Below, in pieces: positions 1 through 64,000 of a DNA stretch of 64,000 bases. The first letter of the stretch is position 1; every line of letters starts with the position of its first letter. The notes below the pieces were generated by a model. It was not told the DNA's origin. It saw nothing but the letters and a program-made list of their open reading frames with translations, and did not search any database. The position numbers and the translations under genes are program-made. Source of the stretch: Sulfuricystis thermophila (GTDB lineage Bacteria; Pseudomonadota; Gammaproteobacteria; Burkholderiales; Rhodocyclaceae); assembly GCF_004323595.1 (NCBI RefSeq), contig NZ_AP019373.1, positions 1,054,001 through 1,118,000 on the forward strand, in the 5' to 3' direction.

Positions 1-38
1 CGCCTGCGGCTCGAAGAGCTGAGCTGAAACGCCACACG

Positions 39-1151
39 ATGCTGGTCTGGCTGGGCGTCTGTGCCATCGTGGCCTTTCTGGCCGCATTGGCTGCGACGCT
101 GGGTGCCGTGTCAGCAGCGCCGACTTTCCACATCGCTTTCGCAGTGGGCGCCTTGCCGCTGATCTTCGGCGCGATCGGCCACTTCGTGCCGGTGCTGACA
201 AGAAGCCGCGCTCCCGCGCCGGTGATCCATTACCTGCCGCTCGTCGTACAGGCGGCGGGGATCCTCGTCCCGCCGGCACTGGCGGGATGGTTGCCGTACT
301 GGACGCTGCATCTTTCCGCGACGGTCGATGCGGCTGCCGCGCTGCTGCTGTTATTCTGGATTTCCCGCCGGCTGCGGGCAGCGCTCGGCGCGCCGCATCC
401 GGGTGCGCATTGGTATGGCGCGGCGCTGCTGTGCCTCTTCTTCGCCGTCAGTCTGGTGCCGGTCTGGCTGGCGGTGCCGGAGTTGCGCGCGGCGCTGCGC
501 CTTTTCCACCTGCATCTCAATACGCTCGGTTTCATCGGTCTGGCGGCGCTCGGCACGCTGCCGGTGTTGTTGCCGACCGCGCTGCGGCAGCCTGAGCCGA
601 CGGCGGCCACGCGCTTGCGTATCGACCTCTTGCCGGCGCTCGTCGGGGTCGTGCTGGTCGCGGCCGGAGCGGCGACGGGCTTCTGGCTGGCCGTGCCTGG
701 CGCCCTGCTGCTTTTCTGGGTGGTTGGGCGAGATCTTCGGGCCTGGTGGCGTGCCTACGGGCGCAAACTCGGCGCTGGCGAGACGGCACCTCTGCTGATC
801 GCAAGCGTGGGATTCCTGTTACTCCTCGTCGTCGGCCTCGCGCATGGCGTGGGCTGGATCGCGGCTCGGCCGGCGCTTTCCGGCTATGTCGCGCTGTTTC
901 TGCTGCCGCTCGTCAGCGGCGCGCTCGCGCAACTGCTGCCGGTCTGGCGTTATCCCGGGGCGGATTCACCGGCGCGTCAGGCGTTGCTGCACCGCCTGAC
1001 CCGGGGTGGGCCTGTCCGGGCAGCGCTGTTCTTCGTTGCCGGACTGGCATTGCTGTTCGACCTACCCTTTGCAGGAGTTCCGGCGGCACTGGCGCTCGCC
1101 GACTTCGTCCTGCGCCTGATGGCCGCACTCTATAATCCGCGCCAGTCCTGA
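39..1151 (+). CDS. polytopic inner-membrane protein of unknown function
   Basis: The 370-residue product is almost wholly hydrophobic, with about 11-12 predicted membrane helices and short basic loops. Histidines lie in membrane segments (FHIAF near residue 30, GHFVP near 47, FHLHLNT near 160), a pattern reminiscent of NnrS-like or heme-copper-oxidase-subunit-I-like proteins. That resemblance is an impression; I cannot name the family or the function. One copy of the dispersed 25-bp repeat encodes residues about 243-251 in a loop between two helices. The reading frame upstream (1-27, ending TGA) may be the tail of a preceding gene cut by the window edge. The ATG at 39 has no strong ribosome binding site, so the start is provisional. 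The threonine synthase gene follows after 15 bases on the same strand. Confidence 0.7.
   Translation: MLVWLGVCAIVAFLAALAATLGAVSAAPTFHIAFAVGALPLIFGAIGHFVPVLTRSRAPAPVIHYLPLVVQAAGILVPPALAGWLPYWTLHLSATVDAAAALLLLFWISRRLRAALGAPHPGAHWYGAALLCLFFAVSLVPVWLAVPELRAALRLFHLHLNTLGFIGLAALGTLPVLLPTALRQPEPTAATRLRIDLLPALVGVVLVAAGAATGFWLAVPGALLLFWVVGRDLRAWWRAYGRKLGAGETAPLLIASVGFLLLLVVGLAHGVGWIAARPALSGYVALFLLPLVSGALAQLLPVWRYPGADSPARQALLHRLTRGGPVRAALFFVAGLALLFDLPFAGVPAALALADFVLRLMAALYNPRQS
765..789 (+). repeat. dispersed 25-bp repeat, copy 1
   Basis: TCGGCGCTGGC, spacer GAGA, CGGCAC, preceded by AAAC. It lies in frame inside the membrane-protein gene at codons 243-251, in a loop between helices. Confidence 0.9.
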
Positions 1152-1166
1152 TCTCTTCGCCCCGCC

Positions 1167-2606
1167 ATGAAATACATCTCCACACGCGGCCATGCCACGC
1201 CGCAAGCCTTCTGCGACATCCTGCTCGGTGGTCTGGCGCCCGACGGCGGCCTCTATCTGCCCGAGAGTTATCCGCAGGTTTCCCGCGCCGAGCTCGCCGA
1301 ATGGCGCGAGCTCCCCTATCCGGCGTTGGCGCTGAAGATCTTTTTGAAGTTCATCGACGACATTCCGGCCTGCGATCTGAAAGGCATCGTCGATCGCACC
1401 TACACCGCGCGCACCTACCCCTATTGCCGCCCAGGCCGCGATGCCTCTGACATCACGCCGCTCACCACGCTGGAACCCGGCTTTCACCTGCTGGAGCTGT
1501 CGAACGGACCGACGCTCGCCTTCAAGGACATGGCGATGCAGCTCTTGGGCAACCTGTTCGAATATGTGCTCGAGAAGCGCGGCGAGGCGATCAACATCCT
1601 GGGCGCCACTTCCGGCGACACCGGCTCGGCGGCCGAATATGCGATGCGCGGCAAGAAGAACGTGCGCGTCTTCATGCTCTCGCCCCACGGCAAGATGTCG
1701 GCCTTCCAGCGCGCGCAGATGTATTCGCTGCAGGATGAGAACATCATCAACATCGCCATCCGTGGCATGTTCGACGACTGCCAGGACATCGTCAAGCAGG
1801 TCGCCAACGATGCCGCCTTCAAGGCGAAATACAAGATCGGCGCGGTGAATTCGATCAACTGGGCACGCGTGTTGGCGCAGATCGTCTATTACTTCAAGGG
1901 CTATTTCGCGGCAACACAAAGCAACGACGAGGAAGTCGCCTTCGCCGTGCCATCCGGCAACTTCGGCAACATCTGCGCCGGGCACATCGCGCGCATGATG
2001 GGTTTACCAATCGCGCGGCTGGTGCTGGCCACCAACGAGAACGACGTGCTCGACGAATTCTTCCGCAGTGGCCGCTACCGGCCGCGCGGCAGCGCCGAAA
2101 CCCATGTCACTTCGAGTCCGTCGATGGACATCTCGAAGGCCTCGAACTTCGAACGCTTCGTGTTCGACTTGGTCGGCCGCGATCCCGCGATGGTGCGTCA
2201 GCTTTGGGCGAAAGTCGATGCCGGGGAGGGTTTCGATCTGTCTGGCACGCCATTCATGGCGAAGCTGCCGCAATTCAGGTTCGTCTCCGGCAAGAGCACC
2301 CATGCCGACCGCTTGGCGACGATCCGCACCGTCTGGGAGCGGTATCAGGTCATGATCGACCCGCATACCGCCGATGCCGTCAAGGTGGCGCGCGAGCATC
2401 TGTTGCCTGAGGTGCCGATGATCGTGCTGGAGACCGCGCAGCCGGTGAAATTCGCCGAAACGATTCAGGAAGCCTTGGGAAGGGAGCCGACACGCCCGAA
2501 AGCGCTGGAAGGCATCGAGGGGTTACCGCAGCGCGTCGTCGTCATGGATGCCGATGCGGGGGCCGTCAAGGCGCTGATAGAAAAGGTCTGCACTACAGGT
2601 AGATGA
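1167..2606 (+). CDS. thrC: threonine synthase
   Basis: This PLP enzyme converts O-phosphohomoserine to threonine, the last step of threonine synthesis from aspartate. The 479-residue length fits the long proteobacterial form. The N-terminus (YISTRGH) and the PLP-lysine motif GPTLAFKDMAMQ with Lys120 are present, followed by the SGDTGSAA phosphate-binding loop near residue 152. The gene starts 15 bases after the membrane-protein gene. In many betaproteobacteria it follows the homoserine dehydrogenase gene hom, which is not seen here. Its last 14 bases overlap a small convergent gene on the minus strand. Confidence 0.96.
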   Translation: MKYISTRGHATPQAFCDILLGGLAPDGGLYLPESYPQVSRAELAEWRELPYPALALKIFLKFIDDIPACDLKGIVDRTYTARTYPYCRPGRDASDITPLTTLEPGFHLLELSNGPTLAFKDMAMQLLGNLFEYVLEKRGEAINILGATSGDTGSAAEYAMRGKKNVRVFMLSPHGKMSAFQRAQMYSLQDENIINIAIRGMFDDCQDIVKQVANDAAFKAKYKIGAVNSINWARVLAQIVYYFKGYFAATQSNDEEVAFAVPSGNFGNICAGHIARMMGLPIARLVLATNENDVLDEFFRSGRYRPRGSAETHVTSSPSMDISKASNFERFVFDLVGRDPAMVRQLWAKVDAGEGFDLSGTPFMAKLPQFRFVSGKSTHADRLATIRTVWERYQVMIDPHTADAVKVAREHLLPEVPMIVLETAQPVKFAETIQEALGREPTRPKALEGIEGLPQRVVVMDADAGAVKALIEKVCTTGR

Positions 2607-2730
2607 CGGCCGGGAAGACGGTGACCGCCAGTAGCAGCACCAACCATTCGAGGTTGTGCCGCGCCAGAAAACCGGTGAAGTGCAGCACCAGGATCGTGAT
2701 GGCGATGATGTAGTAGAGAATGAAGAGCAT
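2593..2730 (-). CDS. 45-residue hydrophobic small membrane protein
   Basis: A 46-codon frame starts at ATG 2730, ten bases downstream of a perfect AGGAGG ribosome binding site (complement of 2741-2746); an in-frame TTG at 2733 lies closer, at seven bases. The product begins MLFILYYIIAITILVLH and carries two hydrophobic stretches (about residues 2-22 and 29-45) joined by the short polar loop ARHNLE, so a two-pass membrane hairpin is likely. No family is recognised. It overlaps the thrC stop by 14 bases in convergent orientation. The exceptional ribosome binding site and consistent hydrophobicity are the main arguments that it is real. Confidence 0.62.
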   Translation of the reverse strand: MLFILYYIIAITILVLHFTGFLARHNLEWLVLLLAVTVFPAVIYL

Positions 2731-2865
2731 CAAGCGAATTCCTCCTGCTCGGGGCGGCACGATAAACTTCTATTGGTCATTATAGCCAGCAGTGCCACCG
2801 GCATTGAGCCACTGCGAAAAATGCCACATTCGCGCGCCGGAGACGGGCAAATCGCTGCAATCCCC

Positions 2866-2896
2866 TTGACGGGCGGACCTGATATCCAGTTAGAAT
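2866..2896 (+). promoter_or_regulatory. candidate sigma-70 promoter of the HU gene
   Basis: TTGACG (2866-2871) matches the -35 consensus at five of six positions. TAGAAT (2891-2896) matches the -10 consensus at five of six. The 19-base spacer is longer than the preferred 17. The gene starts at 2938 behind a GAGGAG ribosome binding site. Confidence 0.5.
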
Positions 2897-2937
2897 CTTG
2901 ACGGCAATTTGGCCATCCAACTTGAGGAGCATTCAGC

Positions 2938-3234
2938 ATGAACAAAGGGGATCTCGTCGAAGTCGTCGCCAAGAGCGCCGACATCAGCAAAGCCGCTGCC
3001 GCCAAAGCCCTGGACGCGATGATCGACGCCGTGGTCAAGTCCGTTGCCAAGGGCAATGCCGTGACGCTGGTTGGCTTCGGCACCTTCAAGGCGGCCAAGC
3101 GCGCCGCACGCACCGGTGTCAATCCGAAGACCGGCGAAAAGCTGAAGATCGCCGCCACCACCGTGCCGCGCTTCACTGCCGGCGCCGGCTTCAAGGCTGC
3201 CGTCGCGGGCAAGAAGAAGGCTGCCAAGAAGTAA
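2938..3234 (+). CDS. HU-family nucleoid DNA-binding protein
   Basis: The 98-residue protein has the full HU/IHF fold. An N-terminal helical dimerisation region (MNKGDLVEVVAKSADISK) precedes the GFGTFK turn, the beta-arm with the NPKTGEK tip, and a lysine/alanine-rich C-terminal tail (GKKKAAKK). HU dimers bend and compact DNA without strong sequence specificity. The tail is a little longer than in the enterobacterial HU proteins. A GAGGAG ribosome binding site lies before the ATG, a promoter lies upstream and a strong terminator lies downstream, so it is probably monocistronic. Confidence 0.95.
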   Translation: MNKGDLVEVVAKSADISKAAAAKALDAMIDAVVKSVAKGNAVTLVGFGTFKAAKRAARTGVNPKTGEKLKIAATTVPRFTAGAGFKAAVAGKKKAAKK

Positions 3235-3262
3235 ATTCGCGCGACAGCACCCGTCGATTGCG

Positions 3263-3288
3263 GGGCACGGCGTTGCCGTGCCCTTTTT
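3263..3288 (+). terminator. rho-independent terminator after the HU gene
   Basis: A perfect 9-bp stem (GGGCACGGC / GCCGTGCCC, 3263-3271 and 3275-3283) with a 3-base loop is followed by five T residues. It abuts the stop codon of the convergent MFS gene, so it may also slow transcription from that side. Confidence 0.9.
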
Positions 3289-4505
3289 CATTGGTGCGCA
3301 TGAATGCGCCGCCGAAAGACCAGGCCGGCGCCGAAGGCCAGCAGGCCGCAGCCGAACAGGGTCGATCGGACATCGAGATGCGCGCTGACCAGGCCCACCA
3401 TCAGGCTGCCCAATGGTGCGATGCCGAGAAACGCCGTCGAGAAGATCGCCATCACCCGGCCACGGAAATGTTCTTCGACTTCCAGCTGGATCAAGGTGTT
3501 GCTGCCGGCGGCGGTGATCACGACTGAAAAACCGAGCAGCATCAGCAGCGGGTAAGCGAACTCGATCTTCGGCAGATAAGCGAACGCCGCCAGCATGATG
3601 CCGCCTGTCACCGCCGTACGCCCCACCAGGCGGTCGAGGCCGTCGCCGGCGCGTTTGCCACCCCGCCAGGCCAGCCATAACGCCGCGCAGAGCGAACCCG
3701 CCCCCGCGCTGCTGATCAACAGGCCGTAGGTGCGTGCATCGCCATGAAACAGGTCGCGCGCATACACCGGCATCATCACCACGTAGGGTGTGACGAAGAA
3801 GCTGAAGCAGGCGATCAGCAACAAGGTCAGCCGGATGCGCGGATGACGGATGGTGTAGATCAGCCCGTCGCGGAGCGCATCGAGGGCCGATTGCCGCGCC
3901 GGCGGCTTGCCGGGGACCGTGCGGATCGCTGCCAGCGCGGCGAGCACCGCCAGATAGGACAGGGCATTGAGCAGAAAGCAGGCGGCCTCGCCCGCCGTCG
4001 CGACGACCAGACCGGCGAGCGCCGGGCCGACGAAGCGCGAGCCATTCATCAAAAAGGAATTGAGACCGATCGCATTCGGCAGGGCACGCTTGTCCGGCAC
4101 CATCTGCGCAACGAAAGCCTGGCGTGCGGGTAGATCGACGGCATTGATGCAACCGAGCGTGAAGGCGAGGGCGAGGAGCAGGGCCGGGGTGATCGTCGCC
4201 GTCGCGGTGAGCCCGGCGAGCAGCAGCGCCTGCAGCAGGGCGAGGAACTGGGTGAGGATCAACAAACGGCGTCGGTCGAGGCGGTCGTTCCAGACGCCGG
4301 CGGGAATCGAAAACAGCAGGATCGGCAGCTGGCTGGAGAAGCCGACCAGACCGAGCATCACGGTCGAATCGGTGAGCCGGTAGGCGAGCCAGGTCATCGC
4401 GATGTGCTGCATCCAGGTGCCGATCAGCGAGACCAGCTGGCCGGCGAAAAACAGCCGGAAATTGCGTGACTGGAAGGCGGGAAAACGCCGGGATAGAGCA
4501 AGCAT
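3288..4505 (-). CDS. MFS transporter of the EntS/MFS_3 type
   Basis: The 405-residue protein has about twelve hydrophobic segments and the loop DRLDRRRLL between helices 2 and 3 that marks the major facilitator superfamily. The N-terminus ([26 protein letters not shown]) is typical of the MFS_3 transmembrane-effector group related to the enterobactin exporter EntS. Substrate is unknown; no siderophore genes lie nearby. It is convergent with the HU gene and divergent from gltX, with 69 bases between its start and the gltX start. Confidence 0.88.
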
Positions 4506-4574
4506 TCCGCGATGCTACGGGATGGTGACGCCGCCGGTCACGCTAAAATTCGAATTTTTCCCGGCCTATCCACC

Positions 4575-5969
4575 ATGACCGTCCGTACCCGTTTCGCTCC
4601 CAGCCCGACCGGCTATCTGCACATCGGTGGTGCACGCACTGCGCTGTTCGCCTGGGCCTATGCGCGCCACCATGGCGGGCAGTTCATCCTGCGCATCGAG
4701 GATACCGACATCGAGCGCTCGACGCCGCAAGCCGTCCAGGCGATCCTCGACGGCATGCGCTGGCTGGGGCTCACCCCCGACGAGGGGCCGTTTTTCCAGA
4801 CGCAGCGCATGATGCGCTACAAGGAAGTGATCCAGCAGATGCTGGCGGCAGGCACTGCGTATCACTGTTACATGAGCAAGGAAGAGCTCGACGCCTTGCG
4901 CGCCGAGCAGGAGGCGAGAAAGGAAAAACCGCGCTACGATGGCCGCTGGAGGCCTGAGCCGGGCAAGACGCTGCCGACGCCGCCTTCTGGGGTACAGCCG
5001 GTGGTGCGCTTCCGGAACCCGACCGACGGCGTGGTCGCCTGGGATGACCTGGTCAAAGGGCACATCGAGTTCAGCAATGCCGAACTCGACGACTTCATCA
5101 TCGCGCGTGCCGATGGCACGCCGACCTACAACTTCTGCGTCGTCGTCGATGACTGGGATATGCGGATCAGTCATGTGATCCGCGGCGACGACCATGTCAA
5201 CAACACGCCGCGGCAAATCAACCTCTTGAAGGCGCTCGGTGCGCCGCTGCCGCGCTACGGCCATCTGTCGATGATCCTCGGACCGGACGGCACCAAGCTC
5301 TCGAAACGTCATGGCGCGGTGTCGGTGATGCAGTACGACGAGGACGGCTATCTGCCGGAAGCGGTGCTGAACTATCTCGCGCGGCTGGGCTGGTCGCACG
5401 GCGACGATGAGATCTTCAGCATGGAACAGTTCATCCAGTGGTTCGATCTCGATCACATCACCTCGTCGGCGGCACAGTTCAACACCGAAAAGCTCAACTG
5501 GCTGAACGCCCATTACATCAAGCATTGCGACGATGAACGGCTGGGTGAGGAAATCCGCCGGCGGCTGGTGCGCGAGGGGGTGGTCGATACCGCCTTTCCC
5601 GAGCCGGCGGCGATTGCGGCCTTGTACAAGGATCGGGTCCAAAACCTCAATGAGCTGGCCGATGCCGCGCATCCGTTCTATGTCGCGCCGCATCCGTCCG
5701 AGGAGCTGCGGACGCAGCATCTGACCGATGGCGCCCTGGCCGCCTTGCGCGATCTGCGCTGCCGTCTCGCCAGCGCCGAATTTGTGCCGGAAGCCGTGGC
5801 GAAGGCGCTCAAGGAGACGCTCGCCGCGACGGGACTCAAGATGCCGCAGGTGGCGATTCCGTTGCGCGTCGTGCTGCTCGGTCAGACGCAAAGCCCGTCC
5901 ATCGACCGCGTGCTCGCGGTGATGGGACGGGAAGAAGTGTTGAAGCGGCTGGACGCGGTGCTGGGTTAA
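4575..5969 (+). CDS. gltX: glutamyl-tRNA synthetase
   Basis: The class I synthetase charges tRNA-Glu with glutamate. The start is placed at ATG 4575 because [16 protein letters not shown] is the conserved beginning; an upstream ATG at 4512 would add 21 unrelated residues. The HIGH motif appears as HIGG in [12 protein letters not shown], and the KMSKS motif is KLSKRHG. The 464-residue length is normal. A dispersed-repeat copy lies at codons about 395-403 in the anticodon-binding region and is read CRLASAEF. The stop codon overlaps that of the convergent glycine-zipper gene. Confidence 0.96.
5759..5783 (-). repeat. dispersed 25-bp repeat, copy 2
   Basis: Minus-strand core TCGGCGCTGGC, spacer GAGA, CGGCAG, preceded by AAAT. 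It lies inside gltX. Confidence 0.85.
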
Positions 5970-6676
5970 TCCCTCACCAGCGTGCCATTCTCGATGCGCA
6001 CGCGCTCGCCGATCTGCCAGCCGGGCACCATGTCCATCATCACCGAGCGCGTGGTGCCATCGTTCATGCGCACGATGACTTCGTAACGCGTCGTCTTGCG
6101 CTGCGATTTCTCGATCTGGTGACCGGCATAGGCGCCGCCGGCTGCGCCGGCCACGGTGGCGAGTTTCTTGCCGGTGCCGCCACCGATCTGGTGGCCGAGG
6201 ATCGCGCCGACCACGCCACCGGCCACGGCGCCGAGACCCGTGGCCTCGCCCGGCTGGGTGATCTCACGAATATTGTCGATCACGCCACAGTTGCCGCAGA
6301 CCGGTGGAGCTGGGGGGGCCGGCGGGGCGGCGACGGGGGCCTGGGCGATCTCGGTTGGTGCCGGATATGCGGCGGGCTTCGATGCGGGCTTGGGCGCCGT
6401 TCTGGCGACGGGTTTCGGTGCGCTTTGCTCGACAGGGGCGGCCTGTGCGACGGGTTGCGCCGTGCCAGGGGTCTTCGGTTCGCCGGCCGGCGCTGCGGTA
6501 ACGGCAGTGTTGCTGGCGACTGCGGGCGTCTCCGCTGAGGTCGCCTTGCCGCTGGGCAGCCAGCCGTTGATCGCCGCAATGCCGAACAGCGAGAAGACGG
6601 TGACGGCGATCGCCGCGATGGCGACGAGCGGGTGCAGACCTGCTTTGGCCGGGGGGTTCGGGACGGTCGTGGTCAT
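5966..6676 (-). CDS. glycine-zipper 2TM domain envelope protein
   Basis: The start at 6676 has AGGAGG nine bases upstream; a more distal ATG at 6715 lacks this. The 236-residue product has an N-terminal membrane helix (about residues 15-37, [20 protein letters not shown]) and a long alanine/proline/lysine-rich linker. Then comes a 2TM glycine-zipper domain ([19 protein letters not shown], about residues 150-185) like that of the rickettsial 17-kDa antigen and SlyB-type proteins. The C-terminus resembles the usual basic, beta-rich end of these proteins. A role in outer-membrane or periplasmic integrity is inferred from the family only. Confidence 0.85.
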
Positions 6677-6757
6677 GCGAATGCCTCCTTGTTGGTCGTT
6701 GGGTGTGGCAAGCATAACGCGAGACCGTTGCCGGCGGTGGACGCGCGCAACAGTTGG

Positions 6758-8656
6758 TTACATTTCGCTGCGCCCTTTCCAGGCAAAGCGCGCCGGATCG
6801 ACCGCGGCGGCGAGTTCGTGCCCGATCGGCAACGGTTCGCCGCAGATCTGGCTGGCGAGCAGTTCGGCCATCAGCGGTGCCCAGACGAAGCCGCGCGCGC
6901 CATAACCGCTGGCGACGAACAGTCCCGGCCAGCACGGCCATTCGACATGCGCGAGCGGGCGTGGCTCGCATGTCGACAGCGGCAAGGCGCCGACCAGCGG
7001 CAGTTTGTCCGGCGAGACCGGCCGCAGCGCGACGCGGCCGGTGAGATTTTCCGCCGTGAAGCGCTCGCCCCAGCCGGGGAGCATGGCTTCCAGCCGGGCG
7101 AGATTTGCGGCATGTTCATCGAGGCTCGGCGTCAGATCACGGCTGCGCTTGAAGCTGGCGCCCAGGCTGGCGATACCGTCGTGCGGCGGGGCGAGATAGC
7201 CTTCGCGGCAGACGACGCAGCGCAGCGGCTGGGGAAGCGCGGCTGCCGGCAGATGGGTGGTCTGGCCGCGAAAGCAGAGGATCGGCAGATGCGCCGCCTG
7301 CGGTAGCCCAGCAATCCCATGGGCATGGGCGAGGATGACCGCTGCACCTTCCCACAGCGGCTTGCCCGCGGCATCGAGGAGACGCCAACCGTCGTCCGTG
7401 CCGGCCAATGCGGCCACGGACGTGGCGAGGCGGAGGGTGACGGCCGGCCCGGCCTGCGCCAGCAAGGCCTGAGCGAGTGAGGTGGGGGCGACCCAGCCGG
7501 CGCGGGGAAACCACCAGCCCGGGCCGGCTACCTCGGCGCCGACGATGTCCGCTGCCGATGCCGCATCGAGAAACTGCACGAAGTCGTGGGGGAGACCCTG
7601 ATCGGCGACGATACTCGCCTGTTTCTGGGCGTGCGAGTCATCACGGGCGATCTGGAACACGCCGCAACGCCCGCTGGCGACCGCGTGGCCGCCAGCGGCG
7701 AGCGCATCGAGACGGTGCAGTGCATAGAGAAAGGCACCCTGGTTCAGGCGCGCCAGGCGTGTTGCATCGACGGCCAGGGCTGGCAGCAGGATCGCCTGGT
7801 GATTGCCGGAGGTCTCGGCGGCGATGCGCTCACGCCGCTCGAACAGCGTGACTTCCAAACCGCGTGACGCGAGTCGTTCGGCGCAGGCGAGCCCGGCGAT
7901 GCCGGCGCCGATCACGGCGATTTTCCGGCCGCCGAAACTCGGCGCTGGCGGAACGGCACCTTCGGGATATTGGCCGACGAGCATCTCGCGTTTGCTGCCG
8001 AAACCGGTGCGACGCTCGACATGGAAGCCCGCCGCGGCGAGATTGCGCCGCACCTCGCCCGCCACCGTCCAGGTGGCGAGTGTCGCGCCGGGAGCGGCGA
8101 GCCAGGCCAGATCCTCGCAAACCTTCCTCGACCACATCTCGGGATTTTTTGCCGGCGAGAAACCGTCGAGATAAAAGGCGTCGAAACGTCCGGCGATGTC
8201 GCCGAGCACCGTCTGCGCCGCGCCGAAGACCAACGTCAGCGTGATGGCGCCGCCTTCGAAATGCAGCCGGTGGAAGCCGGGAATCAGGCTGGGCCAGGCT
8301 GCGCGCAATCGGGCAGCGAGCGGCGCGAGGGCAGGGAATCTTTCATGCAGCCGTGCGAGATCCTCGGCCCGAAACGGGTGTCGCTCGATCGCGAAATAAT
8401 GCAGCCGACGTCCGGGGGCTTCCTGCCACGCCTGCCAGGTGGCGAGGAAGTTGAGACCGAGGCCGAAGCCGGTTTCCAGGATGGCGAAATCGCGCCCCCG
8501 CCAGCGCGCGGGCAGATCGTTGCCGGCGAGGAACACATGACGGGCCTGTTCGAGGCCGCCGCTGGCGGAGTGATAGACGTCGCCGAAAGCTGGCGCGTAG
8601 GGTACGCCGTTGCCGTCGAACGCGAGCTCGGCGGGAACGATCGGCGCCGGCTTCAC
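6758..8656 (-). CDS. mnmC: bifunctional tRNA mnm5s2U methyltransferase / FAD oxidoreductase
   Basis: MnmC completes 5-methylaminomethyl-2-thiouridine at the tRNA wobble position: the FAD domain removes the carboxymethyl group and the SAM domain methylates. The 632-residue protein shows the N-terminal methyltransferase ([14 protein letters not shown] near residue 62; [14 protein letters not shown] near 175) and the FAD domain beginning at [15 protein letters not shown] near 250. The join between domains (codons 233-241) is made of a dispersed-repeat copy read AVPPAPSF. The start is a GTG overlapping the lysS stop as GTGA, so translation is probably coupled in a prfB-lysS-mnmC operon. Confidence 0.95.
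7935..7959 (+). repeat. dispersed 25-bp repeat, copy 3
   Basis: TCGGCGCTGGC, spacer GGAA, CGGCAC, preceded by AAAC. It forms the linker between the two catalytic domains of MnmC. Confidence 0.9.
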
Positions 8657-10158
8657 TCAGGTCGCATCTGCGGAAAGAGGATCACGTCGCGGATCGACGG
8701 CGAGTCGGTGAGCAGCATCACCAGCCGGTCGATGCCGATGCCGCAGCCGCCGGTGGGCGGCAGCCCGTATTCGAGCGCGCGGATGTAGTCGGCATCGAAA
8801 TACATTGCCTCCTCATCACCGGCGGCCCGTGCCTTGGCCTGCTCCATGAAGCGTGCCGCCTGATCCTCGGGATCGTTCAATTCCGAGAAGCCATTGGCAA
8901 TCTCGCGGCCGACGATGTAGAGCTCGAAACGTTCGGTGATCTCGGGATTCCGGTCGGAGCGTCGCGCCAAGGGCGAGACTTCGGTCGGATAGTCGATGAT
9001 GTAGGTCGGCTCCCACAGCTCGGCCTCGGTGGTTTCCTCGAACAGCTGCATCTGCAGGGTGCCCAGCCCCGCATTGGGCTTGATCTCGACCTGGAGATCG
9101 GCGAGCTTGTGGCGCAGCCAGCCGGCATCATTCAGCATCGTCAGGCTGTAACCCGGATGATAGGCGTGGATCGCCTCGACGGTGGTCATGCGGCGGAAGG
9201 GCTTGGAGAGATCGAGCGTGCGCCCCTGATAGTCGAAGACCTCGGTGCCGAGCGCCTCGCGCGCCGCATGGCGGATCAGCCCTTCGGTGAAGTCCATCAG
9301 CGTCTTGTAGTCGGCATAGGCCTCATAAAACTCCATCATCGTGAATTCGGGATTGTGGCGCGGCGAGAGACCTTCGTTGCGGAAGTTACGGTTGATCTCG
9401 AACACCTTCTCGAAGCCGCCGACGACTAGGCGTTTCAGATACAGCTCCGGCGCGATGCGCAGGAACAGATCCATGTCGAGCGCATTGTGATGGGTGACGA
9501 AGGGCTTCGCTGCGGCGCCGCCGGGGATCGGATGCATCATCGGCGTCTCGACTTCGAGGAAGCCGTGATGCACCATGTAGTTGCGGATCGACTGGATCAT
9601 CCGCGAGCGGGCGACGAAGGTGAAGCGCGTCTCCTCGTTGGTGATCAGATCCAGATAGCGCTGGCGGTACTTCTGCTCGACGTCGGTCAGGCCGTGGAAC
9701 TTTTCCGGCAGCGGGCGCAGGCACTTCGAGAGCAGATGAATCTCCGTGCATTGCACGGTGAGCTCGCCGGTCTTGGTCTTCATCAGCGTGCCCACCGCCC
9801 CGACGATGTCGCCCAGATCCCACTTCTTGAAGTCCTCATACACCGCCTCGCCGACATTGTCGCGAGTGACATAGAACTGAATGCGGCCGGAGAGATCCTG
9901 CACGGTGATGAAGCTCGCCTTGCCCATCACACGCTTCAACATGATGCGGCCGGCGACGCTGACGGCGATTGGCGTGGCTTCCAGTTCCTCCTTGCTTTTC
10001 TCGCCGTAGAGCTCGTCGAGACGTGCAGCGAGGTTCTCGCGCCGGAAGTCGTTCGGATAGGCGCGGCCGGTCGCGCGCCAGGCTTTGAGCTTTTCGCGGC
10101 GCTCGGCGATGATGTGGTTCTCGTCGACTGGCGGGGCGGCTGGGATGTTGTCGCTCAT
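8653..10158 (-). CDS. lysS: lysyl-tRNA synthetase, class II
   Basis: The start is set at 10158 ([20 protein letters not shown]), 14 bases after prfB; the frame stays open far upstream but that part is antisense-like noise inside prfB. The 501-residue protein has the OB-fold anticodon domain ([19 protein letters not shown]) and the class II core. Motif 2 is [16 protein letters not shown] and motif 3 is [13 protein letters not shown] near the C-terminus. The prfB-lysS order is the same as in Escherichia coli. The stop overlaps the mnmC start. Confidence 0.96.
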
Positions 10159-10172
10159 GGCAATGCTTTCTG

Positions 10173-11277
10173 TCAAACGCCTTGCTTCAGGCTGGCTTCG
10201 ATGAAGGGATCGAGATCGCCGTCGAGCACCTTCTGGGTGTTGGAGATCTCGACATTGGTGCGCAGGTCCTTGATGCGCGACTGATCCAGCACATAGCTTC
10301 TGATCTGGTGTCCCCAGCCGACATCGGTCTTCTGCGCTTCGAGCTTGTCGGCTTCCTCGCGGCGCTTGCGCATTTCCAGCTCGTAGAGGCGTGATTTGAG
10401 CATCGCCATCGCCTCGGCGCGGTTCTTGTGCTGCGAGCGGTCGTTCTGGCACTGCACGACGATGCCGGTCGGCAGGTGGGTGATGCGCACCGCCGAATCG
10501 GTCTTGTTGATGTGCTGACCGCCGGCGCCGGAAGCGCGGAAGGTGTCGATGCGCAAATCCGCCGGATTGATCTCCACTTCGATCGAATCGTCGATCTCGG
10601 GATAGACGTAGATGCTGGCGAAGCTGGTGTGACGACCGCCGGACGAATCGAAAGGCGACTTCCTCACCAGGCGATGCACGCCGGTCTCGGTGCGCAAAAA
10701 GCCGTAGGCATAATCGCCCTCGACCTTGATCGTCGCGCTGCGAATACCGGCGACGTCACCATCGGTCTGTTCGAGGATCTCGGTCTTGAAACCCTTTTTC
10801 TCGCAGTATTTCAGATACTGGCGCAACAGCATGCTGGCCCAGTCGCAGGCTTCGGTGCCGCCGGCGCCGGCCTGAATGTCGATGAAGCAGTTGTTCGGGT
10901 CGGCCGGATTGTTGAACATGCGACGGAATTCGAGGTCGGCGACCTTCGCTTCGACGGCGGCGAGATCGCTCTCGACGGCGGCGAGCGTCTCTTCGTCTTC
11001 CTCCGCCTTGGCCATCTCGAGCAGCTCGCGCGCATCGGCGAGGCTGTTCTTCACGCCTTCCAGCGTGAGCACCACGGCTTCGAGGGATTTTTTCTCCTTG
11101 CCCAGGCTCTGGGCGCGCTCGGCATCGTTCCAGATGCCGGGGTCTTCCATCAGGCGATTGATTTCGGCGAGCTTCTCGGACTTCGCATCGAAGTCAAAGA
11201 TACCTCCGCAGTTGGTCGCCGCGGGCTTCGAGGTCGGCGATGCGGTTGGCCAGGCTGTTCAGGCGTTCGGCTTCCAT
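10173..11277 (-). CDS. prfB: peptide chain release factor 2 with programmed +1 frameshift
   Basis: RF2 releases peptides at UGA and UAA. The gene is in two frames. Frame one runs from ATG 11277 for 27 codons to an in-frame TGA (complement of 11194-11196). The second runs from 11195 to 10173. Joining them after CTT by skipping one base gives 367 residues, the family length. The site reads CGGAGGTATCTTTGAC, with an internal Shine-Dalgarno-like GGAGG just before CTT-TGA, the classical autoregulatory RF2 frameshift signal. The GGQ motif ([15 protein letters not shown]) is intact. A CAGGAA ribosome binding site and a perfect TATAAT lie upstream. Confidence 0.96.
11194..11207 (-). promoter_or_regulatory. 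prfB +1 frameshift site
   Basis: On the minus strand this reads GGAGG TAT CTT TGA. GGAGG is an internal Shine-Dalgarno-like element three bases before the CTT slippery codon. TGA is the in-frame stop sensed by RF2 itself. Low RF2 slows termination and favours the shift to GAC, closing a feedback loop known from the family. Confidence 0.95.
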
Positions 11278-11303
11278 GGTGTGTTCCTGGTTTCAAAGCT
11301 TGG

Positions 11304-11309
11304 ATTATA
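11304..11309 (-). promoter_or_regulatory. candidate -10 element of prfB
   Basis: The minus strand carries a perfect TATAAT about 26 bases upstream of the prfB ATG. No good -35 hexamer is seen 16-18 bases further upstream, so promoter strength is uncertain. If used, it would start the prfB-lysS-mnmC transcript. Confidence 0.45.
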
Positions 11310-11330
11310 CGGTTTGCCGTTTTGCGCCCA

Positions 11331-12917
11331 TCAGTGGATTTCACGCGTCTCCAGAAAGACGATGTCCGGATGGCGCTCCATCGTCATCTGCAGATTGACG
11401 CGGTTGGGGGCGAGATAGACATAGTCTCCCGCGCCGTCGAGCGCGATGTTGGCCGGCGTCTTGTCGATCAGGGCTTTCAGCGCGAGCTCGGAACCGCGTA
11501 GCCAGCGCGCGGTGGCGACATTCACCGGCTCGAAGAAGCAGTCGACGCCGTATTCGTGTTCGAGCCGGTGGGCGACCACGTCGAACTGCAACAGGCCCAC
11601 CGCGCCGAGGATCAAGTCGTTGCCGTGCAAGGGCTTGAACAATTGTGTCGCGCCTTCCTCGGCGAGCTGCTGCAAGCCTTTCTGCAGCTGCTTGATCTTC
11701 ATCGGATTGCGGATTTGCGCGCGACGGAAATGCTCGGGCGCAAAGCAGGGGATGCCGGTGAATTTGAGGTCCTCGCCTTCGGTGAAGCTGTCGCCGAGCA
11801 CCACGGTGCCGTGGTTCGGAATGCCGATGATGTCGCCCGGCCAGGCTTCGTCGGTCGTGTTGCGATCCTGCGCCATGAAGGTGATCGCGTTGTTGACCGC
11901 CAGCGTCTTGCCCGTCGACAGTTGCTTCAGCTTGATGCCACGCGTGTAATGGCCGGAGCAGACGCGCACGAAGGCGATGCGGTCGCGGTGCTTCGGGTCC
12001 ATGTTGGCCTGGATCTTGAAGACGAAGCCGGTGAATTTCGGCTCCAGCGGCTCGACCATGCGGGGAGCGCCGTTGCTGATCGCCGGTCGATGCTGCGGCG
12101 GGGGCGAGAGGTCGACGATCGCGTCGAGGAGAGACTGCACGCCGAAGTTGTTGATCGCCGAGCCGAAGAACACCGGCGTCTGCCGGCCCGCGAGATAGGC
12201 CTCCTTGTCGAAGGGGTGCGAGGCGCCTTTGACGAGTTCCACCTCATTGCGCAGTTCTTCGGCCTGCAGTCCAAGCAAGGCGTCGAGCTCGGGGTTGTCG
12301 AGCTTTTCGATGACGCGCGAGGTGCCTTTCTCGGCCTGCGGATCGAAGAAATAGACGCAGTCGTCGTAGAGGTCATAGACGCCGCGGAACGATTTCCCCA
12401 TGCCGATCGGCCAGGTCATCGGCGCGCACTGGATCTTCAGCACGTCCTCGATTTCGTCGAGCAGGTCGATGGGTGAGCGGCCCTCGCGGTCGAGCTTGTT
12501 GATGAAGGTGAGGATCGGCGTGTCCCTGAGCCGGCAGACGTTCAAGAGCTTGATCGTCTGCGCCTCGACGCCGTTGACCGAATCGATCACCATCACGGCC
12601 GAGTCGACGGCGGTGAGGGTGCGGTAGGTATCCTCGGAAAAGTCCTCATGGCCGGGAGTGTCGAGGAGATTCACCATGCAGTCGCGGTAGGGGAACTGCA
12701 TCACCGAACTGGTCACCGAGATGCCGCGCTGCTTTTCCAGCTCCATCCAGTCGGAAGTCGCATGCCGCGCGGCTTTCCGCGCGCGCACCTCGCCGGCGAC
12801 CTGGATCGCACCGCCAAACCAGAGCAGCTTTTCGGTCAGCGTCGTCTTGCCCGCGTCCGGGTGGGAGATGATGGCGAAGGTGCGGCGGCGGGCGATCTCG
12901 TGGGCGAGCTTGGACAT
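11331..12917 (-). CDS. prfC: peptide chain release factor 3
   Basis: RF3 is the GTPase that removes RF1/RF2 from the ribosome after peptide release. The start at 12917 ([20 protein letters not shown]) gives 528 residues, the family length. The frame remains open upstream only as an antisense shadow of the gdh gene. GTPase motifs are G1 HPDAGKTT, G3 DTPGHEDF and G4 NKLD. The gene sits directly upstream of prfB on the same strand, so both release-factor genes are adjacent. A dispersed-repeat copy (12951-12975) lies just before its start. Confidence 0.96.
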
Positions 12918-12950
12918 GGCGGCGGGAACGAGCAAAAACCGCGCATTATA

Positions 12951-12975
12951 AAAGTCGGCGCTGGCGAGACGGCAC
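12951..12975 (+). repeat. dispersed 25-bp repeat, copy 4
   Basis: Full consensus with spacer GAGA, preceded by AAAG. It lies between the gdh stop and the prfC start. Confidence 0.95.
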
Positions 12976-12985
12976 GCCGAACGGA

Positions 12986-14260
12986 TTATGGGTATAGACC
13001 GCGCCGATCGCGTGCTTCCAGCACCCGGGTGCAGGCGATGATGAAGGCGGCGGTGCGCAGCGAGACCTTGCGTTCCTCGGCGAGCTCGGCCATGGCACGC
13101 ACCGCATTGGCCATGATCGTTTCGAGGCGGGCGTTGATTTCGTCCTCGTTCCAGAAGAAGCTGGAAAAATCCTGCACCCATTCGAAATAGCTCACCGTGA
13201 CGCCGCCGGCGTTGGCGATCACGTCGGGCACGACGATGATGCCGCGTTCGGCGAGGATGTCGTCCGCCGCCGGCGGTGTCGGGCCGTTGGCGCCTTCGAC
13301 GACGAAACGTGTCTGCACACGAGAGGCGCGCTCGGGCGTGAGCTGCCCTTCCAGCGCGGCCGGGACGAGGAATTCGCAGGGCGTATTCCAGAAGGCTTCG
13401 TCGTCGATCGGTGTGGCACCCGGGAATTCGGCCAGCCGGTGCCCTGCCTCGACATGACGGAGGGCGGCAGCGATGTCGATGCCGGCCGGATTGGCGATGC
13501 TGCCGCTGGCATCCTGCAAGGCCACGACGCGTGCCCCGGCGGCGGCAAAACATTGCGCGGCGATGGAACCGACGTTGCCGAAGCCCTGCACGACCACGCG
13601 GGTGCCGCTTACCTCGATCCCATGGCGGCGGGCGATCTCTCTGGCGGCGATGAACACACCGCGGCCGGTCGCCTCGCGTCGGCCCAGGCTGCCGCCGAGG
13701 CAGAGCGGTTTGCCGGTGACCACGCCGGTGACCGTTTCGCCCTGGCCGGTGGAGTAGGTATCCATCATCCAGGCCATGATCTGCTGGTCGGTACCGACAT
13801 CCGGTGCCGGAATGTCGCGCGTGGGCCCCAGCAGGATGCCGATCTCCGAGGTATAGCGCCGGGTCACGCGTTCGAGTTCGGCGCGCGAGAGCGTCTCCGG
13901 TGCGACGCGCAGACCGCCTTTCGCGCCACCGTAGGGCAGGTTGAGCGCGGCATTCTTGATCGTCATCCAGCCGGCGAGTGCCATCACCTCATTGAGCGTC
14001 ACGCCGGGGTGAAAACGCACGCCGCCCTTGCCCGGCCCGCGCGAGACATTGTGGTGCACGCGATAGCCCTCGAAGTGCGCGAGCGAGCCGTCGTCGCGAT
14101 GGATCGGCACATCGACGATGAAAACCCGCTTTGGCCGCTTGAGCGTTTCGATCCAGACGCCAAGCCGGCCGAGATGGGGCGCGACGCGGTCGATTTGTTC
14201 GAGGAAACTGGCCCAGGGCTCCGGGCGGGCAGGGTCGAGGAAGGAGAGCACCGTATTCAT
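12986..14260 (-). CDS. Glu/Leu/Phe/Val dehydrogenase, probably NAD-type glutamate dehydrogenase
   Basis: The enzyme interconverts glutamate and 2-oxoglutarate with ammonia. [16 protein letters not shown] at 14260 is taken as the start (424 residues); an ATG at 14296 would add 12 residues. Present are the glutamate-binding segment [14 protein letters not shown], the catalytic-lysine motif [10 protein letters not shown] near residue 115, the PAPDVGT loop and the Rossmann motif GFGNVGS. The length matches hexameric GDH of the GdhA/RocG type. It lies between acetate kinase and prfC, with dispersed-repeat copies in both flanking gaps. Confidence 0.93.
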
Positions 14261-14305
14261 GGCGCTATTGTGCGCGCGATTGGCTCGCTCCGGCAATGGC
14301 CGCTA

Positions 14306-14330
14306 TGGCTCGGCGCTGGCGAGACGGCAC
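14306..14330 (+). repeat. dispersed 25-bp repeat, copy 5
   Basis: TCGGCGCTGGC, spacer GAGA, CGGCAC; the AAA lead is not kept. It lies between ackA and gdh. Confidence 0.88.
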
Positions 14331-14337
14331 GGCATGC

Positions 14338-15453
14338 TCAGCCGATCAGCTCGTCGGCATGGCGCGCCAGCATCCATTCCTCGTTGGTCGGCAGGACGAG
14401 CACGGTCGCCTTGCTGGCTGGCGTGCTGATGCGCTCCTGATGGTTCGCATTGGCCGCGGGATCGACTTCCACGCCCAGCCAGCCGAGCTGCCGGCAGACC
14501 CGCTCCCGCACCGGCGCGGCGTGTTCGCCGATGCCGCCAGTGAATACGAAGGCATCGAGGCCGCCCAGCGCGGCGGCGAGCGAGCCGGTCTCACGCACGA
14601 TACGGTAGCAAAAGAGCTCGACGGCCTCTTGCGCCTCGGGCCGGTCGGAGACCAGCAGCACGCGCATGTCGGCGGAGATGCCCGAGACGCCCAGCAGACC
14701 GGATTCCTTGTAGAGGAGGCGGGTGAGCGCCTGCGTGTCCATGCCGGCGTAATCCATCAGATAGAGAAGAACGCCGGGATCGAGGCTGCCGGTGCGCGTG
14801 CCCATCATCAACCCTTCGAGCGCCGTGAAGCCCATCGTCGTCGCCTGGCTTTGCCTACCCAGCATGCCGCACATCGAGGCGCCGTTACCCAGATGGGCGA
14901 CGATGACGCGGCCATTGGCGCGCCCGGCGTCGAGATGCCGCGGCAGTGTCTCGGCGATGTATTCGTAGGATAGGCCGTGGAAGCCATAGCGGCGCACGCC
15001 CTGCGCCGTGATGTGGCGCGGCAGCGCGAAGCGCTGGGCGATCTCTGGCTGGGTGCGATGGAAGGCGGTATCGAAGCAGGCGATCTGGGGAACGTCCGGC
15101 AGGGCGGCCTGCATCGCCTCGATGCCGGCGAGATTGTGCGGCTGATGCAGCGGCGCGAGCGGAATGAAGGCCTTGAGCTGCGCGAGGTGGGCATCGTCGA
15201 TCACGATCGGCTGTGCGTAGCGTTCGCCGCCATGGACGACGCGGTGGCCGACGCCGACGATCGTCCAGTCGGCGGCCTGCGCGCGCACCCAGTGCAGCAG
15301 GCGCTCGATGGCGGCGCGATGAGCGCCGTCTTCGCTGCCGACCTCGATCAGGCCAGCGAATTCGGGCTTGGCCGGGATGGGATCGCCACGCCGGAACAGT
15401 GCATATTTGATCGTGGCGGACCCGCAGTTCAGGGTCAGTAGGGCATCAGCCAT
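14338..15453 (-). CDS. ackA: acetate/propionate kinase
   Basis: The kinase converts acyl phosphate and ADP to the free acid and ATP. The 371-residue product begins LLTLNCGSATIKYALF, the ASKHA phosphate-1 region with GS in place of the usual NSGSSS-like spacing. It contains GHRVVHGG, FDTAFH and HLGNGASMCGM, all family signatures. The C-terminal FTGGIGEHAAPVRERV motif is intact. It lies 11 bases downstream of the MaoC-phosphotransacylase gene, so the pair can drive acyl-CoA to acid with ATP formation, or the reverse activation. Confidence 0.94.
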   Translation of the reverse strand: MADALLTLNCGSATIKYALFRRGDPIPAKPEFAGLIEVGSEDGAHRAAIERLLHWVRAQAADWTIVGVGHRVVHGGERYAQPIVIDDAHLAQLKAFIPLAPLHQPHNLAGIEAMQAALPDVPQIACFDTAFHRTQPEIAQRFALPRHITAQGVRRYGFHGLSYEYIAETLPRHLDAGRANGRVIVAHLGNGASMCGMLGRQSQATTMGFTALEGLMMGTRTGSLDPGVLLYLMDYAGMDTQALTRLLYKESGLLGVSGISADMRVLLVSDRPEAQEAVELFCYRIVRETGSLAAALGGLDAFVFTGGIGEHAAPVRERVCRQLGWLGVEVDPAANANHQERISTPASKATVLVLPTNEEWMLARHADELIG

Positions 15454-15464
15454 CGTGCGCGCGC

Positions 15465-16877
15465 TTACTTGCAGGTGCCGCGTTTGCAATGGGCCATGAC
15501 GACGGCAATCGCCGTCGAGGCGGTGCGCGTTTGCGCCGAATCGGCGCGGCTGGTGAGCACGATCGGCACGCGTGCGCCGAGCACGATGCCGGCGGCGAGC
15601 GCATCGGCGAGATATTCGAGCTGCTTGGCGAGCATGTTGCCGGATTCGATGTCCGGCACCAGCAGGATGTCGGCCTGGCCGGCCACCGCCGATTTGATGC
15701 CCTTGGTGCGCGCGGCGACCACCGAGATCGCGTTGTCGAAGGCCAGCGGGCCGTCGAGGATACCGCCCTGGATCTGGCCGCGGTCGGCCATCTTGCATAA
15801 CGCAGCGGCGTCGAGCGTGGCGGGCATCTTGGCATTCACCGTCTCGACCGCGGCGAGCAGCGCGACCTTGGGCTCGGGAATCTTCAGCATGTGTGCCAGA
15901 TCGATTGCGTTTTGCACGATGTCGACCTTGGTCGGCAGATCGGGGGCGACATTGACCGCGGCATCGGTGATCAGGAGCGGGCGCGGATAGGTCGGCACGT
16001 CCATCATGAAGACGTGGCTGATGCGCCGGTCGGTGCGCAATCCGGTGGCCTTGTCGACGACTTCGCTCATCAGCTCGTCGGTGTGCAGACTGCCTTTCAT
16101 CAGCGCCTCGACGAGCCCCTCGCGCGCCAGCGCGACGCCGGACTCGGCGGCCGCATGGCTGTGCGGCACATCGAGGAACTGGCAGCCGTAGAGGCTCAGG
16201 CCCAGCTCTTCGGCCAGCGCGCGGATGCGTTTTTCCGGCCCGACCAGGGTCGGATCGATCAGACCGCGATCGCGTGCCAAGAGCGCCCCTTTTAGCGATT
16301 CGGCATCGCAGGGGTGTACCACGGCCATCGGGATCGGCGCCAGCCCCGCGGTGATTTCCAGCAGATGTTCGTAGCGCGCGGTCTTGGTCGCCGAGAGCTT
16401 GATCTCCGGCAGTGCGACCTTCATGCGCTTGATCTTTTCGATCGGCGCGATCACCTCGGCGGTGCCGCTGATGACCAGCTCGCCGTCCTGGTTGGTGCAG
16501 CGGCAGTCGAACAGGATGTGGTCGTTGTGATCGAACTTGCGCTTGCAGGTGACGGTGGCGGTGAGCGTGTCGCCGATGCGCACGACGCGGTCGAAATGCA
16601 GGTTCTGGTCGACGTAGATCGTGCCGGGGCCGGGAAACTGCGTGCCGAGGATGTTCGAGAACAGCATCGCCCCCCACATGCCATGGCCGACGACCTCGCG
16701 GAACTGCGACGAGCGCGCGTATTCCGGATCGACATGGGTCGGGTTCATGTCGCCGGAGATGATCGCGAACATCTGGATGTCTTCGGGCCGCAGCGTGCGC
16801 GTCAGCGAAGCGGAATCGCCGACCTGGATCTCATCAAAGGTGCGGTTTTCGATGGTGTCGATGAAGTCGTGGCTCAT
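15465..16877 (-). CDS. bifunctional MaoC-like hydratase / phosphate acetyl- or butyryltransferase
   Basis: The 470-residue fusion has an N-terminal MaoC hot-dog domain (about residues 10-140; hydratase motif GDMNPTHVDPEYA with Asp and His, and GHGMWGAML). It is followed by a phosphate acyltransferase domain (about 155-470; VVHPCDAESL, MDVPTYPRPLLITDAAVN and IVLTSRAD). Such fusions are annotated as enoyl-CoA hydratase/phosphate acetyltransferase. The acyl chain length used is not clear from sequence. With ackA directly downstream, it probably feeds an acyl phosphate to the kinase. Confidence 0.92.
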   Translation of the reverse strand: MSHDFIDTIENRTFDEIQVGDSASLTRTLRPEDIQMFAIISGDMNPTHVDPEYARSSQFREVVGHGMWGAMLFSNILGTQFPGPGTIYVDQNLHFDRVVRIGDTLTATVTCKRKFDHNDHILFDCRCTNQDGELVISGTAEVIAPIEKIKRMKVALPEIKLSATKTARYEHLLEITAGLAPIPMAVVHPCDAESLKGALLARDRGLIDPTLVGPEKRIRALAEELGLSLYGCQFLDVPHSHAAAESGVALAREGLVEALMKGSLHTDELMSEVVDKATGLRTDRRISHVFMMDVPTYPRPLLITDAAVNVAPDLPTKVDIVQNAIDLAHMLKIPEPKVALLAAVETVNAKMPATLDAAALCKMADRGQIQGGILDGPLAFDNAISVVAARTKGIKSAVAGQADILLVPDIESGNMLAKQLEYLADALAAGIVLGARVPIVLTSRADSAQTRTASTAIAVVMAHCKRGTCK

Positions 16878-16916
16878 GATGAGGGCCGGGATGAGGGTGA
16901 GATGCGTATTGTGACC

Positions 16917-17702
16917 TCAGGCTTGTTGCAATGCAACAACGTTGCCGGTGTCTCGCAGTGGGTCCTGTCGGTAGAACAGCGCGAGCTGCGCATACACGGC
17001 CGGATATGCGGCCATCAAGAGATCGGGTGCTTCGAAGAAGACTTCGCTCGTGACGGCGAAGAATTCGCTCGGATGCTCGGCGGCGTAAGGGTCGATGGCC
17101 GTTTTCTCGCCGGCCTCGACACGGCGGCAGAAATCGTCGAAGGCCGACTGATAGGCGGCGCTCCAGTCGGCGGCGCGCATTTCGGCGTGCAGCCGCGGCA
17201 TGCCATCGACCGCGCCGTTGGTCATGTCGAGCTTGTGGGCGAATTCGTGGATGACGATGCTGACATCGCCGGGCTCGGTCGGGTCGTCGAACCATGAAAG
17301 CAGCACCGGGCCGCCTTCCCAGGCTTCGCCGAGCACGGGGTCGTCGTATTCATGGACGACGCCGTCTTCATCGACGATCTGGCGCGGGATGACGAAATCG
17401 CCGGGATAGACGACGATGCCGATCCAGCCGCGATACCAGTCGAGACCGAGGTTGAGGATCGGCAGGCAGGCCTGCAGTGCGATCGAGAGTTGGATCTGGG
17501 CGGTCAGTTGCAGGCCTTGTGCGCCGCTCCATTCCTTGCTGGCGATGAATTCGCGCGCCAGCGCGCGCAGGCGTTGGCGATCCTCTTCCCCCAGCCGGTC
17601 GAGGAAGGGCAACGGGTATTCCGCCTCACGCCATTGGTCCGCGGTGATCTCGATGCGGCTGGCGGCGCGCTCACGCCGCCAGTTGCGCCAGGCTTCGAAC
17701 AT
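16917..17702 (-). CDS. mtfA: MtfA-like zinc peptidase
   Basis: The 261-residue protein has the M90-type zinc motif HEFAHKLD (His152, Glu153, His156), preceded by the long conserved core with WRGW-like text (DWYRGWIGIVVYP). In Escherichia coli MtfA binds the Mlc repressor and is a peptidase; the regulatory partner here is unknown. It is a soluble cytosolic protein without a signal peptide. It is transcribed in the same direction as the preceding ppiC-type gene, separated by 53 bases that hold a dispersed-repeat copy. Confidence 0.88.
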   Translation of the reverse strand: MFEAWRNWRRERAASRIEITADQWREAEYPLPFLDRLGEEDRQRLRALAREFIASKEWSGAQGLQLTAQIQLSIALQACLPILNLGLDWYRGWIGIVVYPGDFVIPRQIVDEDGVVHEYDDPVLGEAWEGGPVLLSWFDDPTEPGDVSIVIHEFAHKLDMTNGAVDGMPRLHAEMRAADWSAAYQSAFDDFCRRVEAGEKTAIDPYAAEHPSEFFAVTSEVFFEAPDLLMAAYPAVYAQLALFYRQDPLRDTGNVVALQQA

Positions 17703-17727
17703 GAGCGCCGCCGTTGTGCTGGCGGAT

Positions 17728-17752
17728 GTGCCGTCCTGCCAGCGCCGAGTTT
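17728..17752 (-). repeat. dispersed 25-bp repeat, copy 6
   Basis: Minus-strand consensus with spacer AGGA, preceded by AAAC. It lies between the ppiC-type and mtfA genes. Confidence 0.92.
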
Positions 17753-17755
17753 CGC

Positions 17756-18529
17756 TTACTCGACCTTGGCTTTCGCGCGCAGATCGAGGATGTGCTTCTC
17801 GACGGCCTGCTGACGCAGCCGCTGGACGATCTGCGGCTTGACCTCGTCGAGGGCGGGCGCCTTCAGTTCGCGCACGTCGTCGAGCTGGATCACATGCCAG
17901 CCGAAATTGCTCTGCACCGGGGTTTCGGTGAACTTGCCCTTGGCGAGCTTGACCATCGCGTCGGCGAAGGCCGGCACGTAGCTGGCCTTGTTCGCCCAGC
18001 CGAGCTCGCCGCCCTTGTCCTTCGAACCGGGGTCCTTGGAAACCTTGGCCAGCTCCTCGAACTTCTGGCCCGCCTTGAGCTTGGCGATGATGTCCTTGGC
18101 TTCCTCCTCCTTGTCGACGAGGATGTGGCGCGCCTTGTATTCCTTGTCGCCGAGTGCGTTCTTGATCGCGTCGTATTCCTTCTTGATTTCATCGTCGCTG
18201 ATCTTGAGGGTCTTGGCGTACTCGTTGAGATAGGCGCCGATCAGCACGCCCTGGCGGGCGAGATCGATTTGCGCCTGCACATCGGGTTTCTTGTCGAGCC
18301 CTTTGGCGGTGGCGGCCTGCGCCAGCACTTCGCGGCGTACCAGTTCTTCCTTGACGGCTTTTTCGAGTTCGGGTGTCTTGGCCTGGCCCTGCGCCAGCTG
18401 GTGGGCGATCAGGACCTCGGCGCGGCTGGCGGGGATGGGTTTGCCATTGACCTTGGCGATCGGGTCGGCGGCAAGGGTTGTCGAGGAGGCAAAAGCGAGC
18501 AGAGCAAGCGACAGCAAAGTGCGTTTCAT
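17756..18529 (-). CDS. periplasmic parvulin-type peptidyl-prolyl isomerase
   Basis: The 257-residue protein starts with a cleavable signal peptide (MKRTLLSLALLAFASSTTLA, cut before ADP). A SurA/PpiD-like helical chaperone region follows, then a PpiC parvulin domain (about residues 130-225: ARHILVDKEEEAKDI, GGELGWANKASYVPAFADA, FGWHVIQLDDVRE). It likely assists folding of exported proteins. It is the last gene of the yciB-yciI-bolA-ppiC run, starting 20 bases after bolA. Confidence 0.93.
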   Translation of the reverse strand: MKRTLLSLALLAFASSTTLAADPIAKVNGKPIPASRAEVLIAHQLAQGQAKTPELEKAVKEELVRREVLAQAATAKGLDKKPDVQAQIDLARQGVLIGAYLNEYAKTLKISDDEIKKEYDAIKNALGDKEYKARHILVDKEEEAKDIIAKLKAGQKFEELAKVSKDPGSKDKGGELGWANKASYVPAFADAMVKLAKGKFTETPVQSNFGWHVIQLDDVRELKAPALDEVKPQIVQRLRQQAVEKHILDLRAKAKVE

Positions 18530-18549
18530 GGCGGGTGTCCGGGTGAAAA

Positions 18550-18810
18550 TTAGGTTTCTTCGGGGGTCTTGGCGGTGATGCTCAGCGCATGAATACGGGC
18601 ACCGGGCAGATCGCCGATGGCATCATACACCAGGCGATGACGCTGCAAGGTCGTCAGCCCGGCGAAGCAGGGCGCGACGATACGGATCGCGTAATGACCG
18701 CCTTCCTTCGCACCGGCATGGCCGGCATGCTGGGCGCTGTCGTCGCGGATCTCGAGTGCGCTGGGAGAGAGCGTCGCCAGGCGAGCGCGGATCAGTTCGA
18801 CGGTGCTCAT
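18550..18810 (-). CDS. BolA family protein
   Basis: The 86-residue protein has the BolA/IbaG fold: the [18 protein letters not shown] beta-hairpin with conserved histidines and the helix [14 protein letters not shown], ending [10 protein letters not shown]. BolA proteins pair with monothiol glutaredoxins in Fe-S handling and can bind DNA. Its ATG overlaps the stop of the YciI gene as ATGA, so the two are translationally coupled. Confidence 0.92.
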
Positions 18811-19106
18811 GGTAGAACCTTCTTGAAGGGTTTCACCGTCACGCTGGCATAGACGCCGGCGGCGACGTAGGGATCGGCCGCCGCCCAGGCCTGGGCGGCT
18901 TCGAGCGAGTCGAACTCGGCGACGATCAGGCTGCCGGAAAAGCCAGCCGGGCCGGGGTCTGGGCTGTCGATGGCCGGGCAGGGGCCGGCGAGGATCAGTC
19001 GGCCGGCGGCCTGCAAGGCCTGCAGCCGCTCGAGATGAGCGGGGCGCGCGGCGAGGCGCTTGTCGAGACTGCCCGGGGCGTCGGTGCCGAGGATCATGTA
19101 GAGCAT
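18807..19106 (-). CDS. YciI-like protein
   Basis: The 99-residue protein has the ferredoxin-like YCII fold: a short N-terminal strand (MLYMILGTD), the RPAHLERLQ helix with His, and the [24 protein letters not shown] helix-strand typical of the family. Biochemical function is unknown for most members. Its start overlaps the stop of yciB by one base and its stop overlaps the bolA start. The yciB-yciI-bolA order is common in betaproteobacteria. Confidence 0.9.
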
Positions 19107-19651
19107 CAGGAGTGTTCCTTCTCGGTGGGTTCGATGTATTTGGCGAGCAAGAAACCCTGGGCGACGACGAAGGCGAGCATCAGGCCCATGCCACCGAACA
19201 GTTTGAAATTCACCCAGGCGTCCTCGCTGAAATTGTAGGCGACGTAGAGGTTGAGTAGCCCCATCGCGGCGAAGAAGGCCGCCCAAGCGAGATTGAGGCG
19301 GTTCCAAATGGTCTCGGGCAGGGTCATCTGTTTTTCCATCATGGCGCGGATCAGGTTCTTCTTGAAAAGCCAGGCCGAACCGAGCAGCACCAGCGCGAAG
19401 AGCCAGTAGAGGATCGTCGGCTTCCATTTGATGAAGGTCGGGTCGTGCAGCAGGAGCGTCATGCCGCCAAAGACGACGATCAGCACCAGGCTCACCCAGA
19501 GCATCTTGTCGACCTTGCCGTGGCGGAAATGCACCCAGCCGATCTGCGCGAAGGTGGCGACGATGGCGACACCGGTGGCGACATAAATGCCGGCGAACTT
19601 GTACGCCACGAAAAACAGGATGACCGGAAACAGGTCGAAGAGGAACTTCAT
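19106..19651 (-). CDS. yciB: YciB / septation protein A family inner-membrane protein
   Basis: The start at 19651 ([20 protein letters not shown]) is the conserved family beginning; the longer frame to 19783 adds non-conserved residues. The 181-residue product has about five membrane helices and the motifs [16 protein letters not shown] and RNLIRAMM-like text ([16 protein letters not shown]). YciB is an envelope-maintenance or intracellular septation protein. It heads the coupled yciB-yciI-bolA-ppiC run on the minus strand. Confidence 0.94.
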
Positions 19652-20013
19652 GGTCGAGTGCCTATAATCTCGAAACCTCTGTCTAACGCGCATGCCGGCA
19701 ATCGGCACCCGCGGAGGATGAAATACCATGCGCAAAAATAAACGCCCGCCCTCCCCCAGCCTGTCCCACGGCCGGCTTTGCACAGCCGGCCGGCTCCGGC
19801 GGCGCGAAGCAGTGCTTCGCGAAACCCCGCCTCCGCCCCTCGCGGGAGGGGAGACTTCATGCGCGGCTTGCGCCGCGAAAGTAGGCTGCCATCAAGGAAA
19901 ACGAAGGGTGGCGCTCTTTTTGCTATGTGTTTCACGTTAACTTTTGCCGCGCGGGCGGGCTGCGGCGTTGTGCAGAGGTTTCATCCTTCCATGGGGTCGG
20001 GCAGGAACAGCGA
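19652..20013. other. 362-base gene-free divergent gap with four inverted repeats
   Basis: No convincing gene is seen; open frames here lack conserved features. Four hairpins occur in a row. They are GGCCGGCT/AGCCGGCC (19770-19777 and 19784-19791), CGCGAAG/CTTCGCG (19803-19809 and 19815-19821), CCCCTC/GAGGGG (19836-19841 and 19846-19851) and CGCGGC/GCCGCG (19862-19867 and 19872-19877). The gap separates divergent yciB and the D-amino-acid dehydrogenase gene, so it must also hold their promoters. TATAAT occurs on the plus strand near 19662. Confidence 0.7.
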
Positions 20014-21267
20014 ATGCGTATTGTAGTGCTTGGAGCGGGACTGCTCGGTGTCGCCTCGGCCTGGTTCCTCGCCCGGGATGGTCACGAGGTGACCGTCATC
20101 GACCGTCAGCCCGGCCCGGCGCTGGAGACCAGCTTCGCCAACGGCGGGCAGATCTCGACCAGTCATGCCGAACCGTGGGCGAATCCCGCGACGCCGCTGA
20201 AGATCCTCAAATGGCTCGGTCGCGAGGATTCCCCGCTGTTGTGGCGGTTGCGTGCCGATGCCGCCCAATGGATCTGGGGATTGCGCTTCCTGCGCGAATG
20301 CACGCCCGAGCGCACACGCGCCAACATCCGCGCGATCCTCGCGCTGGCGCTCGACAGCCGCGCGCGCGTGAAAGCGTTGCGCCATGAGCTGGGGCTGGAA
20401 TACGATTGCCTGGAACGCGGCATCCTGCATTACTACACCGACGAGCAGGAATTCGCGCGTGCCATTCCCCAGGCCGAATTCATGCAGCAGTTCGGTTGCG
20501 AGCGCAGCGTCAAGTCGGCGGCGGAATGTCTGGCGATCGAGCCGGCGCTCAAGGATTCGACGCTGCCGATCGTCGGCGGCACCTACACGGCCGATGACGA
20601 ATCCGGCGATGCGCGGCGCTTTACCGTGGCCTTGGCCGGCCATTGCCGTCAGCACGGTGTGACGTTCCGCCACGGCTGCGCGGTCGCCGGCATCGAGGCC
20701 GCGGGGGGACGATTCAATGCGGTGCGGCTGGTCGATGACGAACGCATCGCGGCCGAGGCTTGCGTCGTTGCACTCGGCAGCTACACGCCTGGACTGTTGC
20801 GGCCGTTGGGCATGCGCCTGCCGATCTATCCCGCCAAGGGCTATTCGATCACCATTGCGCTGTCCCCCGATGCGCCGGCGCCGAGCGTGAGCCTGACCGA
20901 CGACGGCGCGAAGATCGTCTATTCACGCCTCGGCCAGCGCCTGCGCGTGGCCGGCACGGCCGAATTCACTGGCCTGGACACGTCGATCAATCCCGCGCGC
21001 ATCGCGCCGCTCATCCGCCGCGTGCGGCAGATCTTCCCGGGTCTCACATTCCGCGACGATGCCGTCGAGCCGTGGGCGGGCCTGCGTCCGGCCACGCCCG
21101 GCAACGTTCCGCTGATCGGTCCGACACCGATCGGCGGGCTGTATGTGAATGGCGGCCACGGCACGCTGGGCTGGACCATGGCGGTCGGCTCCGGCCGGCT
21201 GCTGGCCGATCTCGTTTCGGGGCATGCGCCGGCCATCGACCCTGCGCCTTACCGGATTCTGCGATAA
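20014..21267 (+). CDS. D-amino acid dehydrogenase, small subunit type
   Basis: This FAD enzyme of the DadA type oxidatively deaminates D-amino acids and passes electrons to the respiratory chain. The start at 20014 has AGGAA upstream and directly precedes the Rossmann motif VVLGAGLLGVASAWFLA; a frame open to 19927 would add 29 unrelated residues. The family sequence TSFANGGQISTSHAEPWANP near residue 40 and the C-terminal GLRPATPGNVPLIG and NGGHGTLGWTMA motifs are present. The 417-residue length is normal. No alanine racemase gene is adjacent. Confidence 0.93.
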   Translation: MRIVVLGAGLLGVASAWFLARDGHEVTVIDRQPGPALETSFANGGQISTSHAEPWANPATPLKILKWLGREDSPLLWRLRADAAQWIWGLRFLRECTPERTRANIRAILALALDSRARVKALRHELGLEYDCLERGILHYYTDEQEFARAIPQAEFMQQFGCERSVKSAAECLAIEPALKDSTLPIVGGTYTADDESGDARRFTVALAGHCRQHGVTFRHGCAVAGIEAAGGRFNAVRLVDDERIAAEACVVALGSYTPGLLRPLGMRLPIYPAKGYSITIALSPDAPAPSVSLTDDGAKIVYSRLGQRLRVAGTAEFTGLDTSINPARIAPLIRRVRQIFPGLTFRDDAVEPWAGLRPATPGNVPLIGPTPIGGLYVNGGHGTLGWTMAVGSGRLLADLVSGHAPAIDPAPYRILR

Positions 21268-21324
21268 TGCCGGCCCGCGCGGCCTGAATGGCCCTTCTTC
21301 TCCCTGCCGGACGCAGGCTTTCCG

Positions 21325-23094
21325 ATGACCGACACCCCCGACTCCTTCGCGGCGCTCGCGCTGCCACCGTATCTCCTTTCCGCGCTCGCCGAAGTCGGCT
21401 ATGAGACGCCGTCGCCGATCCAGGCCGCCTGCATCCCGCATCTGTTGGCCGGACGCGACCTGCTCGGCGAAGCGCAGACGGGCACCGGCAAGACGGCGGC
21501 GTTTGCGCTGCCGATCCTGGCGCGGCTCGATCTGGCCGACAAGCGCCCGCAGGCACTGGTGCTCGCACCGACGCGCGAGCTGGCGATCCAGGTCGCCGAA
21601 GCCTTCCAGAAATACGCGCACCAGATGCCGGGCTTCCACGTGCTGCCGATCTACGGCGGCCAGAGCATGGTGATCCAGCTGCGGGCGCTCTCCCGTGGCG
21701 CGCAGGTGATCGTCGGCACGCCGGGCCGCATCATGGATCACCTCGAACGGAAGAGCCTCGATCTTGGCCATCTGCGGACGCTGGTGCTCGATGAGGCCGA
21801 CGAGATGCTGCGCATGGGCTTCATCGACGATGTCGAATGGATCCTCGAACACACGCCGGCGACGCGACAGACGGCGCTGTTTTCGGCGACCATGCCGGAA
21901 CCGATCCGCCGCATCGCGAGCCGTTATCTGCGCGAGCCGCAGCAGGTCAAGATCCGCGCCGCGACGGCGACGGTGGCGACGATCAAGCAGAAATACTGGA
22001 AAGTCACCGGCGCCGACAAGCTCGAAGCGCTGACCCGCATGCTCGAAGTCGAGGAGGATTTCGAGGCGGCGATCGTCTTCGTGCGCACCAAGACCGCGAC
22101 GGTCGAACTCGCCGAACGGCTCGAAGCCCGCGGCTACGAGGCGGCGGCCTTGAACGGCGACATGACGCAGGGCCTGCGCGAGCAGGTGATCGAGCGGCTG
22201 AAGAACGGCAGTCTCGACATCGTCGTCGCCACCGATGTCGCCGCGCGCGGCCTGGACGTGCCGCGCATCAGCCATGTCATCAACTACGACATCCCTTACG
22301 ACGTCGAAGCCTACGTGCACCGCATCGGCCGCACCGGACGGGCGGGGCGGGCGGGTGTGGCGATCCTGTTCGTTTCCCCCCGCGAGATGAGGATGCTCAA
22401 GGCCATCGAGCGCGCGACGCGCCAGCCGATCGAGCCGGTTGGTTTGCCGAGCCGCGGCGAGGTGGCCGAACGACGGGTGCAGCAGTTCCGCCAGCAGATC
22501 CTCGACACGCTGGCGCAGGAAAATCTCGACTTCTTCTACGACGTGGTGCGGCGCATGGAAAGCGAAGACGGGCTGGCGACGCGCCAGATCGCCGCCGCGC
22601 TCGCCTTTCTCGCCCAGCGCGAGCGGCCATTGCGGCCGGAGGGGCTTGCAGAGCCGGAGGGTGCCGGCCAGATTTCACGCGGCGAGCCGACGCGTGCCGT
22701 CTCGCGAGCGCCGACTTTCGAGATGGCGCCAGAGAAGACCGAGCGCAAGCCGCGTCCCGCCCCGGCGCCCAAGCGCGATTTCGACCGTGCGCCGATCGTC
22801 CGCTACCGCATCGAAGTGGGCAGGAACCAGGGCGTGCTGCCGAAGGAAATCGTCGGCGCAATCGCCAACGAAGGCGGCATCGACGGTCGGCTGATCGGTC
22901 AGATCCACCTGTTCGACGACTACAGCACCGTCGAATTGCCGGAACTGCCGGCCGAAGTGCTCGACATCCTCAAACGCACGCGGGTGAGACACCTGCCGCT
23001 GAGGATCCGCCCGGCAAAGGCAGGCGAGGGCGACAAGCCGCGCGCCGCGCGCCGTCCGAGCGCCGCGACAGCCGATAGGCCGCGGCGTCGCTGA
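21325..23094 (+). CDS. deaD: DEAD-box RNA helicase, CsdA/DeaD type
   Basis: The 589-residue protein has the helicase core with Q motif (SPIQAACIP), Walker A AQTGTGKT, DEAD box VLDEADEML, SAT, and motif VI HRIGRTGRAGR. It ends with a DbpA-type RNA-binding domain (about residues 492-560; YRIEVGRNQGVLPKEIVGAIANEG split over this region) and a basic tail. Such helicases act in ribosome assembly and cold adaptation. The linker before the RNA-binding domain (codons 457-465) contains a dispersed-repeat copy read RAVSRAPTF. Confidence 0.95.
   Translation: MTDTPDSFAALALPPYLLSALAEVGYETPSPIQAACIPHLLAGRDLLGEAQTGTGKTAAFALPILARLDLADKRPQALVLAPTRELAIQVAEAFQKYAHQMPGFHVLPIYGGQSMVIQLRALSRGAQVIVGTPGRIMDHLERKSLDLGHLRTLVLDEADEMLRMGFIDDVEWILEHTPATRQTALFSATMPEPIRRIASRYLREPQQVKIRAATATVATIKQKYWKVTGADKLEALTRMLEVEEDFEAAIVFVRTKTATVELAERLEARGYEAAALNGDMTQGLREQVIERLKNGSLDIVVATDVAARGLDVPRISHVINYDIPYDVEAYVHRIGRTGRAGRAGVAILFVSPREMRMLKAIERATRQPIEPVGLPSRGEVAERRVQQFRQQILDTLAQENLDFFYDVVRRMESEDGLATRQIAAALAFLAQRERPLRPEGLAEPEGAGQISRGEPTRAVSRAPTFEMAPEKTERKPRPAPAPKRDFDRAPIVRYRIEVGRNQGVLPKEIVGAIANEGGIDGRLIGQIHLFDDYSTVELPELPAEVLDILKRTRVRHLPLRIRPAKAGEGDKPRAARRPSAATADRPRRR
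22694..22718 (-). repeat. dispersed 25-bp repeat, copy 7
   Basis: Minus-strand consensus with spacer GAGA and one core change (GCTCGC for GCTGGC). It lies in the linker of the DEAD-box helicase. Confidence 0.88.
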
Positions 23095-23177
23095 GGGAAC
23101 GCCGAAGCAAGCCGCAAGCGAGACGCCGCGCAACACAGCGATGCACCCGCGCCGCAATTTGATCGGCGGTTGCCTGA

Positions 23178-24332
23178 TCACTGGATCAGCGTCCAGCGCC
23201 CGTTCTTCACCGTCATCATCACGCGGGCGCGGGCATCCATGCCGTTGTGATTCTGCGGCGTCATGTTGAACACGCCCTGCGCGCCAACCAGTTCCTTCGT
23301 TTGTTCGAGCGCCTCGCGCAGTGCGGCGCGAAATTCGGCACTGCCGGGCTGGGCTTTTTTGAGCGCGACGGGAATCGCCTTTTGCAGCAACAGCCCTGCG
23401 TCCCAGGTGTTGGCGCCGAAGGTCGAGGTCGTGCCGGCGCCGAATTTCGCGTCATAGGCTTTGATATAGCCTTGCGCGACGGCCTTGATCGGGTTGCTCG
23501 CCGGCAGGTCGTCTGCCACCAGCATCGGGCCGCCGGCCATCAGCGTGCCCTCGACTTTGGCGCCGCCGATACGGATGAAATCGTTGGTGGCGACGCCGTG
23601 GGTCTGGTAGAGCCTGCCCTTATAGCCCTTTTCCAACAGCGTCGCCTGGGGCAGCACGGCCGGGCCACCGGTCGCGGCGATGAACACCGCATCGGGCTTC
23701 GCGGCGATGATCTTCAGCGCTTGACCGATCACCGACTGGTCGGTGCGCGTGAAGCGTTCGTTGGCGACGATCTTCAAACCCGCTTTCTCGGCCATCGGCG
23801 CGAAGACTTTGTACCAGTTCTCGCCATAGGGATCGTTGAAGCCAATGAAGCCGAGCGTCTTGATGCCGCTGGCGACCATGTGCTCGATCACCGCCTCGGC
23901 GATCAGGTCGTCGTTCTGCGTGGTCTTGAACACCCACTTCTTTTTTTCATCCATCGGCAGCACGATCGCCGACGAGCCGACCGTCGTTACCAGCGGCACC
24001 TTCGCCTCGGCGACGAAGTCGAGGATCGCCAGTGCGGCTGGGGTCGTCGTCGGGCCGATCAGTGCATCGACCTTGTGCTCGGTCAAGAGCTTCTTGACGT
24101 TGGTGACGGCATTGGTCGGGTCGGAGGCGTCGTCGAGCACGACATATTCGACCTTCTGCCCGCCGATCTCGGTGGGCAGCAGCGAAACCGTATTCTTCTG
24201 CGGGATGCCGATCACGGCGGTGACCCCGGTCGAAGAAGCGATCACGCCGATCTTGATGTCGGCCAGCGCATCGAAGGTCAGGCAGCACAGCGAGAGTAGG
24301 GTGGCAAGGAGAGGGAATGCGGGGCGGAGCAT
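23178..24332 (-). CDS. periplasmic branched-chain amino acid-type ABC binding protein
   Basis: The 384-residue protein has a signal peptide (MLRPAFPLLATLLSLCCLTFDALA) and then a type I periplasmic-binding fold of the LivJ/LivK group (IKIGVIASSTGVTAVIG, DDASDPTNAV, VPLVTTVGSSAIV, GFNDPYGENWYKVF). Ligand is not predictable from sequence; many homologues bind aromatic acids or amino acids. No permease or ATPase genes lie beside it, so it is an orphan here. It is convergent with deaD and starts 46 bases upstream of the lpxH stop region on the same strand. Confidence 0.9.
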   Translation of the reverse strand: MLRPAFPLLATLLSLCCLTFDALADIKIGVIASSTGVTAVIGIPQKNTVSLLPTEIGGQKVEYVVLDDASDPTNAVTNVKKLLTEHKVDALIGPTTTPAALAILDFVAEAKVPLVTTVGSSAIVLPMDEKKKWVFKTTQNDDLIAEAVIEHMVASGIKTLGFIGFNDPYGENWYKVFAPMAEKAGLKIVANERFTRTDQSVIGQALKIIAAKPDAVFIAATGGPAVLPQATLLEKGYKGRLYQTHGVATNDFIRIGGAKVEGTLMAGGPMLVADDLPASNPIKAVAQGYIKAYDAKFGAGTTSTFGANTWDAGLLLQKAIPVALKKAQPGSAEFRAALREALEQTKELVGAQGVFNMTPQNHNGMDARARVMMTVKNGRWTLIQ

Positions 24333-24377
24333 GATGGGGTCCTGTGGGTTGAGATGCTTCGGGATTATCGGCATCGC

Positions 24378-25103
24378 TCAGCGTAGGTCAAGCCAGCGCC
24401 AGCCTGCCGGTTCGCAGAAGAGGGCGTTGCCGCGGCCGGGATGCCAGTCGCCGAGCACCCAGCGCGTGCAGATCTTGCCATTGAGGACATACTCATGGCG
24501 GCCCTGCCGGTGGGTGTGGCCGTGGATCAATGCTTCGGCACGATGCTCGACGAACCAGGCGGTGACGGCATCGGCATTGACGTCCATGATCTCTGCCGGT
24601 TTGTGCCGTTTCTCCGTCTCGCTCATCATCCGTAGCGTTTCGATCTCGCGCTTGCGATCCGCCAGCGGGCGGGCGAGGAAGGCCGCGCGCCACGCCGGGT
24701 CGCGCACTTGGGCGCGGAAACGCTGGTAATCGACATCGTCGGTACACAGCGCATCGCCATGCGTCAGCAGCGTTTTCACGCCCGCGATGTCGCGCACACA
24801 GGGGTCCGGCAGCAGGGTGAGACCGGCAGCATGGGCGAAATCTTCGCCGACCAGGAAATCGCGGTTGCCGGCCATGAATTCGAGCCGCACGCCGCGGTCG
24901 GACAGCGTGCGCAAAGCCGCGACGATCCGGGCATTGAAGGGATCGGCCAGATCGTCATCCCCCGCCCAGTAGTCGAACAGGTCGCCGAGAATCGTCAGAC
25001 GCTCCGCCCTACGTGCCGGCCCGGCGAGGAAATCGAGGAAGGTCTGCACCGTCCCCGGCTCAGCCGGGGCAAGATGCAGGTCCGAGATGAACAGCTCGCT
25101 CAG
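24378..25103 (-). CDS. lpxH: UDP-2,3-diacylglucosamine diphosphatase, apparent CTG start
   Basis: LpxH hydrolyses UDP-2,3-diacylglucosamine to lipid X in lipid A synthesis. Calcineurin-type metal motifs are all present: [28 protein letters not shown] and HGHTHR. The first of these begins four residues after the probable start, so the start must lie before it. No ATG, GTG or TTG is in frame there. CTG at 25103, overlapping the ppiB stop as CTGA, is the only plausible initiator and gives [11 protein letters not shown] and 241 residues. The next ATG would remove two metal-binding motifs. Confidence 0.9.
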
Positions 25104-25591
25104 ACGACTTCTGCCTTTTCGATGACGACGTCCTCGACGGGGACATCCTGGTGGAAACCCTTGTTGCCGGTCCTCACGCGCTTGATCTTGTCGACGACGT
25201 CCATGCCCTCGACGACGTGCCCGAACACGCAGTAGCCCCAGCCGTTGCCCGACGGCGCACGGAAATCGAGGAAGTCGTTGTCGGCGACGTTGATGAAGAA
25301 CTGCGCGGTGGCCGAGTGCGGGTCCGAGGTGCGCGCCATCGCGATCGTGCCACGCTGGTTTTTCAGACCATTGGCCGCCTCGTTCTCGATCGGCGCGTTG
25401 GTCGGCTTCTGCTTCATGCCGGGTAGGAAGCCGCCCCCCTGGATCATGAAGCCGTCGATGACACGGTGGAAGATCGTGCCGTCGTAATGGCCGGCCTTGA
25501 CGTAATCGAGGAAGTTGGCGACGGTCTTCGGTGCCTTCTCGGCGTCGAGTTCGAGGGTGATGGTGCCAAGGTTGGTGGTGAGCTTGATCAT
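25100..25591 (-). CDS. ppiB: cytosolic cyclophilin-type peptidyl-prolyl isomerase
   Basis: The 163-residue protein has no signal peptide and carries the cyclophilin signatures [31 protein letters not shown] and [17 protein letters not shown]. It matches PpiB in length. It lies 12 bases after the exported paralogue, and its stop overlaps the start of lpxH. The ppiA-ppiB-lpxH order is common among betaproteobacteria. Confidence 0.95.
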
Positions 25592-25603
25592 GTCGGGGGT
25601 TCC

Positions 25604-26164
25604 TTATTTCTTGTCGAGGATGCGGGCGGATTCGATGACGACGGGGGTGAGCGGGACGTTTTGGTGGAAGCCGGCATTGCCGGTGGGGACCTTGGCGATT
25701 TTCTGCACGACATCGAGACCCCGCACGACCTGGCCGAATACTGCATAGCCCCAGCCGTCCTGGCCAGGGTAGTCGAGGAAGGCATTGTCCTTGACGTTGA
25801 TGAAGAACTGCGCCGCGGCCGAGTGTGGATCGCGCGTCCTGGCCATCGCGATGCTGCCGGTGACGTTCTTGAGGCCGTTCTTGGCCTCGTTGGGGATCGG
25901 CGCGCGCGTGGGTTTTTCCTTCATGTCGGGCGTCATGCCGCCGCCCTGGATCATGAAGCCGTCGATGACGCGGTGGAAGATCGTGCCGTCGTAGAAACCG
26001 TCCTTGACGTACTGCATGAAGTTCTCGGTGGTCTTTGGCGCTCTGGCGGCATCGAGTTCGAGAACGATCACGCCGAGACTGGTCTTCAGCTCGACCTGGG
26101 GGTTGGCGGCCGCGGCGGCCAGCGAGAAAAGCAGTGCGGACAACAGGGCAAAGAGGTGCTTCAT
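25604..26164 (-). CDS. ppiA: periplasmic cyclophilin-type peptidyl-prolyl isomerase
   Basis: The 186-residue protein begins with a signal peptide ([20 protein letters not shown]) and contains the same cyclophilin motifs as its downstream paralogue ([32 protein letters not shown]). The close similarity of the two suggests an old tandem duplication. It is divergent from cysS. Overlapping -10-like hexamers lie in the shared gap: TAGAAT towards ppiA and TATGAT towards cysS, at 26191-26200. Confidence 0.95.
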
Positions 26165-26231
26165 GGGCTCTCCTGGCAGAACAAAACACGTATGATTCTA
26201 GCCTTTCGTTCGACGCTTTCCGCATCCTGCC

Positions 26232-27611
26232 ATGCTGAAAATCTACAACTCGCTGACCCGCACCCTGCAGGAATTCGTGCCCATCGAGCCGGGCAAAGTG
26301 CGGCTCTACGTCTGCGGCATGACCGTCTACGACTACTGCCATCTCGGCCACGCCCGCGTGCTGGTGGTCTTCGACATGGTGGTGCGCTGGCTCAAGGCCA
26401 GCGGCTATCAGGTCACCTATGTGCGCAACATCACCGACATCGACGACAAGATCATCAAGCGCGCCGCGGAAAACGGCGAATCGATCCGTAGTCTCACCGA
26501 TCGCTTCATCGCGGCGATGCACGAGGATGCCGACGCTTTAGGCGTGGCGCGGCCCGATTTCGAACCACGTGCCACCGAATACGTGCCGGCGATGCAGGAG
26601 CTGATCGCCAAGCTGGAAAAGAACGGCTATGCCTATGTCGCCGCCAACGGCGACGTCTGCTATGCAGTACGCAAGTTTCCCGGCTATGGCAAGCTTTCCG
26701 GCAAATCGCTCGAAGACCTGCGCGCCGGCAGTCGTGTCGATGTCATGGAAGGCAAGCACGATCCGCTCGACTTCGTGCTCTGGAAACACGCGAAGCCGGA
26801 GGAGGGCGCCGAGGTCAAGTGGGATTCGCCGTGGGGGCCGGGACGTCCCGGCTGGCACATCGAATGCTCGGCGATGAGCTCGCGCCTCTTGGGCGAGCAC
26901 TTCGACATCCACGGCGGCGGCCAGGATTTGCAGTTCCCGCACCACGAGAACGAGATCGCGCAATCCGAAGGGGCGCATGGCCATACCTTCGTCAATTACT
27001 GGATGCACAACGGCTTCGTGCGCGTCGATGACGAGAAGATGTCGAAATCGCTCGGCAACTTCTTCACCATCCGCGAAGTCCTCTGGAAATACCATCCCGA
27101 AGTCGTGCGTTTCTTCATCCTGCGCGCGCACTATCGCAGCCCGCTGAATTACTCGGATGCCCATCTCGAGGATGCGAAGGTCGCGCTCACCCGCCTCTAC
27201 ACCGCGCTGAAAGGATTCGTTGTCGAAGCTCGGGTGGATTGGCACGAAGCGCATGCGCAACGTTTCAAAGCGGCGATGGACGACGACTTCGCCACGCCGG
27301 AAGCGATCGCGGTGCTGTTCGATCTCGCCAATGAGGTGAATCGCAGCAAGGACGCACGACTGGCCGCGCAGCTGAAGGGCTTGGGTGGCGTATTGGGCCT
27401 GCTGCAACGCGATCCGCTCGAATTCCTGCAAGCTGGGCCCGTCGCGGGCGAGAGCATGAGCACGGCGGAAATCGACGCCAAGGTCGCCGCCCGCACCGCC
27501 GCGAAGAAGGCAAAGAACTTCGCCGAAGCCGACCGCATCCGCGACGAACTGAAAGCCGCCGGCATCATCCTCGAAGACGGCCCGCAAGGCACCACCTGGC
27601 GGCGGGCGTAA
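26232..27611 (+). CDS. cysS: cysteinyl-tRNA synthetase
   Basis: The class I synthetase charges tRNA-Cys. The 459-residue protein has the N-terminal zinc cysteine in [10 protein letters not shown], the HIGH motif in [21 protein letters not shown] with the second zinc cysteine, HHENEIAQ, and KMSKS in [11 protein letters not shown]. The length is normal. The stop codon overlaps the first two bases of a dispersed-repeat copy (27610-27634) that fills the gap before accA. Confidence 0.97.
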
Positions 27612-27634
27612 AGTCGGCGCTGGCGGAGCGGCAC
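27610..27634 (+). repeat. dispersed 25-bp repeat, copy 8
   Basis: Consensus with spacer GGAG, preceded by AAAG. Its first two bases are the last of the cysS stop codon, and it fills the gap before accA. Confidence 0.93.
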
Positions 27635-27641
27635 CCTCCGG

Positions 27642-27647
27642 TAGAAT
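27642..27647 (+). promoter_or_regulatory. candidate -10 element immediately before accA
   Basis: TAGAAT ends seven bases before the accA ATG, so a transcript started from it would begin at or next to the start codon. No convincing -35 hexamer is seen; the region where it should be lies in the dispersed repeat. Confidence 0.35.
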
Positions 27648-27654
27648 CCCCACC

Positions 27655-28623
27655 ATGAAGACGACCTTTCTGGATTTCGAGCAGCCGATCGCCGAGCTCG
27701 AGGAGAAAATCGAGCAGTTGCGTTATGTTCAGGACGACTCGGCGGTGGATATCTCTGACGAGATCGGCCGGCTGGAGAGCAAGAGCGCGGCGCTCGTCAA
27801 GGAGATCTACGCCAAGCTGACGCCCTGGCAGATCGCGCAGGTGGCGCGTCATCCGCAGCGCCCCTATACCCTCGATTACATCGGCATGATCTTTACCGAT
27901 TTCGTCGAGCTGCACGGCGATCGCGCGTTCGCCGACGATCCGGCGATCGTCGGGGGGCTCGCGCGTTTCAATGGCCAGTCCTGTATGGTGATCGGCCATC
28001 AGAAGGGGCGCGACACCAAAGAAAAGATCCATCGCAATTTCGGCATGCCCCGGCCCGAGGGCTATCGCAAGGCGCTGCGGCTGATGCGTCTGGCGGAAAA
28101 GTTCGGCATGCCGGTGTTCACCTTCGTCGATACGCCCGGCGCCTATCCGGGCATCGGTGCCGAAGAACGCGGCCAGTCCGAGGCGATCGGCCGCAATCTG
28201 TATGTGATGGCCGAGCTGAAGGTGCCGCTGGTGTGCACGATCATCGGCGAGGGCGGGTCGGGCGGTGCGCTGGCGATCGCCCAGGGCGACGTGGTGATGA
28301 TGCTGCAATACGCGACCTATTCGGTGATTTCGCCCGAGGGCTGCGCGTCGATCCTCTGGAAGAGCGCGGAGCGCGCGCCCGATGCGGCCGAGACGCTGGG
28401 GATCACGGCTTCGCGCCTGAAGACCCTCGGTCTGATCGATCGCGTCATCAATGAACCGCCGGGCGGCGCACACCGCGATCCGCGTGCGGCCGCGAGCGCG
28501 CTGAAGAAGGCCTTGCAGGATGCGCTGCGCGGTCTGCAGGGGCTCTCTGCCGACGAACTCGTCGAGCGCCGTTACCAGCGCTTGATGGGTCATGGCAAAT
28601 TCAAGGAACTCGCCACCCATTGA
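27655..28623 (+). CDS. accA: acetyl-CoA carboxylase carboxyltransferase alpha subunit
   Basis: AccA with AccD transfers the carboxyl group from biotin to acetyl-CoA, the first committed step of fatty-acid synthesis. The 322-residue protein starts [15 protein letters not shown], has the crotonase-type core ([37 protein letters not shown]) and the [11 protein letters not shown] motif. The tilS frame starts inside its last codons. No clear ribosome binding site precedes the ATG. Confidence 0.97.
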
Positions 28624-29566
28624 GCGGCTGACAGCCGCGCTGGCAGCCTCATTGGCTCGCCATGCGCCGCCCGGCGCCCGGCTGGTGGTCGGATTGTCCG
28701 GCGGCATCGATTCCGTCGTCCTGTTGCACGCCTTGGCTCGGCTGCGTCCGGAAGGACTTTCTGCATTGCATGTCCATCACGGCTTGAGTCCGCATGCCGA
28801 TGCCTGGGCGGATTTCTGCGCCGACTATGCGCGCAGTCTGGGTGTGCCCTTCCGATGCGAACGTGTGATCGTCGAACGCGGCTCTTCAGATGGGCTAGAG
28901 GCGGCGGCGCGGCGCGCGCGCCATGCGGTGTTCGCGCGCACGCCGGCGGACTGGATCGTGCTCGCCCATCAGCGCGACGATCAGGCCGAGACCTTGCTGT
29001 TCAATCTGTTGCGTGGTGCGGGGCTTGCAGGCGCCGCGGCGATGCAGGAGGCGAGCGGTCGGCTGCTGCGGCCGCTGCTCGACGTTAGCCGCGCCGAGAT
29101 CGCGGCGTATGCTGAAGCGCAGCACCTGGCCTGGATCGAGGATGAGAGCAATGCCGACATCCGCCACACGCGCAATTTCCTGCGCCATTGCATCCTGAAG
29201 CCGCTGGTGCGCCGCTTTCCGGCGGCGACACGCAATCTCGCCGCCGCTGCGGCGCGGTTCAATGAGGCGCAAGAGCTGCTCGACGATCTGGCGCGCCTCG
29301 ATCTGGCGGGCTCAGAGGGCTTTCCGCTCGACATCGCGCGGCTGAAGGCGCTGCCCGAGCCGCGCGCGCGCAATGCGCTGCGTTACCTGCTGGCGCGGCA
29401 GCAGGTGGCGATCCCGAGCGAGGCGCGTCTGCGCGAGGCGCTCAGGCAGATGCTCACGGCAGGTGTCGATCGACATCCGGTCATGCGGCTCGGCGCCCAT
29501 CGTCTGCTGCGCCGTCGCGGCCTGATCTATCTGGAACCCGGCGGGCCGAGCAGCGAGAGCCGCTGA
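28592..29566 (+). CDS. tilS: tRNA-Ile lysidine synthase, short form
   Basis: TilS modifies C34 of the AUA-reading tRNA-Ile to lysidine. The PP-loop motif [16 protein letters not shown] lies near residue 32, and [22 protein letters not shown] and [15 protein letters not shown] follow. At 324 residues the protein is about 100 shorter than the Escherichia coli enzyme and ends after the middle helical domain, so the C-terminal tRNA-binding domains are absent. The gene overlaps the accA end by 32 bases and the convergent regulator gene by 40 bases. A TTG at 28652 is an alternative start. Confidence 0.92.
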
Positions 29567-30144
29567 GCGAGCTCGACTGCGGAGCGCACGCCCATCTTTT
29601 CGAAGATGTGCGCGCGGTGCACTTCGACGGTGCGCATCGCGATCGACAGCTCGTCGGCGATCACCTTGTTGAGCTTGCCAGCGAGAATGCGCTCCATCAC
29701 CTCGCGTTCGCGTTCGGTGAGGGTGGCGAGCCGTTCCAGCACCGCGGCTTTCATGCCGTCCTGCCAGCGCCGATTTTGCTCATGCTGCAGTGCCTCATGC
29801 ACGCGGTCGGCGAGTTCGTTGTCGTTGAACGGTTTCTCGATGAAGTCGAAGGCGCCGCGCTTCAAGGCTTTCACTGCCAGCGGCACGTCGCCATGGCCGG
29901 TGAGGAAGATCACCGGCATCGCGCAGCCGCGCTCGATCAGGCGCTCATGCAGTTCGCTGCCGGTCATGCCGCCCATGCGCAGGTCGAGGATCAGGCAGCC
30001 GCTCATCTCGTCGCTGTAGTCGGCGAGAAAGGCTTCGGCCGATTCCCAGGCTCGGCAGGGAATGCCGCGCGAACGCAGCAGCCAGGGGATCGCGTCGCGG
30101 AGCGCGGCGTCGTCATCGACGATATAGGCCATGCCGGTGGTCAT
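29527..30144 (-). CDS. FixJ-family two-component response regulator
   Basis: The 205-residue protein has an N-terminal receiver domain (YIVDDDAALRDAI; phosphoacceptor Asp in CLILDLRMGG; conserved Lys in FIEKPF) and a C-terminal LuxR-type helix-turn-helix (LTEREREVMERILAG, SIAMRTVEVHRAHIFEKMGV). The start at 30144 overlaps the kinase stop as ATGA; upstream ATGs would extend into the kinase end. The interdomain linker (codons 123-131) is formed by a dispersed-repeat copy read NRRWQDGMK. Target genes are unknown. Confidence 0.93.
   Translation of the reverse strand: MTTGMAYIVDDDAALRDAIPWLLRSRGIPCRAWESAEAFLADYSDEMSGCLILDLRMGGMTGSELHERLIERGCAMPVIFLTGHGDVPLAVKALKRGAFDFIEKPFNDNELADRVHEALQHEQNRRWQDGMKAAVLERLATLTEREREVMERILAGKLNKVIADELSIAMRTVEVHRAHIFEKMGVRSAVELAQRLSLLGPPGSR
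29753..29777 (-). repeat. dispersed 25-bp repeat, copy 9
   Basis: Minus-strand consensus with spacer AGGA, last base T, preceded by AAAA. It lies in the linker of the FixJ-type regulator. Confidence 0.9.
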
Positions 30145-32096
30145 TGCGAGTTGCATGGTAGCGCGATATGGAAAATCGTGCCGCCCTCGGGATTGGCTTC
30201 GAACCAAAGACGGCCATGATGCGCTTCGACGACCGAGCGGCAGATCTTGAGGCCCACGCCGAGACCTTCCTGTTTGGTGGTGTAGAACGGCTCGAACAAC
30301 TGGCTGACTGTGTCCGGCCCGATGCCGCAGCCCCGATCGATCACCGAAATCAGCACTTGGTCGGCGAGCTGCGCCGCGCGCACGGTGAGGACACGCGCCG
30401 CTTCGTCGGTCTGGCCCATCGCTTCGATGCCATTCTTCATCAGGTTGAGGAGAGCCTGGCCGAGCAGGATGCGGTCGGCTTGCAGCAGCGGCAGGTTCGG
30501 GGCGATGTCGCGCTGGATGCGCACCCGCTGGCGGCGTGCGTCGCTGTCCAGCAGGGTGATCAGGTCGGCGAGCAGCAGGCCGATGTCGCAGGGTTCACTT
30601 TTCGGTTCCTGGCGCCGGACGAATTCGTAGATGCGCCGGATGATGCGGCCGGCGCGCTGGGCCTGCTCCTGGCACTTGGCGATGGCAGCATCGATTTCGC
30701 TCTGCGGCGCGCCGGCGGCGATCAGGTTGCGGCAGCCGGTGGCATAGCTGGAAATCGCTGCGAGCGGCTGGTTCAGCTCATGGGCGAGGCTGGAAGCCAT
30801 TTCACCCATCGTGATCAGGCGGGCGCTCGCCTGGAGACGCTCTTCCTGCTGGCGCGCCAGCTCGGCGATGCGTTTGCGTTCGGTGATGTCGACCACCGAA
30901 CCCATCCAGCCGGTGTGCCGGCCCTGGCTGTCGATCAGCGGCGCCTCGATGATCAGTGCATCGAAGATTTCGCCGTTGCGCCGCTTGAGCTTGATTTCGA
31001 AGCCATTACTGGGGGCCTGGCCGGCGAGCACCTTGGCGTGCATCGCGCGTGTCTCGTCGAGATATTCCTCGGCCCAGTAGGGCATCGGCGGCAGGCGGCC
31101 GATCAGCTCTTCCGGTGACCAGCCGACCATGCGGCAGAACGCCGGATTGACGTAGGTGATCATGCCATCGAGATTGCGCGCGCGCAGTCCGGTCTGCACT
31201 GAGTCCTCCATCGCCTTGCGGAAGGCCACTTCGTTCTGCAGGGCGCTCTCCGCTGCCAGCCGCCCTTGCACGTGCCGGCGCAGTGTCCATAGACTGAACA
31301 GCACCAACGCGGCGAGAAACGCCAGCCCTGCCATGATCACCCGGCCGGTCATCGGCGTGGCGCTGCGGTAGGAAGTCGCATGCAGGATCAGGCCGTGACC
31401 GGGCGGATCGAAAGGCATCTGGTAAGCGTTGTCGGTTTCGATCTCCGTGATATTGGAACGCTGGCCAAGGGACTGGCCCGAGGGATCGGCGATCGCGATC
31501 TGGTAGCGTTCGGCGATCCACCACGGAACGCCATCCGCCAGCAGGCGGCGTATCGAATAAACCCCGACGACGATGCCGGCCAGTTCTCCGGCGTGGAAAA
31601 TCGGCACATACACCTCGAATTGCCAGTCGTTGCCGACGGGATAGGGCGGGCCATAGACGGCATGGGCCACCGAAACGGCAAGCCGCTGAGCCGCCATGTC
31701 CGCGGCAGACGATGAGGCGAGCGGGTCGTCCGATACCGGTGGGTAGGCATCGAGTTGCTCGCCGGAGGGCGCAAGCCAGCGCACCTGAATGACGCCGGAA
31801 TTGCTGGCGATGACGGGTGCCGCATGGGCCTGGAAGGTTTCGCGCTGCCCGATGCGCTGTGGATCGAAACGGCCGAGCAGGTCTTCGTTGTGGTGGAGCA
31901 CGAAGCGCAGATTCTGCTCGAGCCAGAGCATGTCGCTTATCAGCGCCGTGCGTTTTTCTTCCCGGTCGCTGCGCTCGAGGTACCAGAACAGCGCGAAGAT
32001 GCCGGCGACGAACAGCAGGATCGAGACACGCGGCAGCCACCACCACAGCTGTCCGCTGTTGGTGGCGGGTGGCCGGGCGGGAATGGGTGCGGTCAT
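30141..32096 (-). CDS. PAS-domain sensor histidine kinase, partner of the FixJ-type regulator
   Basis: The 651-residue kinase has a membrane helix at about residues 22-41, a periplasmic sensor region to about 255, and a second helix (VIMAGLAFLAALVLFSLW). A PAS/PAC domain follows (about 300-410, YVNPAFCRMVGWSPEELIG). The HisKA box is SSLAHELNQPLAAISSY (His near 437) and the HATPase has N, G1 and G2 boxes (NLMKNGIEAM, DRGCGIG, GLGVGLKI). The ELNQPLAA form is the one typical of FixL/TodS/DctB-like kinases. The signal is unknown. It is translationally coupled to the regulator gene downstream. Confidence 0.93.
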   Translation of the reverse strand: MTAPIPARPPATNSGQLWWWLPRVSILLFVAGIFALFWYLERSDREEKRTALISDMLWLEQNLRFVLHHNEDLLGRFDPQRIGQRETFQAHAAPVIASNSGVIQVRWLAPSGEQLDAYPPVSDDPLASSSAADMAAQRLAVSVAHAVYGPPYPVGNDWQFEVYVPIFHAGELAGIVVGVYSIRRLLADGVPWWIAERYQIAIADPSGQSLGQRSNITEIETDNAYQMPFDPPGHGLILHATSYRSATPMTGRVIMAGLAFLAALVLFSLWTLRRHVQGRLAAESALQNEVAFRKAMEDSVQTGLRARNLDGMITYVNPAFCRMVGWSPEELIGRLPPMPYWAEEYLDETRAMHAKVLAGQAPSNGFEIKLKRRNGEIFDALIIEAPLIDSQGRHTGWMGSVVDITERKRIAELARQQEERLQASARLITMGEMASSLAHELNQPLAAISSYATGCRNLIAAGAPQSEIDAAIAKCQEQAQRAGRIIRRIYEFVRRQEPKSEPCDIGLLLADLITLLDSDARRQRVRIQRDIAPNLPLLQADRILLGQALLNLMKNGIEAMGQTDEAARVLTVRAAQLADQVLISVIDRGCGIGPDTVSQLFEPFYTTKQEGLGVGLKICRSVVEAHHGRLWFEANPEGGTIFHIALPCNSQ

Positions 32097-32153
32097 TCGG
32101 ACAGGGCAGTGAGCAGAAGCTGCCGACCGCGAAAAAGTCGCCCCGCTACGGCT

Positions 32154-32534
32154 TCAGGCTGGGCGAGGCTTGTTCGGGTGGTTCTGCGGCTTGCTGCCAC
32201 CCGGCGGCCGGTTGCCGCCCTGGCCTGGCTTGCCCTTGGTCTTGCCTTTCAGGCGGTGCTTGCCATGGAAGGCAGGCTTGCCGACATAGCTCCCAGGCGG
32301 CTGGTTGCCGATGCGGTTGCCTGGAGCGGTCTGGATTTCGAGCTCGTTCAGTTCGTCCCATTCGGCGTCGGTGCGGTCGCGCTCCGGAATCGCCAGCAAT
32401 TCGCGGATGCGGCGGCGCGGGTCGAATGCCGGGGGTGGGGGTGGCGCGCTGGCCACGACGGGCGCCGCGACCGGTGCGTCGGATGCGGCGACGGGAGAGG
32501 AAAGGTCTTCGTTCTCCAAGGGATTCCCGATCAA
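32154..32534 (-). CDS. small proline-rich basic hypothetical protein
   Basis: The frame encodes up to 126 residues from a TTG codon; no ATG exists in it, so the start is uncertain. The sequence begins with an acidic/alanine-proline stretch (APPPPPAFDPRRR). A short predicted-helical core follows (RRRIRELLAIPERDRTDAEWDELNELEI), then a glycine-, lysine- and proline-rich tail (KGKTKGKPGQGGNRPPGG). The core looks conserved in composition but I cannot name a family. It sits between the kinase and the ribonucleotide reductase on the same strand, after two hairpins. Confidence 0.5.
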   Translation of the reverse strand: MIGNPLENEDLSSPVAASDAPVAAPVVASAPPPPPAFDPRRRIRELLAIPERDRTDAEWDELNELEIQTAPGNRIGNQPPGSYVGKPAFHGKHRLKGKTKGKPGQGGNRPPGGSKPQNHPNKPRPA

Positions 32535-32633
32535 TCAAAAATTGAAAATGGATTTGCTCATTGCATGCTCGGCATGCCTGCCGTCAGAAAATTCTTGGTA
32601 TGACGGCTGGGGGCGCAAGGCGTATCCCCAAAA

Positions 32634-32659
32634 AAGCCAGCGTACTCTGACGCTGGCTT
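32634..32659 (-). terminator. rho-independent terminator downstream of the ribonucleotide reductase gene
   Basis: A 10-bp stem (AGCCAGCGT/ACGCTGGCT core, 32635-32643 and 32650-32658) with a six-base loop is followed, on the minus strand, by TTTTTT. Confidence 0.85.
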
Positions 32660-32679
32660 CTCATAATGTACCAGAAATT

Positions 32680-32707
32680 CCGGCCCGGGGGTTGCCCCCT
32701 GGGCCGG
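32680..32707 (-). other. strong GC hairpin just after the ribonucleotide reductase stop
   Basis: The arms CCGGCCCGGGGG and CCCCCTGGGCCGG pair over 12 bp with one G-T pair and a four-base loop. It lies eight bases after the stop codon and upstream of the T-rich terminator, so it may block 3-prime exonucleases or strengthen termination. Confidence 0.75.
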
Positions 32708-32715
32708 CTTTGGCT

Positions 32716-35625
32716 TCAGCCACACGTGCCGACCGCGCCGCAGGCGGTGCAGAAGTCGCAGCCGTCTTTGCGGATCACGGTCATGTTGCCGCATTCCGGG
32801 CACAGCGAGCCCTGGGTGACCTTGAGTTCACCCTTCTTGTCGCTCGGCCGCTCGAGGATGCCCATTTCGCGGGTCGGGAACCCTTGTTCGTCGAGGATGC
32901 CGAGCATCGCGTAACGGTGGATGATCAGCCGCGCAATGTAGGCCACCGTCGAAGGCCAGTTCTGCTGCTTGTTCGAGCCCGGCACACGGGCCATGAAATC
33001 ACCCAGGGGCTCGGGGTAGTTCAGGAGCTTCCTGAGTTTCATGCCGATCCAGGCCGGATCCATCACGCGCATGTCGAGCGAGAGCAGCTTGGTCAGGCCG
33101 TCGAGCGCACGCGGATAATTGCCAGACAGCCAGCAGGAATAGGGGCGGGTGACGCCGTCGGGCAGCGTGATTTCCTTGAGGCCGAGCACGAAATCCTCGC
33201 GCGAGGCCGGGTTGACGATATCGACCGTCCAGGACAGCGTGCCGTCGGTGCCGGTCTTCGGCTCGTCGCGCGAGAACATGCAATCGAGCACGGGGGTGGC
33301 GCCGTCGCTGACCAGCGCGCCGAGCTGTTCGCAGCGGTAGCGGATCACCTGCGCCAGCGCCGATACGGCGCCGGGCATCAGCTTCAGCTCGCCATGCGGC
33401 GGGAAGGGCATCTCGAAGGGTTCGTCGCCGACCGTGCTGGCCAGCACGTCGAGCTTGAGTTTCAGCCAGGCCGGGTCGTTGGCACGCATGTCCATCGACA
33501 GGGTCTTGGCCACCGCACCGAGGCCGCGTGGCTGTTCGGTACCGTTGACCCAGACCTCGAAGGGCACCTGCTGGCGCTTTTCGTTCTCGATCTGGCCGAC
33601 GAACAGCGCGAACTCGCCGTGCGGCGTCTCGATCATGTAGGTCCAGGCGGCATTGCCGTCGGGCAGACGCGGGCGCCCCGGCCAGCGCAGCGAGGCCAGC
33701 ACGGGGGCGGGCAGCGAGCCGATCGACAGACGGCGGTTGGCGCCGTCGAGCGTGACGTCCTGCGGCTGTTTCTGGGCGTTCTGCCCCTGGCCCGGTTGCT
33801 GCGGTTCGACCGACAGCACGCTGCCGAGCACTGCATTCGGCCGGTAGGTAGCCAGCCCCTTGAGGCCGGATTTCCAGGCGACCAGATAGAGATCCTCGAA
33901 TTCGGCGTACGGGTAGTCGGCCGGGACGTTGACGGTCTTGGAGATCGAGGTGTCGACGTAGGGGGCGACGGCGGCGACCATTTCCTCATGCGCCTTGGCC
34001 GAGATTTCCAGTGCGGTGACGAAATAGTCGGGCAGGGCGTTGGTGTCACCGCCCAGATGCTTGTAAAGCCGCCAGGCGTAATCCTCGACCGCATATTCCT
34101 TGTGCGTACCATCCGGCATGCGCTTCTTGCGCATGTAGGTCCAGGAGAAGGGCGGCTCGATGCCGTTCGATGCATTGTCGGCAAAGGCCAGCGAAATGGT
34201 GCCGGTCGGCGCGATCGACAAGAGGTGCGAATTGCGGATGCCATACTTTCTGATCGCGTCCTTGATGTGCTGCGGCAGGCGCGAGGCGAAGTTGCCGCCG
34301 GTCAGATACAGATCGGCGTTGAACAGCGGGAAGGGGCCGCGCTCCTTGGCGAGCTCCACCGAGGTCAGGTAGGCGCGGTCGCGCATGAATTCGGCGATCT
34401 TCGCGGCGGTCCGGCGTGCTTCCTCCGTGTCATAGCGCAGGCCGAGCATGATCAACGCATCGCCCAGACCGGTGAACCCGAGGCCGACGCGGCGCTTGGC
34501 GGCGGCTTCGGCCTGCTGTTGCGGCAGCGGCCAGTGGGTGACGTCGAGCACGTTGTCGAGCATGCGGACGGCGACTTCGATGACCTTGCCGAAGCCGGCG
34601 TAATCGAAATCGGCGGTTTCCGAGAAGGGCTGGCGCACGAACAGCGTCAAGTTGATCGAACCGAGGCAGCAGCAGCCATAGGGCGGCAGCGGCTGTTCGG
34701 CGCAGGGGTTGGTGGCCTCGATCGTCTCGCAGTAGTTGAGGTTGTTGTCCTTGTTCATCCGGTCGATGAACAGGATGCCCGGCTCGGCATGGTCGTAGGT
34801 CGAGCGCATGATCTGGTCCCACAGCTCGCGCGCCGGCACCTTGCGATAGACCCACAGCCCGTCATCGCGCTGATAGGCACCGGCCTGCTTCAGCTCGTCG
34901 GTGGGTTCGGCGCGATGCACGAGTTCGACCTCGCTCCCTGCTTCGACGGCCTGCATGAACGCATCGGTGACACCGACCGAGATGTTGAAATTCGTCAGGT
35001 CGCCATGGTCCTTCGCGTGGATGAAGGCCTCGATGTCCGGGTGGTCGCAGCGCAGCACACCCATCTGCGCGCCGCGGCGCGAACCGGCGGATTCGACGGT
35101 TTCGCACGAACGGTCGAAGACGCGCATGTAGGAAACCGGCCCAGAGGCACGCGAGTGGGTACCGCGCACGAAGGCGCCGACCGGGCGGATGCTGGAAAAG
35201 TCATAACCGACACCGCCGCCGCGCCGCATCGTTTCTGCGGCCTGCGCCAGCGCGGTATAGATGCCGGGGCGGCCATCCACCACCTCGGAGATCGAGTCGC
35301 CGACGGGTTGCACGAAGCAGTTGATGAGGGTAGCGCAGAGATCCGTGCCGGCGGCCGAGTTGATGCGACCGGCGGGAATGAAGCCGTTCTCCTGGGCGTC
35401 GAGGAAGCGCTCCTGCCAGTAGGTGCGCCGCTCTTCCGCCTCGACGGAAGCCAGCGCGTGGGCAACGCGCACGCGCACGTCATGGACGTTGCGCTCGTTG
35501 CCCTTGGCGTATTTTTCCAGCAATACCTCGCCGGAAATCTCTTGCGGCAACAGCAGGCCGAGCTGCCCGGTGTGTTGCTGCGCTTCGCCAATGCTGTCTA
35601 GATCGGTGGTCTGTTCGGTCGTCAT
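32716..35625 (-). CDS. nrdJ: adenosylcobalamin-dependent (class II) ribonucleotide reductase
   Basis: This enzyme makes deoxyribonucleotides with or without oxygen, using vitamin B12. The 969-residue product has the class II core: the first active-site cysteine in [21 protein letters not shown], and the radical-site motif [14 protein letters not shown]. The C-terminal third holds two related segments, each with a MDMR..DPAW block (near residues 720 and 865), resembling duplicated TSCPD-type domains. It ends in a zinc-ribbon-like cluster ([14 protein letters not shown]). Pseudomonas has a split NrdJa/NrdJb; here both parts are one chain. Candidate NrdR boxes lie upstream. Confidence 0.95.
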
Positions 35626-35960
35626 TTGTCTCTAACCTCGGGCTGGCAGTGTTGATGGGAAGTCGAGCGGGAAGGAAGCTTAACGAGAACGCTGAAAACC
35701 TCAAAGCAAAAAAAATTGCCTATATAAAAATCAATACCTTGCGTTTTCTCTAGTAGCTGCGGTTATTTTTACTACTAGATCTAGTGGGTTTGGCGCGAGA
35801 AAAAGGGCACCAAAAATCAGTCTGTTGTGTCGACTTCCGGGTATTCCGGGTCACGCCGATTTTGTTGCGCTGCAATAATGGCAGCGGAAAAAAGGGGCTT
35901 GACGAGAATCCGGAAGGCGTTCTTTCCTTCCGGCATCTGGCCGGAAAAAATCCCGCCATA
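35626..35960. other. 335-base AT-richer regulatory gap upstream of nrdJ
   Basis: No gene is seen. The gap holds an A-tract (35706-35714), the two NrdR-like boxes, and a near-direct repeat of TTCCGGGT around 35836-35852. An 8-bp hairpin CCGGAAGG/CCTTCCGG (35910-35917 and 35926-35933) lies downstream of the uup stop. I looked for a cobalamin riboswitch and did not find a B12-box-like sequence. Confidence 0.6.
35741..35787 (-). promoter_or_regulatory. candidate tandem NrdR boxes upstream of nrdJ
   Basis: The 16-bp near-palindrome CTACTAGATCTAGTGG (35772-35787) has the form of an NrdR box. Exactly 31 bp away, the half site TCTAGTAG (35749-35756) repeats its right half TCTAGTGG. Known NrdR sites come as pairs about three helical turns apart, and this spacing fits. 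The second box is poorly conserved in its other half. Confidence 0.55.
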
Positions 35961-37871
35961 TCACTTTAGACGAGTTTCGAGGCTTTCCCAGCGCTCCAGC
36001 AGGGCCAACAGTTCATCGTCGATGGCGGCCAGCCGCGCCGCAACGGCTTGCGCCTGCTGCGGGTCGCCATACAGTGCAGGGTCTGAGAGGCGCTGCGCCA
36101 GGCTTTTCTGCTCGGCTTCGAGTGTGGCGATGGACTCGGGCAAAGCTTCCAGTTCGCGTTGTTCTTTCCAAGAGAGCCTGTCGGGCCTCGTTTTGCTTTC
36201 GTGCCGTCCTGCCAGCGCCGACTTTTGCGAAGCGGATTGTGGCGGCGGATTGCGCGGGGACTCGCGGCGTTCGCTTTGATACGCCGCCCAGTCGCTGTAG
36301 CCGCCGGCATTTTCGCGCCAACGGCCATCGCCTTCGGCAGCGATGGTCTGGGTGACGATGGCATCGAGAAAGGCGCGGTCGTGGCTGACCAAAAACACCG
36401 TGCCGGGATAGTCCTGCAGCAGGTCTTCGAGCAGGTCGAGCGTTTCGATGTCGAGATCGTTGGTCGGCTCGTCGAGCACGAGCACGTTGGCTGGCCGCGC
36501 GAACAGACGCGCCAGGAGCAGGCGGTTCTTTTCTCCGCCGGAGAGCGATTTCACTGGCGAGCGCGCACGTTGCGGCGCGAACAGGAAGTCGCCGAGATAG
36601 CCGACGACGTGCTTTCTTTTTCCGCCGATCTCGACCCAGTCCGAACCCGGCGAGATGAGGTCGGCGAGCGTGGCCTCGGGATCGAGCTGGGCTCGGAACT
36701 GGTCGAAGTAGGCGATCTCGAGCTTCGTGCCGCGCTTCACCGTGCCGCTGTCGGGCTTGAGTTCACCCAGGATGAGGCGCAGCAGGGTGGTCTTGCCAGC
36801 CCCATTGGGGCCGATGATGCCGACGCGGTCGCCCCGGAGGATGCGGCAGGAGAAGTCGCGTACGACGCGCCGCTCGCCGAAGGCCTTGCTGACGTGATCG
36901 AGCTCGGCCACCACCTGCCCGCTCTTTTCGCCGGCATCGAGGCGCAACCGCGCCTCGCCGATCCGCTCGCGGCGTGCAGCGCGCTCGGCACGCAGCTGTT
37001 CGAGCCGCTGGACGCGGAACACGGCACGGGTGCGGCGCGCCTCGACGCCCTGCCGGATCCACGCTTCTTCTTCCTTCAGCAGTTTGTCGAAACGCTGCTG
37101 CGCCTTTGCTTCGTCGGCGAGTTCGCGCTCCTTGCGCTCCCGGTAGGCCGCGAAGCTGCCGGGGTAGCTGGTCAGCCGGCCGCGGTCGAGTTCGACGATC
37201 CTCGTGGCTAGCCGGTCGAGAAAGCGCCGGTCGTGGGTGACGAATAGCAGGGTCAGCCGGTTTTCGAGCAGAAAGGTTTCCAGCCACTCGATCGCGTCGA
37301 TGTCGAGATGGTTCGTCGGTTCGTCGAGCAGCAACACGTCGGGAGCGACGGCGAGTGCCTGGGCCAGCGCGACACGCTTTTTCTGGCCGCCGGAGAGCGT
37401 GCCGATCCGCGCATCGGCGTCGAGGGTGAAACGCGCGATCACCTGCTCGGCGCGCGCCTCGTAAGCCCAGACACCGAGGGCTTCCATCTCGTGCTGCAGC
37501 GTTTCCATGCGTGCGAGCAACGGCGCCTGGTCGGTCTCGGCGTCCGCCAAGCGATGCGCGACATCGTGATATTCGGCGAGCAGCCGGCTGGTTGCCCCCA
37601 TGCCGGCGACCACGGTCTCGAATACCGTGAGATCGGGATCGAGCGGCGGCTCCTGGGGCACATAGCCGATCCTGAGGCCGGGCTGCAGCCACAGGGTGCC
37701 GTCGTCGAGGTGGGCCTTGCCAGCCAACGCAGCGAGCAGCGAGGATTTGCCGCTGCCGTTCCTGCCGATCAGCGCGACGCGCTCGCCGGCATCGAGCTGG
37801 AAATCGGCTGCGTCGAGCAGTGGCACATGGCCGTAGGCGAGGTGGCCGGCGTCGAGTTTGATGAGGGGCAT
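35961..37871 (-). CDS. uup: ABC-F ATPase, Uup type
   Basis: The 636-residue protein has two ABC domains in one chain and no membrane part. Walker A motifs are GRNGSGKSSLLAAL and GPNGAGKTTLLRLI, signatures LSGGQKKRVALAQ and LSGGEKNRLLLAR, and both have LDEPTNHLD or LDEPTNDLD. A charged coiled-coil tail (about residues 565-636) is the Uup DNA-binding domain type. The linker before it (codons 549-557) is a dispersed-repeat copy read QKSALAGRH. ABC-F proteins act on the ribosome; Uup also affects transposon excision in Escherichia coli. Its start abuts the nitroreductase stop. Confidence 0.93.
   Translation of the reverse strand: MPLIKLDAGHLAYGHVPLLDAADFQLDAGERVALIGRNGSGKSSLLAALAGKAHLDDGTLWLQPGLRIGYVPQEPPLDPDLTVFETVVAGMGATSRLLAEYHDVAHRLADAETDQAPLLARMETLQHEMEALGVWAYEARAEQVIARFTLDADARIGTLSGGQKKRVALAQALAVAPDVLLLDEPTNHLDIDAIEWLETFLLENRLTLLFVTHDRRFLDRLATRIVELDRGRLTSYPGSFAAYRERKERELADEAKAQQRFDKLLKEEEAWIRQGVEARRTRAVFRVQRLEQLRAERAARRERIGEARLRLDAGEKSGQVVAELDHVSKAFGERRVVRDFSCRILRGDRVGIIGPNGAGKTTLLRLILGELKPDSGTVKRGTKLEIAYFDQFRAQLDPEATLADLISPGSDWVEIGGKRKHVVGYLGDFLFAPQRARSPVKSLSGGEKNRLLLARLFARPANVLVLDEPTNDLDIETLDLLEDLLQDYPGTVFLVSHDRAFLDAIVTQTIAAEGDGRWRENAGGYSDWAAYQSERRESPRNPPPQSASQKSALAGRHESKTRPDRLSWKEQRELEALPESIATLEAEQKSLAQRLSDPALYGDPQQAQAVAARLAAIDDELLALLERWESLETRLK
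36201..36225 (-). repeat. dispersed 25-bp repeat, copy 10
   Basis: Minus-strand consensus with spacer AGGA, preceded by AAAG. It lies in the linker before the Uup C-terminal coiled coil. Confidence 0.92.
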
Positions 37872-38456
37872 TTACAGAATCTTGCAGACTTCCTCGAAGC
37901 TCGGGCGAGGACTGCGCGGGAACAGAGCTGCCGGGTCGCCGTAGCCGAGATTGCAGATGAAGTTGCTCTTGACCGTCGTACCGGCGAAGAATTCGGCATC
38001 CACGGCGGCGGCGTCGAAGCCGGACATCGGCCCGCAGTCGAGGCCGAGCGCGCGTGCGGCGAGCATGAAATAAGCGCCCTGCAGGCTGCTGTTGCGGAAT
38101 GCGGTGGCCTCGATCAGCGCGTCGTTGCCGACGAACCAGGACCTTGCGTCGGTGTGCGGAAACAGTTTCGGCAACTGCTCGTAGAACGCCATGTCCATGC
38201 CGAGGATCGCGGTGACCGGTGCGGCGAGCGTCTTGGCGCGGTTGCCTTCCATCAGCAGCGGTACAAGTCGCGCCTTCGCCTCCGGCGACTTGACATAGAC
38301 CACCCGCAATGGCCAGCAGTTGGCGCTGGTCGGGCCCCATTTCATCAGCTCGTGGAGTTCGACGAGCAGGCTGTCGGGCACCGGTTTGTCCTGCCAGGCG
38401 TTGTGAGTGCGTGCGCTGCGGAACAGTTGATCGAGGGCGGCATCATCGAGTTTCAT
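37872..38456 (-). CDS. nitroreductase family protein, RutE/malonic semialdehyde reductase type
   Basis: The 194-residue FMN protein resembles RutE and the HadB/RutE subgroup of nitroreductases: [15 protein letters not shown] at the N-terminus, [17 protein letters not shown] (FMN site), and [13 protein letters not shown] with [11 protein letters not shown] near the C-terminus. The physiological substrate is uncertain; RutE reduces malonic semialdehyde, but no pyrimidine-degradation genes are near. It is contiguous with uup and divergent from nikR. Confidence 0.88.
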
Positions 38457-38496
38457 GGCTTATCCTTTCATTGTTGGTGTTGGGGAGAGCGAGACT

Positions 38497-38970
38497 ATGG
38501 AACGTATCACCATTTCGTTGGACGAGGCGCTGGCGCGAGAGTTCGATGCGCTGATCGCGCGGCGCGGTTATCGTAACCGCTCGGAGGCAATGCGCGACCT
38601 GTTGCGCGAACATCTCGAAACGGCGCGGCGGGGCACCGAGTCGGGGTACTGCGTCGCCAACCTTTCTTATGTCTATAACCATCACGAACGCGATTTGGCC
38701 GAGCGGCTGACGAGCCTGCAACACGCTCATCACGACCTGACGGTGGCGACGATGCACGCACATCTCGACCACGACAACTGTCTGGAAAGCGTGATCCTGC
38801 GCGGCCCGACCGCCAGCGTGCGCGCTTTTGCCGACGCGCTGATCGCCGAGCGCGGCGTGCGTCACGGGCAGGTGAATGTCGTTTCGGTGGAGATCGAAAA
38901 CAGTGCCCATGCCCATGGTTACCGGCCGCGCGGCGCGGCGATGCACCAGCATCTGCGGCCGAAGAGCTGA
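38497..38970 (+). CDS. nikR: nickel-responsive transcriptional regulator
   Basis: The 157-residue protein has an N-terminal ribbon-helix-helix (ERITISLDEALAREFDALI, NRSEAMRDLLRE) and a C-terminal ACT-like nickel domain. The nickel ligands His76, His87, His89 and Cys95 fall at exactly the positions known for Escherichia coli NikR. The start at 38497 has GGGGAGAG upstream; an earlier ATG at 38455 would overlap the divergent gene. No nickel transporter, hydrogenase or urease gene is in the window, so its target is elsewhere or unknown. Confidence 0.95.
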   Translation: MERITISLDEALAREFDALIARRGYRNRSEAMRDLLREHLETARRGTESGYCVANLSYVYNHHERDLAERLTSLQHAHHDLTVATMHAHLDHDNCLESVILRGPTASVRAFADALIAERGVRHGQVNVVSVEIENSAHAHGYRPRGAAMHQHLRPKS

Positions 38971-38987
38971 AAGGGCAAGGCAGCCTC

Positions 38988-39197
38988 TCAGGCGATCAGA
39001 TCGGGCCCGAGCAACCTCTCTACCGCAGCGATGCGATCCTTGAGCAGCAGCTTGCGTTTCTTCAGCCGGCGCAACAGCAGCTCATCGTGCGGCGGGTTTT
39101 CTTCCAGCCGGGCGATGCTGGCATCGAGATCGTGATGCTCGCTCTTGAGTTCTTCGAGCAGCGCCTGCAGGGCTTGCGGATCATCGGGCAGACTCAT
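38988..39197 (-). CDS. YdcH-like DUF465 protein
   Basis: The 69-residue protein is a helical hairpin with the DUF465 pattern (LEELKSEHHDLDASIARLEENPP, LRRLKKRKLLLKDRIAAVERLL). Function is unknown. The start is set at 39197 (MSLPDDPQALQ), since the upstream extension to 39233 lacks family features. It is divergent from greB and convergent with nikR. Confidence 0.88.
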   Translation of the reverse strand: MSLPDDPQALQALLEELKSEHHDLDASIARLEENPPHDELLLRRLKKRKLLLKDRIAAVERLLGPDLIA

Positions 39198-39266
39198 GGC
39201 GTCGATCCTATGCCGAAGCTCGGGGTTTGGCAATCATGCCCGTAAAATGGCGCCCCTGAAAAGCGC

Positions 39267-39291
39267 AAACTCGGCGCTGGCAAAGCGGCAC
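39267..39291 (+). repeat. dispersed 25-bp repeat, copy 11
   Basis: Consensus with spacer AAAG, preceded by AAAC. It ends six bases before the greB ATG. Confidence 0.92.
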
Positions 39292-39297
39292 TGGATC

Positions 39298-39858
39298 ATG
39301 AACAAGGCTTTCGTCAAGGAAACCGACCACGAAGACGAGGAGGACGATCTTCCCGGTCAGCCCTCCCTGCCGGCCGGCACCAAGAACTACATGACGCCGG
39401 CGGGCCATCGCGCGCTGCGCGAGGAGTTCGAGCGGCTCGTCAAGGTCGAGCGTCCACACCTCGTGCAGGTCGTCGCCTGGGCGGCATCGAACGGCGACCG
39501 CTCGGAAAACGGCGACTACATCTACGGCAAGAAGAAGCTCAGGGAGATGGACCGGCGCATCCGTTACCTGCAAAAGCGGCTCGACAATGCCGAAGTGGTC
39601 GATCCGGCGTTGCAGACCAATCTGGAGCAGGTGTTTTTCGGCGCCACGGTGACGGTCGGCTATCTCGATGCCGATGAGGCGACTCCGGTCACCTACCAGA
39701 TCGTCGGCGTCGACGAGGCCGATCCGGCCAACGGCAAGATCAGCTGGATCTCGCCCTTGGCGCGGGCGCTGATGAAGGCGCGCGAGGGCGACGTCGTCAA
39801 GTTTCAAAGCCCGATGGGGCTGCGCGAGATCGAAATTCTCGAGATCCGCTACGCTTGA
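39298..39858 (+). CDS. greB: transcription elongation factor GreB
   Basis: GreB rescues backtracked RNA polymerase by stimulating transcript cleavage. The 186-residue protein has the N-terminal coiled-coil (MTPAGHRALREEFERLVKVERP) with the acidic tip segment WAASNGDRSENGDYIYGKKKLREMDRR. It then has the FKBP-like C-terminal domain (VFFGATVTV, ISPLARALMKAREGD). An acidic N-terminal extension of about 30 residues is not in the Escherichia coli protein. The ATG at 39298 lies seven bases after a dispersed-repeat copy and lacks a clear ribosome binding site, so a start at an internal ATG (39391) is possible. Confidence 0.92.
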   Translation: MNKAFVKETDHEDEEDDLPGQPSLPAGTKNYMTPAGHRALREEFERLVKVERPHLVQVVAWAASNGDRSENGDYIYGKKKLREMDRRIRYLQKRLDNAEVVDPALQTNLEQVFFGATVTVGYLDADEATPVTYQIVGVDEADPANGKISWISPLARALMKAREGDVVKFQSPMGLREIEILEIRYA

Positions 39859-39882
39859 AAAAGCCTGGCTCGGCCTTCATTT
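39854..39882 (+). promoter_or_regulatory. candidate RpoH (heat-shock) promoter of htpG
   Basis: CTTGAAA (39854-39860) matches the sigma-32 -35 consensus exactly and overlaps the greB stop. After 14 bases, CTTCATTT (39875-39882) matches the -10 consensus CCCCATNT at five of seven informative positions. The spacing is in the normal sigma-32 range. htpG is a heat-shock gene in relatives. Confidence 0.6.
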
Positions 39883-39909
39883 GATTGTGGTCTTTTTGGA
39901 GGAACCACG

Positions 39910-41817
39910 ATGAGTACCGCGACAGCAGACAAGGAGACCCTGGGTTTTCAGGCCGAGGTGAAGCAGCTACTCCACCTGATGATCCATTCCCTCTACAGCA
40001 ACCGCGAGATCTTCCTGCGCGAGCTGATCTCGAACGCTGCGGACGCCTGTGACAAGCTGCGCTTCGAGGCGCTGCACAATGCCGCCCTGCTCGAAGGGGG
40101 CGGCGACTTCGAAATCCGCGTCGATTACGACCGGCAAGCGCGCACGATCACCGTCAGCGACAACGGCATCGGCATGAACCGTGACGAGGTGATCGCCAAT
40201 CTCGGCACCATCGCCAAGTCCGGCACGCGCGAATTCTTTGCCAGCCTCACCGGCGACCAGCAGAAGGACGCCCATCTGATTGGCCAGTTCGGCGTCGGCT
40301 TCTACTCCTCGTTCATCGTCGCCGACAAGGTGACGGTGAGGACGCGCCGGGCCGGCGAGAAGCCCGATCAGGGCGTCGAATGGGTCTCCGACGGCGGCGG
40401 CGAGTTCGCCGTGAGCATGATCAAGCGGCCCGCGCGCGGCACCGAGATCACGCTGCATCTGCGCGAGGGGCAGGACGATCTGCTTTCCGCCTGGAAGTTG
40501 AAATCGATCATCCACAAGTATTCCGACCACATCGTGCAGCCGATCAAGATGCGGAAGGAAGAGTGGAAGGATGGCAAAGAAGTCAAACTCGACGAGTGGG
40601 AGACGGTGAATCAGGCCTCCGCGCTGTGGGCCAAGCCGAAGAACGAGATCTCGGAAGACGATTACAAGGCTTTCTACAAGCACGTCGCCCATGATTACGA
40701 CGATCCGCTCGCTTGGGTGCATGCCAAGGTCGAAGGCAAGCAGGAATACACGCAGCTCCTTTACATTCCATCGCATGCGCCGTTCGATCTGTGGGACCGC
40801 CACGCGCGGCATGGCATCAAGCTCTATGTGCGGCGCGTGTTCATCATGGACGATGCCGAGCAGCTGATGCCGCTGTATCTGCGCTTCGTGCGCGGCGTGG
40901 TCGATTCGGCCGATCTGCCCCTGAACGTCTCGCGCGAGATCCTGCAGGAATCGAAGGACATCGAGACGATCCGCAAAGGCTGCACCGCGAAGGTGTTGGG
41001 CCTCTTGGCCGATCTCGCCGAGAACGACAAGGAGAAATACGCCAAATTCTGGAGCGAGTTCGGCAAGGTGCTGAAAGAGGGTGTCGGTGAGGATTTCGCC
41101 AACAAGGAGAAGATCGCGAAACTCCTGCGCTTCGCCTCGACGCACACCGATACTGCCGATGAGACGGTATCGCTGGCCGACTACGTGGCGCGCATGAAGG
41201 ACGGTCAGGAGAAGATCTACTATGTGACGGCCGAGAGCTTCAATGCGGCGAAGAACAGCCCGCATCTGGAAATCTTCCGCAAGAAAGGCATCGAGGTGCT
41301 GCTGCTCTCCGACCGTGTCGATGAATGGGTGGTCTCGCATCTGACCGAATTCGACGGCAAACCGCTCGTCTCGGTGGCCAAGGGTGGTCTCGACCTCGGC
41401 AAGCTCGAGGACGAAGCCGAGAAGCAGGAGCACGAGAAGGAAGCTGGCGATTTCAAGGAGCTGACCGACAAGATCGCCAAGTCGCTGGGCGAGCGTGTCA
41501 AGGAGGTGCGTGTGACACATCGGCTCACCGACAGCCCGGCCTGTCTGGTGGCGGACGAACACGACCTGTCGGGCAATCTTGCGCGCATCCTGAAAGCCGC
41601 CGGCCAGAAGGCGCCGACCGGCAAGCCGATCCTCGAGATCAACCCCAAGCACCCGGTCGTGCTGCGCCTCAAAACCGAGGAGCAGAAATTCGACGACTGG
41701 GCGGCCGTGCTGTTCGATCAGGCGCTCCTGGCCGAAGGCGGCCAGCTCGATGATCCGGCGACTTTCGTCAGGCGCATCAACGACCTGATGCTGTCGATGA
41801 GCCTTGCCAGTAAGTGA
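39910..41817 (+). CDS. htpG: Hsp90 family molecular chaperone HtpG
   Basis: The 635-residue ATP-dependent chaperone shows the Hsp90 N-terminal GHKL domain ([45 protein letters not shown]). The middle domain has FDLW and [26 protein letters not shown]-type text, and the C-terminal dimerisation domain follows. A GGAGGA ribosome binding site lies six bases before the ATG in the loop of a 5-bp GTGGT/ACCAC hairpin. Its stop overlaps the GTG start of the next gene as GTGA. Confidence 0.97.
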
Positions 41818-42380
41818 CGATCTTGCGGGGGCTGCCCCCGATCTGTGACGAACGAGCCGAGGTGTTGATCCTCGGCTCGTTTCCTTCCGCAGCCTCGCTG
41901 GCCGCGCAGCAGTATTACGCCCACCGCCAGAACCAGTTCTGGAAAATCCTCGGCGCAGTGCTCGATCTGCCGCTCTTGACGATGGACTATGCCGCAAAGC
42001 AGGCGGCGGTCAAGGAGGCCGGCATCGCCATCTGGGACGTCTATGCCTCGTGCGAGCGTGTCGGTAGTCTCGATGCCGCGATCAAAAACGGCGTTGCCAA
42101 CGATTTCGACCATCTCGTCGCGACGGCGCCGCGGCTGCGGCGCGTCTGTTTCAACGGTCGCACGGCGGGGCGCTTCGCGCCGCAACTCGCGGCGCTCGGG
42201 CTAACAGCGCTGATCCTTCCCTCCACCAGTCCGGCCAATGCGAGCTGGAGTTATGCCGAAAAGCTCGAAGCCTGGCGTCGCGCCATCGAGGACGGTATAG
42301 TCGCGTTTCATGAACAGCGCCGCCGCCAACGGGGAACACCGCCTCACTCTGCAGGAAGTCATCGACGCCTTGATCGATGA
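41814..42380 (+). CDS. DNA-deoxyinosine (hypoxanthine) glycosylase, uracil-DNA glycosylase superfamily
   Basis: The 188-residue protein has the superfamily layout with motif [10 protein letters not shown], then [32 protein letters not shown] and the C-terminal motif [12 protein letters not shown]. This combination marks the family 6 hypoxanthine-DNA glycosylases, which remove deaminated adenine. Assignment is from motif memory. The GTG start overlaps the htpG stop. The last 71 bases overlap the gspE start in another frame, and the final 25 residues ([20 protein letters not shown]) are unlike the family core, so the end may be a run-on extension. Confidence 0.8.
42296..42301 (+). promoter_or_regulatory. 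candidate -10 element before the GspE-type ATPase
   Basis: TATAGT matches five of six consensus positions and ends eight bases before the ATG at 42310. No ribosome binding site is visible in that gap. A -35 hexamer is not obvious. Confidence 0.3.
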
Positions 42381-44112
42381 TGGCAAGGTGCCGCGTGAGG
42401 AGGCCGAGCGTTTCCGCCGTGAGCGCCGTTTCTATCGCGGTTCGACTCATCCGCTCACGGTGATCGCCGAACAGCGCTGGAAGTCGCCTAAGCCGCCCTA
42501 TCGCCTGCTCGATCTCGAGACACTGACCGAATGGCTTGCCGGCTGGGTCGGCCTGCCGTATTACCACATCGATCCGCTGAAGGTGAATCTCGCCGCGGTC
42601 ACCGATGTGATGAGTTCCGCCTACGCGAGCCGCTTTCGCATCCTGCCGGTCGAGGTGCGCGCGAACGAGGTGGTGATCGCCACCGCCGAACCATTCATTC
42701 GCAGTTGGGAGGCGGAGCTCGAGCCGATCCTGAAAAAAGACATCCGGCTGGTGGTCGCCAACCCGCAAGACATCGAGCGCTACCAGGTCGAGTTCTACAA
42801 CCTGGCGAAGTCGGTGAAGGGCGCGCTCGCACGCGGCGACGTGGCGCGCACCGGCATTTCCAATTTCGAGCAGCTCGTCGAGTTGGGGCGCGGCAAGACC
42901 ACGCTCGATGCCAATGACCAGCACATCGTGCTGATCGTCGACTGGCTGTGGCAATACGCCTTCGAACAGCGCGCTTCCGACATCCACATCGAGCCACGGC
43001 GGGAAATGGGCATCGTGCGTTTCCGCATCGACGGCGTGCTGCATCAGGTCTATCAGATCCCGATGCCGGTGCTGAATGCGATGACCAGCCGTATCAAGAT
43101 TCTCGGCAGGATGGACGTGGTCGAAAAGCGCCGCCCGCAGGATGGCCGCATCAAGACGCGCTCGCCCGACGGCGAGGAAATCGAGCTCAGATTATCGACG
43201 CTGCCGACCGCGTTCGGCGAGAAGCTGGTGATGCGCATCTTCGACCCCGAGGTGCTGGTGCGCGACCTCGCCGATTTGGGTTTTTCCAGCGAGGATGCCG
43301 CGCGCTGGCGGGAGATGACCGCCAAACCCAACGGCATCATCCTCGTCACCGGTCCGACCGGCTCGGGCAAGACGACGACGCTGTATTCGACGCTCAAGCA
43401 GCTGGCGACACCGGAAGTCAATGTCTGCACGCTGGAAGACCCGATCGAGATGATCGAGCCGGCCTTCAACCAGGTGCAGGTGCAACCCGAGCTCGGCGTC
43501 ACCTTCGCCGCCGGCATCCGCGCGCTGATGCGTCAGGACCCGGACATCATCATGGTGGGTGAGATCCGCGACCTCGAGACCGCCGACATGGCCGTGCAGG
43601 CGGCGCTCACCGGGCATTTGGTGCTGTCGACGCTGCACACCAATGATGCGCCGACGGCCATTACGCGTCTGCTCGATCTCGGTGTGCCGCCCTATCTGCT
43701 GCAATCGACGGTGATCGGCGTGATGGCGCAGCGCCTGGTGCGCACGCTCTGCCCGCACTGCAAGCGCGCCGCAGCGCTCGACAAGGATGACGAAGTTCTC
43801 TGGCAGGGGCTGGTCTCCCCGTGGAAAGCGAAGCAGCCGGCCCAGCTCCATCAACCGGTCGGCTGTCTCGAATGCCGCATGACCGGTTATCTCGGCCGCA
43901 TCGGCCTCTACGAGATCATGCCGATGAGCCAGGAGATCAAGGGGCTGATCGGCAGCCATACCGATCTCGCCGCCTTGCGCGAACGCGCGATCAAGGCGGG
44001 CATGCAGCCATTGCGGATCGCCGGCGCGCGCAAGGTGGCGGCGGGTCTCACGACGATCGCCGAAGTGCTGAAGGTGGCGCCACCGCTGCAGGATCAGCTA
44101 CCGGCGCAGTGA
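42310..44112 (+). CDS. GspE/PulE family secretion or type IV pilus ATPase
   Basis: The 600-residue hexameric ATPase has an N-terminal GspE-II domain (about residues 10-165) and a catalytic core. Walker A is GPTGSGKTT (about residue 347), the Asp box is LEDPIE, Walker B is QDPDIIMVGEIRDLETA and the His box is GHLVLSTLHTND. A CPHC...CLEC zinc module (from about residue 481) is typical of type II secretion ATPases. No other secretion or pilin gene lies beside it. An additional 60-residue N-terminal stretch fits MshE/GspE-like proteins. Which machine it drives cannot be said from this window. Confidence 0.92.
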   Translation: MNSAAANGEHRLTLQEVIDALIDDGKVPREEAERFRRERRFYRGSTHPLTVIAEQRWKSPKPPYRLLDLETLTEWLAGWVGLPYYHIDPLKVNLAAVTDVMSSAYASRFRILPVEVRANEVVIATAEPFIRSWEAELEPILKKDIRLVVANPQDIERYQVEFYNLAKSVKGALARGDVARTGISNFEQLVELGRGKTTLDANDQHIVLIVDWLWQYAFEQRASDIHIEPRREMGIVRFRIDGVLHQVYQIPMPVLNAMTSRIKILGRMDVVEKRRPQDGRIKTRSPDGEEIELRLSTLPTAFGEKLVMRIFDPEVLVRDLADLGFSSEDAARWREMTAKPNGIILVTGPTGSGKTTTLYSTLKQLATPEVNVCTLEDPIEMIEPAFNQVQVQPELGVTFAAGIRALMRQDPDIIMVGEIRDLETADMAVQAALTGHLVLSTLHTNDAPTAITRLLDLGVPPYLLQSTVIGVMAQRLVRTLCPHCKRAAALDKDDEVLWQGLVSPWKAKQPAQLHQPVGCLECRMTGYLGRIGLYEIMPMSQEIKGLIGSHTDLAALRERAIKAGMQPLRIAGARKVAAGLTTIAEVLKVAPPLQDQLPAQ

Positions 44113-44113
44113 T

Positions 44114-44542
44114 TTACCCTGCCTTGCGGCGGATGCAGTCGAGATAGGCTGCGCCGTCGGGCGGCCGACGCTCCCGCTGCGCGCGCCAAATCGTCTCGCC
44201 GAGACAATCGAGGATGTCATGCAGTGCGTCGTGCGCATTGCCGTGGCGCGAGCGCCGACTTTCGAACAGCGCGCGGATGCCCGGTGGCTGGTCGATGGAC
44301 AATTGTTCGGCGATCGCCAGATGCAAAGAGAGATGCAGGAAAGGATTCATCGCGCCGTCTTCGGGTGTCCACTCGCGTGTCAGCGCGTCGGGCGCCGTGA
44401 GCAGCGCATGGTATTCCGGGTGCATGGCGACGATGTCGGCGGCGATCGTTTCCAGCGCCGAGGCGGGAATGCCCTCGCAGCGCTTGCGCCAGGCATCGAT
44501 GAGGAATTGCCTTGCCTGGTCACGCGTGGGGTTGAAGAGCAT
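44114..44542 (-). CDS. DUF1841 family protein
   Basis: The 142-residue protein starts MLFNPTRDQARQFLIDAW and contains HPEYHALL, NPFLHLSLHLAIAEQLSIDQPPGI and HDALHDILDCLGETIWRAQR, the conserved blocks of the DUF1841 family. Function is unknown. A frame open to 44569 would add nine residues. It overlaps nth by 23 bases in the same orientation, an arrangement seen in many betaproteobacteria. A degenerate dispersed-repeat copy lies inside. Confidence 0.9.
   Translation of the reverse strand: MLFNPTRDQARQFLIDAWRKRCEGIPASALETIAADIVAMHPEYHALLTAPDALTREWTPEDGAMNPFLHLSLHLAIAEQLSIDQPPGIRALFESRRSRHGNAHDALHDILDCLGETIWRAQRERRPPDGAAYLDCIRRKAG
44238..44262 (-). repeat. dispersed 25-bp repeat, degenerate copy 12
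   Basis: About 21 of 25 positions match the minus-strand consensus; the spacer is GCCA, not all purine. It lies inside the DUF1841 gene. This is the weakest copy. Confidence 0.5.
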
Positions 44543-45167
44543 TTTTTTCCCGGTAATCGCACAGATCACGGATCACGCAGCGCCAGCATTCGGGCTTGCG
44601 CGCCTTGCAGACATAGCGGCCGTGCAGGATCAGCCAGTGGTGCGCGTGCTGGCGATATTCGGCCGGCACGACTTTGAGCAGCTTCTTCTCCACGGCGGCG
44701 ACATCCTTGCCTGGCGCGAGGCCGGTACGGTTGGCGACGCGGAAGATGTGGGTATCGACGGCGATGGTCGGTTCATGGAAGACGACGTTGAGCACGACAT
44801 TGGCCGTCTTGCGGCCGACGCCGGGCAGCGCTTCGAGTGCAGCCCGGTCATGCGGCACTTCGCCGCCATGCCGTTCGAGAATCAGTCGCGTGGCGGCAAT
44901 GATATTTTTTGCCTTGGTGCGGTAAAGGCCGATGGTCTTGATGTAGTCGGCGAGCCTTTCCTCGCCGAGGGCGAGGAGCGCCTGTGGTGTCGGGGCGTCA
45001 CGGAACAAGGCGCGCGTGGCGAGATTGACGCTCTTGTCGGTGGCCTGGGCCGAGAGGATCACCGCAACCAAGAGCTGGAACGGCGTGGCGTATTCGAGCT
45101 CGGTTTTCGGTTCTGGATCGAGCGCCGCGAGGCGACGGAACAATTCAGTGCGCTGCACTGGCTTCAT
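44520..45167 (-). CDS. nth: endonuclease III
   Basis: The DNA glycosylase/AP lyase removes oxidised pyrimidines. The 215-residue protein has the HhH motif LPGVGRKTANVVLN with the catalytic Lys, the catalytic Asp in VDTHIFRVANR, and the Fe-S loop C-x6-C-x2-C-x5-C (CKARKPECWRCVIRDLC). The ATG at 45167 is chosen; a TTG at 45179 would overlap the previous gene stop. nth next to rnf genes is a frequent arrangement in proteobacteria. Confidence 0.96.
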   Translation of the reverse strand: MKPVQRTELFRRLAALDPEPKTELEYATPFQLLVAVILSAQATDKSVNLATRALFRDAPTPQALLALGEERLADYIKTIGLYRTKAKNIIAATRLILERHGGEVPHDRAALEALPGVGRKTANVVLNVVFHEPTIAVDTHIFRVANRTGLAPGKDVAAVEKKLLKVVPAEYRQHAHHWLILHGRYVCKARKPECWRCVIRDLCDYREKNALQPHA

Positions 45168-45175
45168 GCGCCAGG

Positions 45176-46318
45176 TCAAAAGCCGATGCGAGGCCCCGAG
45201 TTAGCCATCCTGCGCCGTAGCCAGAGCGACATCAACAGGGCACCCAATGCTCCTCCAGCAATGACTGCAATGACCAGTTCGACGAGTGCGGATTGTGACA
45301 AGGCTTCCTGTGCCTGACGCAGCCGCTCCTTTTCCATCTCGAGCCCGCGCATGCGATCTTCCATGAGCTGTAACCGTTCCTGCAGCCCTTTGTACGCCAA
45401 CTCCGCCTGGGCGAGCCGGGCGGTCAATTCCTCCTGAGCCGCGAACGAGCTTTCGGCCTTGCCGGCGAGTTCGGCCTCCTGTGCCGTGGCCGCCTGGGGC
45501 TTTTCCCCCGCCCCCGAAGCGATCACCAACCGATCGGATTGTGGCGCGGCTGGGGCTGGTGGGGCGGCAGGGGGGGGTGCGGGCACGGCTGCCTGATTTT
45601 TGGCGGGCGGGCTTGTTTGCGGCAAGGTGGCTTTCTTTTTGCTGTTGGCCGGGCGATAAGGTCCGGTGCGGCGCTTCGGCAGATTTTCCGGGTAATTGAG
45701 GGAGGACGGATCGACGGGCAAGACTTCGTCGTCCGCGAGCGCGAGATCGGGATTTGCGCTTTTCATCAGACGCTTGAACTTCGCTCGCGCCTTGGGCTGT
45801 AACGGATAGCGCTGGCGGGCGAGTTGGTCGAGCGTCAGACCGTGGGGTAGGGAAGCGCTTTTTACGGTATCCGTGCGCGGCGGGCTGGTGATCGGTGACG
45901 ATGAGGTCACGGGTAGCGCAACCGTTGCTGGCAGGAGTTCTCGTGGCGGGCTGGCCAGTAGCGTGTATCGTCGTTCGATTTGTGTGCCACAGCTCGTTCT
46001 CAGCCGGAACTCGACGACCGGTTCACGTATCGTGCCACCCATGACGACGAGATAGGTCTTGCCATCGGCCGATTTCCGCAGATCGAGGCGGGCGCGCCGC
46101 GGAAAGAAACTGCTGTCGCCTTCCTCGCCGAGGGGTTTGATTTCGAAGCATTCCAGGCTGTCGCGTTCCGGATTGATGAGCTCGATTTCGACGGACAGGG
46201 GCGTACCGATTACTGCTTCGCCCTGAGCGGCGCCGAATCCGGTAGCCTGGCTCGACATTGGCAGCAGTACGCCGGCTACGAACAGAGCAAAAGTCGTGAA
46301 AGTCGTTTTGACGCGCAA
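45176..46318 (-). CDS. FimV-like envelope protein with C-terminal membrane anchor
   Basis: The product has a signal-like segment (TFTTFALFVAGVLLPMSSQA) and then a FimV N-terminal domain (GFGAAQGEAVIGTPLSVEIEL). A LysM-like or FimV linker (HGLTLDQLARQRYP) and a proline/alanine-rich region follow. Next come a coiled coil (about residues 290-350, ELTARLAQAELAYKGLQERL) and a final membrane helix (ALVELVIAVIAGGALGALLM). FimV proteins bind peptidoglycan and organise polar complexes. The TTG at 46318 is favoured as start because it gives a normal signal peptide; the ATG at 46366 adds 16 residues. It lies between rnfE and nth. Confidence 0.8.
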   Translation of the reverse strand: MRVKTTFTTFALFVAGVLLPMSSQATGFGAAQGEAVIGTPLSVEIELINPERDSLECFEIKPLGEEGDSSFFPRRARLDLRKSADGKTYLVVMGGTIREPVVEFRLRTSCGTQIERRYTLLASPPRELLPATVALPVTSSSPITSPPRTDTVKSASLPHGLTLDQLARQRYPLQPKARAKFKRLMKSANPDLALADDEVLPVDPSSLNYPENLPKRRTGPYRPANSKKKATLPQTSPPAKNQAAVPAPPPAAPPAPAAPQSDRLVIASGAGEKPQAATAQEAELAGKAESSFAAQEELTARLAQAELAYKGLQERLQLMEDRMRGLEMEKERLRQAQEALSQSALVELVIAVIAGGALGALLMSLWLRRRMANSGPRIGF

Positions 46319-46441
46319 AGACAGTCCATTGCGGAATGGGCAGTGTGGGAGACCGGGGGGTGGCATGTTCGTCCTCGGTATTCGAAGGTCAGATCAATCT
46401 AGCATAAATACGCTGCTTTGCTGCCATTCGATGGTATCGAG

Positions 46442-47122
46442 TCATGGTGCTGTTTGCAGGATTTGCTGGGCGCGCAGCCTTGCCTTCGCGCGTTCGTTGG
46501 CGCGATGGTCGAGCCAGTTGCGCGCGGCGATCATCAAACCCAGCACGAAGAAGGCGCCTGGCGGCAGGATGGCGATCAGGAAGCCGGGGTAGTCCTCTGG
46601 AAGTATTTGCAGGGCATGGGCGCCCGGAATGATCATTTCGATGCCGGAGAGCAGCGTGCCCTGACCGACGAATTCGCGGATCGCGCCCAAGAGGCCGATG
46701 ACCCAGACGAACCCCACCCCCATCACCGCGCCATCGAGGGCGGCCAGACCCGCGGAATTTTTCGCGGCGAATGCCTCGACGCGCGCCAGCACGATGCAGT
46801 TGGTGACGATCAGCGGGATGAAGATGCCGAGTACCAGATAGAGATCATGCAGATAGGCGTTGAACAGCAGATCCACCACCGTCACCAGCGAAGCGATGAC
46901 GAGAATGAACACCGGGATGCGGATCTCATAGGGAATGAAACCACGCAGCATGGCAACGGCGAAGTTCGCTAGCCCCATGACGAGGATCGTCGCCAGGCCG
47001 AGGCTGACTGCATTCACCATCGAGCTACTGACGGCGAGCAGCGGGCACAGTCCCAGCAGCTGCGCCAGGATGGCGTTCTGCTTCCATAGACCGTTGTGGG
47101 TGATCTCGCGATAGACGCTCAT
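46442..47122 (-). CDS. rnfE: Rnf electron transport complex subunit E
   Basis: The 226-residue membrane protein has six helices and the conserved RnfE/NqrD sequences (GLWKQNAILAQLLGLCPLLAVSSS and IPLIVTNCIVLARVEAFAAKN). RnfE and RnfA form the membrane Fe-S pair of the complex. Its ATG overlaps the rnfG stop. It is the last rnf gene here; the frame ends with an extended basic tail. Confidence 0.95.
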   Translation of the reverse strand: MSVYREITHNGLWKQNAILAQLLGLCPLLAVSSSMVNAVSLGLATILVMGLANFAVAMLRGFIPYEIRIPVFILVIASLVTVVDLLFNAYLHDLYLVLGIFIPLIVTNCIVLARVEAFAAKNSAGLAALDGAVMGVGFVWVIGLLGAIREFVGQGTLLSGIEMIIPGAHALQILPEDYPGFLIAILPPGAFFVLGLMIAARNWLDHRANERAKARLRAQQILQTAP

Positions 47123-47832
47123 GGTCCATTCTCCTGGTAAGTCGAGCCGGCAGGCAGGGTGTAGAGCCGCTCGCCATGCGCCAGCGCCCAGGCGAGTGCC
47201 CGTGCCGTGGCATGGGTGACGGCGCGCGCCGAAATCGTCGCGCCAGCGCGCTGGTCGAACACGCCACCATCCTTCTTGACACGCCATTTGGCCGCCGGCG
47301 GGTCCGTAAGACTGCGGCCGGCGAATTGGCTGATCCATGGCTGAGCCTTGTTCTTGTCTTTCTTCGGGTCGATGTAGTCACCAAGTCCTGGTGTTTCCTT
47401 ATGTTGTGTCACTCGCACCGCGGCGAGCCGTCCATCCGCGCGCACGGCGAGGATCAGGCCGATGCGCCCGGAATAGCCATCCAAGGCGGCGGCTTCGAAC
47501 ACCAGAGCCGCCGGCTCGCCCTGTTTGCGCGCGCGGTAGAGTCGGGTGACTTCGGTCGTGCCCAGTTCGGCGATCGGGGGTAGTTCTAGGGCATCGGCAA
47601 GTAAATCGTTGTCGTAGTCTTCCGGCGGCAGGACTTCGGCGATCAGCCGGCGTTTGGCGTCGGCCGCGGTGGCCTGCAGGACCGGCTGGGTGAGCTGGTA
47701 GACGCCGGCCATCAGGGTGGTGAACACCACCGTGAAGGCGAGCATGATCGCCGCCGTGCGCAACGCGATACGCGGAGCGCTGGCGGGCGGGGGGGCTGAC
47801 GGCGCGGTAGCAGGGGCAGCGGTTTCGTTCAT
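47119..47832 (-). CDS. rnfG: Rnf electron transport complex subunit G
   Basis: The 237-residue protein has an alanine/proline-rich N-terminal tail, one membrane anchor (TAAIMLAFTVVFTTLMAGV) and a periplasmic flavin domain. The FMN-attachment motif appears as AGATISARAVT, with the acceptor threonine in GAT; the usual preceding serine is an alanine. Substrate-domain text QHKETPGLGDYID is conserved. The start overlaps the rnfD stop as ATGA. Confidence 0.94.
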   Translation of the reverse strand: MNETAAPATAPSAPPPASAPRIALRTAAIMLAFTVVFTTLMAGVYQLTQPVLQATAADAKRRLIAEVLPPEDYDNDLLADALELPPIAELGTTEVTRLYRARKQGEPAALVFEAAALDGYSGRIGLILAVRADGRLAAVRVTQHKETPGLGDYIDPKKDKNKAQPWISQFAGRSLTDPPAAKWRVKKDGGVFDQRAGATISARAVTHATARALAWALAHGERLYTLPAGSTYQENGP

Positions 47833-48845
47833 CTGTCTGACTTCCTGCGGTGGCCGAAGACTTTTGGCTGGGTGAGCATGTCGATCAGCGGGACGAACAG
47901 GTTCATCAGGACGATGGCAAAAGCCATCCCGTCGGGATAGGCGCCGAAGCTGCGGATGATCCAGGTCAGCAGTGCGGCGCCGGCGGCGAAGATGATCTTG
48001 CCGAGCGGTGTGGTGCTGCCGGAGACCGGGTCGGTGGCGATGAAGAAGGCGCCGAGCATCGCGCCGCCGGTGAACAGGTGGAAATTGGCACCGACGAAGC
48101 GGTCCGGATTGGCGATGTTGAAAGCCGTGGCGACCAGAGCGAGGGTCACGGCGAAGGCGACCGGCACGTGCCAGGTGATGATGCGCTGCTGCAGCAGCCA
48201 CAGACCGCCGATCAGGTAACCGGCGGCCACCCATTCCCAACCGCGGCCGCCGATGTTGCCGAAGGTGGCATGAGAACCGAGGATGCCGGCGATGGTGGCG
48301 CGCTGTTCGGGATCGCGCAGGATGGTGCGCAGGGCATCGAGCGGTGTGGCCATCACGATCGCATCGAGCTGGCGGTCACTGGCGAAGATTGCCCGTAGCA
48401 TCGGCTCGAAGGTGTTCATTTCGGCGCGTGGCCATTGCGACATCAGCTGCGGATAGGCGACGATCATCGCGCAGAAGGCGACCATCGCCGGATTGAAGGG
48501 ATTCTGGCCGAGACCGCCATAGAGATGTTTGGTGACGACGATGGCGATCAGCACGCCGGTGACCGTCAGCCACCATGGCACGATCGGCGGAAAGGTCAAC
48601 GCCACCAGCCAGGCGGTGACCAGTGCGCTGCCGTCGGTGACGAACAGCAACACTGGCTTGCCGCGCAGCTTGAGCATCAGCGCTTCGGCGGTCAGCGCGG
48701 TCAGCGAGGCCAGCAGAATCTGCACCAGGATTGCCGGGCCAAAAAACCAGACGTAGGCGACGATGCCCGGGATGAGCGCGGCGAGCACCTTGAGCATCAC
48801 GATGCGCACGCTGACCGGTTGGGCGATGTGGGGGGCGTAGGCCAT
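47829..48845 (-). CDS. rnfD: Rnf electron transport complex subunit D
   Basis: The 338-residue integral membrane protein has about nine helices and the covalent FMN motif in DPVSGSTTPLGK. GQNPFNPAMVAFC and FTGGAMLGAFFIATDPVS are conserved RnfD/NqrB text. Its start overlaps the rnfC stop. Upstream residues in the open frame belong to antisense of rnfC and are not part of it. Confidence 0.95.
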   Translation of the reverse strand: MAYAPHIAQPVSVRIVMLKVLAALIPGIVAYVWFFGPAILVQILLASLTALTAEALMLKLRGKPVLLFVTDGSALVTAWLVALTFPPIVPWWLTVTGVLIAIVVTKHLYGGLGQNPFNPAMVAFCAMIVAYPQLMSQWPRAEMNTFEPMLRAIFASDRQLDAIVMATPLDALRTILRDPEQRATIAGILGSHATFGNIGGRGWEWVAAGYLIGGLWLLQQRIITWHVPVAFAVTLALVATAFNIANPDRFVGANFHLFTGGAMLGAFFIATDPVSGSTTPLGKIIFAAGAALLTWIIRSFGAYPDGMAFAIVLMNLFVPLIDMLTQPKVFGHRRKSDR

Positions 48846-50350
48846 CAGGCTTCGTCCTTTCCTTCGGGATGCGCGCGGCTTTGCGCAGCGGCGATCACCG
48901 CAGCGGCGCCTTCCTGGGCGAGCTTGGCTTTGGTCTCGGCAGCCTTGGCTGCGAGCCGCGCGGCTTTCTCGGCCTTTTCGCGTTCCTCGCGGTACTTGCG
49001 GAATTCGTAGCGCTCGCGGGCCCGGTCGGCGGCGGCCTTTTCGCGTTCGCGGGCCCGGATCTCCGATTTTGCGAAACGGTAGTAGTCGACCAGCGGAATG
49101 TGCGCCGGACAAACATAGGCGCAGCAGCCGCATTCGATGCAATCGAACAAATGGTATTCCTGCGTCTTGCCGAAATTCTTCGACCGGGCGTACCAGTAGA
49201 GTTCGTGCGGCTGCAGCAACATCGGACAGGCGCGCGTGCAGGCGCCGCAGCGGATGCAGGGCATCTCGGGCGGCGGCGGCGGGAACAGTGTCGGGCTCAT
49301 CGCCAGCAGGCAGTTGGTTGCCTTGACCACCGGCAGCGAAGTATCCGGCAGCACGAAGCCCATCATCGGCCCGCCCATGACGATGCGATCGGTGTCCGGT
49401 TTGGGTTCGCCAAGAGCGAGCAACGCATCGATCGGCGTGCCGATCAGCGTCTCGACGTTGCCTGGCCAGGCGTAATTGCCGGCGAGGGTCACGATGCGAC
49501 TGATCAGCGGTTCGTCGTGCAATACCGCGCGCGCCACGGCATGGGCAGTGCCGACGTTGAAGCATTGCACGCCGAAATCCGGACCCAGCTTGCCGTAGGG
49601 GATTTCGATGCCGGTCAGCACGTGGATCAACTGCTTCTCGCCGCCTGCAGGGTAACGCGTCGGCACTGTAACCACCTGCATCTCGGGATGGCCCGCGGTC
49701 TGGAGCGCGGTACGCATCGCCGCCGCGGCGTCGGGCTTGTTGTCCTCGATGCCGAACAGCACGCGTTTCGCACCCATCAGGTGGCGGATGATCGCCGCGC
49801 CGGCGACGATCATCGGTGCGCGTTCGCGCATCAGCCGGTCGTCACAGGTGATCCACGGTTCGCATTCGGCGCCGTTGATCACCAAGGTGTCGATGCGCGC
49901 GTTCATCTTGACGTGGCTGGGAAACACCGCGCCGCCTAGACCGACGATGCCGGCTTCGCGGATACGGCTGCGCACCGTTTCGGGATCAGCCGAATAAGCG
50001 TCGAGCGGCACGCGTTCACGCCAGGCATCGGCGCCGTCCGCCTCGATGATCGCGCAGGGCGCCGCCAGCGCCGAAGGGTGCGGTAGGGTGCGTGCTTCGA
50101 TGGCGATCACCGTGCCGGAGGTCGGCGCATGCACGCAGGTGCCGAACGGACCTTCGGCGCTGCCGATACATTGGCCTTTGAGCACGCGCTCACCAGCCTT
50201 GACACGGATGTCGACGCCTCCGGTGGCGCTTTGGCGGAATGGCACGACCAGGAGAGGCGGCAATGGCGCCTGCCGGATCGGCGTGCCTGCCGATTCTTCC
50301 TTGTGCGAATCCGGCTTGATACCGCCGGGGAAACCGAACAGTTCAAGCAT
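48845..50350 (-). CDS. rnfC: Rnf electron transport complex subunit C
   Basis: RnfC is the NADH-binding peripheral subunit. The 501-residue protein has the N-terminal RnfC barrel ([17 protein letters not shown]), the FMN/NADH Rossmann part ([14 protein letters not shown] and [17 protein letters not shown]) and two 4Fe-4S clusters ([12 protein letters not shown] and [12 protein letters not shown]). A charged alanine-rich helix forms the C-terminal tail (about residues 430-501). Its start overlaps the rnfB end by eight bases. Confidence 0.96.
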
Positions 50351-50912
50351 GGTGGATCACCGTCTTGACCGGCTGCATGCGATACACCGGATATTTCCAC
50401 TTCCAGGTCTCGAGGGTTTCCGGCAGCGGCTGCATGTGGATGCAATTGACCGGGCAGGGCGGCACGCACAGCTCGCAGCCGGTGCATTGGGAGGCGATCA
50501 CCGTGTGCATCTGCTTGGCGGCGCCGACGATCGCATCGACCGGGCAGGCCTGGATGCACAGCGTGCAACCGATGCACAGGTTTTCGTCGATGACCGCGAC
50601 GCTCTTCGGTTTTTCGATGCCGTGCTCGGCCGACAGCGGCTTGAACTCGCGGCCCAGGAGGTCGGCGAGCTTCCTGATGCCCTCTTCGCCGCCCGGCGGG
50701 CACTGGTTGATGTCTGCCTCGCCCTTGGCGATGGCTTCGGCGTAGGGCTTGCAGCCGGGATAACCGCATTGGCCGCATTGCGTCTGCGGCAGGATCGCGT
50801 CGATCTTCTCGACCAGCGGATCGCCCTCGACCTTGAAGCGCACCGCAGCGAAACCGAGTGCCGCGCCGAGCACGACGGCCCCCAATGCCATGACCAGGAT
50901 CGCTGCAAGCAT
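50343..50912 (-). CDS. rnfB: Rnf electron transport complex subunit B
   Basis: The 189-residue ferredoxin-like subunit has an N-terminal membrane helix, the 4Fe-4S cluster motif [16 protein letters not shown] and two further clusters ([14 protein letters not shown] and [14 protein letters not shown]). A C-terminal hydrophilic tail ([22 protein letters not shown]) follows. It is directly adjacent to rnfA, whose stop precedes its start by no gap. Confidence 0.96.
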
Positions 50913-51497
50913 TTACTTGTATTTGTCCAGTCCAGCGAAACCCATGAAGGCCAGGCTCATGATCCCGGCGGTGATCATCGCGATCGCCGTGCCGCGTAAA
51001 TGCACCGGCACGTCTGCCCCTTCGAGACGTTCGCGCAGGCCGGCGAAGATCACCAGCGCCAGCGAAAAACCGAGCGCGGAGCCGAAACCGAACAGCAGCG
51101 ATTCGACGAGGTTGTGCTTCAGCCCGATGTTGAGCAGCGGGATACCCAGCACCGCGCAGTTGGTGGTGATCAGCGGCAGGTAAATGCCGAGCACCTGGTG
51201 CAGCAAAGGGCTCGTCTTCTGGATCACCAGCTCGGTGAGCTGCACGATCGCCGCGATGGTGACGATGAAGGACAGGGTGCGCAGATAGAGCAGGTCATTG
51301 GGCGCCAGCAGCCAGCGGTCGATCACATAACTGGTGCCGCAGGCGAGCGTCAGCACGAAGGTGGTGGCGGCGCCCATGCCAAGGGCGGTTTCCAGTTTCT
51401 TCGACACCCCCATGAACGGGCACAGGCCGAGGATGCGCACGAAGACGACGTTGTTGACGAGAACCGCGCCGAGGATGATGAAAAGATAGCTGGTCAT
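50913..51497 (-). CDS. rnfA: Rnf electron transport complex subunit A
   Basis: The 194-residue protein has six membrane helices and family text ([33 protein letters not shown]). The start is set at 51497 ([16 protein letters not shown]); upstream extension to 51530 is not conserved. It is the first gene of rnfABCDGE on the minus strand. The complex couples ferredoxin/NADH electron transfer to ion translocation; direction and ion (Na+ or H+) are not clear from sequence. Confidence 0.96.
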
Positions 51498-51604
51498 GAT
51501 GTCGGATGTCCGCCGCGCGCACCGTGGCACGACGGCAGCCGCGGATTATCGCGCGTCGGCGGGCGGACAACAACCCTGCGGCCGGAACAGGAATCCAGGC
51601 CAGA

Positions 51605-53689
51605 TCATTCTTCGGCCATCTCGCCGAGCAGCAGTTCCTGCGCGCAGGTGCGCACGCGTCGGGAGGGGCGGATGCGGTAAACACCGTCGCTGTCCATGTC
51701 CCAGGCCTGGCAATTGTCGGCCAGGTAGGCGCGCAGGCCTTCGCGGATCACGCGCCGTTTGAGCTTCGGATCGAGCACCGGGAAACAGACCTCGATGCGG
51801 CGGAAGAAATTCCGCTCCATCCAGTCGGCGCTGCCCAGATAGACCCGCTCGGCGCCGTCGGCATGGAAATAGAAAATACGGTGGTGTTCGAGGAAGCGAC
51901 CGATCACCGAGCGCACGCGGATGTTTTCGGACAATCCCGGCACGCCCGGGCGCAGGCAGCAGACGCCGCGCACGATCAGATCGATCTTCACCCCGGCCTG
52001 GCTCGCGGCATAGAGCGCCTCGATGATCTGCGGTTCGAGCAGCGCGTTCATCTTGGCGATGATCTGTGTCTTGCGCCCCGCCTTGGCGATCTTCGTTTCT
52101 TCCCGGATCGCATCCAGCATGTTGTCGTGCAGCGTGAAAGGCGCCTGCCAGAGGTGCTTGAGCTCGACCGCCTTGCCCAGTCCGGTGAGCTGTTTGAAGA
52201 TTTCGTTGACGTCGGCGGTGATCTCGTCGTGACAGGTCAGCAGGCCGAAATCGGTATAAAACCGCGTCGTGCGCGGGTGGTAATTGCCGGTGCCCAAATG
52301 CACGTAGCGGCGATAACCTTGTTCCTCACGGCGCAACACCAGCATCATCTTGGCATGCGTCTTGTAGCCGAACACGCCATAGACGACATGGGCGCCGACC
52401 TCTTCGAGCCGTGCCGCGATCGACAGATTCGCCTCCTCGTCGAATCGTGCCATCAGCTCGACGACGACGGTGACTTCCTTGCCCTTCTGGGCGGCGCGCA
52501 GCAGGTGCTCCATCAACACCGAATCGGTGCCGGTGCGATAGACCGTCATCTTGATCGCCACAACCTGCGGATCGTCGGCCGCCTGTTTGAGGAATTCGAT
52601 CACCGGCGTAAACGACTGGTAGGGATGATGCAGCAGGATGTCACCTTTGCGGATCGCGGCGAACATGTCCTCGCGGCCGGAGAGCTGCCTGGGCAGGCCC
52701 GGCTGGAAGGGCTTGAATTTCAGATCGGGACGGTCGACGCGGTCCGGCACCGAAATCAGCCGCACCAGATTGACGATGCCATGCACCTGATACAGATCGT
52801 CGCGGCCGAGGCCGAACTGCTGGAGCAGGAAGTCGACCATCGCCGGTGAGCAGTTGTCCGGCACTTCGAGCCGCACCGCATCGCCGAAGTGGCGCTGCGG
52901 CAGTTCGCCCTGCAGCGCGGTGCGCAGGTTCTTGACTTCTTCTTCGTCGACGAACAGATCGGAGTTGCGCGTGACGCGAAACTGGTAACAGCCGAGCACG
53001 TTCATGCCGGCGAACAGTTCGCCGACATAGCGGTGCATCACCGACGAGAGAAAAATGAAGCCGTAGTCGATGCCGGTGAGCTCGCGTGGCAGTTGGATCA
53101 CGCGCGGCAGTGCGCGCGGTGCCTGGACGATCGCGGCGCCGCCGGCGCGGCCGAAGGCATCGGTGCCTTCGAGCTCGACGGCGAAGTTGAGGCTCTTGTT
53201 CAGTACGCGCGGGAAGGGGTGCGCCGGGTCCAGCCCGATCGGCGTCAGCACCGGCATCACCTCGCGCCGGAAATAATCATGGATCCAGGCTTCCTGCGCC
53301 TCGTTCCATTCCGAACGCCTGAAGAAGCAGATGCCTTCCTTGCGCAATGCCGGCAGGATCACCTGATTGAGCAGGGCATACTGTTCCTCGATCAGGCGAT
53401 GCGCTTCACGCGTGACGAGCCGGAACACCTCCTGCGCCGTGCGCCGGTCGGCGCCGGTGATGCTGCTCTTGAGTTTGATTTGTTCCTTGATGCCGGCGAC
53501 GCGGATTTCGAAAAACTCGTCGAGATTGGACGAGACGATGCACAGGAAGCGCAGGCGTTCGAGGAGCGGCACGCGCGCGTCCGCCGCCTGGGCCAGGACG
53601 CGGCGGTTGAAGGCGAGCAGCGACAATTCGCGGTTGAGGAAATGTTCTGCCGGGAATTCGGGCGGCAGGGCTTGGGGCGTGATCATCAT
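51605..53689 (-). CDS. ppk: polyphosphate kinase 1
   Basis: PPK1 polymerises the terminal phosphate of ATP into polyphosphate. The 694-residue length is normal. N-terminal FLNRELSLLAFNRRVL and the catalytic histidine regions YKTHAKMMLVLRRE and EHHRIFYFHADG are present, plus RFDEEANLSIAARLEE. The frame continues in the minus strand across ppx for another 2 kb as an artefact. Start is ATG 53689 (MMITPQALPPEFPAEHF). It is divergent from ppx; the gap holds a dispersed-repeat copy. Confidence 0.96.
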   Translation of the reverse strand: MMITPQALPPEFPAEHFLNRELSLLAFNRRVLAQAADARVPLLERLRFLCIVSSNLDEFFEIRVAGIKEQIKLKSSITGADRRTAQEVFRLVTREAHRLIEEQYALLNQVILPALRKEGICFFRRSEWNEAQEAWIHDYFRREVMPVLTPIGLDPAHPFPRVLNKSLNFAVELEGTDAFGRAGGAAIVQAPRALPRVIQLPRELTGIDYGFIFLSSVMHRYVGELFAGMNVLGCYQFRVTRNSDLFVDEEEVKNLRTALQGELPQRHFGDAVRLEVPDNCSPAMVDFLLQQFGLGRDDLYQVHGIVNLVRLISVPDRVDRPDLKFKPFQPGLPRQLSGREDMFAAIRKGDILLHHPYQSFTPVIEFLKQAADDPQVVAIKMTVYRTGTDSVLMEHLLRAAQKGKEVTVVVELMARFDEEANLSIAARLEEVGAHVVYGVFGYKTHAKMMLVLRREEQGYRRYVHLGTGNYHPRTTRFYTDFGLLTCHDEITADVNEIFKQLTGLGKAVELKHLWQAPFTLHDNMLDAIREETKIAKAGRKTQIIAKMNALLEPQIIEALYAASQAGVKIDLIVRGVCCLRPGVPGLSENIRVRSVIGRFLEHHRIFYFHADGAERVYLGSADWMERNFFRRIEVCFPVLDPKLKRRVIREGLRAYLADNCQAWDMDSDGVYRIRPSRRVRTCAQELLLGEMAEE

Positions 53690-53734
53690 GATGGCAGGAG
53701 CGGCTTTTTGTTGCCGCAAGTATGACACGGCGCT

Positions 53735-53759
53735 GTGCCGTTCCGCCAGCGCCGATTTT
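53735..53759 (-). repeat. dispersed 25-bp repeat, copy 13
   Basis: Minus-strand consensus with spacer GGAA, preceded by AAAA. It lies between the divergent ppk and ppx genes. Confidence 0.93.
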
Positions 53760-53806
53760 CGGCTGCTAGAATCGACGCACTGCACATAGAGACGGGATTC
53801 TCTGCC

Positions 53807-55300
53807 GTGATACATGAACACGTCGCCGCCGTCGACTTGGGCTCCAACAGTTTTCGCCTGCAGGTTGGTCGCGTGGTCGGCAACCAGATCTACCCGCTCG
53901 ACAGCCTCAAGGAGCCGGTGCGGCTCGCCGCCGGCCTGACCGCAGACAAATGGCTCGATGCCGCCGCGCAACGGCGCGGGCTGGCGGCCTTGGCGCGTTT
54001 CGGTGAGCGCCTGCGCGGCTTTGCTCCCGATGCGGTGCGTGCCGTCGCCACCAACACACTGCGCGTCGCCCGCAATGCGGCCGAATTCCTCGCCCAGGCC
54101 GAGGCGGTGCTCGGTTTTCCCATCGAGGTGATCGCCGGTCGTGAGGAGGCACGCCTGATCTATCTCGGCGTCGCCCATACCCTGCCCAATCAGCGCATCC
54201 GCCATCTGGTCGTCGACATCGGCGGCGGCTCCACCGAATTCATCATCGGCCGCAACATCAAGCCGCTGCTGCTCGAATCGCTCTACATGGGTTGCGTCGG
54301 CTACAGCCTGCGATTTTTCCCCGACGGCCGCGTCACCAAGCGCAACATGAAGGAAGCCGAGCTGGCCGCGCGCCGCGAGTTGCAGGCCATCGTGCATGCC
54401 TATCGCGCGACCGGCTGGGATCTCGCAGTCGGCTCGTCCGGAACGGCCAAGGCGATCTGCGACCTGCTCGAATTCAATGGCTTTGCTGCAGGCACCATTA
54501 CCCGTGAGGGGCTCGAGCGCCTGCGTCACCGCCTCGTCTTGGCTGGTCACGCCGCCAAGACGGGGCTCGTCGGTATGCGCCCCGATCGCGTGCCGGTGCT
54601 TCCCGGCGGGCTGGCGATCATGTCGGCGGTGTTCAAGGGGCTGGGGCTCGAGGAAATGGTCTATTCCGAAGGCGCGCTGCGTCTGGGTGTGCTCTACGAC
54701 CTCTTGGGCCGCTATCATCACGAAGACATGCGCGAGGCGACCGTCAAGCGCTTCATCCAGCGCTACGAGGTGGATCGGGCCCAGGCGGCGCGGGTCGCCA
54801 CCACGGCCCTTGAGCTCTACCAGCAACTGCGGCCGCAGGAGGATATCGAGACTTCGCCGGCGGCACAGTTCCTTGCCTGGGCGGCTCGGCTCCATGAAGT
54901 GGGTGTCTCGGTGGCGCACACCAGCTATCACAAGCACAGCGCCTACATCCTCGCCAATGCCGACATGCCCGGTTTTTCGCGCCGCGATCAGGCGTTGCTG
55001 GCGCGTCTCGTGCTCGCGCACCGCGGCAAGCTCGAACGGGTGCAGCCGCTTTCGCCGGATGCGCCCGAATGGCAGCTGATCTTCTGTCTGCGCCTGGCCG
55101 CGCTGCTCCATCGTGCTCGCGACGATGCCCCCTTGCCCGAACTCCATGCGCGCCATACCGCGAAGGGCTTCGAGTTGGCGATCGACCGGGAATGGCTCGC
55201 GGAGGCGCCCTTGACGGCCGCGACGCTCGACGAAGAGGTCGGACAATGGGCGAGCGTGGGCATCGGCTTCAAGGTACGCAACCTGCGCACACATGCCTGA
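53807..55300 (+). CDS. ppx: exopolyphosphatase of the Ppx/GppA family
   Basis: Ppx/GppA enzymes split polyphosphate or pppGpp. The GTG at 53807 is taken as start since VIHEHVAAVDLGSNSFRLQV places the first phosphate-binding motif at the family position; an ATG at 53735 would start inside the dispersed repeat. The second motif is DIGGGSTEFIIG and the third GSSGTAKAI. The C-terminal HD-like region (LHEVGVSVAHTSYHKHSAYILAN) is complete. The 497-residue length matches Ppx. It is divergent from ppk and its stop overlaps the next gene by eight bases. Confidence 0.95.
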   Translation: MIHEHVAAVDLGSNSFRLQVGRVVGNQIYPLDSLKEPVRLAAGLTADKWLDAAAQRRGLAALARFGERLRGFAPDAVRAVATNTLRVARNAAEFLAQAEAVLGFPIEVIAGREEARLIYLGVAHTLPNQRIRHLVVDIGGGSTEFIIGRNIKPLLLESLYMGCVGYSLRFFPDGRVTKRNMKEAELAARRELQAIVHAYRATGWDLAVGSSGTAKAICDLLEFNGFAAGTITREGLERLRHRLVLAGHAAKTGLVGMRPDRVPVLPGGLAIMSAVFKGLGLEEMVYSEGALRLGVLYDLLGRYHHEDMREATVKRFIQRYEVDRAQAARVATTALELYQQLRPQEDIETSPAAQFLAWAARLHEVGVSVAHTSYHKHSAYILANADMPGFSRRDQALLARLVLAHRGKLERVQPLSPDAPEWQLIFCLRLAALLHRARDDAPLPELHARHTAKGFELAIDREWLAEAPLTAATLDEEVGQWASVGIGFKVRNLRTHA

Positions 55301-56426
55301 TGCGCCGATGAATCCGGCGGGGTTTGCGCTACGGCGCGCCGACGACGCCGTCGAGGAGATCGTCCTCGATGGGCCGTGGGTATTGCGCGCGATCATCGCT
55401 GCCGGCCATGACTGGCAGGTACGTCTGCGGGAGGTGGCCGTCCGGCCAGGGCTGCGCTGGAACTGCCTTGGGCTAGAGGCGCTCGACTCGGCGGGGGCGG
55501 TGCTGCTCTGGCAGCTGTGGGGGCGGCGTTTGCCGGCTTCCTTGTTGATCGCACCGGAATACCGCGAGATCTTTGCCCGTCTCGATCGGCTTCCCGTCCA
55601 GGGAGGAGCGAGGCGGCAGACCTTGTCCGACGGACTCGTCATGTTCGGCCTGGCGATTCTGGCGCTGCTCGGGCATCTGCGCGATTTCATCGTGCTGCTG
55701 GGGCAGCTGATGCTCGATACGCTCCATTTGCTGCGTCATCCCGGCGATCTGCCACGACGCGAAATCTCGGCCAACATTTACAAGACCGGCGTGCGGGCGA
55801 TGCCGGTGACGGCGCTGGTGGGCTTTCTGATCGGCGTGGTGCTCTCCTATCTTTCGGCCTTGCAGCTGCGGCAGCTGGGCGCGGACATGTTCATCGTCAA
55901 TATCCTCGGTTTCGGCATCATCCGTGAGCTGGGCCCGCTCCTGGTCGCGGTGCTGGTCGCCGGGCGTTCCGGCTCGGCGATGACCGCGCAGCTCGGCGTG
56001 ATGCGCGTCACCGAGGAGATCGATGCCCTCGTCGCGTTGGGCGTGCCGCGCAACCTGCGGCTGGTGTTTCCCAAGGTGGTGGCGCTCGCCATCACGTTGC
56101 CATTGTTGGTGATCTGGACTTCGGGGATTGCCCTGCTGGGTGGCATGGTCGCGGCGAATGTCCAACTCGACATCGGGTATGGCTTTTTCTTCGATGCGCT
56201 GCCCAAGGCCGTGCCGGTGGCGAACCTGTGGATCGGCCTGATCAAGGGTTTTGCCTTCGGCGTCGCGATTGCTTTGGTGGCCTGTCACTTCGGCCTGCGT
56301 GTCCAGCCCAACACCGAGAGCCTGTCCTTCAACACCACTGCATCGGTGGTTTCTGCGATCACGCTGGTGATCCTGATCGATGCCATATTCGCGATCATCA
56401 CCCGCAACATTGGTATGCCACTATGA
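55293..56426 (+). CDS. MlaE-type ABC permease with fused N-terminal STAS-like domain
   Basis: The 377-residue protein joins an N-terminal STAS-like domain (about residues 15-105, LRWNCLGLEALDSAGAVLLWQLW) to a full MlaE permease domain (about 130-375, KTGVRAMPVTALVGFLIGVVLSY; REL-G-LLVAVLVAGRSGSAMTAQLG; GVPRNLRLVFPKVVA). In Escherichia coli the STAS part is the separate protein MlaB. The gene overlaps ppx by eight bases and the ATPase gene by four, so the operon may be read together with ppx. Confidence 0.93.
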   Translation: MPDAPMNPAGFALRRADDAVEEIVLDGPWVLRAIIAAGHDWQVRLREVAVRPGLRWNCLGLEALDSAGAVLLWQLWGRRLPASLLIAPEYREIFARLDRLPVQGGARRQTLSDGLVMFGLAILALLGHLRDFIVLLGQLMLDTLHLLRHPGDLPRREISANIYKTGVRAMPVTALVGFLIGVVLSYLSALQLRQLGADMFIVNILGFGIIRELGPLLVAVLVAGRSGSAMTAQLGVMRVTEEIDALVALGVPRNLRLVFPKVVALAITLPLLVIWTSGIALLGGMVAANVQLDIGYGFFFDALPKAVPVANLWIGLIKGFAFGVAIALVACHFGLRVQPNTESLSFNTTASVVSAITLVILIDAIFAIITRNIGMPL

Positions 56427-57196
56427 GGGTTGTTGCGCCGGTGATCTCTGTGTGCAATCTCTCCACCCGTCTGGGTGGGCGCTGGATCCATCGTCATCTG
56501 GACCTGGAGATCCGACGTGGCGAGCGCGTGGCGCTGGTGGGCGATTCCGGCAGCGGCAAGACGACGCTGTTGCGGCAGATGATCGGCCTCCTGACGCCGA
56601 CCGAGGGCGAGGTGCGGCTGTTTGGCGAAGCGTTGTTCGGCGGTGGCGTGGCGCGCGAGCGCAAGCTACGGCAGCGTTTCGGCGTGCTGTTCCAGCAGGG
56701 CGCGCTGTTTTCCGCACTCGACGTTTTCGCCAACATCGCCTTTCCGCTGCGTGAGTTGAAGACGCTCGACGAGGCGGTGATCCGTGACTTGGTGATGCTC
56801 AAGCTCGAGATGGTCGAACTACCCGCGCATGCTGCGCACCTGATGCCGGCCCAGCTCTCCGGCGGGATGATCAAGCGCGTCGCCCTGGCGCGCGCGCTGG
56901 CGCTCGAACCAGAACTGCTGTTGCTCGACGAGCCGACCGCCGGCCTCGATCCGGATCTGTCCGAAGGTTTCGAACGGCTGATCCGGACGCTTTGCGAACG
57001 GCTCGATCTGACCGTCGTCTTCGTCACCCACGATCTCGACACCATCGCCGCACTGGCGACCCGTGTGGCCATACTGGCGGAGCAGAAAATCCTCGCCTAT
57101 GGGCCGATCGATGCCATCATGCGCATCGAGCATCCCTTTGTGCATAATTTCTTCCATTCCTCCCGTGGGCGACATGCCTTTGCCGAATATCGCTGA
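56423..57196 (+). CDS. MlaF-type ABC transporter ATPase
   Basis: The 257-residue ATPase has Walker A GDSGSGKTTLLRQM, signature LSGGMIKRVALARAL, Walker B LLLLDEPTAGLDP and the H-loop FVTHDLDT. The ATG at 56423 overlaps the permease stop as ATGA. The open frame extends back to 56228 without conserved features. It is the energy unit of the phospholipid-transport operon. Confidence 0.94.
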   Translation: MRVVAPVISVCNLSTRLGGRWIHRHLDLEIRRGERVALVGDSGSGKTTLLRQMIGLLTPTEGEVRLFGEALFGGGVARERKLRQRFGVLFQQGALFSALDVFANIAFPLRELKTLDEAVIRDLVMLKLEMVELPAHAAHLMPAQLSGGMIKRVALARALALEPELLLLDEPTAGLDPDLSEGFERLIRTLCERLDLTVVFVTHDLDTIAALATRVAILAEQKILAYGPIDAIMRIEHPFVHNFFHSSRGRHAFAEYR

Positions 57197-57204
57197 GATC
57201 TAGG

Positions 57205-58152
57205 ATGGAAAACCGTGCCCACGCCCTGCTGGCCGGCCTGTTCACGCTGAGTTTCCTCGTCGTGGCCGTACTGGCCGTCTGGTGGCTGTCGGGCAGCAGT
57301 GAGAAAACCCATACCTATTTGCTCGAAACGCGCGGCAATGTCAGCGGTTTGAATCTCGAAGCGCAGGTGCGTTATCGCGGCATTCGTGCCGGCAAGGTGA
57401 AGGATATCTACACCGATCCGGAGGATCCCGGTAAACTGCTAGTTAAGATCGTCCTCGGCCGCCAGTACCGGCTCACCGACAAGACGCTGGCCCGCCTCAA
57501 TTACCAGGGGGTGACCGGCATCGCCTATGTGATGCTCGAAGAGCCGGCACATGACGGCAAGCCGCTCGAACCGGACGATGCCGCACCCCCGCGCCTGCCA
57601 CTGCAGCCGGGGCTGCTCGACAGTCTGGGGCAGCGCGCGGGAGACATCACCAGCCAGTTGGCGGAGCTCGTCACGCGCTTAAACCGGGTGTTCGACGAAC
57701 GCAATCTGGGCAATCTGCAACGGACACTCGACAATCTGGCAGTCTCCTCCGAAAGCCTGAAGGCCCTGCCAGTGATCATGGCCAACCTGAAGGTCGCCCT
57801 GTCACAGGACAACCTCGGCCGCCTCGACAGGCTGCTCGCCCATCTCGAACGTACCGCCGCTGATGCCGCGCCGCTCGCCGCCGAAGCGCGGCAACTGGTG
57901 GCGACTTTGAACGGTCTGGCGCAACGCCTCGACGCCTTGGCGACGACGGCCGGTGCGCTCGGCGAACGACTGGATGCTGCGACCCTGCCCCGCGCCGAGA
58001 AGCTGATCGGCGAAGCAGCTGCCACGGCACGCCGACTGGACCGGCTGATCGAAATGCTCAACGATCGGCCGCAGGCACTGCTGTTCGGCCCTCCACCCCT
58101 GCGACCGGGGCCGGGAGAGCAGGGCTTTACACCGCCTGGCGGAAAGGAGTGA
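57205..58152 (+). CDS. MCE-domain lipid transport protein, MlaD type
   Basis: The 315-residue protein has a membrane anchor (residues about 8-28, LLAGLFTLSFLVVAVLAVWWL) and an MCE domain (about 37-120; ETRGNVSGLNLEAQVRYRGI with GKV after it). A long helical coil region (about 150-285) follows, typical of the longer PqiB/YebT-like MCE proteins. It likely forms the periplasmic tunnel or hexameric ring that contacts lipids. It starts nine bases after the ATPase gene. Confidence 0.93.
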   Translation: MENRAHALLAGLFTLSFLVVAVLAVWWLSGSSEKTHTYLLETRGNVSGLNLEAQVRYRGIRAGKVKDIYTDPEDPGKLLVKIVLGRQYRLTDKTLARLNYQGVTGIAYVMLEEPAHDGKPLEPDDAAPPRLPLQPGLLDSLGQRAGDITSQLAELVTRLNRVFDERNLGNLQRTLDNLAVSSESLKALPVIMANLKVALSQDNLGRLDRLLAHLERTAADAAPLAAEARQLVATLNGLAQRLDALATTAGALGERLDAATLPRAEKLIGEAAATARRLDRLIEMLNDRPQALLFGPPPLRPGPGEQGFTPPGGKE

Positions 58153-58153
58153 G

Positions 58154-58741
58154 ATGATGAGAAGGTGGTTGCTCGTACTGCTCATTTCGCTCTCCGGCTG
58201 CCTCAATCATCCGCGACCTGATGCGCCGATCGCGCGCCATGATTTCGGCGATCCCGCCGGTCGATGGCCGGCGGGGGGCATTGCGATCCGGCAGGTGAAG
58301 GTAGAGGCGGCGCCCTGGCTCGATGCCTCGGCCCAGCTCTACCGGCTGCAGTATGCAACGCCGCTGCGTCGCGAAAGTTTTGCCGCCAGCCGCTGGGTCG
58401 CGCCGCCGGGCGAATTGCTCGAACGCTGGCTCGAGCGGGTCATTCTGCCTGCGCAACCGGGCGGCGTGGGTGGTTGCCGGCTCGTGATCATGCTCGACGA
58501 GCTCGAACAGCGCTTTACGTCGCCCACGGCCAGTGAAGTGGTGCTGGCGGTGCGCGCGAATCTCTTGCAAGGCAAGCGCCTTGTCACCAGCAAGGCGATC
58601 GAAATCGCGCGCCCCGCCTCTACGCCAGACAGTGCCGGCGGCGTGCGGGCGACGCGCGCTGCGGTTCAAGCGCTGGCCGAGGCATTGGCTGCCTGGGTCG
58701 AGGAAAGCCGGCAGCTCGCCTCTGCCTGTGCGAGCAGTTGA
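58154..58741 (+). CDS. ABC-type transport auxiliary lipoprotein
   Basis: The 195-residue product has a lipoprotein signal (LLVLLISLSGC, lipobox LSGC, about residue 16). The rest resembles the PqiC/DUF330 auxiliary lipoproteins (IAIRQVKVEAAPWLDASAQLYRLQYATP and SRWVAPPGELLERWL). It is probably an outer-membrane partner of the MCE protein. It starts two bases after the MlaD-type gene. No MlaC-type gene is seen in the operon. Confidence 0.85.
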   Translation: MMRRWLLVLLISLSGCLNHPRPDAPIARHDFGDPAGRWPAGGIAIRQVKVEAAPWLDASAQLYRLQYATPLRRESFAASRWVAPPGELLERWLERVILPAQPGGVGGCRLVIMLDELEQRFTSPTASEVVLAVRANLLQGKRLVTSKAIEIARPASTPDSAGGVRATRAAVQALAEALAAWVEESRQLASACASS

Positions 58742-58757
58742 AGAGCGGTTTGAGTGT

Positions 58758-59123
58758 TCAGCGGCGCTGCTTTTCGAGCGCTGCGGCAGCCTGCTTCTTG
58801 GTTTTTGGCGCAGTCGGCTGGCGTCGGCGTGGTTTCGGAGCGGCTTCCTCGGCTGGCTTCGGACGCCAGAGGACGAGGATGTTGCCGATGCTCTGCACCG
58901 GCGCGCAGTCGAGTTCCACGCAGATTTGTTCGAGCAGGGTGGCGCGGTCGTCACGCTCGATGCCGTGGAGCTTGACCTTGATCAGCTCGTGAGCCTTCAG
59001 CGAAACGTCGATTTCATGCAGCACCGCTGGCGTCAGCCCCTTGCCGGCAATGGCCACGGTGGGTTCGAGGTGATGCGCGGCGGCGCGCAAGGCGCGGCGT
59101 TCGGTGGGGGATAATTCGATCAT
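58758..59123 (-). CDS. yhbY: YhbY-type CRM-domain RNA-binding protein
   Basis: The 121-residue protein has the single CRM domain (LSPTERRALRAAAHHLEPTVAIAGKGLTP and GKNI-like text SIGNILVLWRP). A basic lysine/arginine/proline tail of about 30 residues follows. YhbY binds pre-50S ribosomal subunits. It is divergent from rlmE with only 13 bases between the start codons. A TAGAAT lies six bases before its start, so its transcript may be leaderless. Confidence 0.94.
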   Translation of the reverse strand: MIELSPTERRALRAAAHHLEPTVAIAGKGLTPAVLHEIDVSLKAHELIKVKLHGIERDDRATLLEQICVELDCAPVQSIGNILVLWRPKPAEEAAPKPRRRQPTAPKTKKQAAAALEKQRR

Positions 59124-59129
59124 GGGTGG

Positions 59130-59135
59130 ATTCTA
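59130..59135 (-). promoter_or_regulatory. candidate -10 element before yhbY
   Basis: The minus strand reads TAGAAT six bases before the yhbY ATG. A ribosome binding site is not visible between them. The same layout occurs before accA. Confidence 0.35.
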
Positions 59136-59136
59136 G

Positions 59137-59772
59137 ATGAGCTGGACGACGAAGCAGAAAAAAAAGAGCAAGGCGTGGATGCAGCAGCACGTCAATGACC
59201 CGTATGTGCAGCAGGCGCAAAAGGAGGGCTGGCGCTCGCGCGCGGTGTTCAAGCTGAAAGAGATCGACGAGAAGGACAGGCTGCTCAAGCCCGGCATGAC
59301 GGTCGTCGACCTGGGTGCCACGCCCGGCAGTTGGTGCCAGTATGTCATCAAACGTATCCAGCCGGGCGGGCGGCTGATCGCGCTCGATCTGCTGGATTTC
59401 GAGCCGATTCCGGGAGTCGATTTCATCCAGGGCGATTTCCGCGACGCGGCGGTGCTGGCGCGGCTGGAATCGGCGCTGGCGGGACGGCAGGTCGACCTTG
59501 TATTGTCGGACATGGCGCCCAATATGACGGGTATCGCGGCAACGGACAGCGCTCAGGTGATGGTCTTGGCCGAGCTGACGCTCGATTTTGCAAAGCAGCA
59601 TCTGAAACCCGGCGGCGATCTGCTGGTCAAAGTGTTTCAAGGCGCCGGCTTCATGGAGCTGCGGCGGGAGATGCAAACAGTCTTCGAGACGCTGGCGACG
59701 CGCAAACCGGCCGCATCGCGGGATCGCAGCGCGGAGCTGTACTTGCTGGCGAGAAAGAAGCGGTTGACATAG
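59137..59772 (+). CDS. rlmE: 23S rRNA 2-O-ribose methyltransferase
   Basis: RlmE (FtsJ/RrmJ) methylates U2552 of 23S rRNA. The 211-residue protein has the N-terminal basic arm ([16 protein letters not shown]), the SAM-binding motif [11 protein letters not shown] and the catalytic K-D-K-E set, with [10 protein letters not shown] and [10 protein letters not shown]. The repeat copy at codons 110-118 is read ESALAGRQ. rlmE-ftsH order is conserved in proteobacteria. Confidence 0.96.
59466..59490 (+). repeat. dispersed 25-bp repeat, copy 14
   Basis: TCGGCGCTGGC, spacer GGGA, CGGCAG, preceded by GGAA. It lies inside rlmE. Confidence 0.82.
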
Positions 59773-59807
59773 AATCAGCCGCAAATGTGTGAAAGAGAGG
59801 CAATCGC

Positions 59808-61694
<1,887 letters not shown>

Positions 61695-61699
61695 GAGGC

Positions 61700-61915
61700 A
61701 TGGAGCCGATCCTTCAATCCACGCTGACCTGCCCGCACTGCGGCCACGTCAAGCTTGAAACCATGCCCACCGACGCTTGTCAGTGGTTTTACGAGTGCGA
61801 GGGCTGTCATACTTTGCTCAAGCCCAAACCCGGCGATTGCTGCGTGTTCTGCTCCTATGGCGACGTGCCCTGCCCGCCGGTGCAGCTTGCAGGCAAGGGC
61901 GGCTGCTGCGCATGA
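61700..61915 (+). CDS. GDCCVxC-domain protein
   Basis: The 71-residue protein is cysteine-rich: CPHCGH, CQWFYECEGC, then GDCCVFCSYGDVPCPP and a final GGCCA. It matches the GDCCVxC family, in which some members carry selenocysteine; here the position is cysteine. The function is unknown but metal binding is likely. It starts five bases after ftsH and overlaps the ModE-like gene start as ATGA. Confidence 0.85.
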   Translation: MEPILQSTLTCPHCGHVKLETMPTDACQWFYECEGCHTLLKPKPGDCCVFCSYGDVPCPPVQLAGKGGCCA

Positions 61916-62271
61916 GCCGGGAGAAGTTGCGTCCGCTGGTGCGGCCGCGGCTGTATCTCGGTGACCAACTCTCGCTGGGTCCCGGCAAGATCGACCTGTT
62001 GCGTAAGGTCGCTGAGGTGGGCTCGATCAGTGCGGCGGCAAGGGCACTCGGTGTGCCCTACAAGCGTGCCTGGCTGTTGATCGATACCTTGAATCGTGGT
62101 TTCCCTTCCCCGGTGCTGGAAACCGTCGCAGGTGGCAAGCAGGGGGGCGGTGCGCGTCTGACACCGCTGGGCGAGGCGCTGGTGGCCGCCTACGACGCGC
62201 TGGAGACGAAGCTCAATGCGGCAGCGCGCGCCGAGCTCAATGCCCTGGTGAGGCTGGCCCGCCGGCGATGA
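61912..62271 (+). CDS. ModE N-terminal-type winged-helix regulator
   Basis: The 119-residue protein is a LysR-like or ModE-type winged helix: GPGKIDLLRKVAEVGSISAAARALGVPYKRAWLLIDTLN, then GGGARLTPLGEALVAAYDALE. The C-terminal molybdate-binding MopI domains of full-length ModE are absent, so metal sensing is not obvious. The last 35 bases overlap the convergent ATPase gene. The position beside a molybdate-type transporter suggests it regulates it, by inference. Confidence 0.88.
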   Translation: MSREKLRPLVRPRLYLGDQLSLGPGKIDLLRKVAEVGSISAAARALGVPYKRAWLLIDTLNRGFPSPVLETVAGGKQGGGARLTPLGEALVAAYDALETKLNAAARAELNALVRLARRR

Positions 62272-63319
62272 CGAACAGATCGCCGGCGGGCAGGCCGACG
62301 AGTCCGGACTGACCGGCTGCAAACCCATACTTGCGCAGTACGCGGATGCCGCAGCGTGCTTCGAGCAGCGCGCCGGTTTCGCTGCGAAAGTGCAGCAGCG
62401 CTGCTTCGCCGAGATCGACCACTGCTTCTAAGCGCCCGGCCAGCCGTGTTTCGCCGGCGTGCGGCGGATCGTCGGGCCGGCGCAGCGCGACATGCTCGGG
62501 ACGGATCGCGATCAGGATTTCGTCGCCGGCGGGCTCGGCGCCGCTCACGGGCAGACGGCCGCCCAAAGCTGGACAGTCGATGCTGAACGCATCGATCCTC
62601 TGTGCGGAGAAAATGTTCTTCAGACCCAGAAAGCGCGCCACCGCCTCGCTCGCCGGGCGGCGATAGACCGCCGTCTTCTCACCGCTTTGCTCCTGTCGGC
62701 CGTCGATCAGCACGGTGATGTGATCGGCGAGGAAATAGGCCTCGGCGAGATCATGGGTGACGATCATCACCGTCAGGCCCCGCTCCCGCTGCAGGTCTTT
62801 GACCAGCCACCACAGCTCGCGGCGCAGGCTCTCATTGAGGGCGGTGAAGGGCTCGTCGAGCAGCACCAGGCGCGGGTGGGCGACGAGCGCGCGCACCAAG
62901 GCGACGCGCTGACGTTCGCCGCCGGAAAGCGTGGCGATGCGGCGCGACAGCAGATGACCGATGCCGGTGATCTCGATGAGGCGCTCAAACAGGGGCTGAA
63001 AGTCGGCGCTGGCGAGACGGCACGCCCGCGCGCCGTAGAGCAGGTTGTCGAGGACGGCGAGATGCGGAAACAGTCCCAGCTGCTGCGGCACGTAGCCGAG
63101 CCGGCGGCGCTCGATCGGCCAGTGCGTGATGTCCTCACCCGCCAGGCGCACGTGGCCGGAGGAGGGTGTGAGCGTGCCGAGGATCGCGGCGAGCAGGGTG
63201 CTCTTGCCCGAGCCGGAAGGACCGAGGATGGCATGGCATTCACCGGCGCCGACGGTGAGCGACACATCGTGCAGCCGGAAGCTGCCGGCGCTGACGCTCA
63301 AGTGTTCGAGCTCAAGCAT
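62237..63319 (-). CDS. molybdate/tungstate-type ABC transporter ATPase
   Basis: The 360-residue ATPase has Walker A GPSGSGKSTLLAA, Q-loop YVPQQLGLFPHL, signature LSGGERQRVALVRAL, Walker B LVLLDEPFTALN and H-loop IVTHDLAEA. A C-terminal TOBE-like region follows (about residues 285-355). It resembles ModC, WtpC and CysA-like proteins; the ModE-like gene next door supports oxyanion transport. A dispersed-repeat copy at codons 99-107 is read CRLASADF in the helical domain after the Q-loop. Confidence 0.85.
   Translation of the reverse strand: MLELEHLSVSAGSFRLHDVSLTVGAGECHAILGPSGSGKSTLLAAILGTLTPSSGHVRLAGEDITHWPIERRRLGYVPQQLGLFPHLAVLDNLLYGARACRLASADFQPLFERLIEITGIGHLLSRRIATLSGGERQRVALVRALVAHPRLVLLDEPFTALNESLRRELWWLVKDLQRERGLTVMIVTHDLAEAYFLADHITVLIDGRQEQSGEKTAVYRRPASEAVARFLGLKNIFSAQRIDAFSIDCPALGGRLPVSGAEPAGDEILIAIRPEHVALRRPDDPPHAGETRLAGRLEAVVDLGEAALLHFRSETGALLEARCGIRVLRKYGFAAGQSGLVGLPAGDLFVIAGGPASPGH
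62999..63023 (+). repeat. dispersed 25-bp repeat, copy 15
   Basis: Full consensus with spacer GAGA, preceded by AAAG, identical to copy 4. It lies inside the ModC-type ATPase gene. Confidence 0.95.
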
Positions 63320-64000
63320 GAGCGCCTCTTGCCAACAGCCGTCGGGCGACGAACAGGGCGGCTAGGCCGATGGCGACGAGGATCAAGATCAGCGCCACGG
63401 TGCCTTCGATGTCGGCGGAGGACAGTCGCATGAAGATCGCGATCGGCAGGGTCTCGGTGCGCATCGCCATCGAACCGGCGACCATCAGCGTCGCGCCGAA
63501 CTCGCCCAATGCCTTCGCCCAGCTGAGGATGAAGGCGGCGATCAGGCCGTTCTTCGCCAGCGGCAGCGTGACGGTGAAGAAGACGTGACGGGGAGAGGCG
63601 CCCAAGGTGCGAGCCACCGTCTCCAGCTCGACCGGCACCGCGTCGAAGGCGGCTTTGAGCATGCGCACCGCCAGTCCGAGAATCGTGACGAACTGTGCCA
63701 GCACGATGCCGGCAAAACCGAAGACGAAATAGACGACGTGTTCCTGAATCCACTCGCCGACGGGATTGTTGAAGAAGATCAGGATGATCGCGCCCAGCGC
63801 GGCAGGGGAAACGATGATCGGGAATTCCAGCACGGTCTCGGTCGCCTCCCGACCGCGAAAACGGTAGCGCGACAGCGCATAGGCGGCGGGAATCGCCAGG
63901 AGCAGCGCCAGTGTCGTGGCGACGGTGGCGGCCATCAATGACAAGCGGATCGAGAAGAAGCTGCGCTCGGAAAACAGGGTGCGAAAAAGCACTGCACCGT
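63312..64000 (-). CDS. molybdate/tungstate-type ABC permease (cut by the window edge)
   Basis: The visible 226 or more residues hold about six membrane helices and the inner-membrane signature EAA-type loop ELETVARTLGASPRHVFFTVTLPLAKNG. GEFGATLMVAGS near the end is typical of ModB/WtpB/CysT permeases. The frame is open through the window edge, so the true start may lie outside; a GTG at 63992 is the last visible candidate. It overlaps the ATPase start by eight bases. The binding protein should be upstream, beyond the window. Confidence 0.85.
   Translation of the reverse strand, partial: GAVLFRTLFSERSFFSIRLSLMAATVATTLALLLAIPAAYALSRYRFRGREATETVLEFPIIVSPAALGAIILIFFNNPVGEWIQEHVVYFVFGFAGIVLAQFVTILGLAVRMLKAAFDAVPVELETVARTLGASPRHVFFTVTLPLAKNGLIAAFILSWAKALGEFGATLMVAGSMAMRTETLPIAIFMRLSSADIEGTVALILILVAIGLAALFVARRLLARGAHA

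What the first reader, a model, noticed from the sequence alone, without database searches (positions are those of the whole stretch)
765..63023. A dispersed 25-bp DNA repeat, 14 good copies and one degenerate copy in 64 kb, not recognised as a known element
The motif is AAAN, then TCGGCGCTGGC, then four bases, then CGGCAC. Copies are at 765, 5759, 7935, 12951, 14306, 17728, 22694, 27610, 29753, 36201, 39267, 44238 (degenerate), 53735, 59466 and 62999. Eight are in plus and seven in minus orientation, averaging one per 4-5 kb. An 11-bp core plus a 6-bp core recurring this often cannot be chance in 64 kb. It is not clearly palindromic, so it is unlike REP/RAYT elements. It could be a protein-binding or chromosome-organising site, an uptake-signal-like sequence, or the scar of a mini-element.
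Basis: seen in the sequence. Interest (0 to 1): 0.78.

Follow-up and report, generated by a model that had tools for sequence, protein, structure and literature searches.

The report
Probable DNA-uptake tag across Rhodocyclaceae
A 25-letter DNA tag repeated about 550 times in this environmental bacterium, and in slightly different dialects across related genera, looks like a self-recognition label for taking up DNA, a device so far described in two other bacterial families.

Summary
The repeat is real. All 15 listed places match, plus one at 103-127. Genome-wide (2.74 Mb) the 17 fixed bases occur 552 times at ≤2 mismatches, 276 per strand, against 2 for the reversed control. The unit is AAANTCGGCGCTGGC-RRGA-CGGCAC, with nothing conserved outside 25 bp.

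In a 464-kb sample it is evenly scattered, shows no strand bias, is enriched between genes and keeps to certain reading frames inside them. Orthologous sites point to origin by point mutation, not insertion. Its fixed bases are held above flanks only in motif-rich relatives. Two of 20 sampled stretches lack it: a ribosomal-protein operon and a prophage. Seven genera of one family carry it in dialects; 297 of 300 genomes drawn from the order have 6 copies or fewer.

This is the published profile of DNA uptake sequences of Neisseriaceae and Pasteurellaceae. Type IV pilin, comEC and dprA genes are present. Best reading: a third, sequence-unrelated uptake-sequence system, in Rhodocyclaceae. Uptake was not tested and no pilin compared tracks the motif, so the receptor is unknown. 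My paper searches found no earlier report.

The parts
   Evidence: intact at the orthologous site of G002
765..789 (+). copy, perfect; inside gene 39-1151, reads KLGAGETAPL
5759..5783 (-). copy, 1 mismatch; inside a glutamyl-tRNA synthetase-type gene, antisense
   Evidence: relatives show graded states at this site, with and without the motif
7935..7959 (+). copy, perfect; inside gene 6758-8656 (Methyltransf_30 + DAO domains, mnmC-like), antisense
12951..12975 (+). copy, perfect; intergenic
14306..14330 (+). copy, perfect in the 17 bases but without AAA; intergenic
17728..17752 (-). copy, perfect; intergenic
22694..22718 (-). copy, 1 mismatch; inside DEAD-box helicase gene, antisense
27610..27634 (+). 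copy, perfect; overlaps the last 2 bases of gene 26232-27611
29753..29777 (-). copy, 1 mismatch; inside called gene 29527-30156
36201..36225 (-). copy, perfect; inside an ABC ATPase gene with ABC_tran_CTD, reads QKSALAGRHE
39267..39291 (+). copy, perfect; at the 5' end of a GreA/GreB-type gene as called; the true start may lie after the motif
44238..44262 (-). copy, 2 mismatches; inside DUF1841 gene
53735..53759 (-). copy, perfect; inside called gene 51605-54205, whose true start may lie after the motif
59466..59490 (+). copy, 1 mismatch, no AAA; inside FtsJ-type methyltransferase gene, reads [10 protein letters not shown]
62999..63023 (+). copy, perfect; inside ABC transporter ATPase gene, antisense

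Best explanation
The motif is a DNA uptake sequence in all but experimental proof. A type IV pilus-based uptake machine binds the double-stranded motif (through a receptor, probably a minor pilin, not yet identified) and preferentially takes up fragments that carry it. Recombination of those fragments into the chromosome then favours alleles with the motif, so copies accumulate and are maintained by point mutation and molecular drive wherever genes tolerate them. Shown here: motif anatomy, genome-wide abundance, even two-strand scatter in a sample, reading-frame tolerance, point-mutation origin at about six sites, maintenance specific to motif-rich lineages, lineage dialects, presence of some competence genes, and absence from one prophage stretch and one highly constrained operon stretch. 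Inferred: that the uptake machine reads the motif, which protein reads it, and that drive rather than another benefit maintains it.
For: Abundance: 552 copies, control 2. A 10-mer inside or overlapping the motif is the most over-represented in samples of G000, G019, G026, G055 and G063, not of G006. Sharp 25-bp logo with most copies at 0-1 mismatches (48, 34, 10 copies at 0, 1, 2; shuffled patterns 0, 0.05, 0.7). Strand balance 276/276; 44:48 relative to local GC skew and Poisson-like scatter (mean 3.8, variance 3.5 per 20 kb over 20 stretches). 28 of 92 sampled copies intergenic where 14% is expected, p = 5e-5; frames strongly unequal, 22/12/3/16/8/0. Point-mutation origin: 20 of 21 motif-less orthologs within 9 bases of the same length. 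Fixed positions 83.4% identical between orthologs against 65% for inner variable positions and 62-76% for flanks over 126 pairs with motif-rich relatives, but 65% against 67-69% (far flanks) over 9 pairs with motif-poor ones. Dialects per lineage. Zero copies in a ribosomal-protein stretch and a prophage stretch. 15 pilin-like genes, comEC and dprA present. Published hallmarks of USS match: point-mutation origin, even spread, under-representation in new segments and constrained genes (PMC7811141, passages seen); dialects (PMC3630211, abstract and section 6 read).
Against: No uptake or transformation data. No pilin tracks the motif among the sets compared; the FimT-like pilin is only 30% identical in motif-rich G001. 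G006, same genus, has comEC, dprA and pilins but essentially no motif, so these genes alone do not predict it. The motif is longer (about 20 fixed bases) and rarer (about 2 per 10 kb) than the Neisseria DUS (10-mer, about 1900 copies per genome). In the first, window-only ortholog table 22 of 55 pairs had gaps inside the 25 bases. The 21 motif-less alignments come from only about six distinct sites, and one of them lacks 28 bases, compatible with an insertion or deletion.
Confidence: 0.85

Rival explanations
1. A binding site for a nucleoid-associated, segregation or replication-linked protein that needs hundreds of evenly spread sites, kept by selection at many places.
For: Even spread about every 4-5 kb and motif-specific conservation would fit any sequence-specific DNA-binding protein.
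Against: No strand bias relative to local GC skew (44:48) and no regional clustering in the sample; most neighbouring genera are at baseline; dialect drift at several positions; absent from the one prophage and one ribosomal-operon stretch sampled, which still need packaging.
Confidence: 0.1
2. Remnants of a mobile mini-element (MITE/REP-like) inserted in hundreds of places.
For: Many near-identical dispersed copies; one motif-less ortholog lacks 28 bases; 22 of 55 ortholog pairs in the window table have gaps inside the 25 bases.
Against: 20 of 21 motif-less orthologs show no insertion-sized length change; no conserved flanks or hairpin; 61 of 92 copies inside called genes, in preferred frames; graded states of 1 to 11 mismatches without gaps at one orthologous site.
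Confidence: 0.02
3. A transcription signal (terminator half, promoter or regulator site).
For: Enriched between genes (28 of 92).
Against: Most sampled copies are inside called genes in both orientations; no stem-loop potential above shuffles; no close inverted pairs in the sample, the nearest two copies being 426 bp apart.
Confidence: 0.02
4. A by-product of codon or amino-acid usage in a high-GC genome.
For: The motif is GC-rich and synonymous shuffles still give about 8 copies, so some protein words favour it.
Against: 61 copies observed in genes against 8.3 +- 2.7 in shuffles; enriched outside genes; most relatives are at baseline, for instance G040 with 39 copies and 54-72% GC in five sampled stretches. 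GC of the other relatives was not compared.
Confidence: 0.005

Closest known systems
DNA uptake sequence (DUS) of Neisseriaceae
   Same: Hundreds to thousands of copies, most over-represented word of the genome, lineage dialects of one core; as there, the host has type IV pilins, ComEC and DprA.
   Different: Unrelated consensus (ATGCCGTCTGAA); longer, two-block motif with a 4-base purine-rich linker; lower density; no functional data; no ComP equivalent pinned down (the PF16732 family is found in 107 of 121 genomes whatever their motif count).
Uptake signal sequence (USS) of Pasteurellaceae
   Same: Evolves by point mutation, under-represented in new and constrained DNA, A-rich 5' end followed by a GC-rich core.
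   Different: Consensus AAAGTGCGGT is not this motif; only AAAGT and CGG are shared, which I treat as coincidence; here the core is about 20 bases.
KOPS, Chi and other polar chromosome motifs (recalled)
   Same: Short, frequent, non-palindromic.
   Different: Those are polar relative to replication; this one is not in the sample (44:48), is longer, and was found rich only in some genera of one family.
REP/RAYT and MITE repeats (recalled)
   Same: Dispersed short repeat family.
   Different: No palindrome, mostly intragenic, no insertion signature.

Membership tests
DNA uptake sequences (DUS/USS) | Short non-palindromic motif, hundreds or more copies, far above chance, top over-represented word | tested here: met
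   552 copies against control 2; top 10-mer in samples of five of six carriers looked at, the exception being G062 with only 23 kb
DNA uptake sequences (DUS/USS) | Both orientations, even spread, no replication polarity | tested here: met
   276/276 genome-wide; 44:48 by local GC skew, variance about equal to mean over 20 stretches
DNA uptake sequences (DUS/USS) | Evolves by point mutation, not insertion | tested here: met
   20 of 21 motif-less orthologs within 9 bases of the same length, about six distinct sites; one exception of 28 bases
DNA uptake sequences (DUS/USS) | Depleted in coding, constrained and newly acquired DNA | tested here: met
   28 of 92 intergenic against 14% expected; 0 copies in one ribosomal-protein stretch and one prophage stretch, two of 20; rRNA genes not examined
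DNA uptake sequences (DUS/USS) | Clade-specific dialects of a common core | tested here: met
   3' end AC versus GA, C/T at position 9 in G026, TCGACGCTGG in G062 (genus g45)
DNA uptake sequences (DUS/USS) | Host encodes type IV pilus, ComEC and DprA | tested here: met
   15 pilin-like genes, comEC, dprA; PilQ, PilT and ComEA not searched
DNA uptake sequences (DUS/USS) | A cognate receptor pilin (ComP, or the predicted ComN) | tested here: inconclusive
   No pilin of this genome tracks the motif in the relatives compared; several genomes only partly fetched
DNA uptake sequences (DUS/USS) | Motif raises DNA uptake or transformation | not testable with these tools
   needs an uptake assay
Neisserial DUS or Pasteurellaceae USS as sequence families | Shares the published consensus | tested here: not met
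   This consensus differs from ATGCCGTCTGAA and AAAGTGCGGT as given in PMC2346458
REP/RAYT or MITE | Palindrome or terminal repeats with insertion signature | tested here: not met
Polar chromosome motif (KOPS/Chi type) | Orientation bias relative to replication | tested here: not met
   (local GC skew used as the guide, 92 copies)

The most novel reading that the evidence does not exclude
A third, independently evolved DNA self-recognition code for natural transformation, in free-living Rhodocyclaceae, read by a receptor unlike ComP or ComN that recognises a two-block 23-25 bp site, with dialects that join several genera into one gene-exchange community and fence off their neighbours.
Probability: 0.4. 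Interest if true: 0.88.

Novelty: new variant of a known kind. Interest (0 to 1): 0.76.

Why it matters
Uptake sequences are the clearest known case of bacteria choosing self DNA for sex, and the papers I could see treat two families, both mainly of mucosal surfaces (PMC7811141, passages). A third, sequence-unrelated system in a family known from wastewater systems (abstract seen in the listing; habitat otherwise recalled), with gains, losses and dialects among close genera, would show that such codes evolve repeatedly. It would give a comparative set for finding receptors, and let long-standing ideas (molecular drive, barrier to foreign DNA, competition with host DNA) be tested outside mucosal niches. 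The motif would also serve as a watermark for tracing which DNA came from these bacteria.

Tried and rejected
Receptor hunt by phyletic pattern: Pfam ComP_DUS (PF16732) matches 107 of 121 genomes regardless of motif. The FimT-like pilin is not conserved among motif-rich relatives. Comparing 16 pilin-like ORFs pulled from this genome with those pulled from eleven relatives (G026, G055, G037, G040 and G044 only partly fetched) gave no clean tracker. comEC is present in 109 of 121 genomes and dprA in 13 of 14 searched, so neither predicts the motif; G019, motif-rich, had no dprA match, perhaps through draft gaps.

A special link between motif loss and ComEC decay in G006: ComEC is more diverged there (56% against 66-71% in five other genus members), but of nine other genes compared three also fall below the range of the others, one by as much (55% against 67-70%), so I treat it as suggestive only.

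One origin of the trait on the ComEC tree: rejected for that gene tree of 22 genomes (at least 3 changes, 0 of 200 bootstrap trees with 1), but one gain with two losses fits as well as several gains. One search was a first tree in which G062 was labelled motif-poor before its dialect was seen, and it held two long-branch rows; one search relabels G062 and drops those two rows (G028, G070).

Mobile element, terminator, polar motif and codon by-product: see rivals. One search was a first, smaller version of the ortholog table.

De novo word search in G006 (56.5 kb) found no replacement motif of like strength; the sample is small.

Paper searches that listed no report of uptake sequences in Rhodocyclaceae or of this motif: (listings only, up to 30 rows each). 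Only open-licence PubMed Central papers are held, so a subscription paper could be missed.
Full report
Observation. The pattern with 17 fixed bases occurs 16 times in the window at up to 3 mismatches, against 1.7 expected. The genome is one contig of 2,737,315 bases, with the window at 1,054,001-1,118,000. It holds 276 forward and 276 reverse copies at up to 2 mismatches, while the same pattern read backwards gives 2. In a sample of 464 kb (window plus 20 evenly spaced 20-kb stretches) the copies number 48, 34 and 10 at 0, 1 and 2 mismatches, against 0, 0.05 and 0.7 on average for 40 shuffled patterns. Over these 92, the logo with flanks of 60 bases is AAA-n-TCGGCGCTGGC-(G/A)(G/A)G-A-CGGCAC, sharp at both ends, with nothing strongly conserved outside. 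The linker is therefore purine-rich rather than free, and position 19 is A in 89%.

Where the copies sit. With my own simple gene caller (coding 86% of bases), 61 of 92 copies are inside genes, 28 between genes and 3 across a gene end. At least two of the window's 'inside' copies (39267, 53735) may really lie just before the true start (my reading), which would only raise the intergenic share. Intergenic copies are in twofold excess (p = 5e-5). Inside genes the six possible readings are used 22, 12, 3, 16, 8 and 0 times (chi-square p = 3.5e-6). The favoured peptides are KxGAGxTA, (E)KSALAGRH and, in antisense, (R)AVxPAPTF. Synonymous shuffling within genes gives 8.3 +- 2.7 copies against 61 observed, so protein sequence and codon use do not explain them. 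Copies are Poisson-scattered (mean 3.8, variance 3.5 per 20 kb) and show no orientation relative to GC skew (44:48); the nearest two copies in the sample are 426 bp apart. Two of the 20 stretches have none. One is the translation operon region (EF-G, ribosomal proteins L5, L6 and S13, RNA polymerase alpha among five proteins scanned). The other is a prophage (portal, head, tail and endolysin among six proteins scanned, with tape-measure families for one more). In the window the hosts include genes for a glutamyl-tRNA synthetase, a DEAD-box helicase, an FtsJ-type methyltransferase, a GreA/GreB-type factor and ABC ATPases.

Relatives. Among 120 relatives, 17 of 18 of the same genus have 133 to 635 copies; G006 has 4. 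Of 54 genomes from other genera of the family, four (G019, G026, G055, G063) have 137 to 442 and the other 50 have 0 to 37. The 48 genomes of other families have at most 25. Among 297 family genomes at up to 1 mismatch, genera g2, g46 and g112 stand out repeatedly as well. Consensus building on fetched stretches, from sites within 5 mismatches of the original motif, shows dialects: mostly ...CGGCAC in this species and its nearest kin (G002, G004, G014); mixed A/G at position 24 in G001, G003, G008 and G012; mostly ...CGGCGA in G019, G055 and G063; TCGGTGCTGG or TCGGCGCTGG in equal parts in G026. With a dialect-tolerant core (20 fixed bases, up to 2 mismatches, control at most 2) the 28 genomes split cleanly. 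Twenty-two carriers from g1, g2, g9, g38, g45, g46 and g112 have 192 to 818 copies; G006, G028, G037, G046 and G147 have 1 to 11; G040 has 39. The listed copies of G062 (g45) mostly read TCGACGCTGG. In 300 genomes drawn from the order, only G000, G002 and G063 are rich (263 to 491) and the other 297 have 6 or fewer.

How copies arise and are kept. 59 copies in stretches of 30 genomes were aligned with orthologous places. 253 pairs did not span the site and 38 had poor flanks; these were dropped. The 94 remaining pairs are 54 with the motif, 19 partial and 21 without. Of the 21 without, 8 have no net length change (4 gapless, 4 with balanced gaps), 12 change by 1 to 9 bases and one lacks 28. 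They come from about six distinct sites, so they are not independent, but an insertion of 25 bases is clearly not the rule. In the earlier table for the window's own copies, 22 of 55 pairs had gaps inside the 25 bases; at the glutamyl-tRNA synthetase site 11 relatives align without gaps with 1, 2, 3, 4, 8, 10 or 11 mismatches and three have gaps. Over 126 pairs with motif-rich genomes (G005 left out), fixed motif positions are 83.4% identical (2101 of 2520), inner variable positions 65%, the adjoining five bases on either side 62% and 66%, and further flanks 71-76%. Over only 9 pairs with motif-poor genomes the fixed positions (65%) are no better than far flanks (67-69%); the adjoining five bases there read 56% and 91%. 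The motif thus appears to be maintained as a motif, and only where the genome is rich in it.

Machinery. The genome has 15 type IV pilin-like genes. Four were scanned: a major pilin (PF00114), and three of a cluster at 1,711,449-1,712,922, one GspH/FimT-type, one of the ComP_DUS family, one with the N-terminal pilin motif only. It also has comEC and dprA. PilQ, PilT and ComEA were not searched. No pilin tracks the motif. PMC8897410 (passages) describes FimT and ComP as DNA-binding minor pilins, which is why these two were looked at first. G006 lacks the motif but keeps comEC, dprA and pilins; its ComEC is unusually diverged, which is suggestive only. On a ComEC tree carriers need at least three changes, so the trait has been gained or lost more than once, or comEC has moved.

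Comparison with what is known. [quoted passage not shown] PMC3630211 (abstract and one section read) describes eight DUS dialects in Neisseriaceae with about 900 to 6000 copies per genome. PMC2346458 (first of three parts read) gives both consensus sequences and orientation preference in genes. PMC12616744 (passages) says USS and DUS are considered independent and convergent. PMC12236230 (passages) names Neisseria as the exception to sequence-blind uptake. The present motif meets the genomic hallmarks I could test and shares neither consensus. I therefore say it works like an uptake sequence with confidence 0.85, and leave formal membership open until uptake is measured. I found no earlier report for Rhodocyclaceae in eight searches of open papers.

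Limits. Gene calls are rough. The sample is 17% of the genome for anatomy, though counts are genome-wide. Many relatives are draft genomes in many contigs. Sites in the ortholog tests are few. I know of no experiment on this motif.

Noticed in passing
G106:C3:26361-30943 (L418), G384:C34 (L419), G083:C29 (L420), G499:C24 (L421), G479:C5 (L422): Genomes of other families with only 2-5 copies of the core in all have two or three of them within about 9 kb: imported tracts from motif-rich donors or bin contamination. One copy in L418 sits at the edge of a 116-bp, 86% match to L061, a motif-bearing Sulfuritalea contig.
   Followed up: partly
L452:629-2238: A viral-database contig carries a 316-bp unit repeated 4.7 times, with five exact cores spaced 316-385 bp; the unit ends look like integron attC sites by eye (recalled, untested).
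   Followed up: partly
viral contigs L428-L547: At least 120 viral-database stretches hold an exact core; beyond the index copy they carry 0.52 copies per 10 kb against 1.38 in the 120 bacterial contig stretches, which were picked by the full 25-mer. Phages of these hosts may carry the tag, or host DNA is included.
   Followed up: partly
G000:C1:2361818 region (L271): One of the genome's own pilin genes appears to carry a motif copy in its leader coding sequence (MKRAVPPAPTF...).
   Followed up: no
G006 (same genus): Only one of 18 same-genus relatives without the motif; comEC and dprA present but ComEC unusually diverged (56% against 66-71%), as are three of nine other genes.
   Followed up: partly
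G000:C1:2089549-2097120 (L268): Three pilin-like genes of a cluster are well conserved in motif-rich G012, G019 and G063 but matched only at the shared pilin start in G001, G006, G028, G037, G040 and G026 (the last and G037, G040 only partly fetched); G044 has a 48% match to one.
   Followed up: no
G062 (g45): Carrier whose dialect has A at position 8 (TCGACGCTGG) and often no C at position 15: 192 copies of the core although the original pattern finds only 37.
   Followed up: partly
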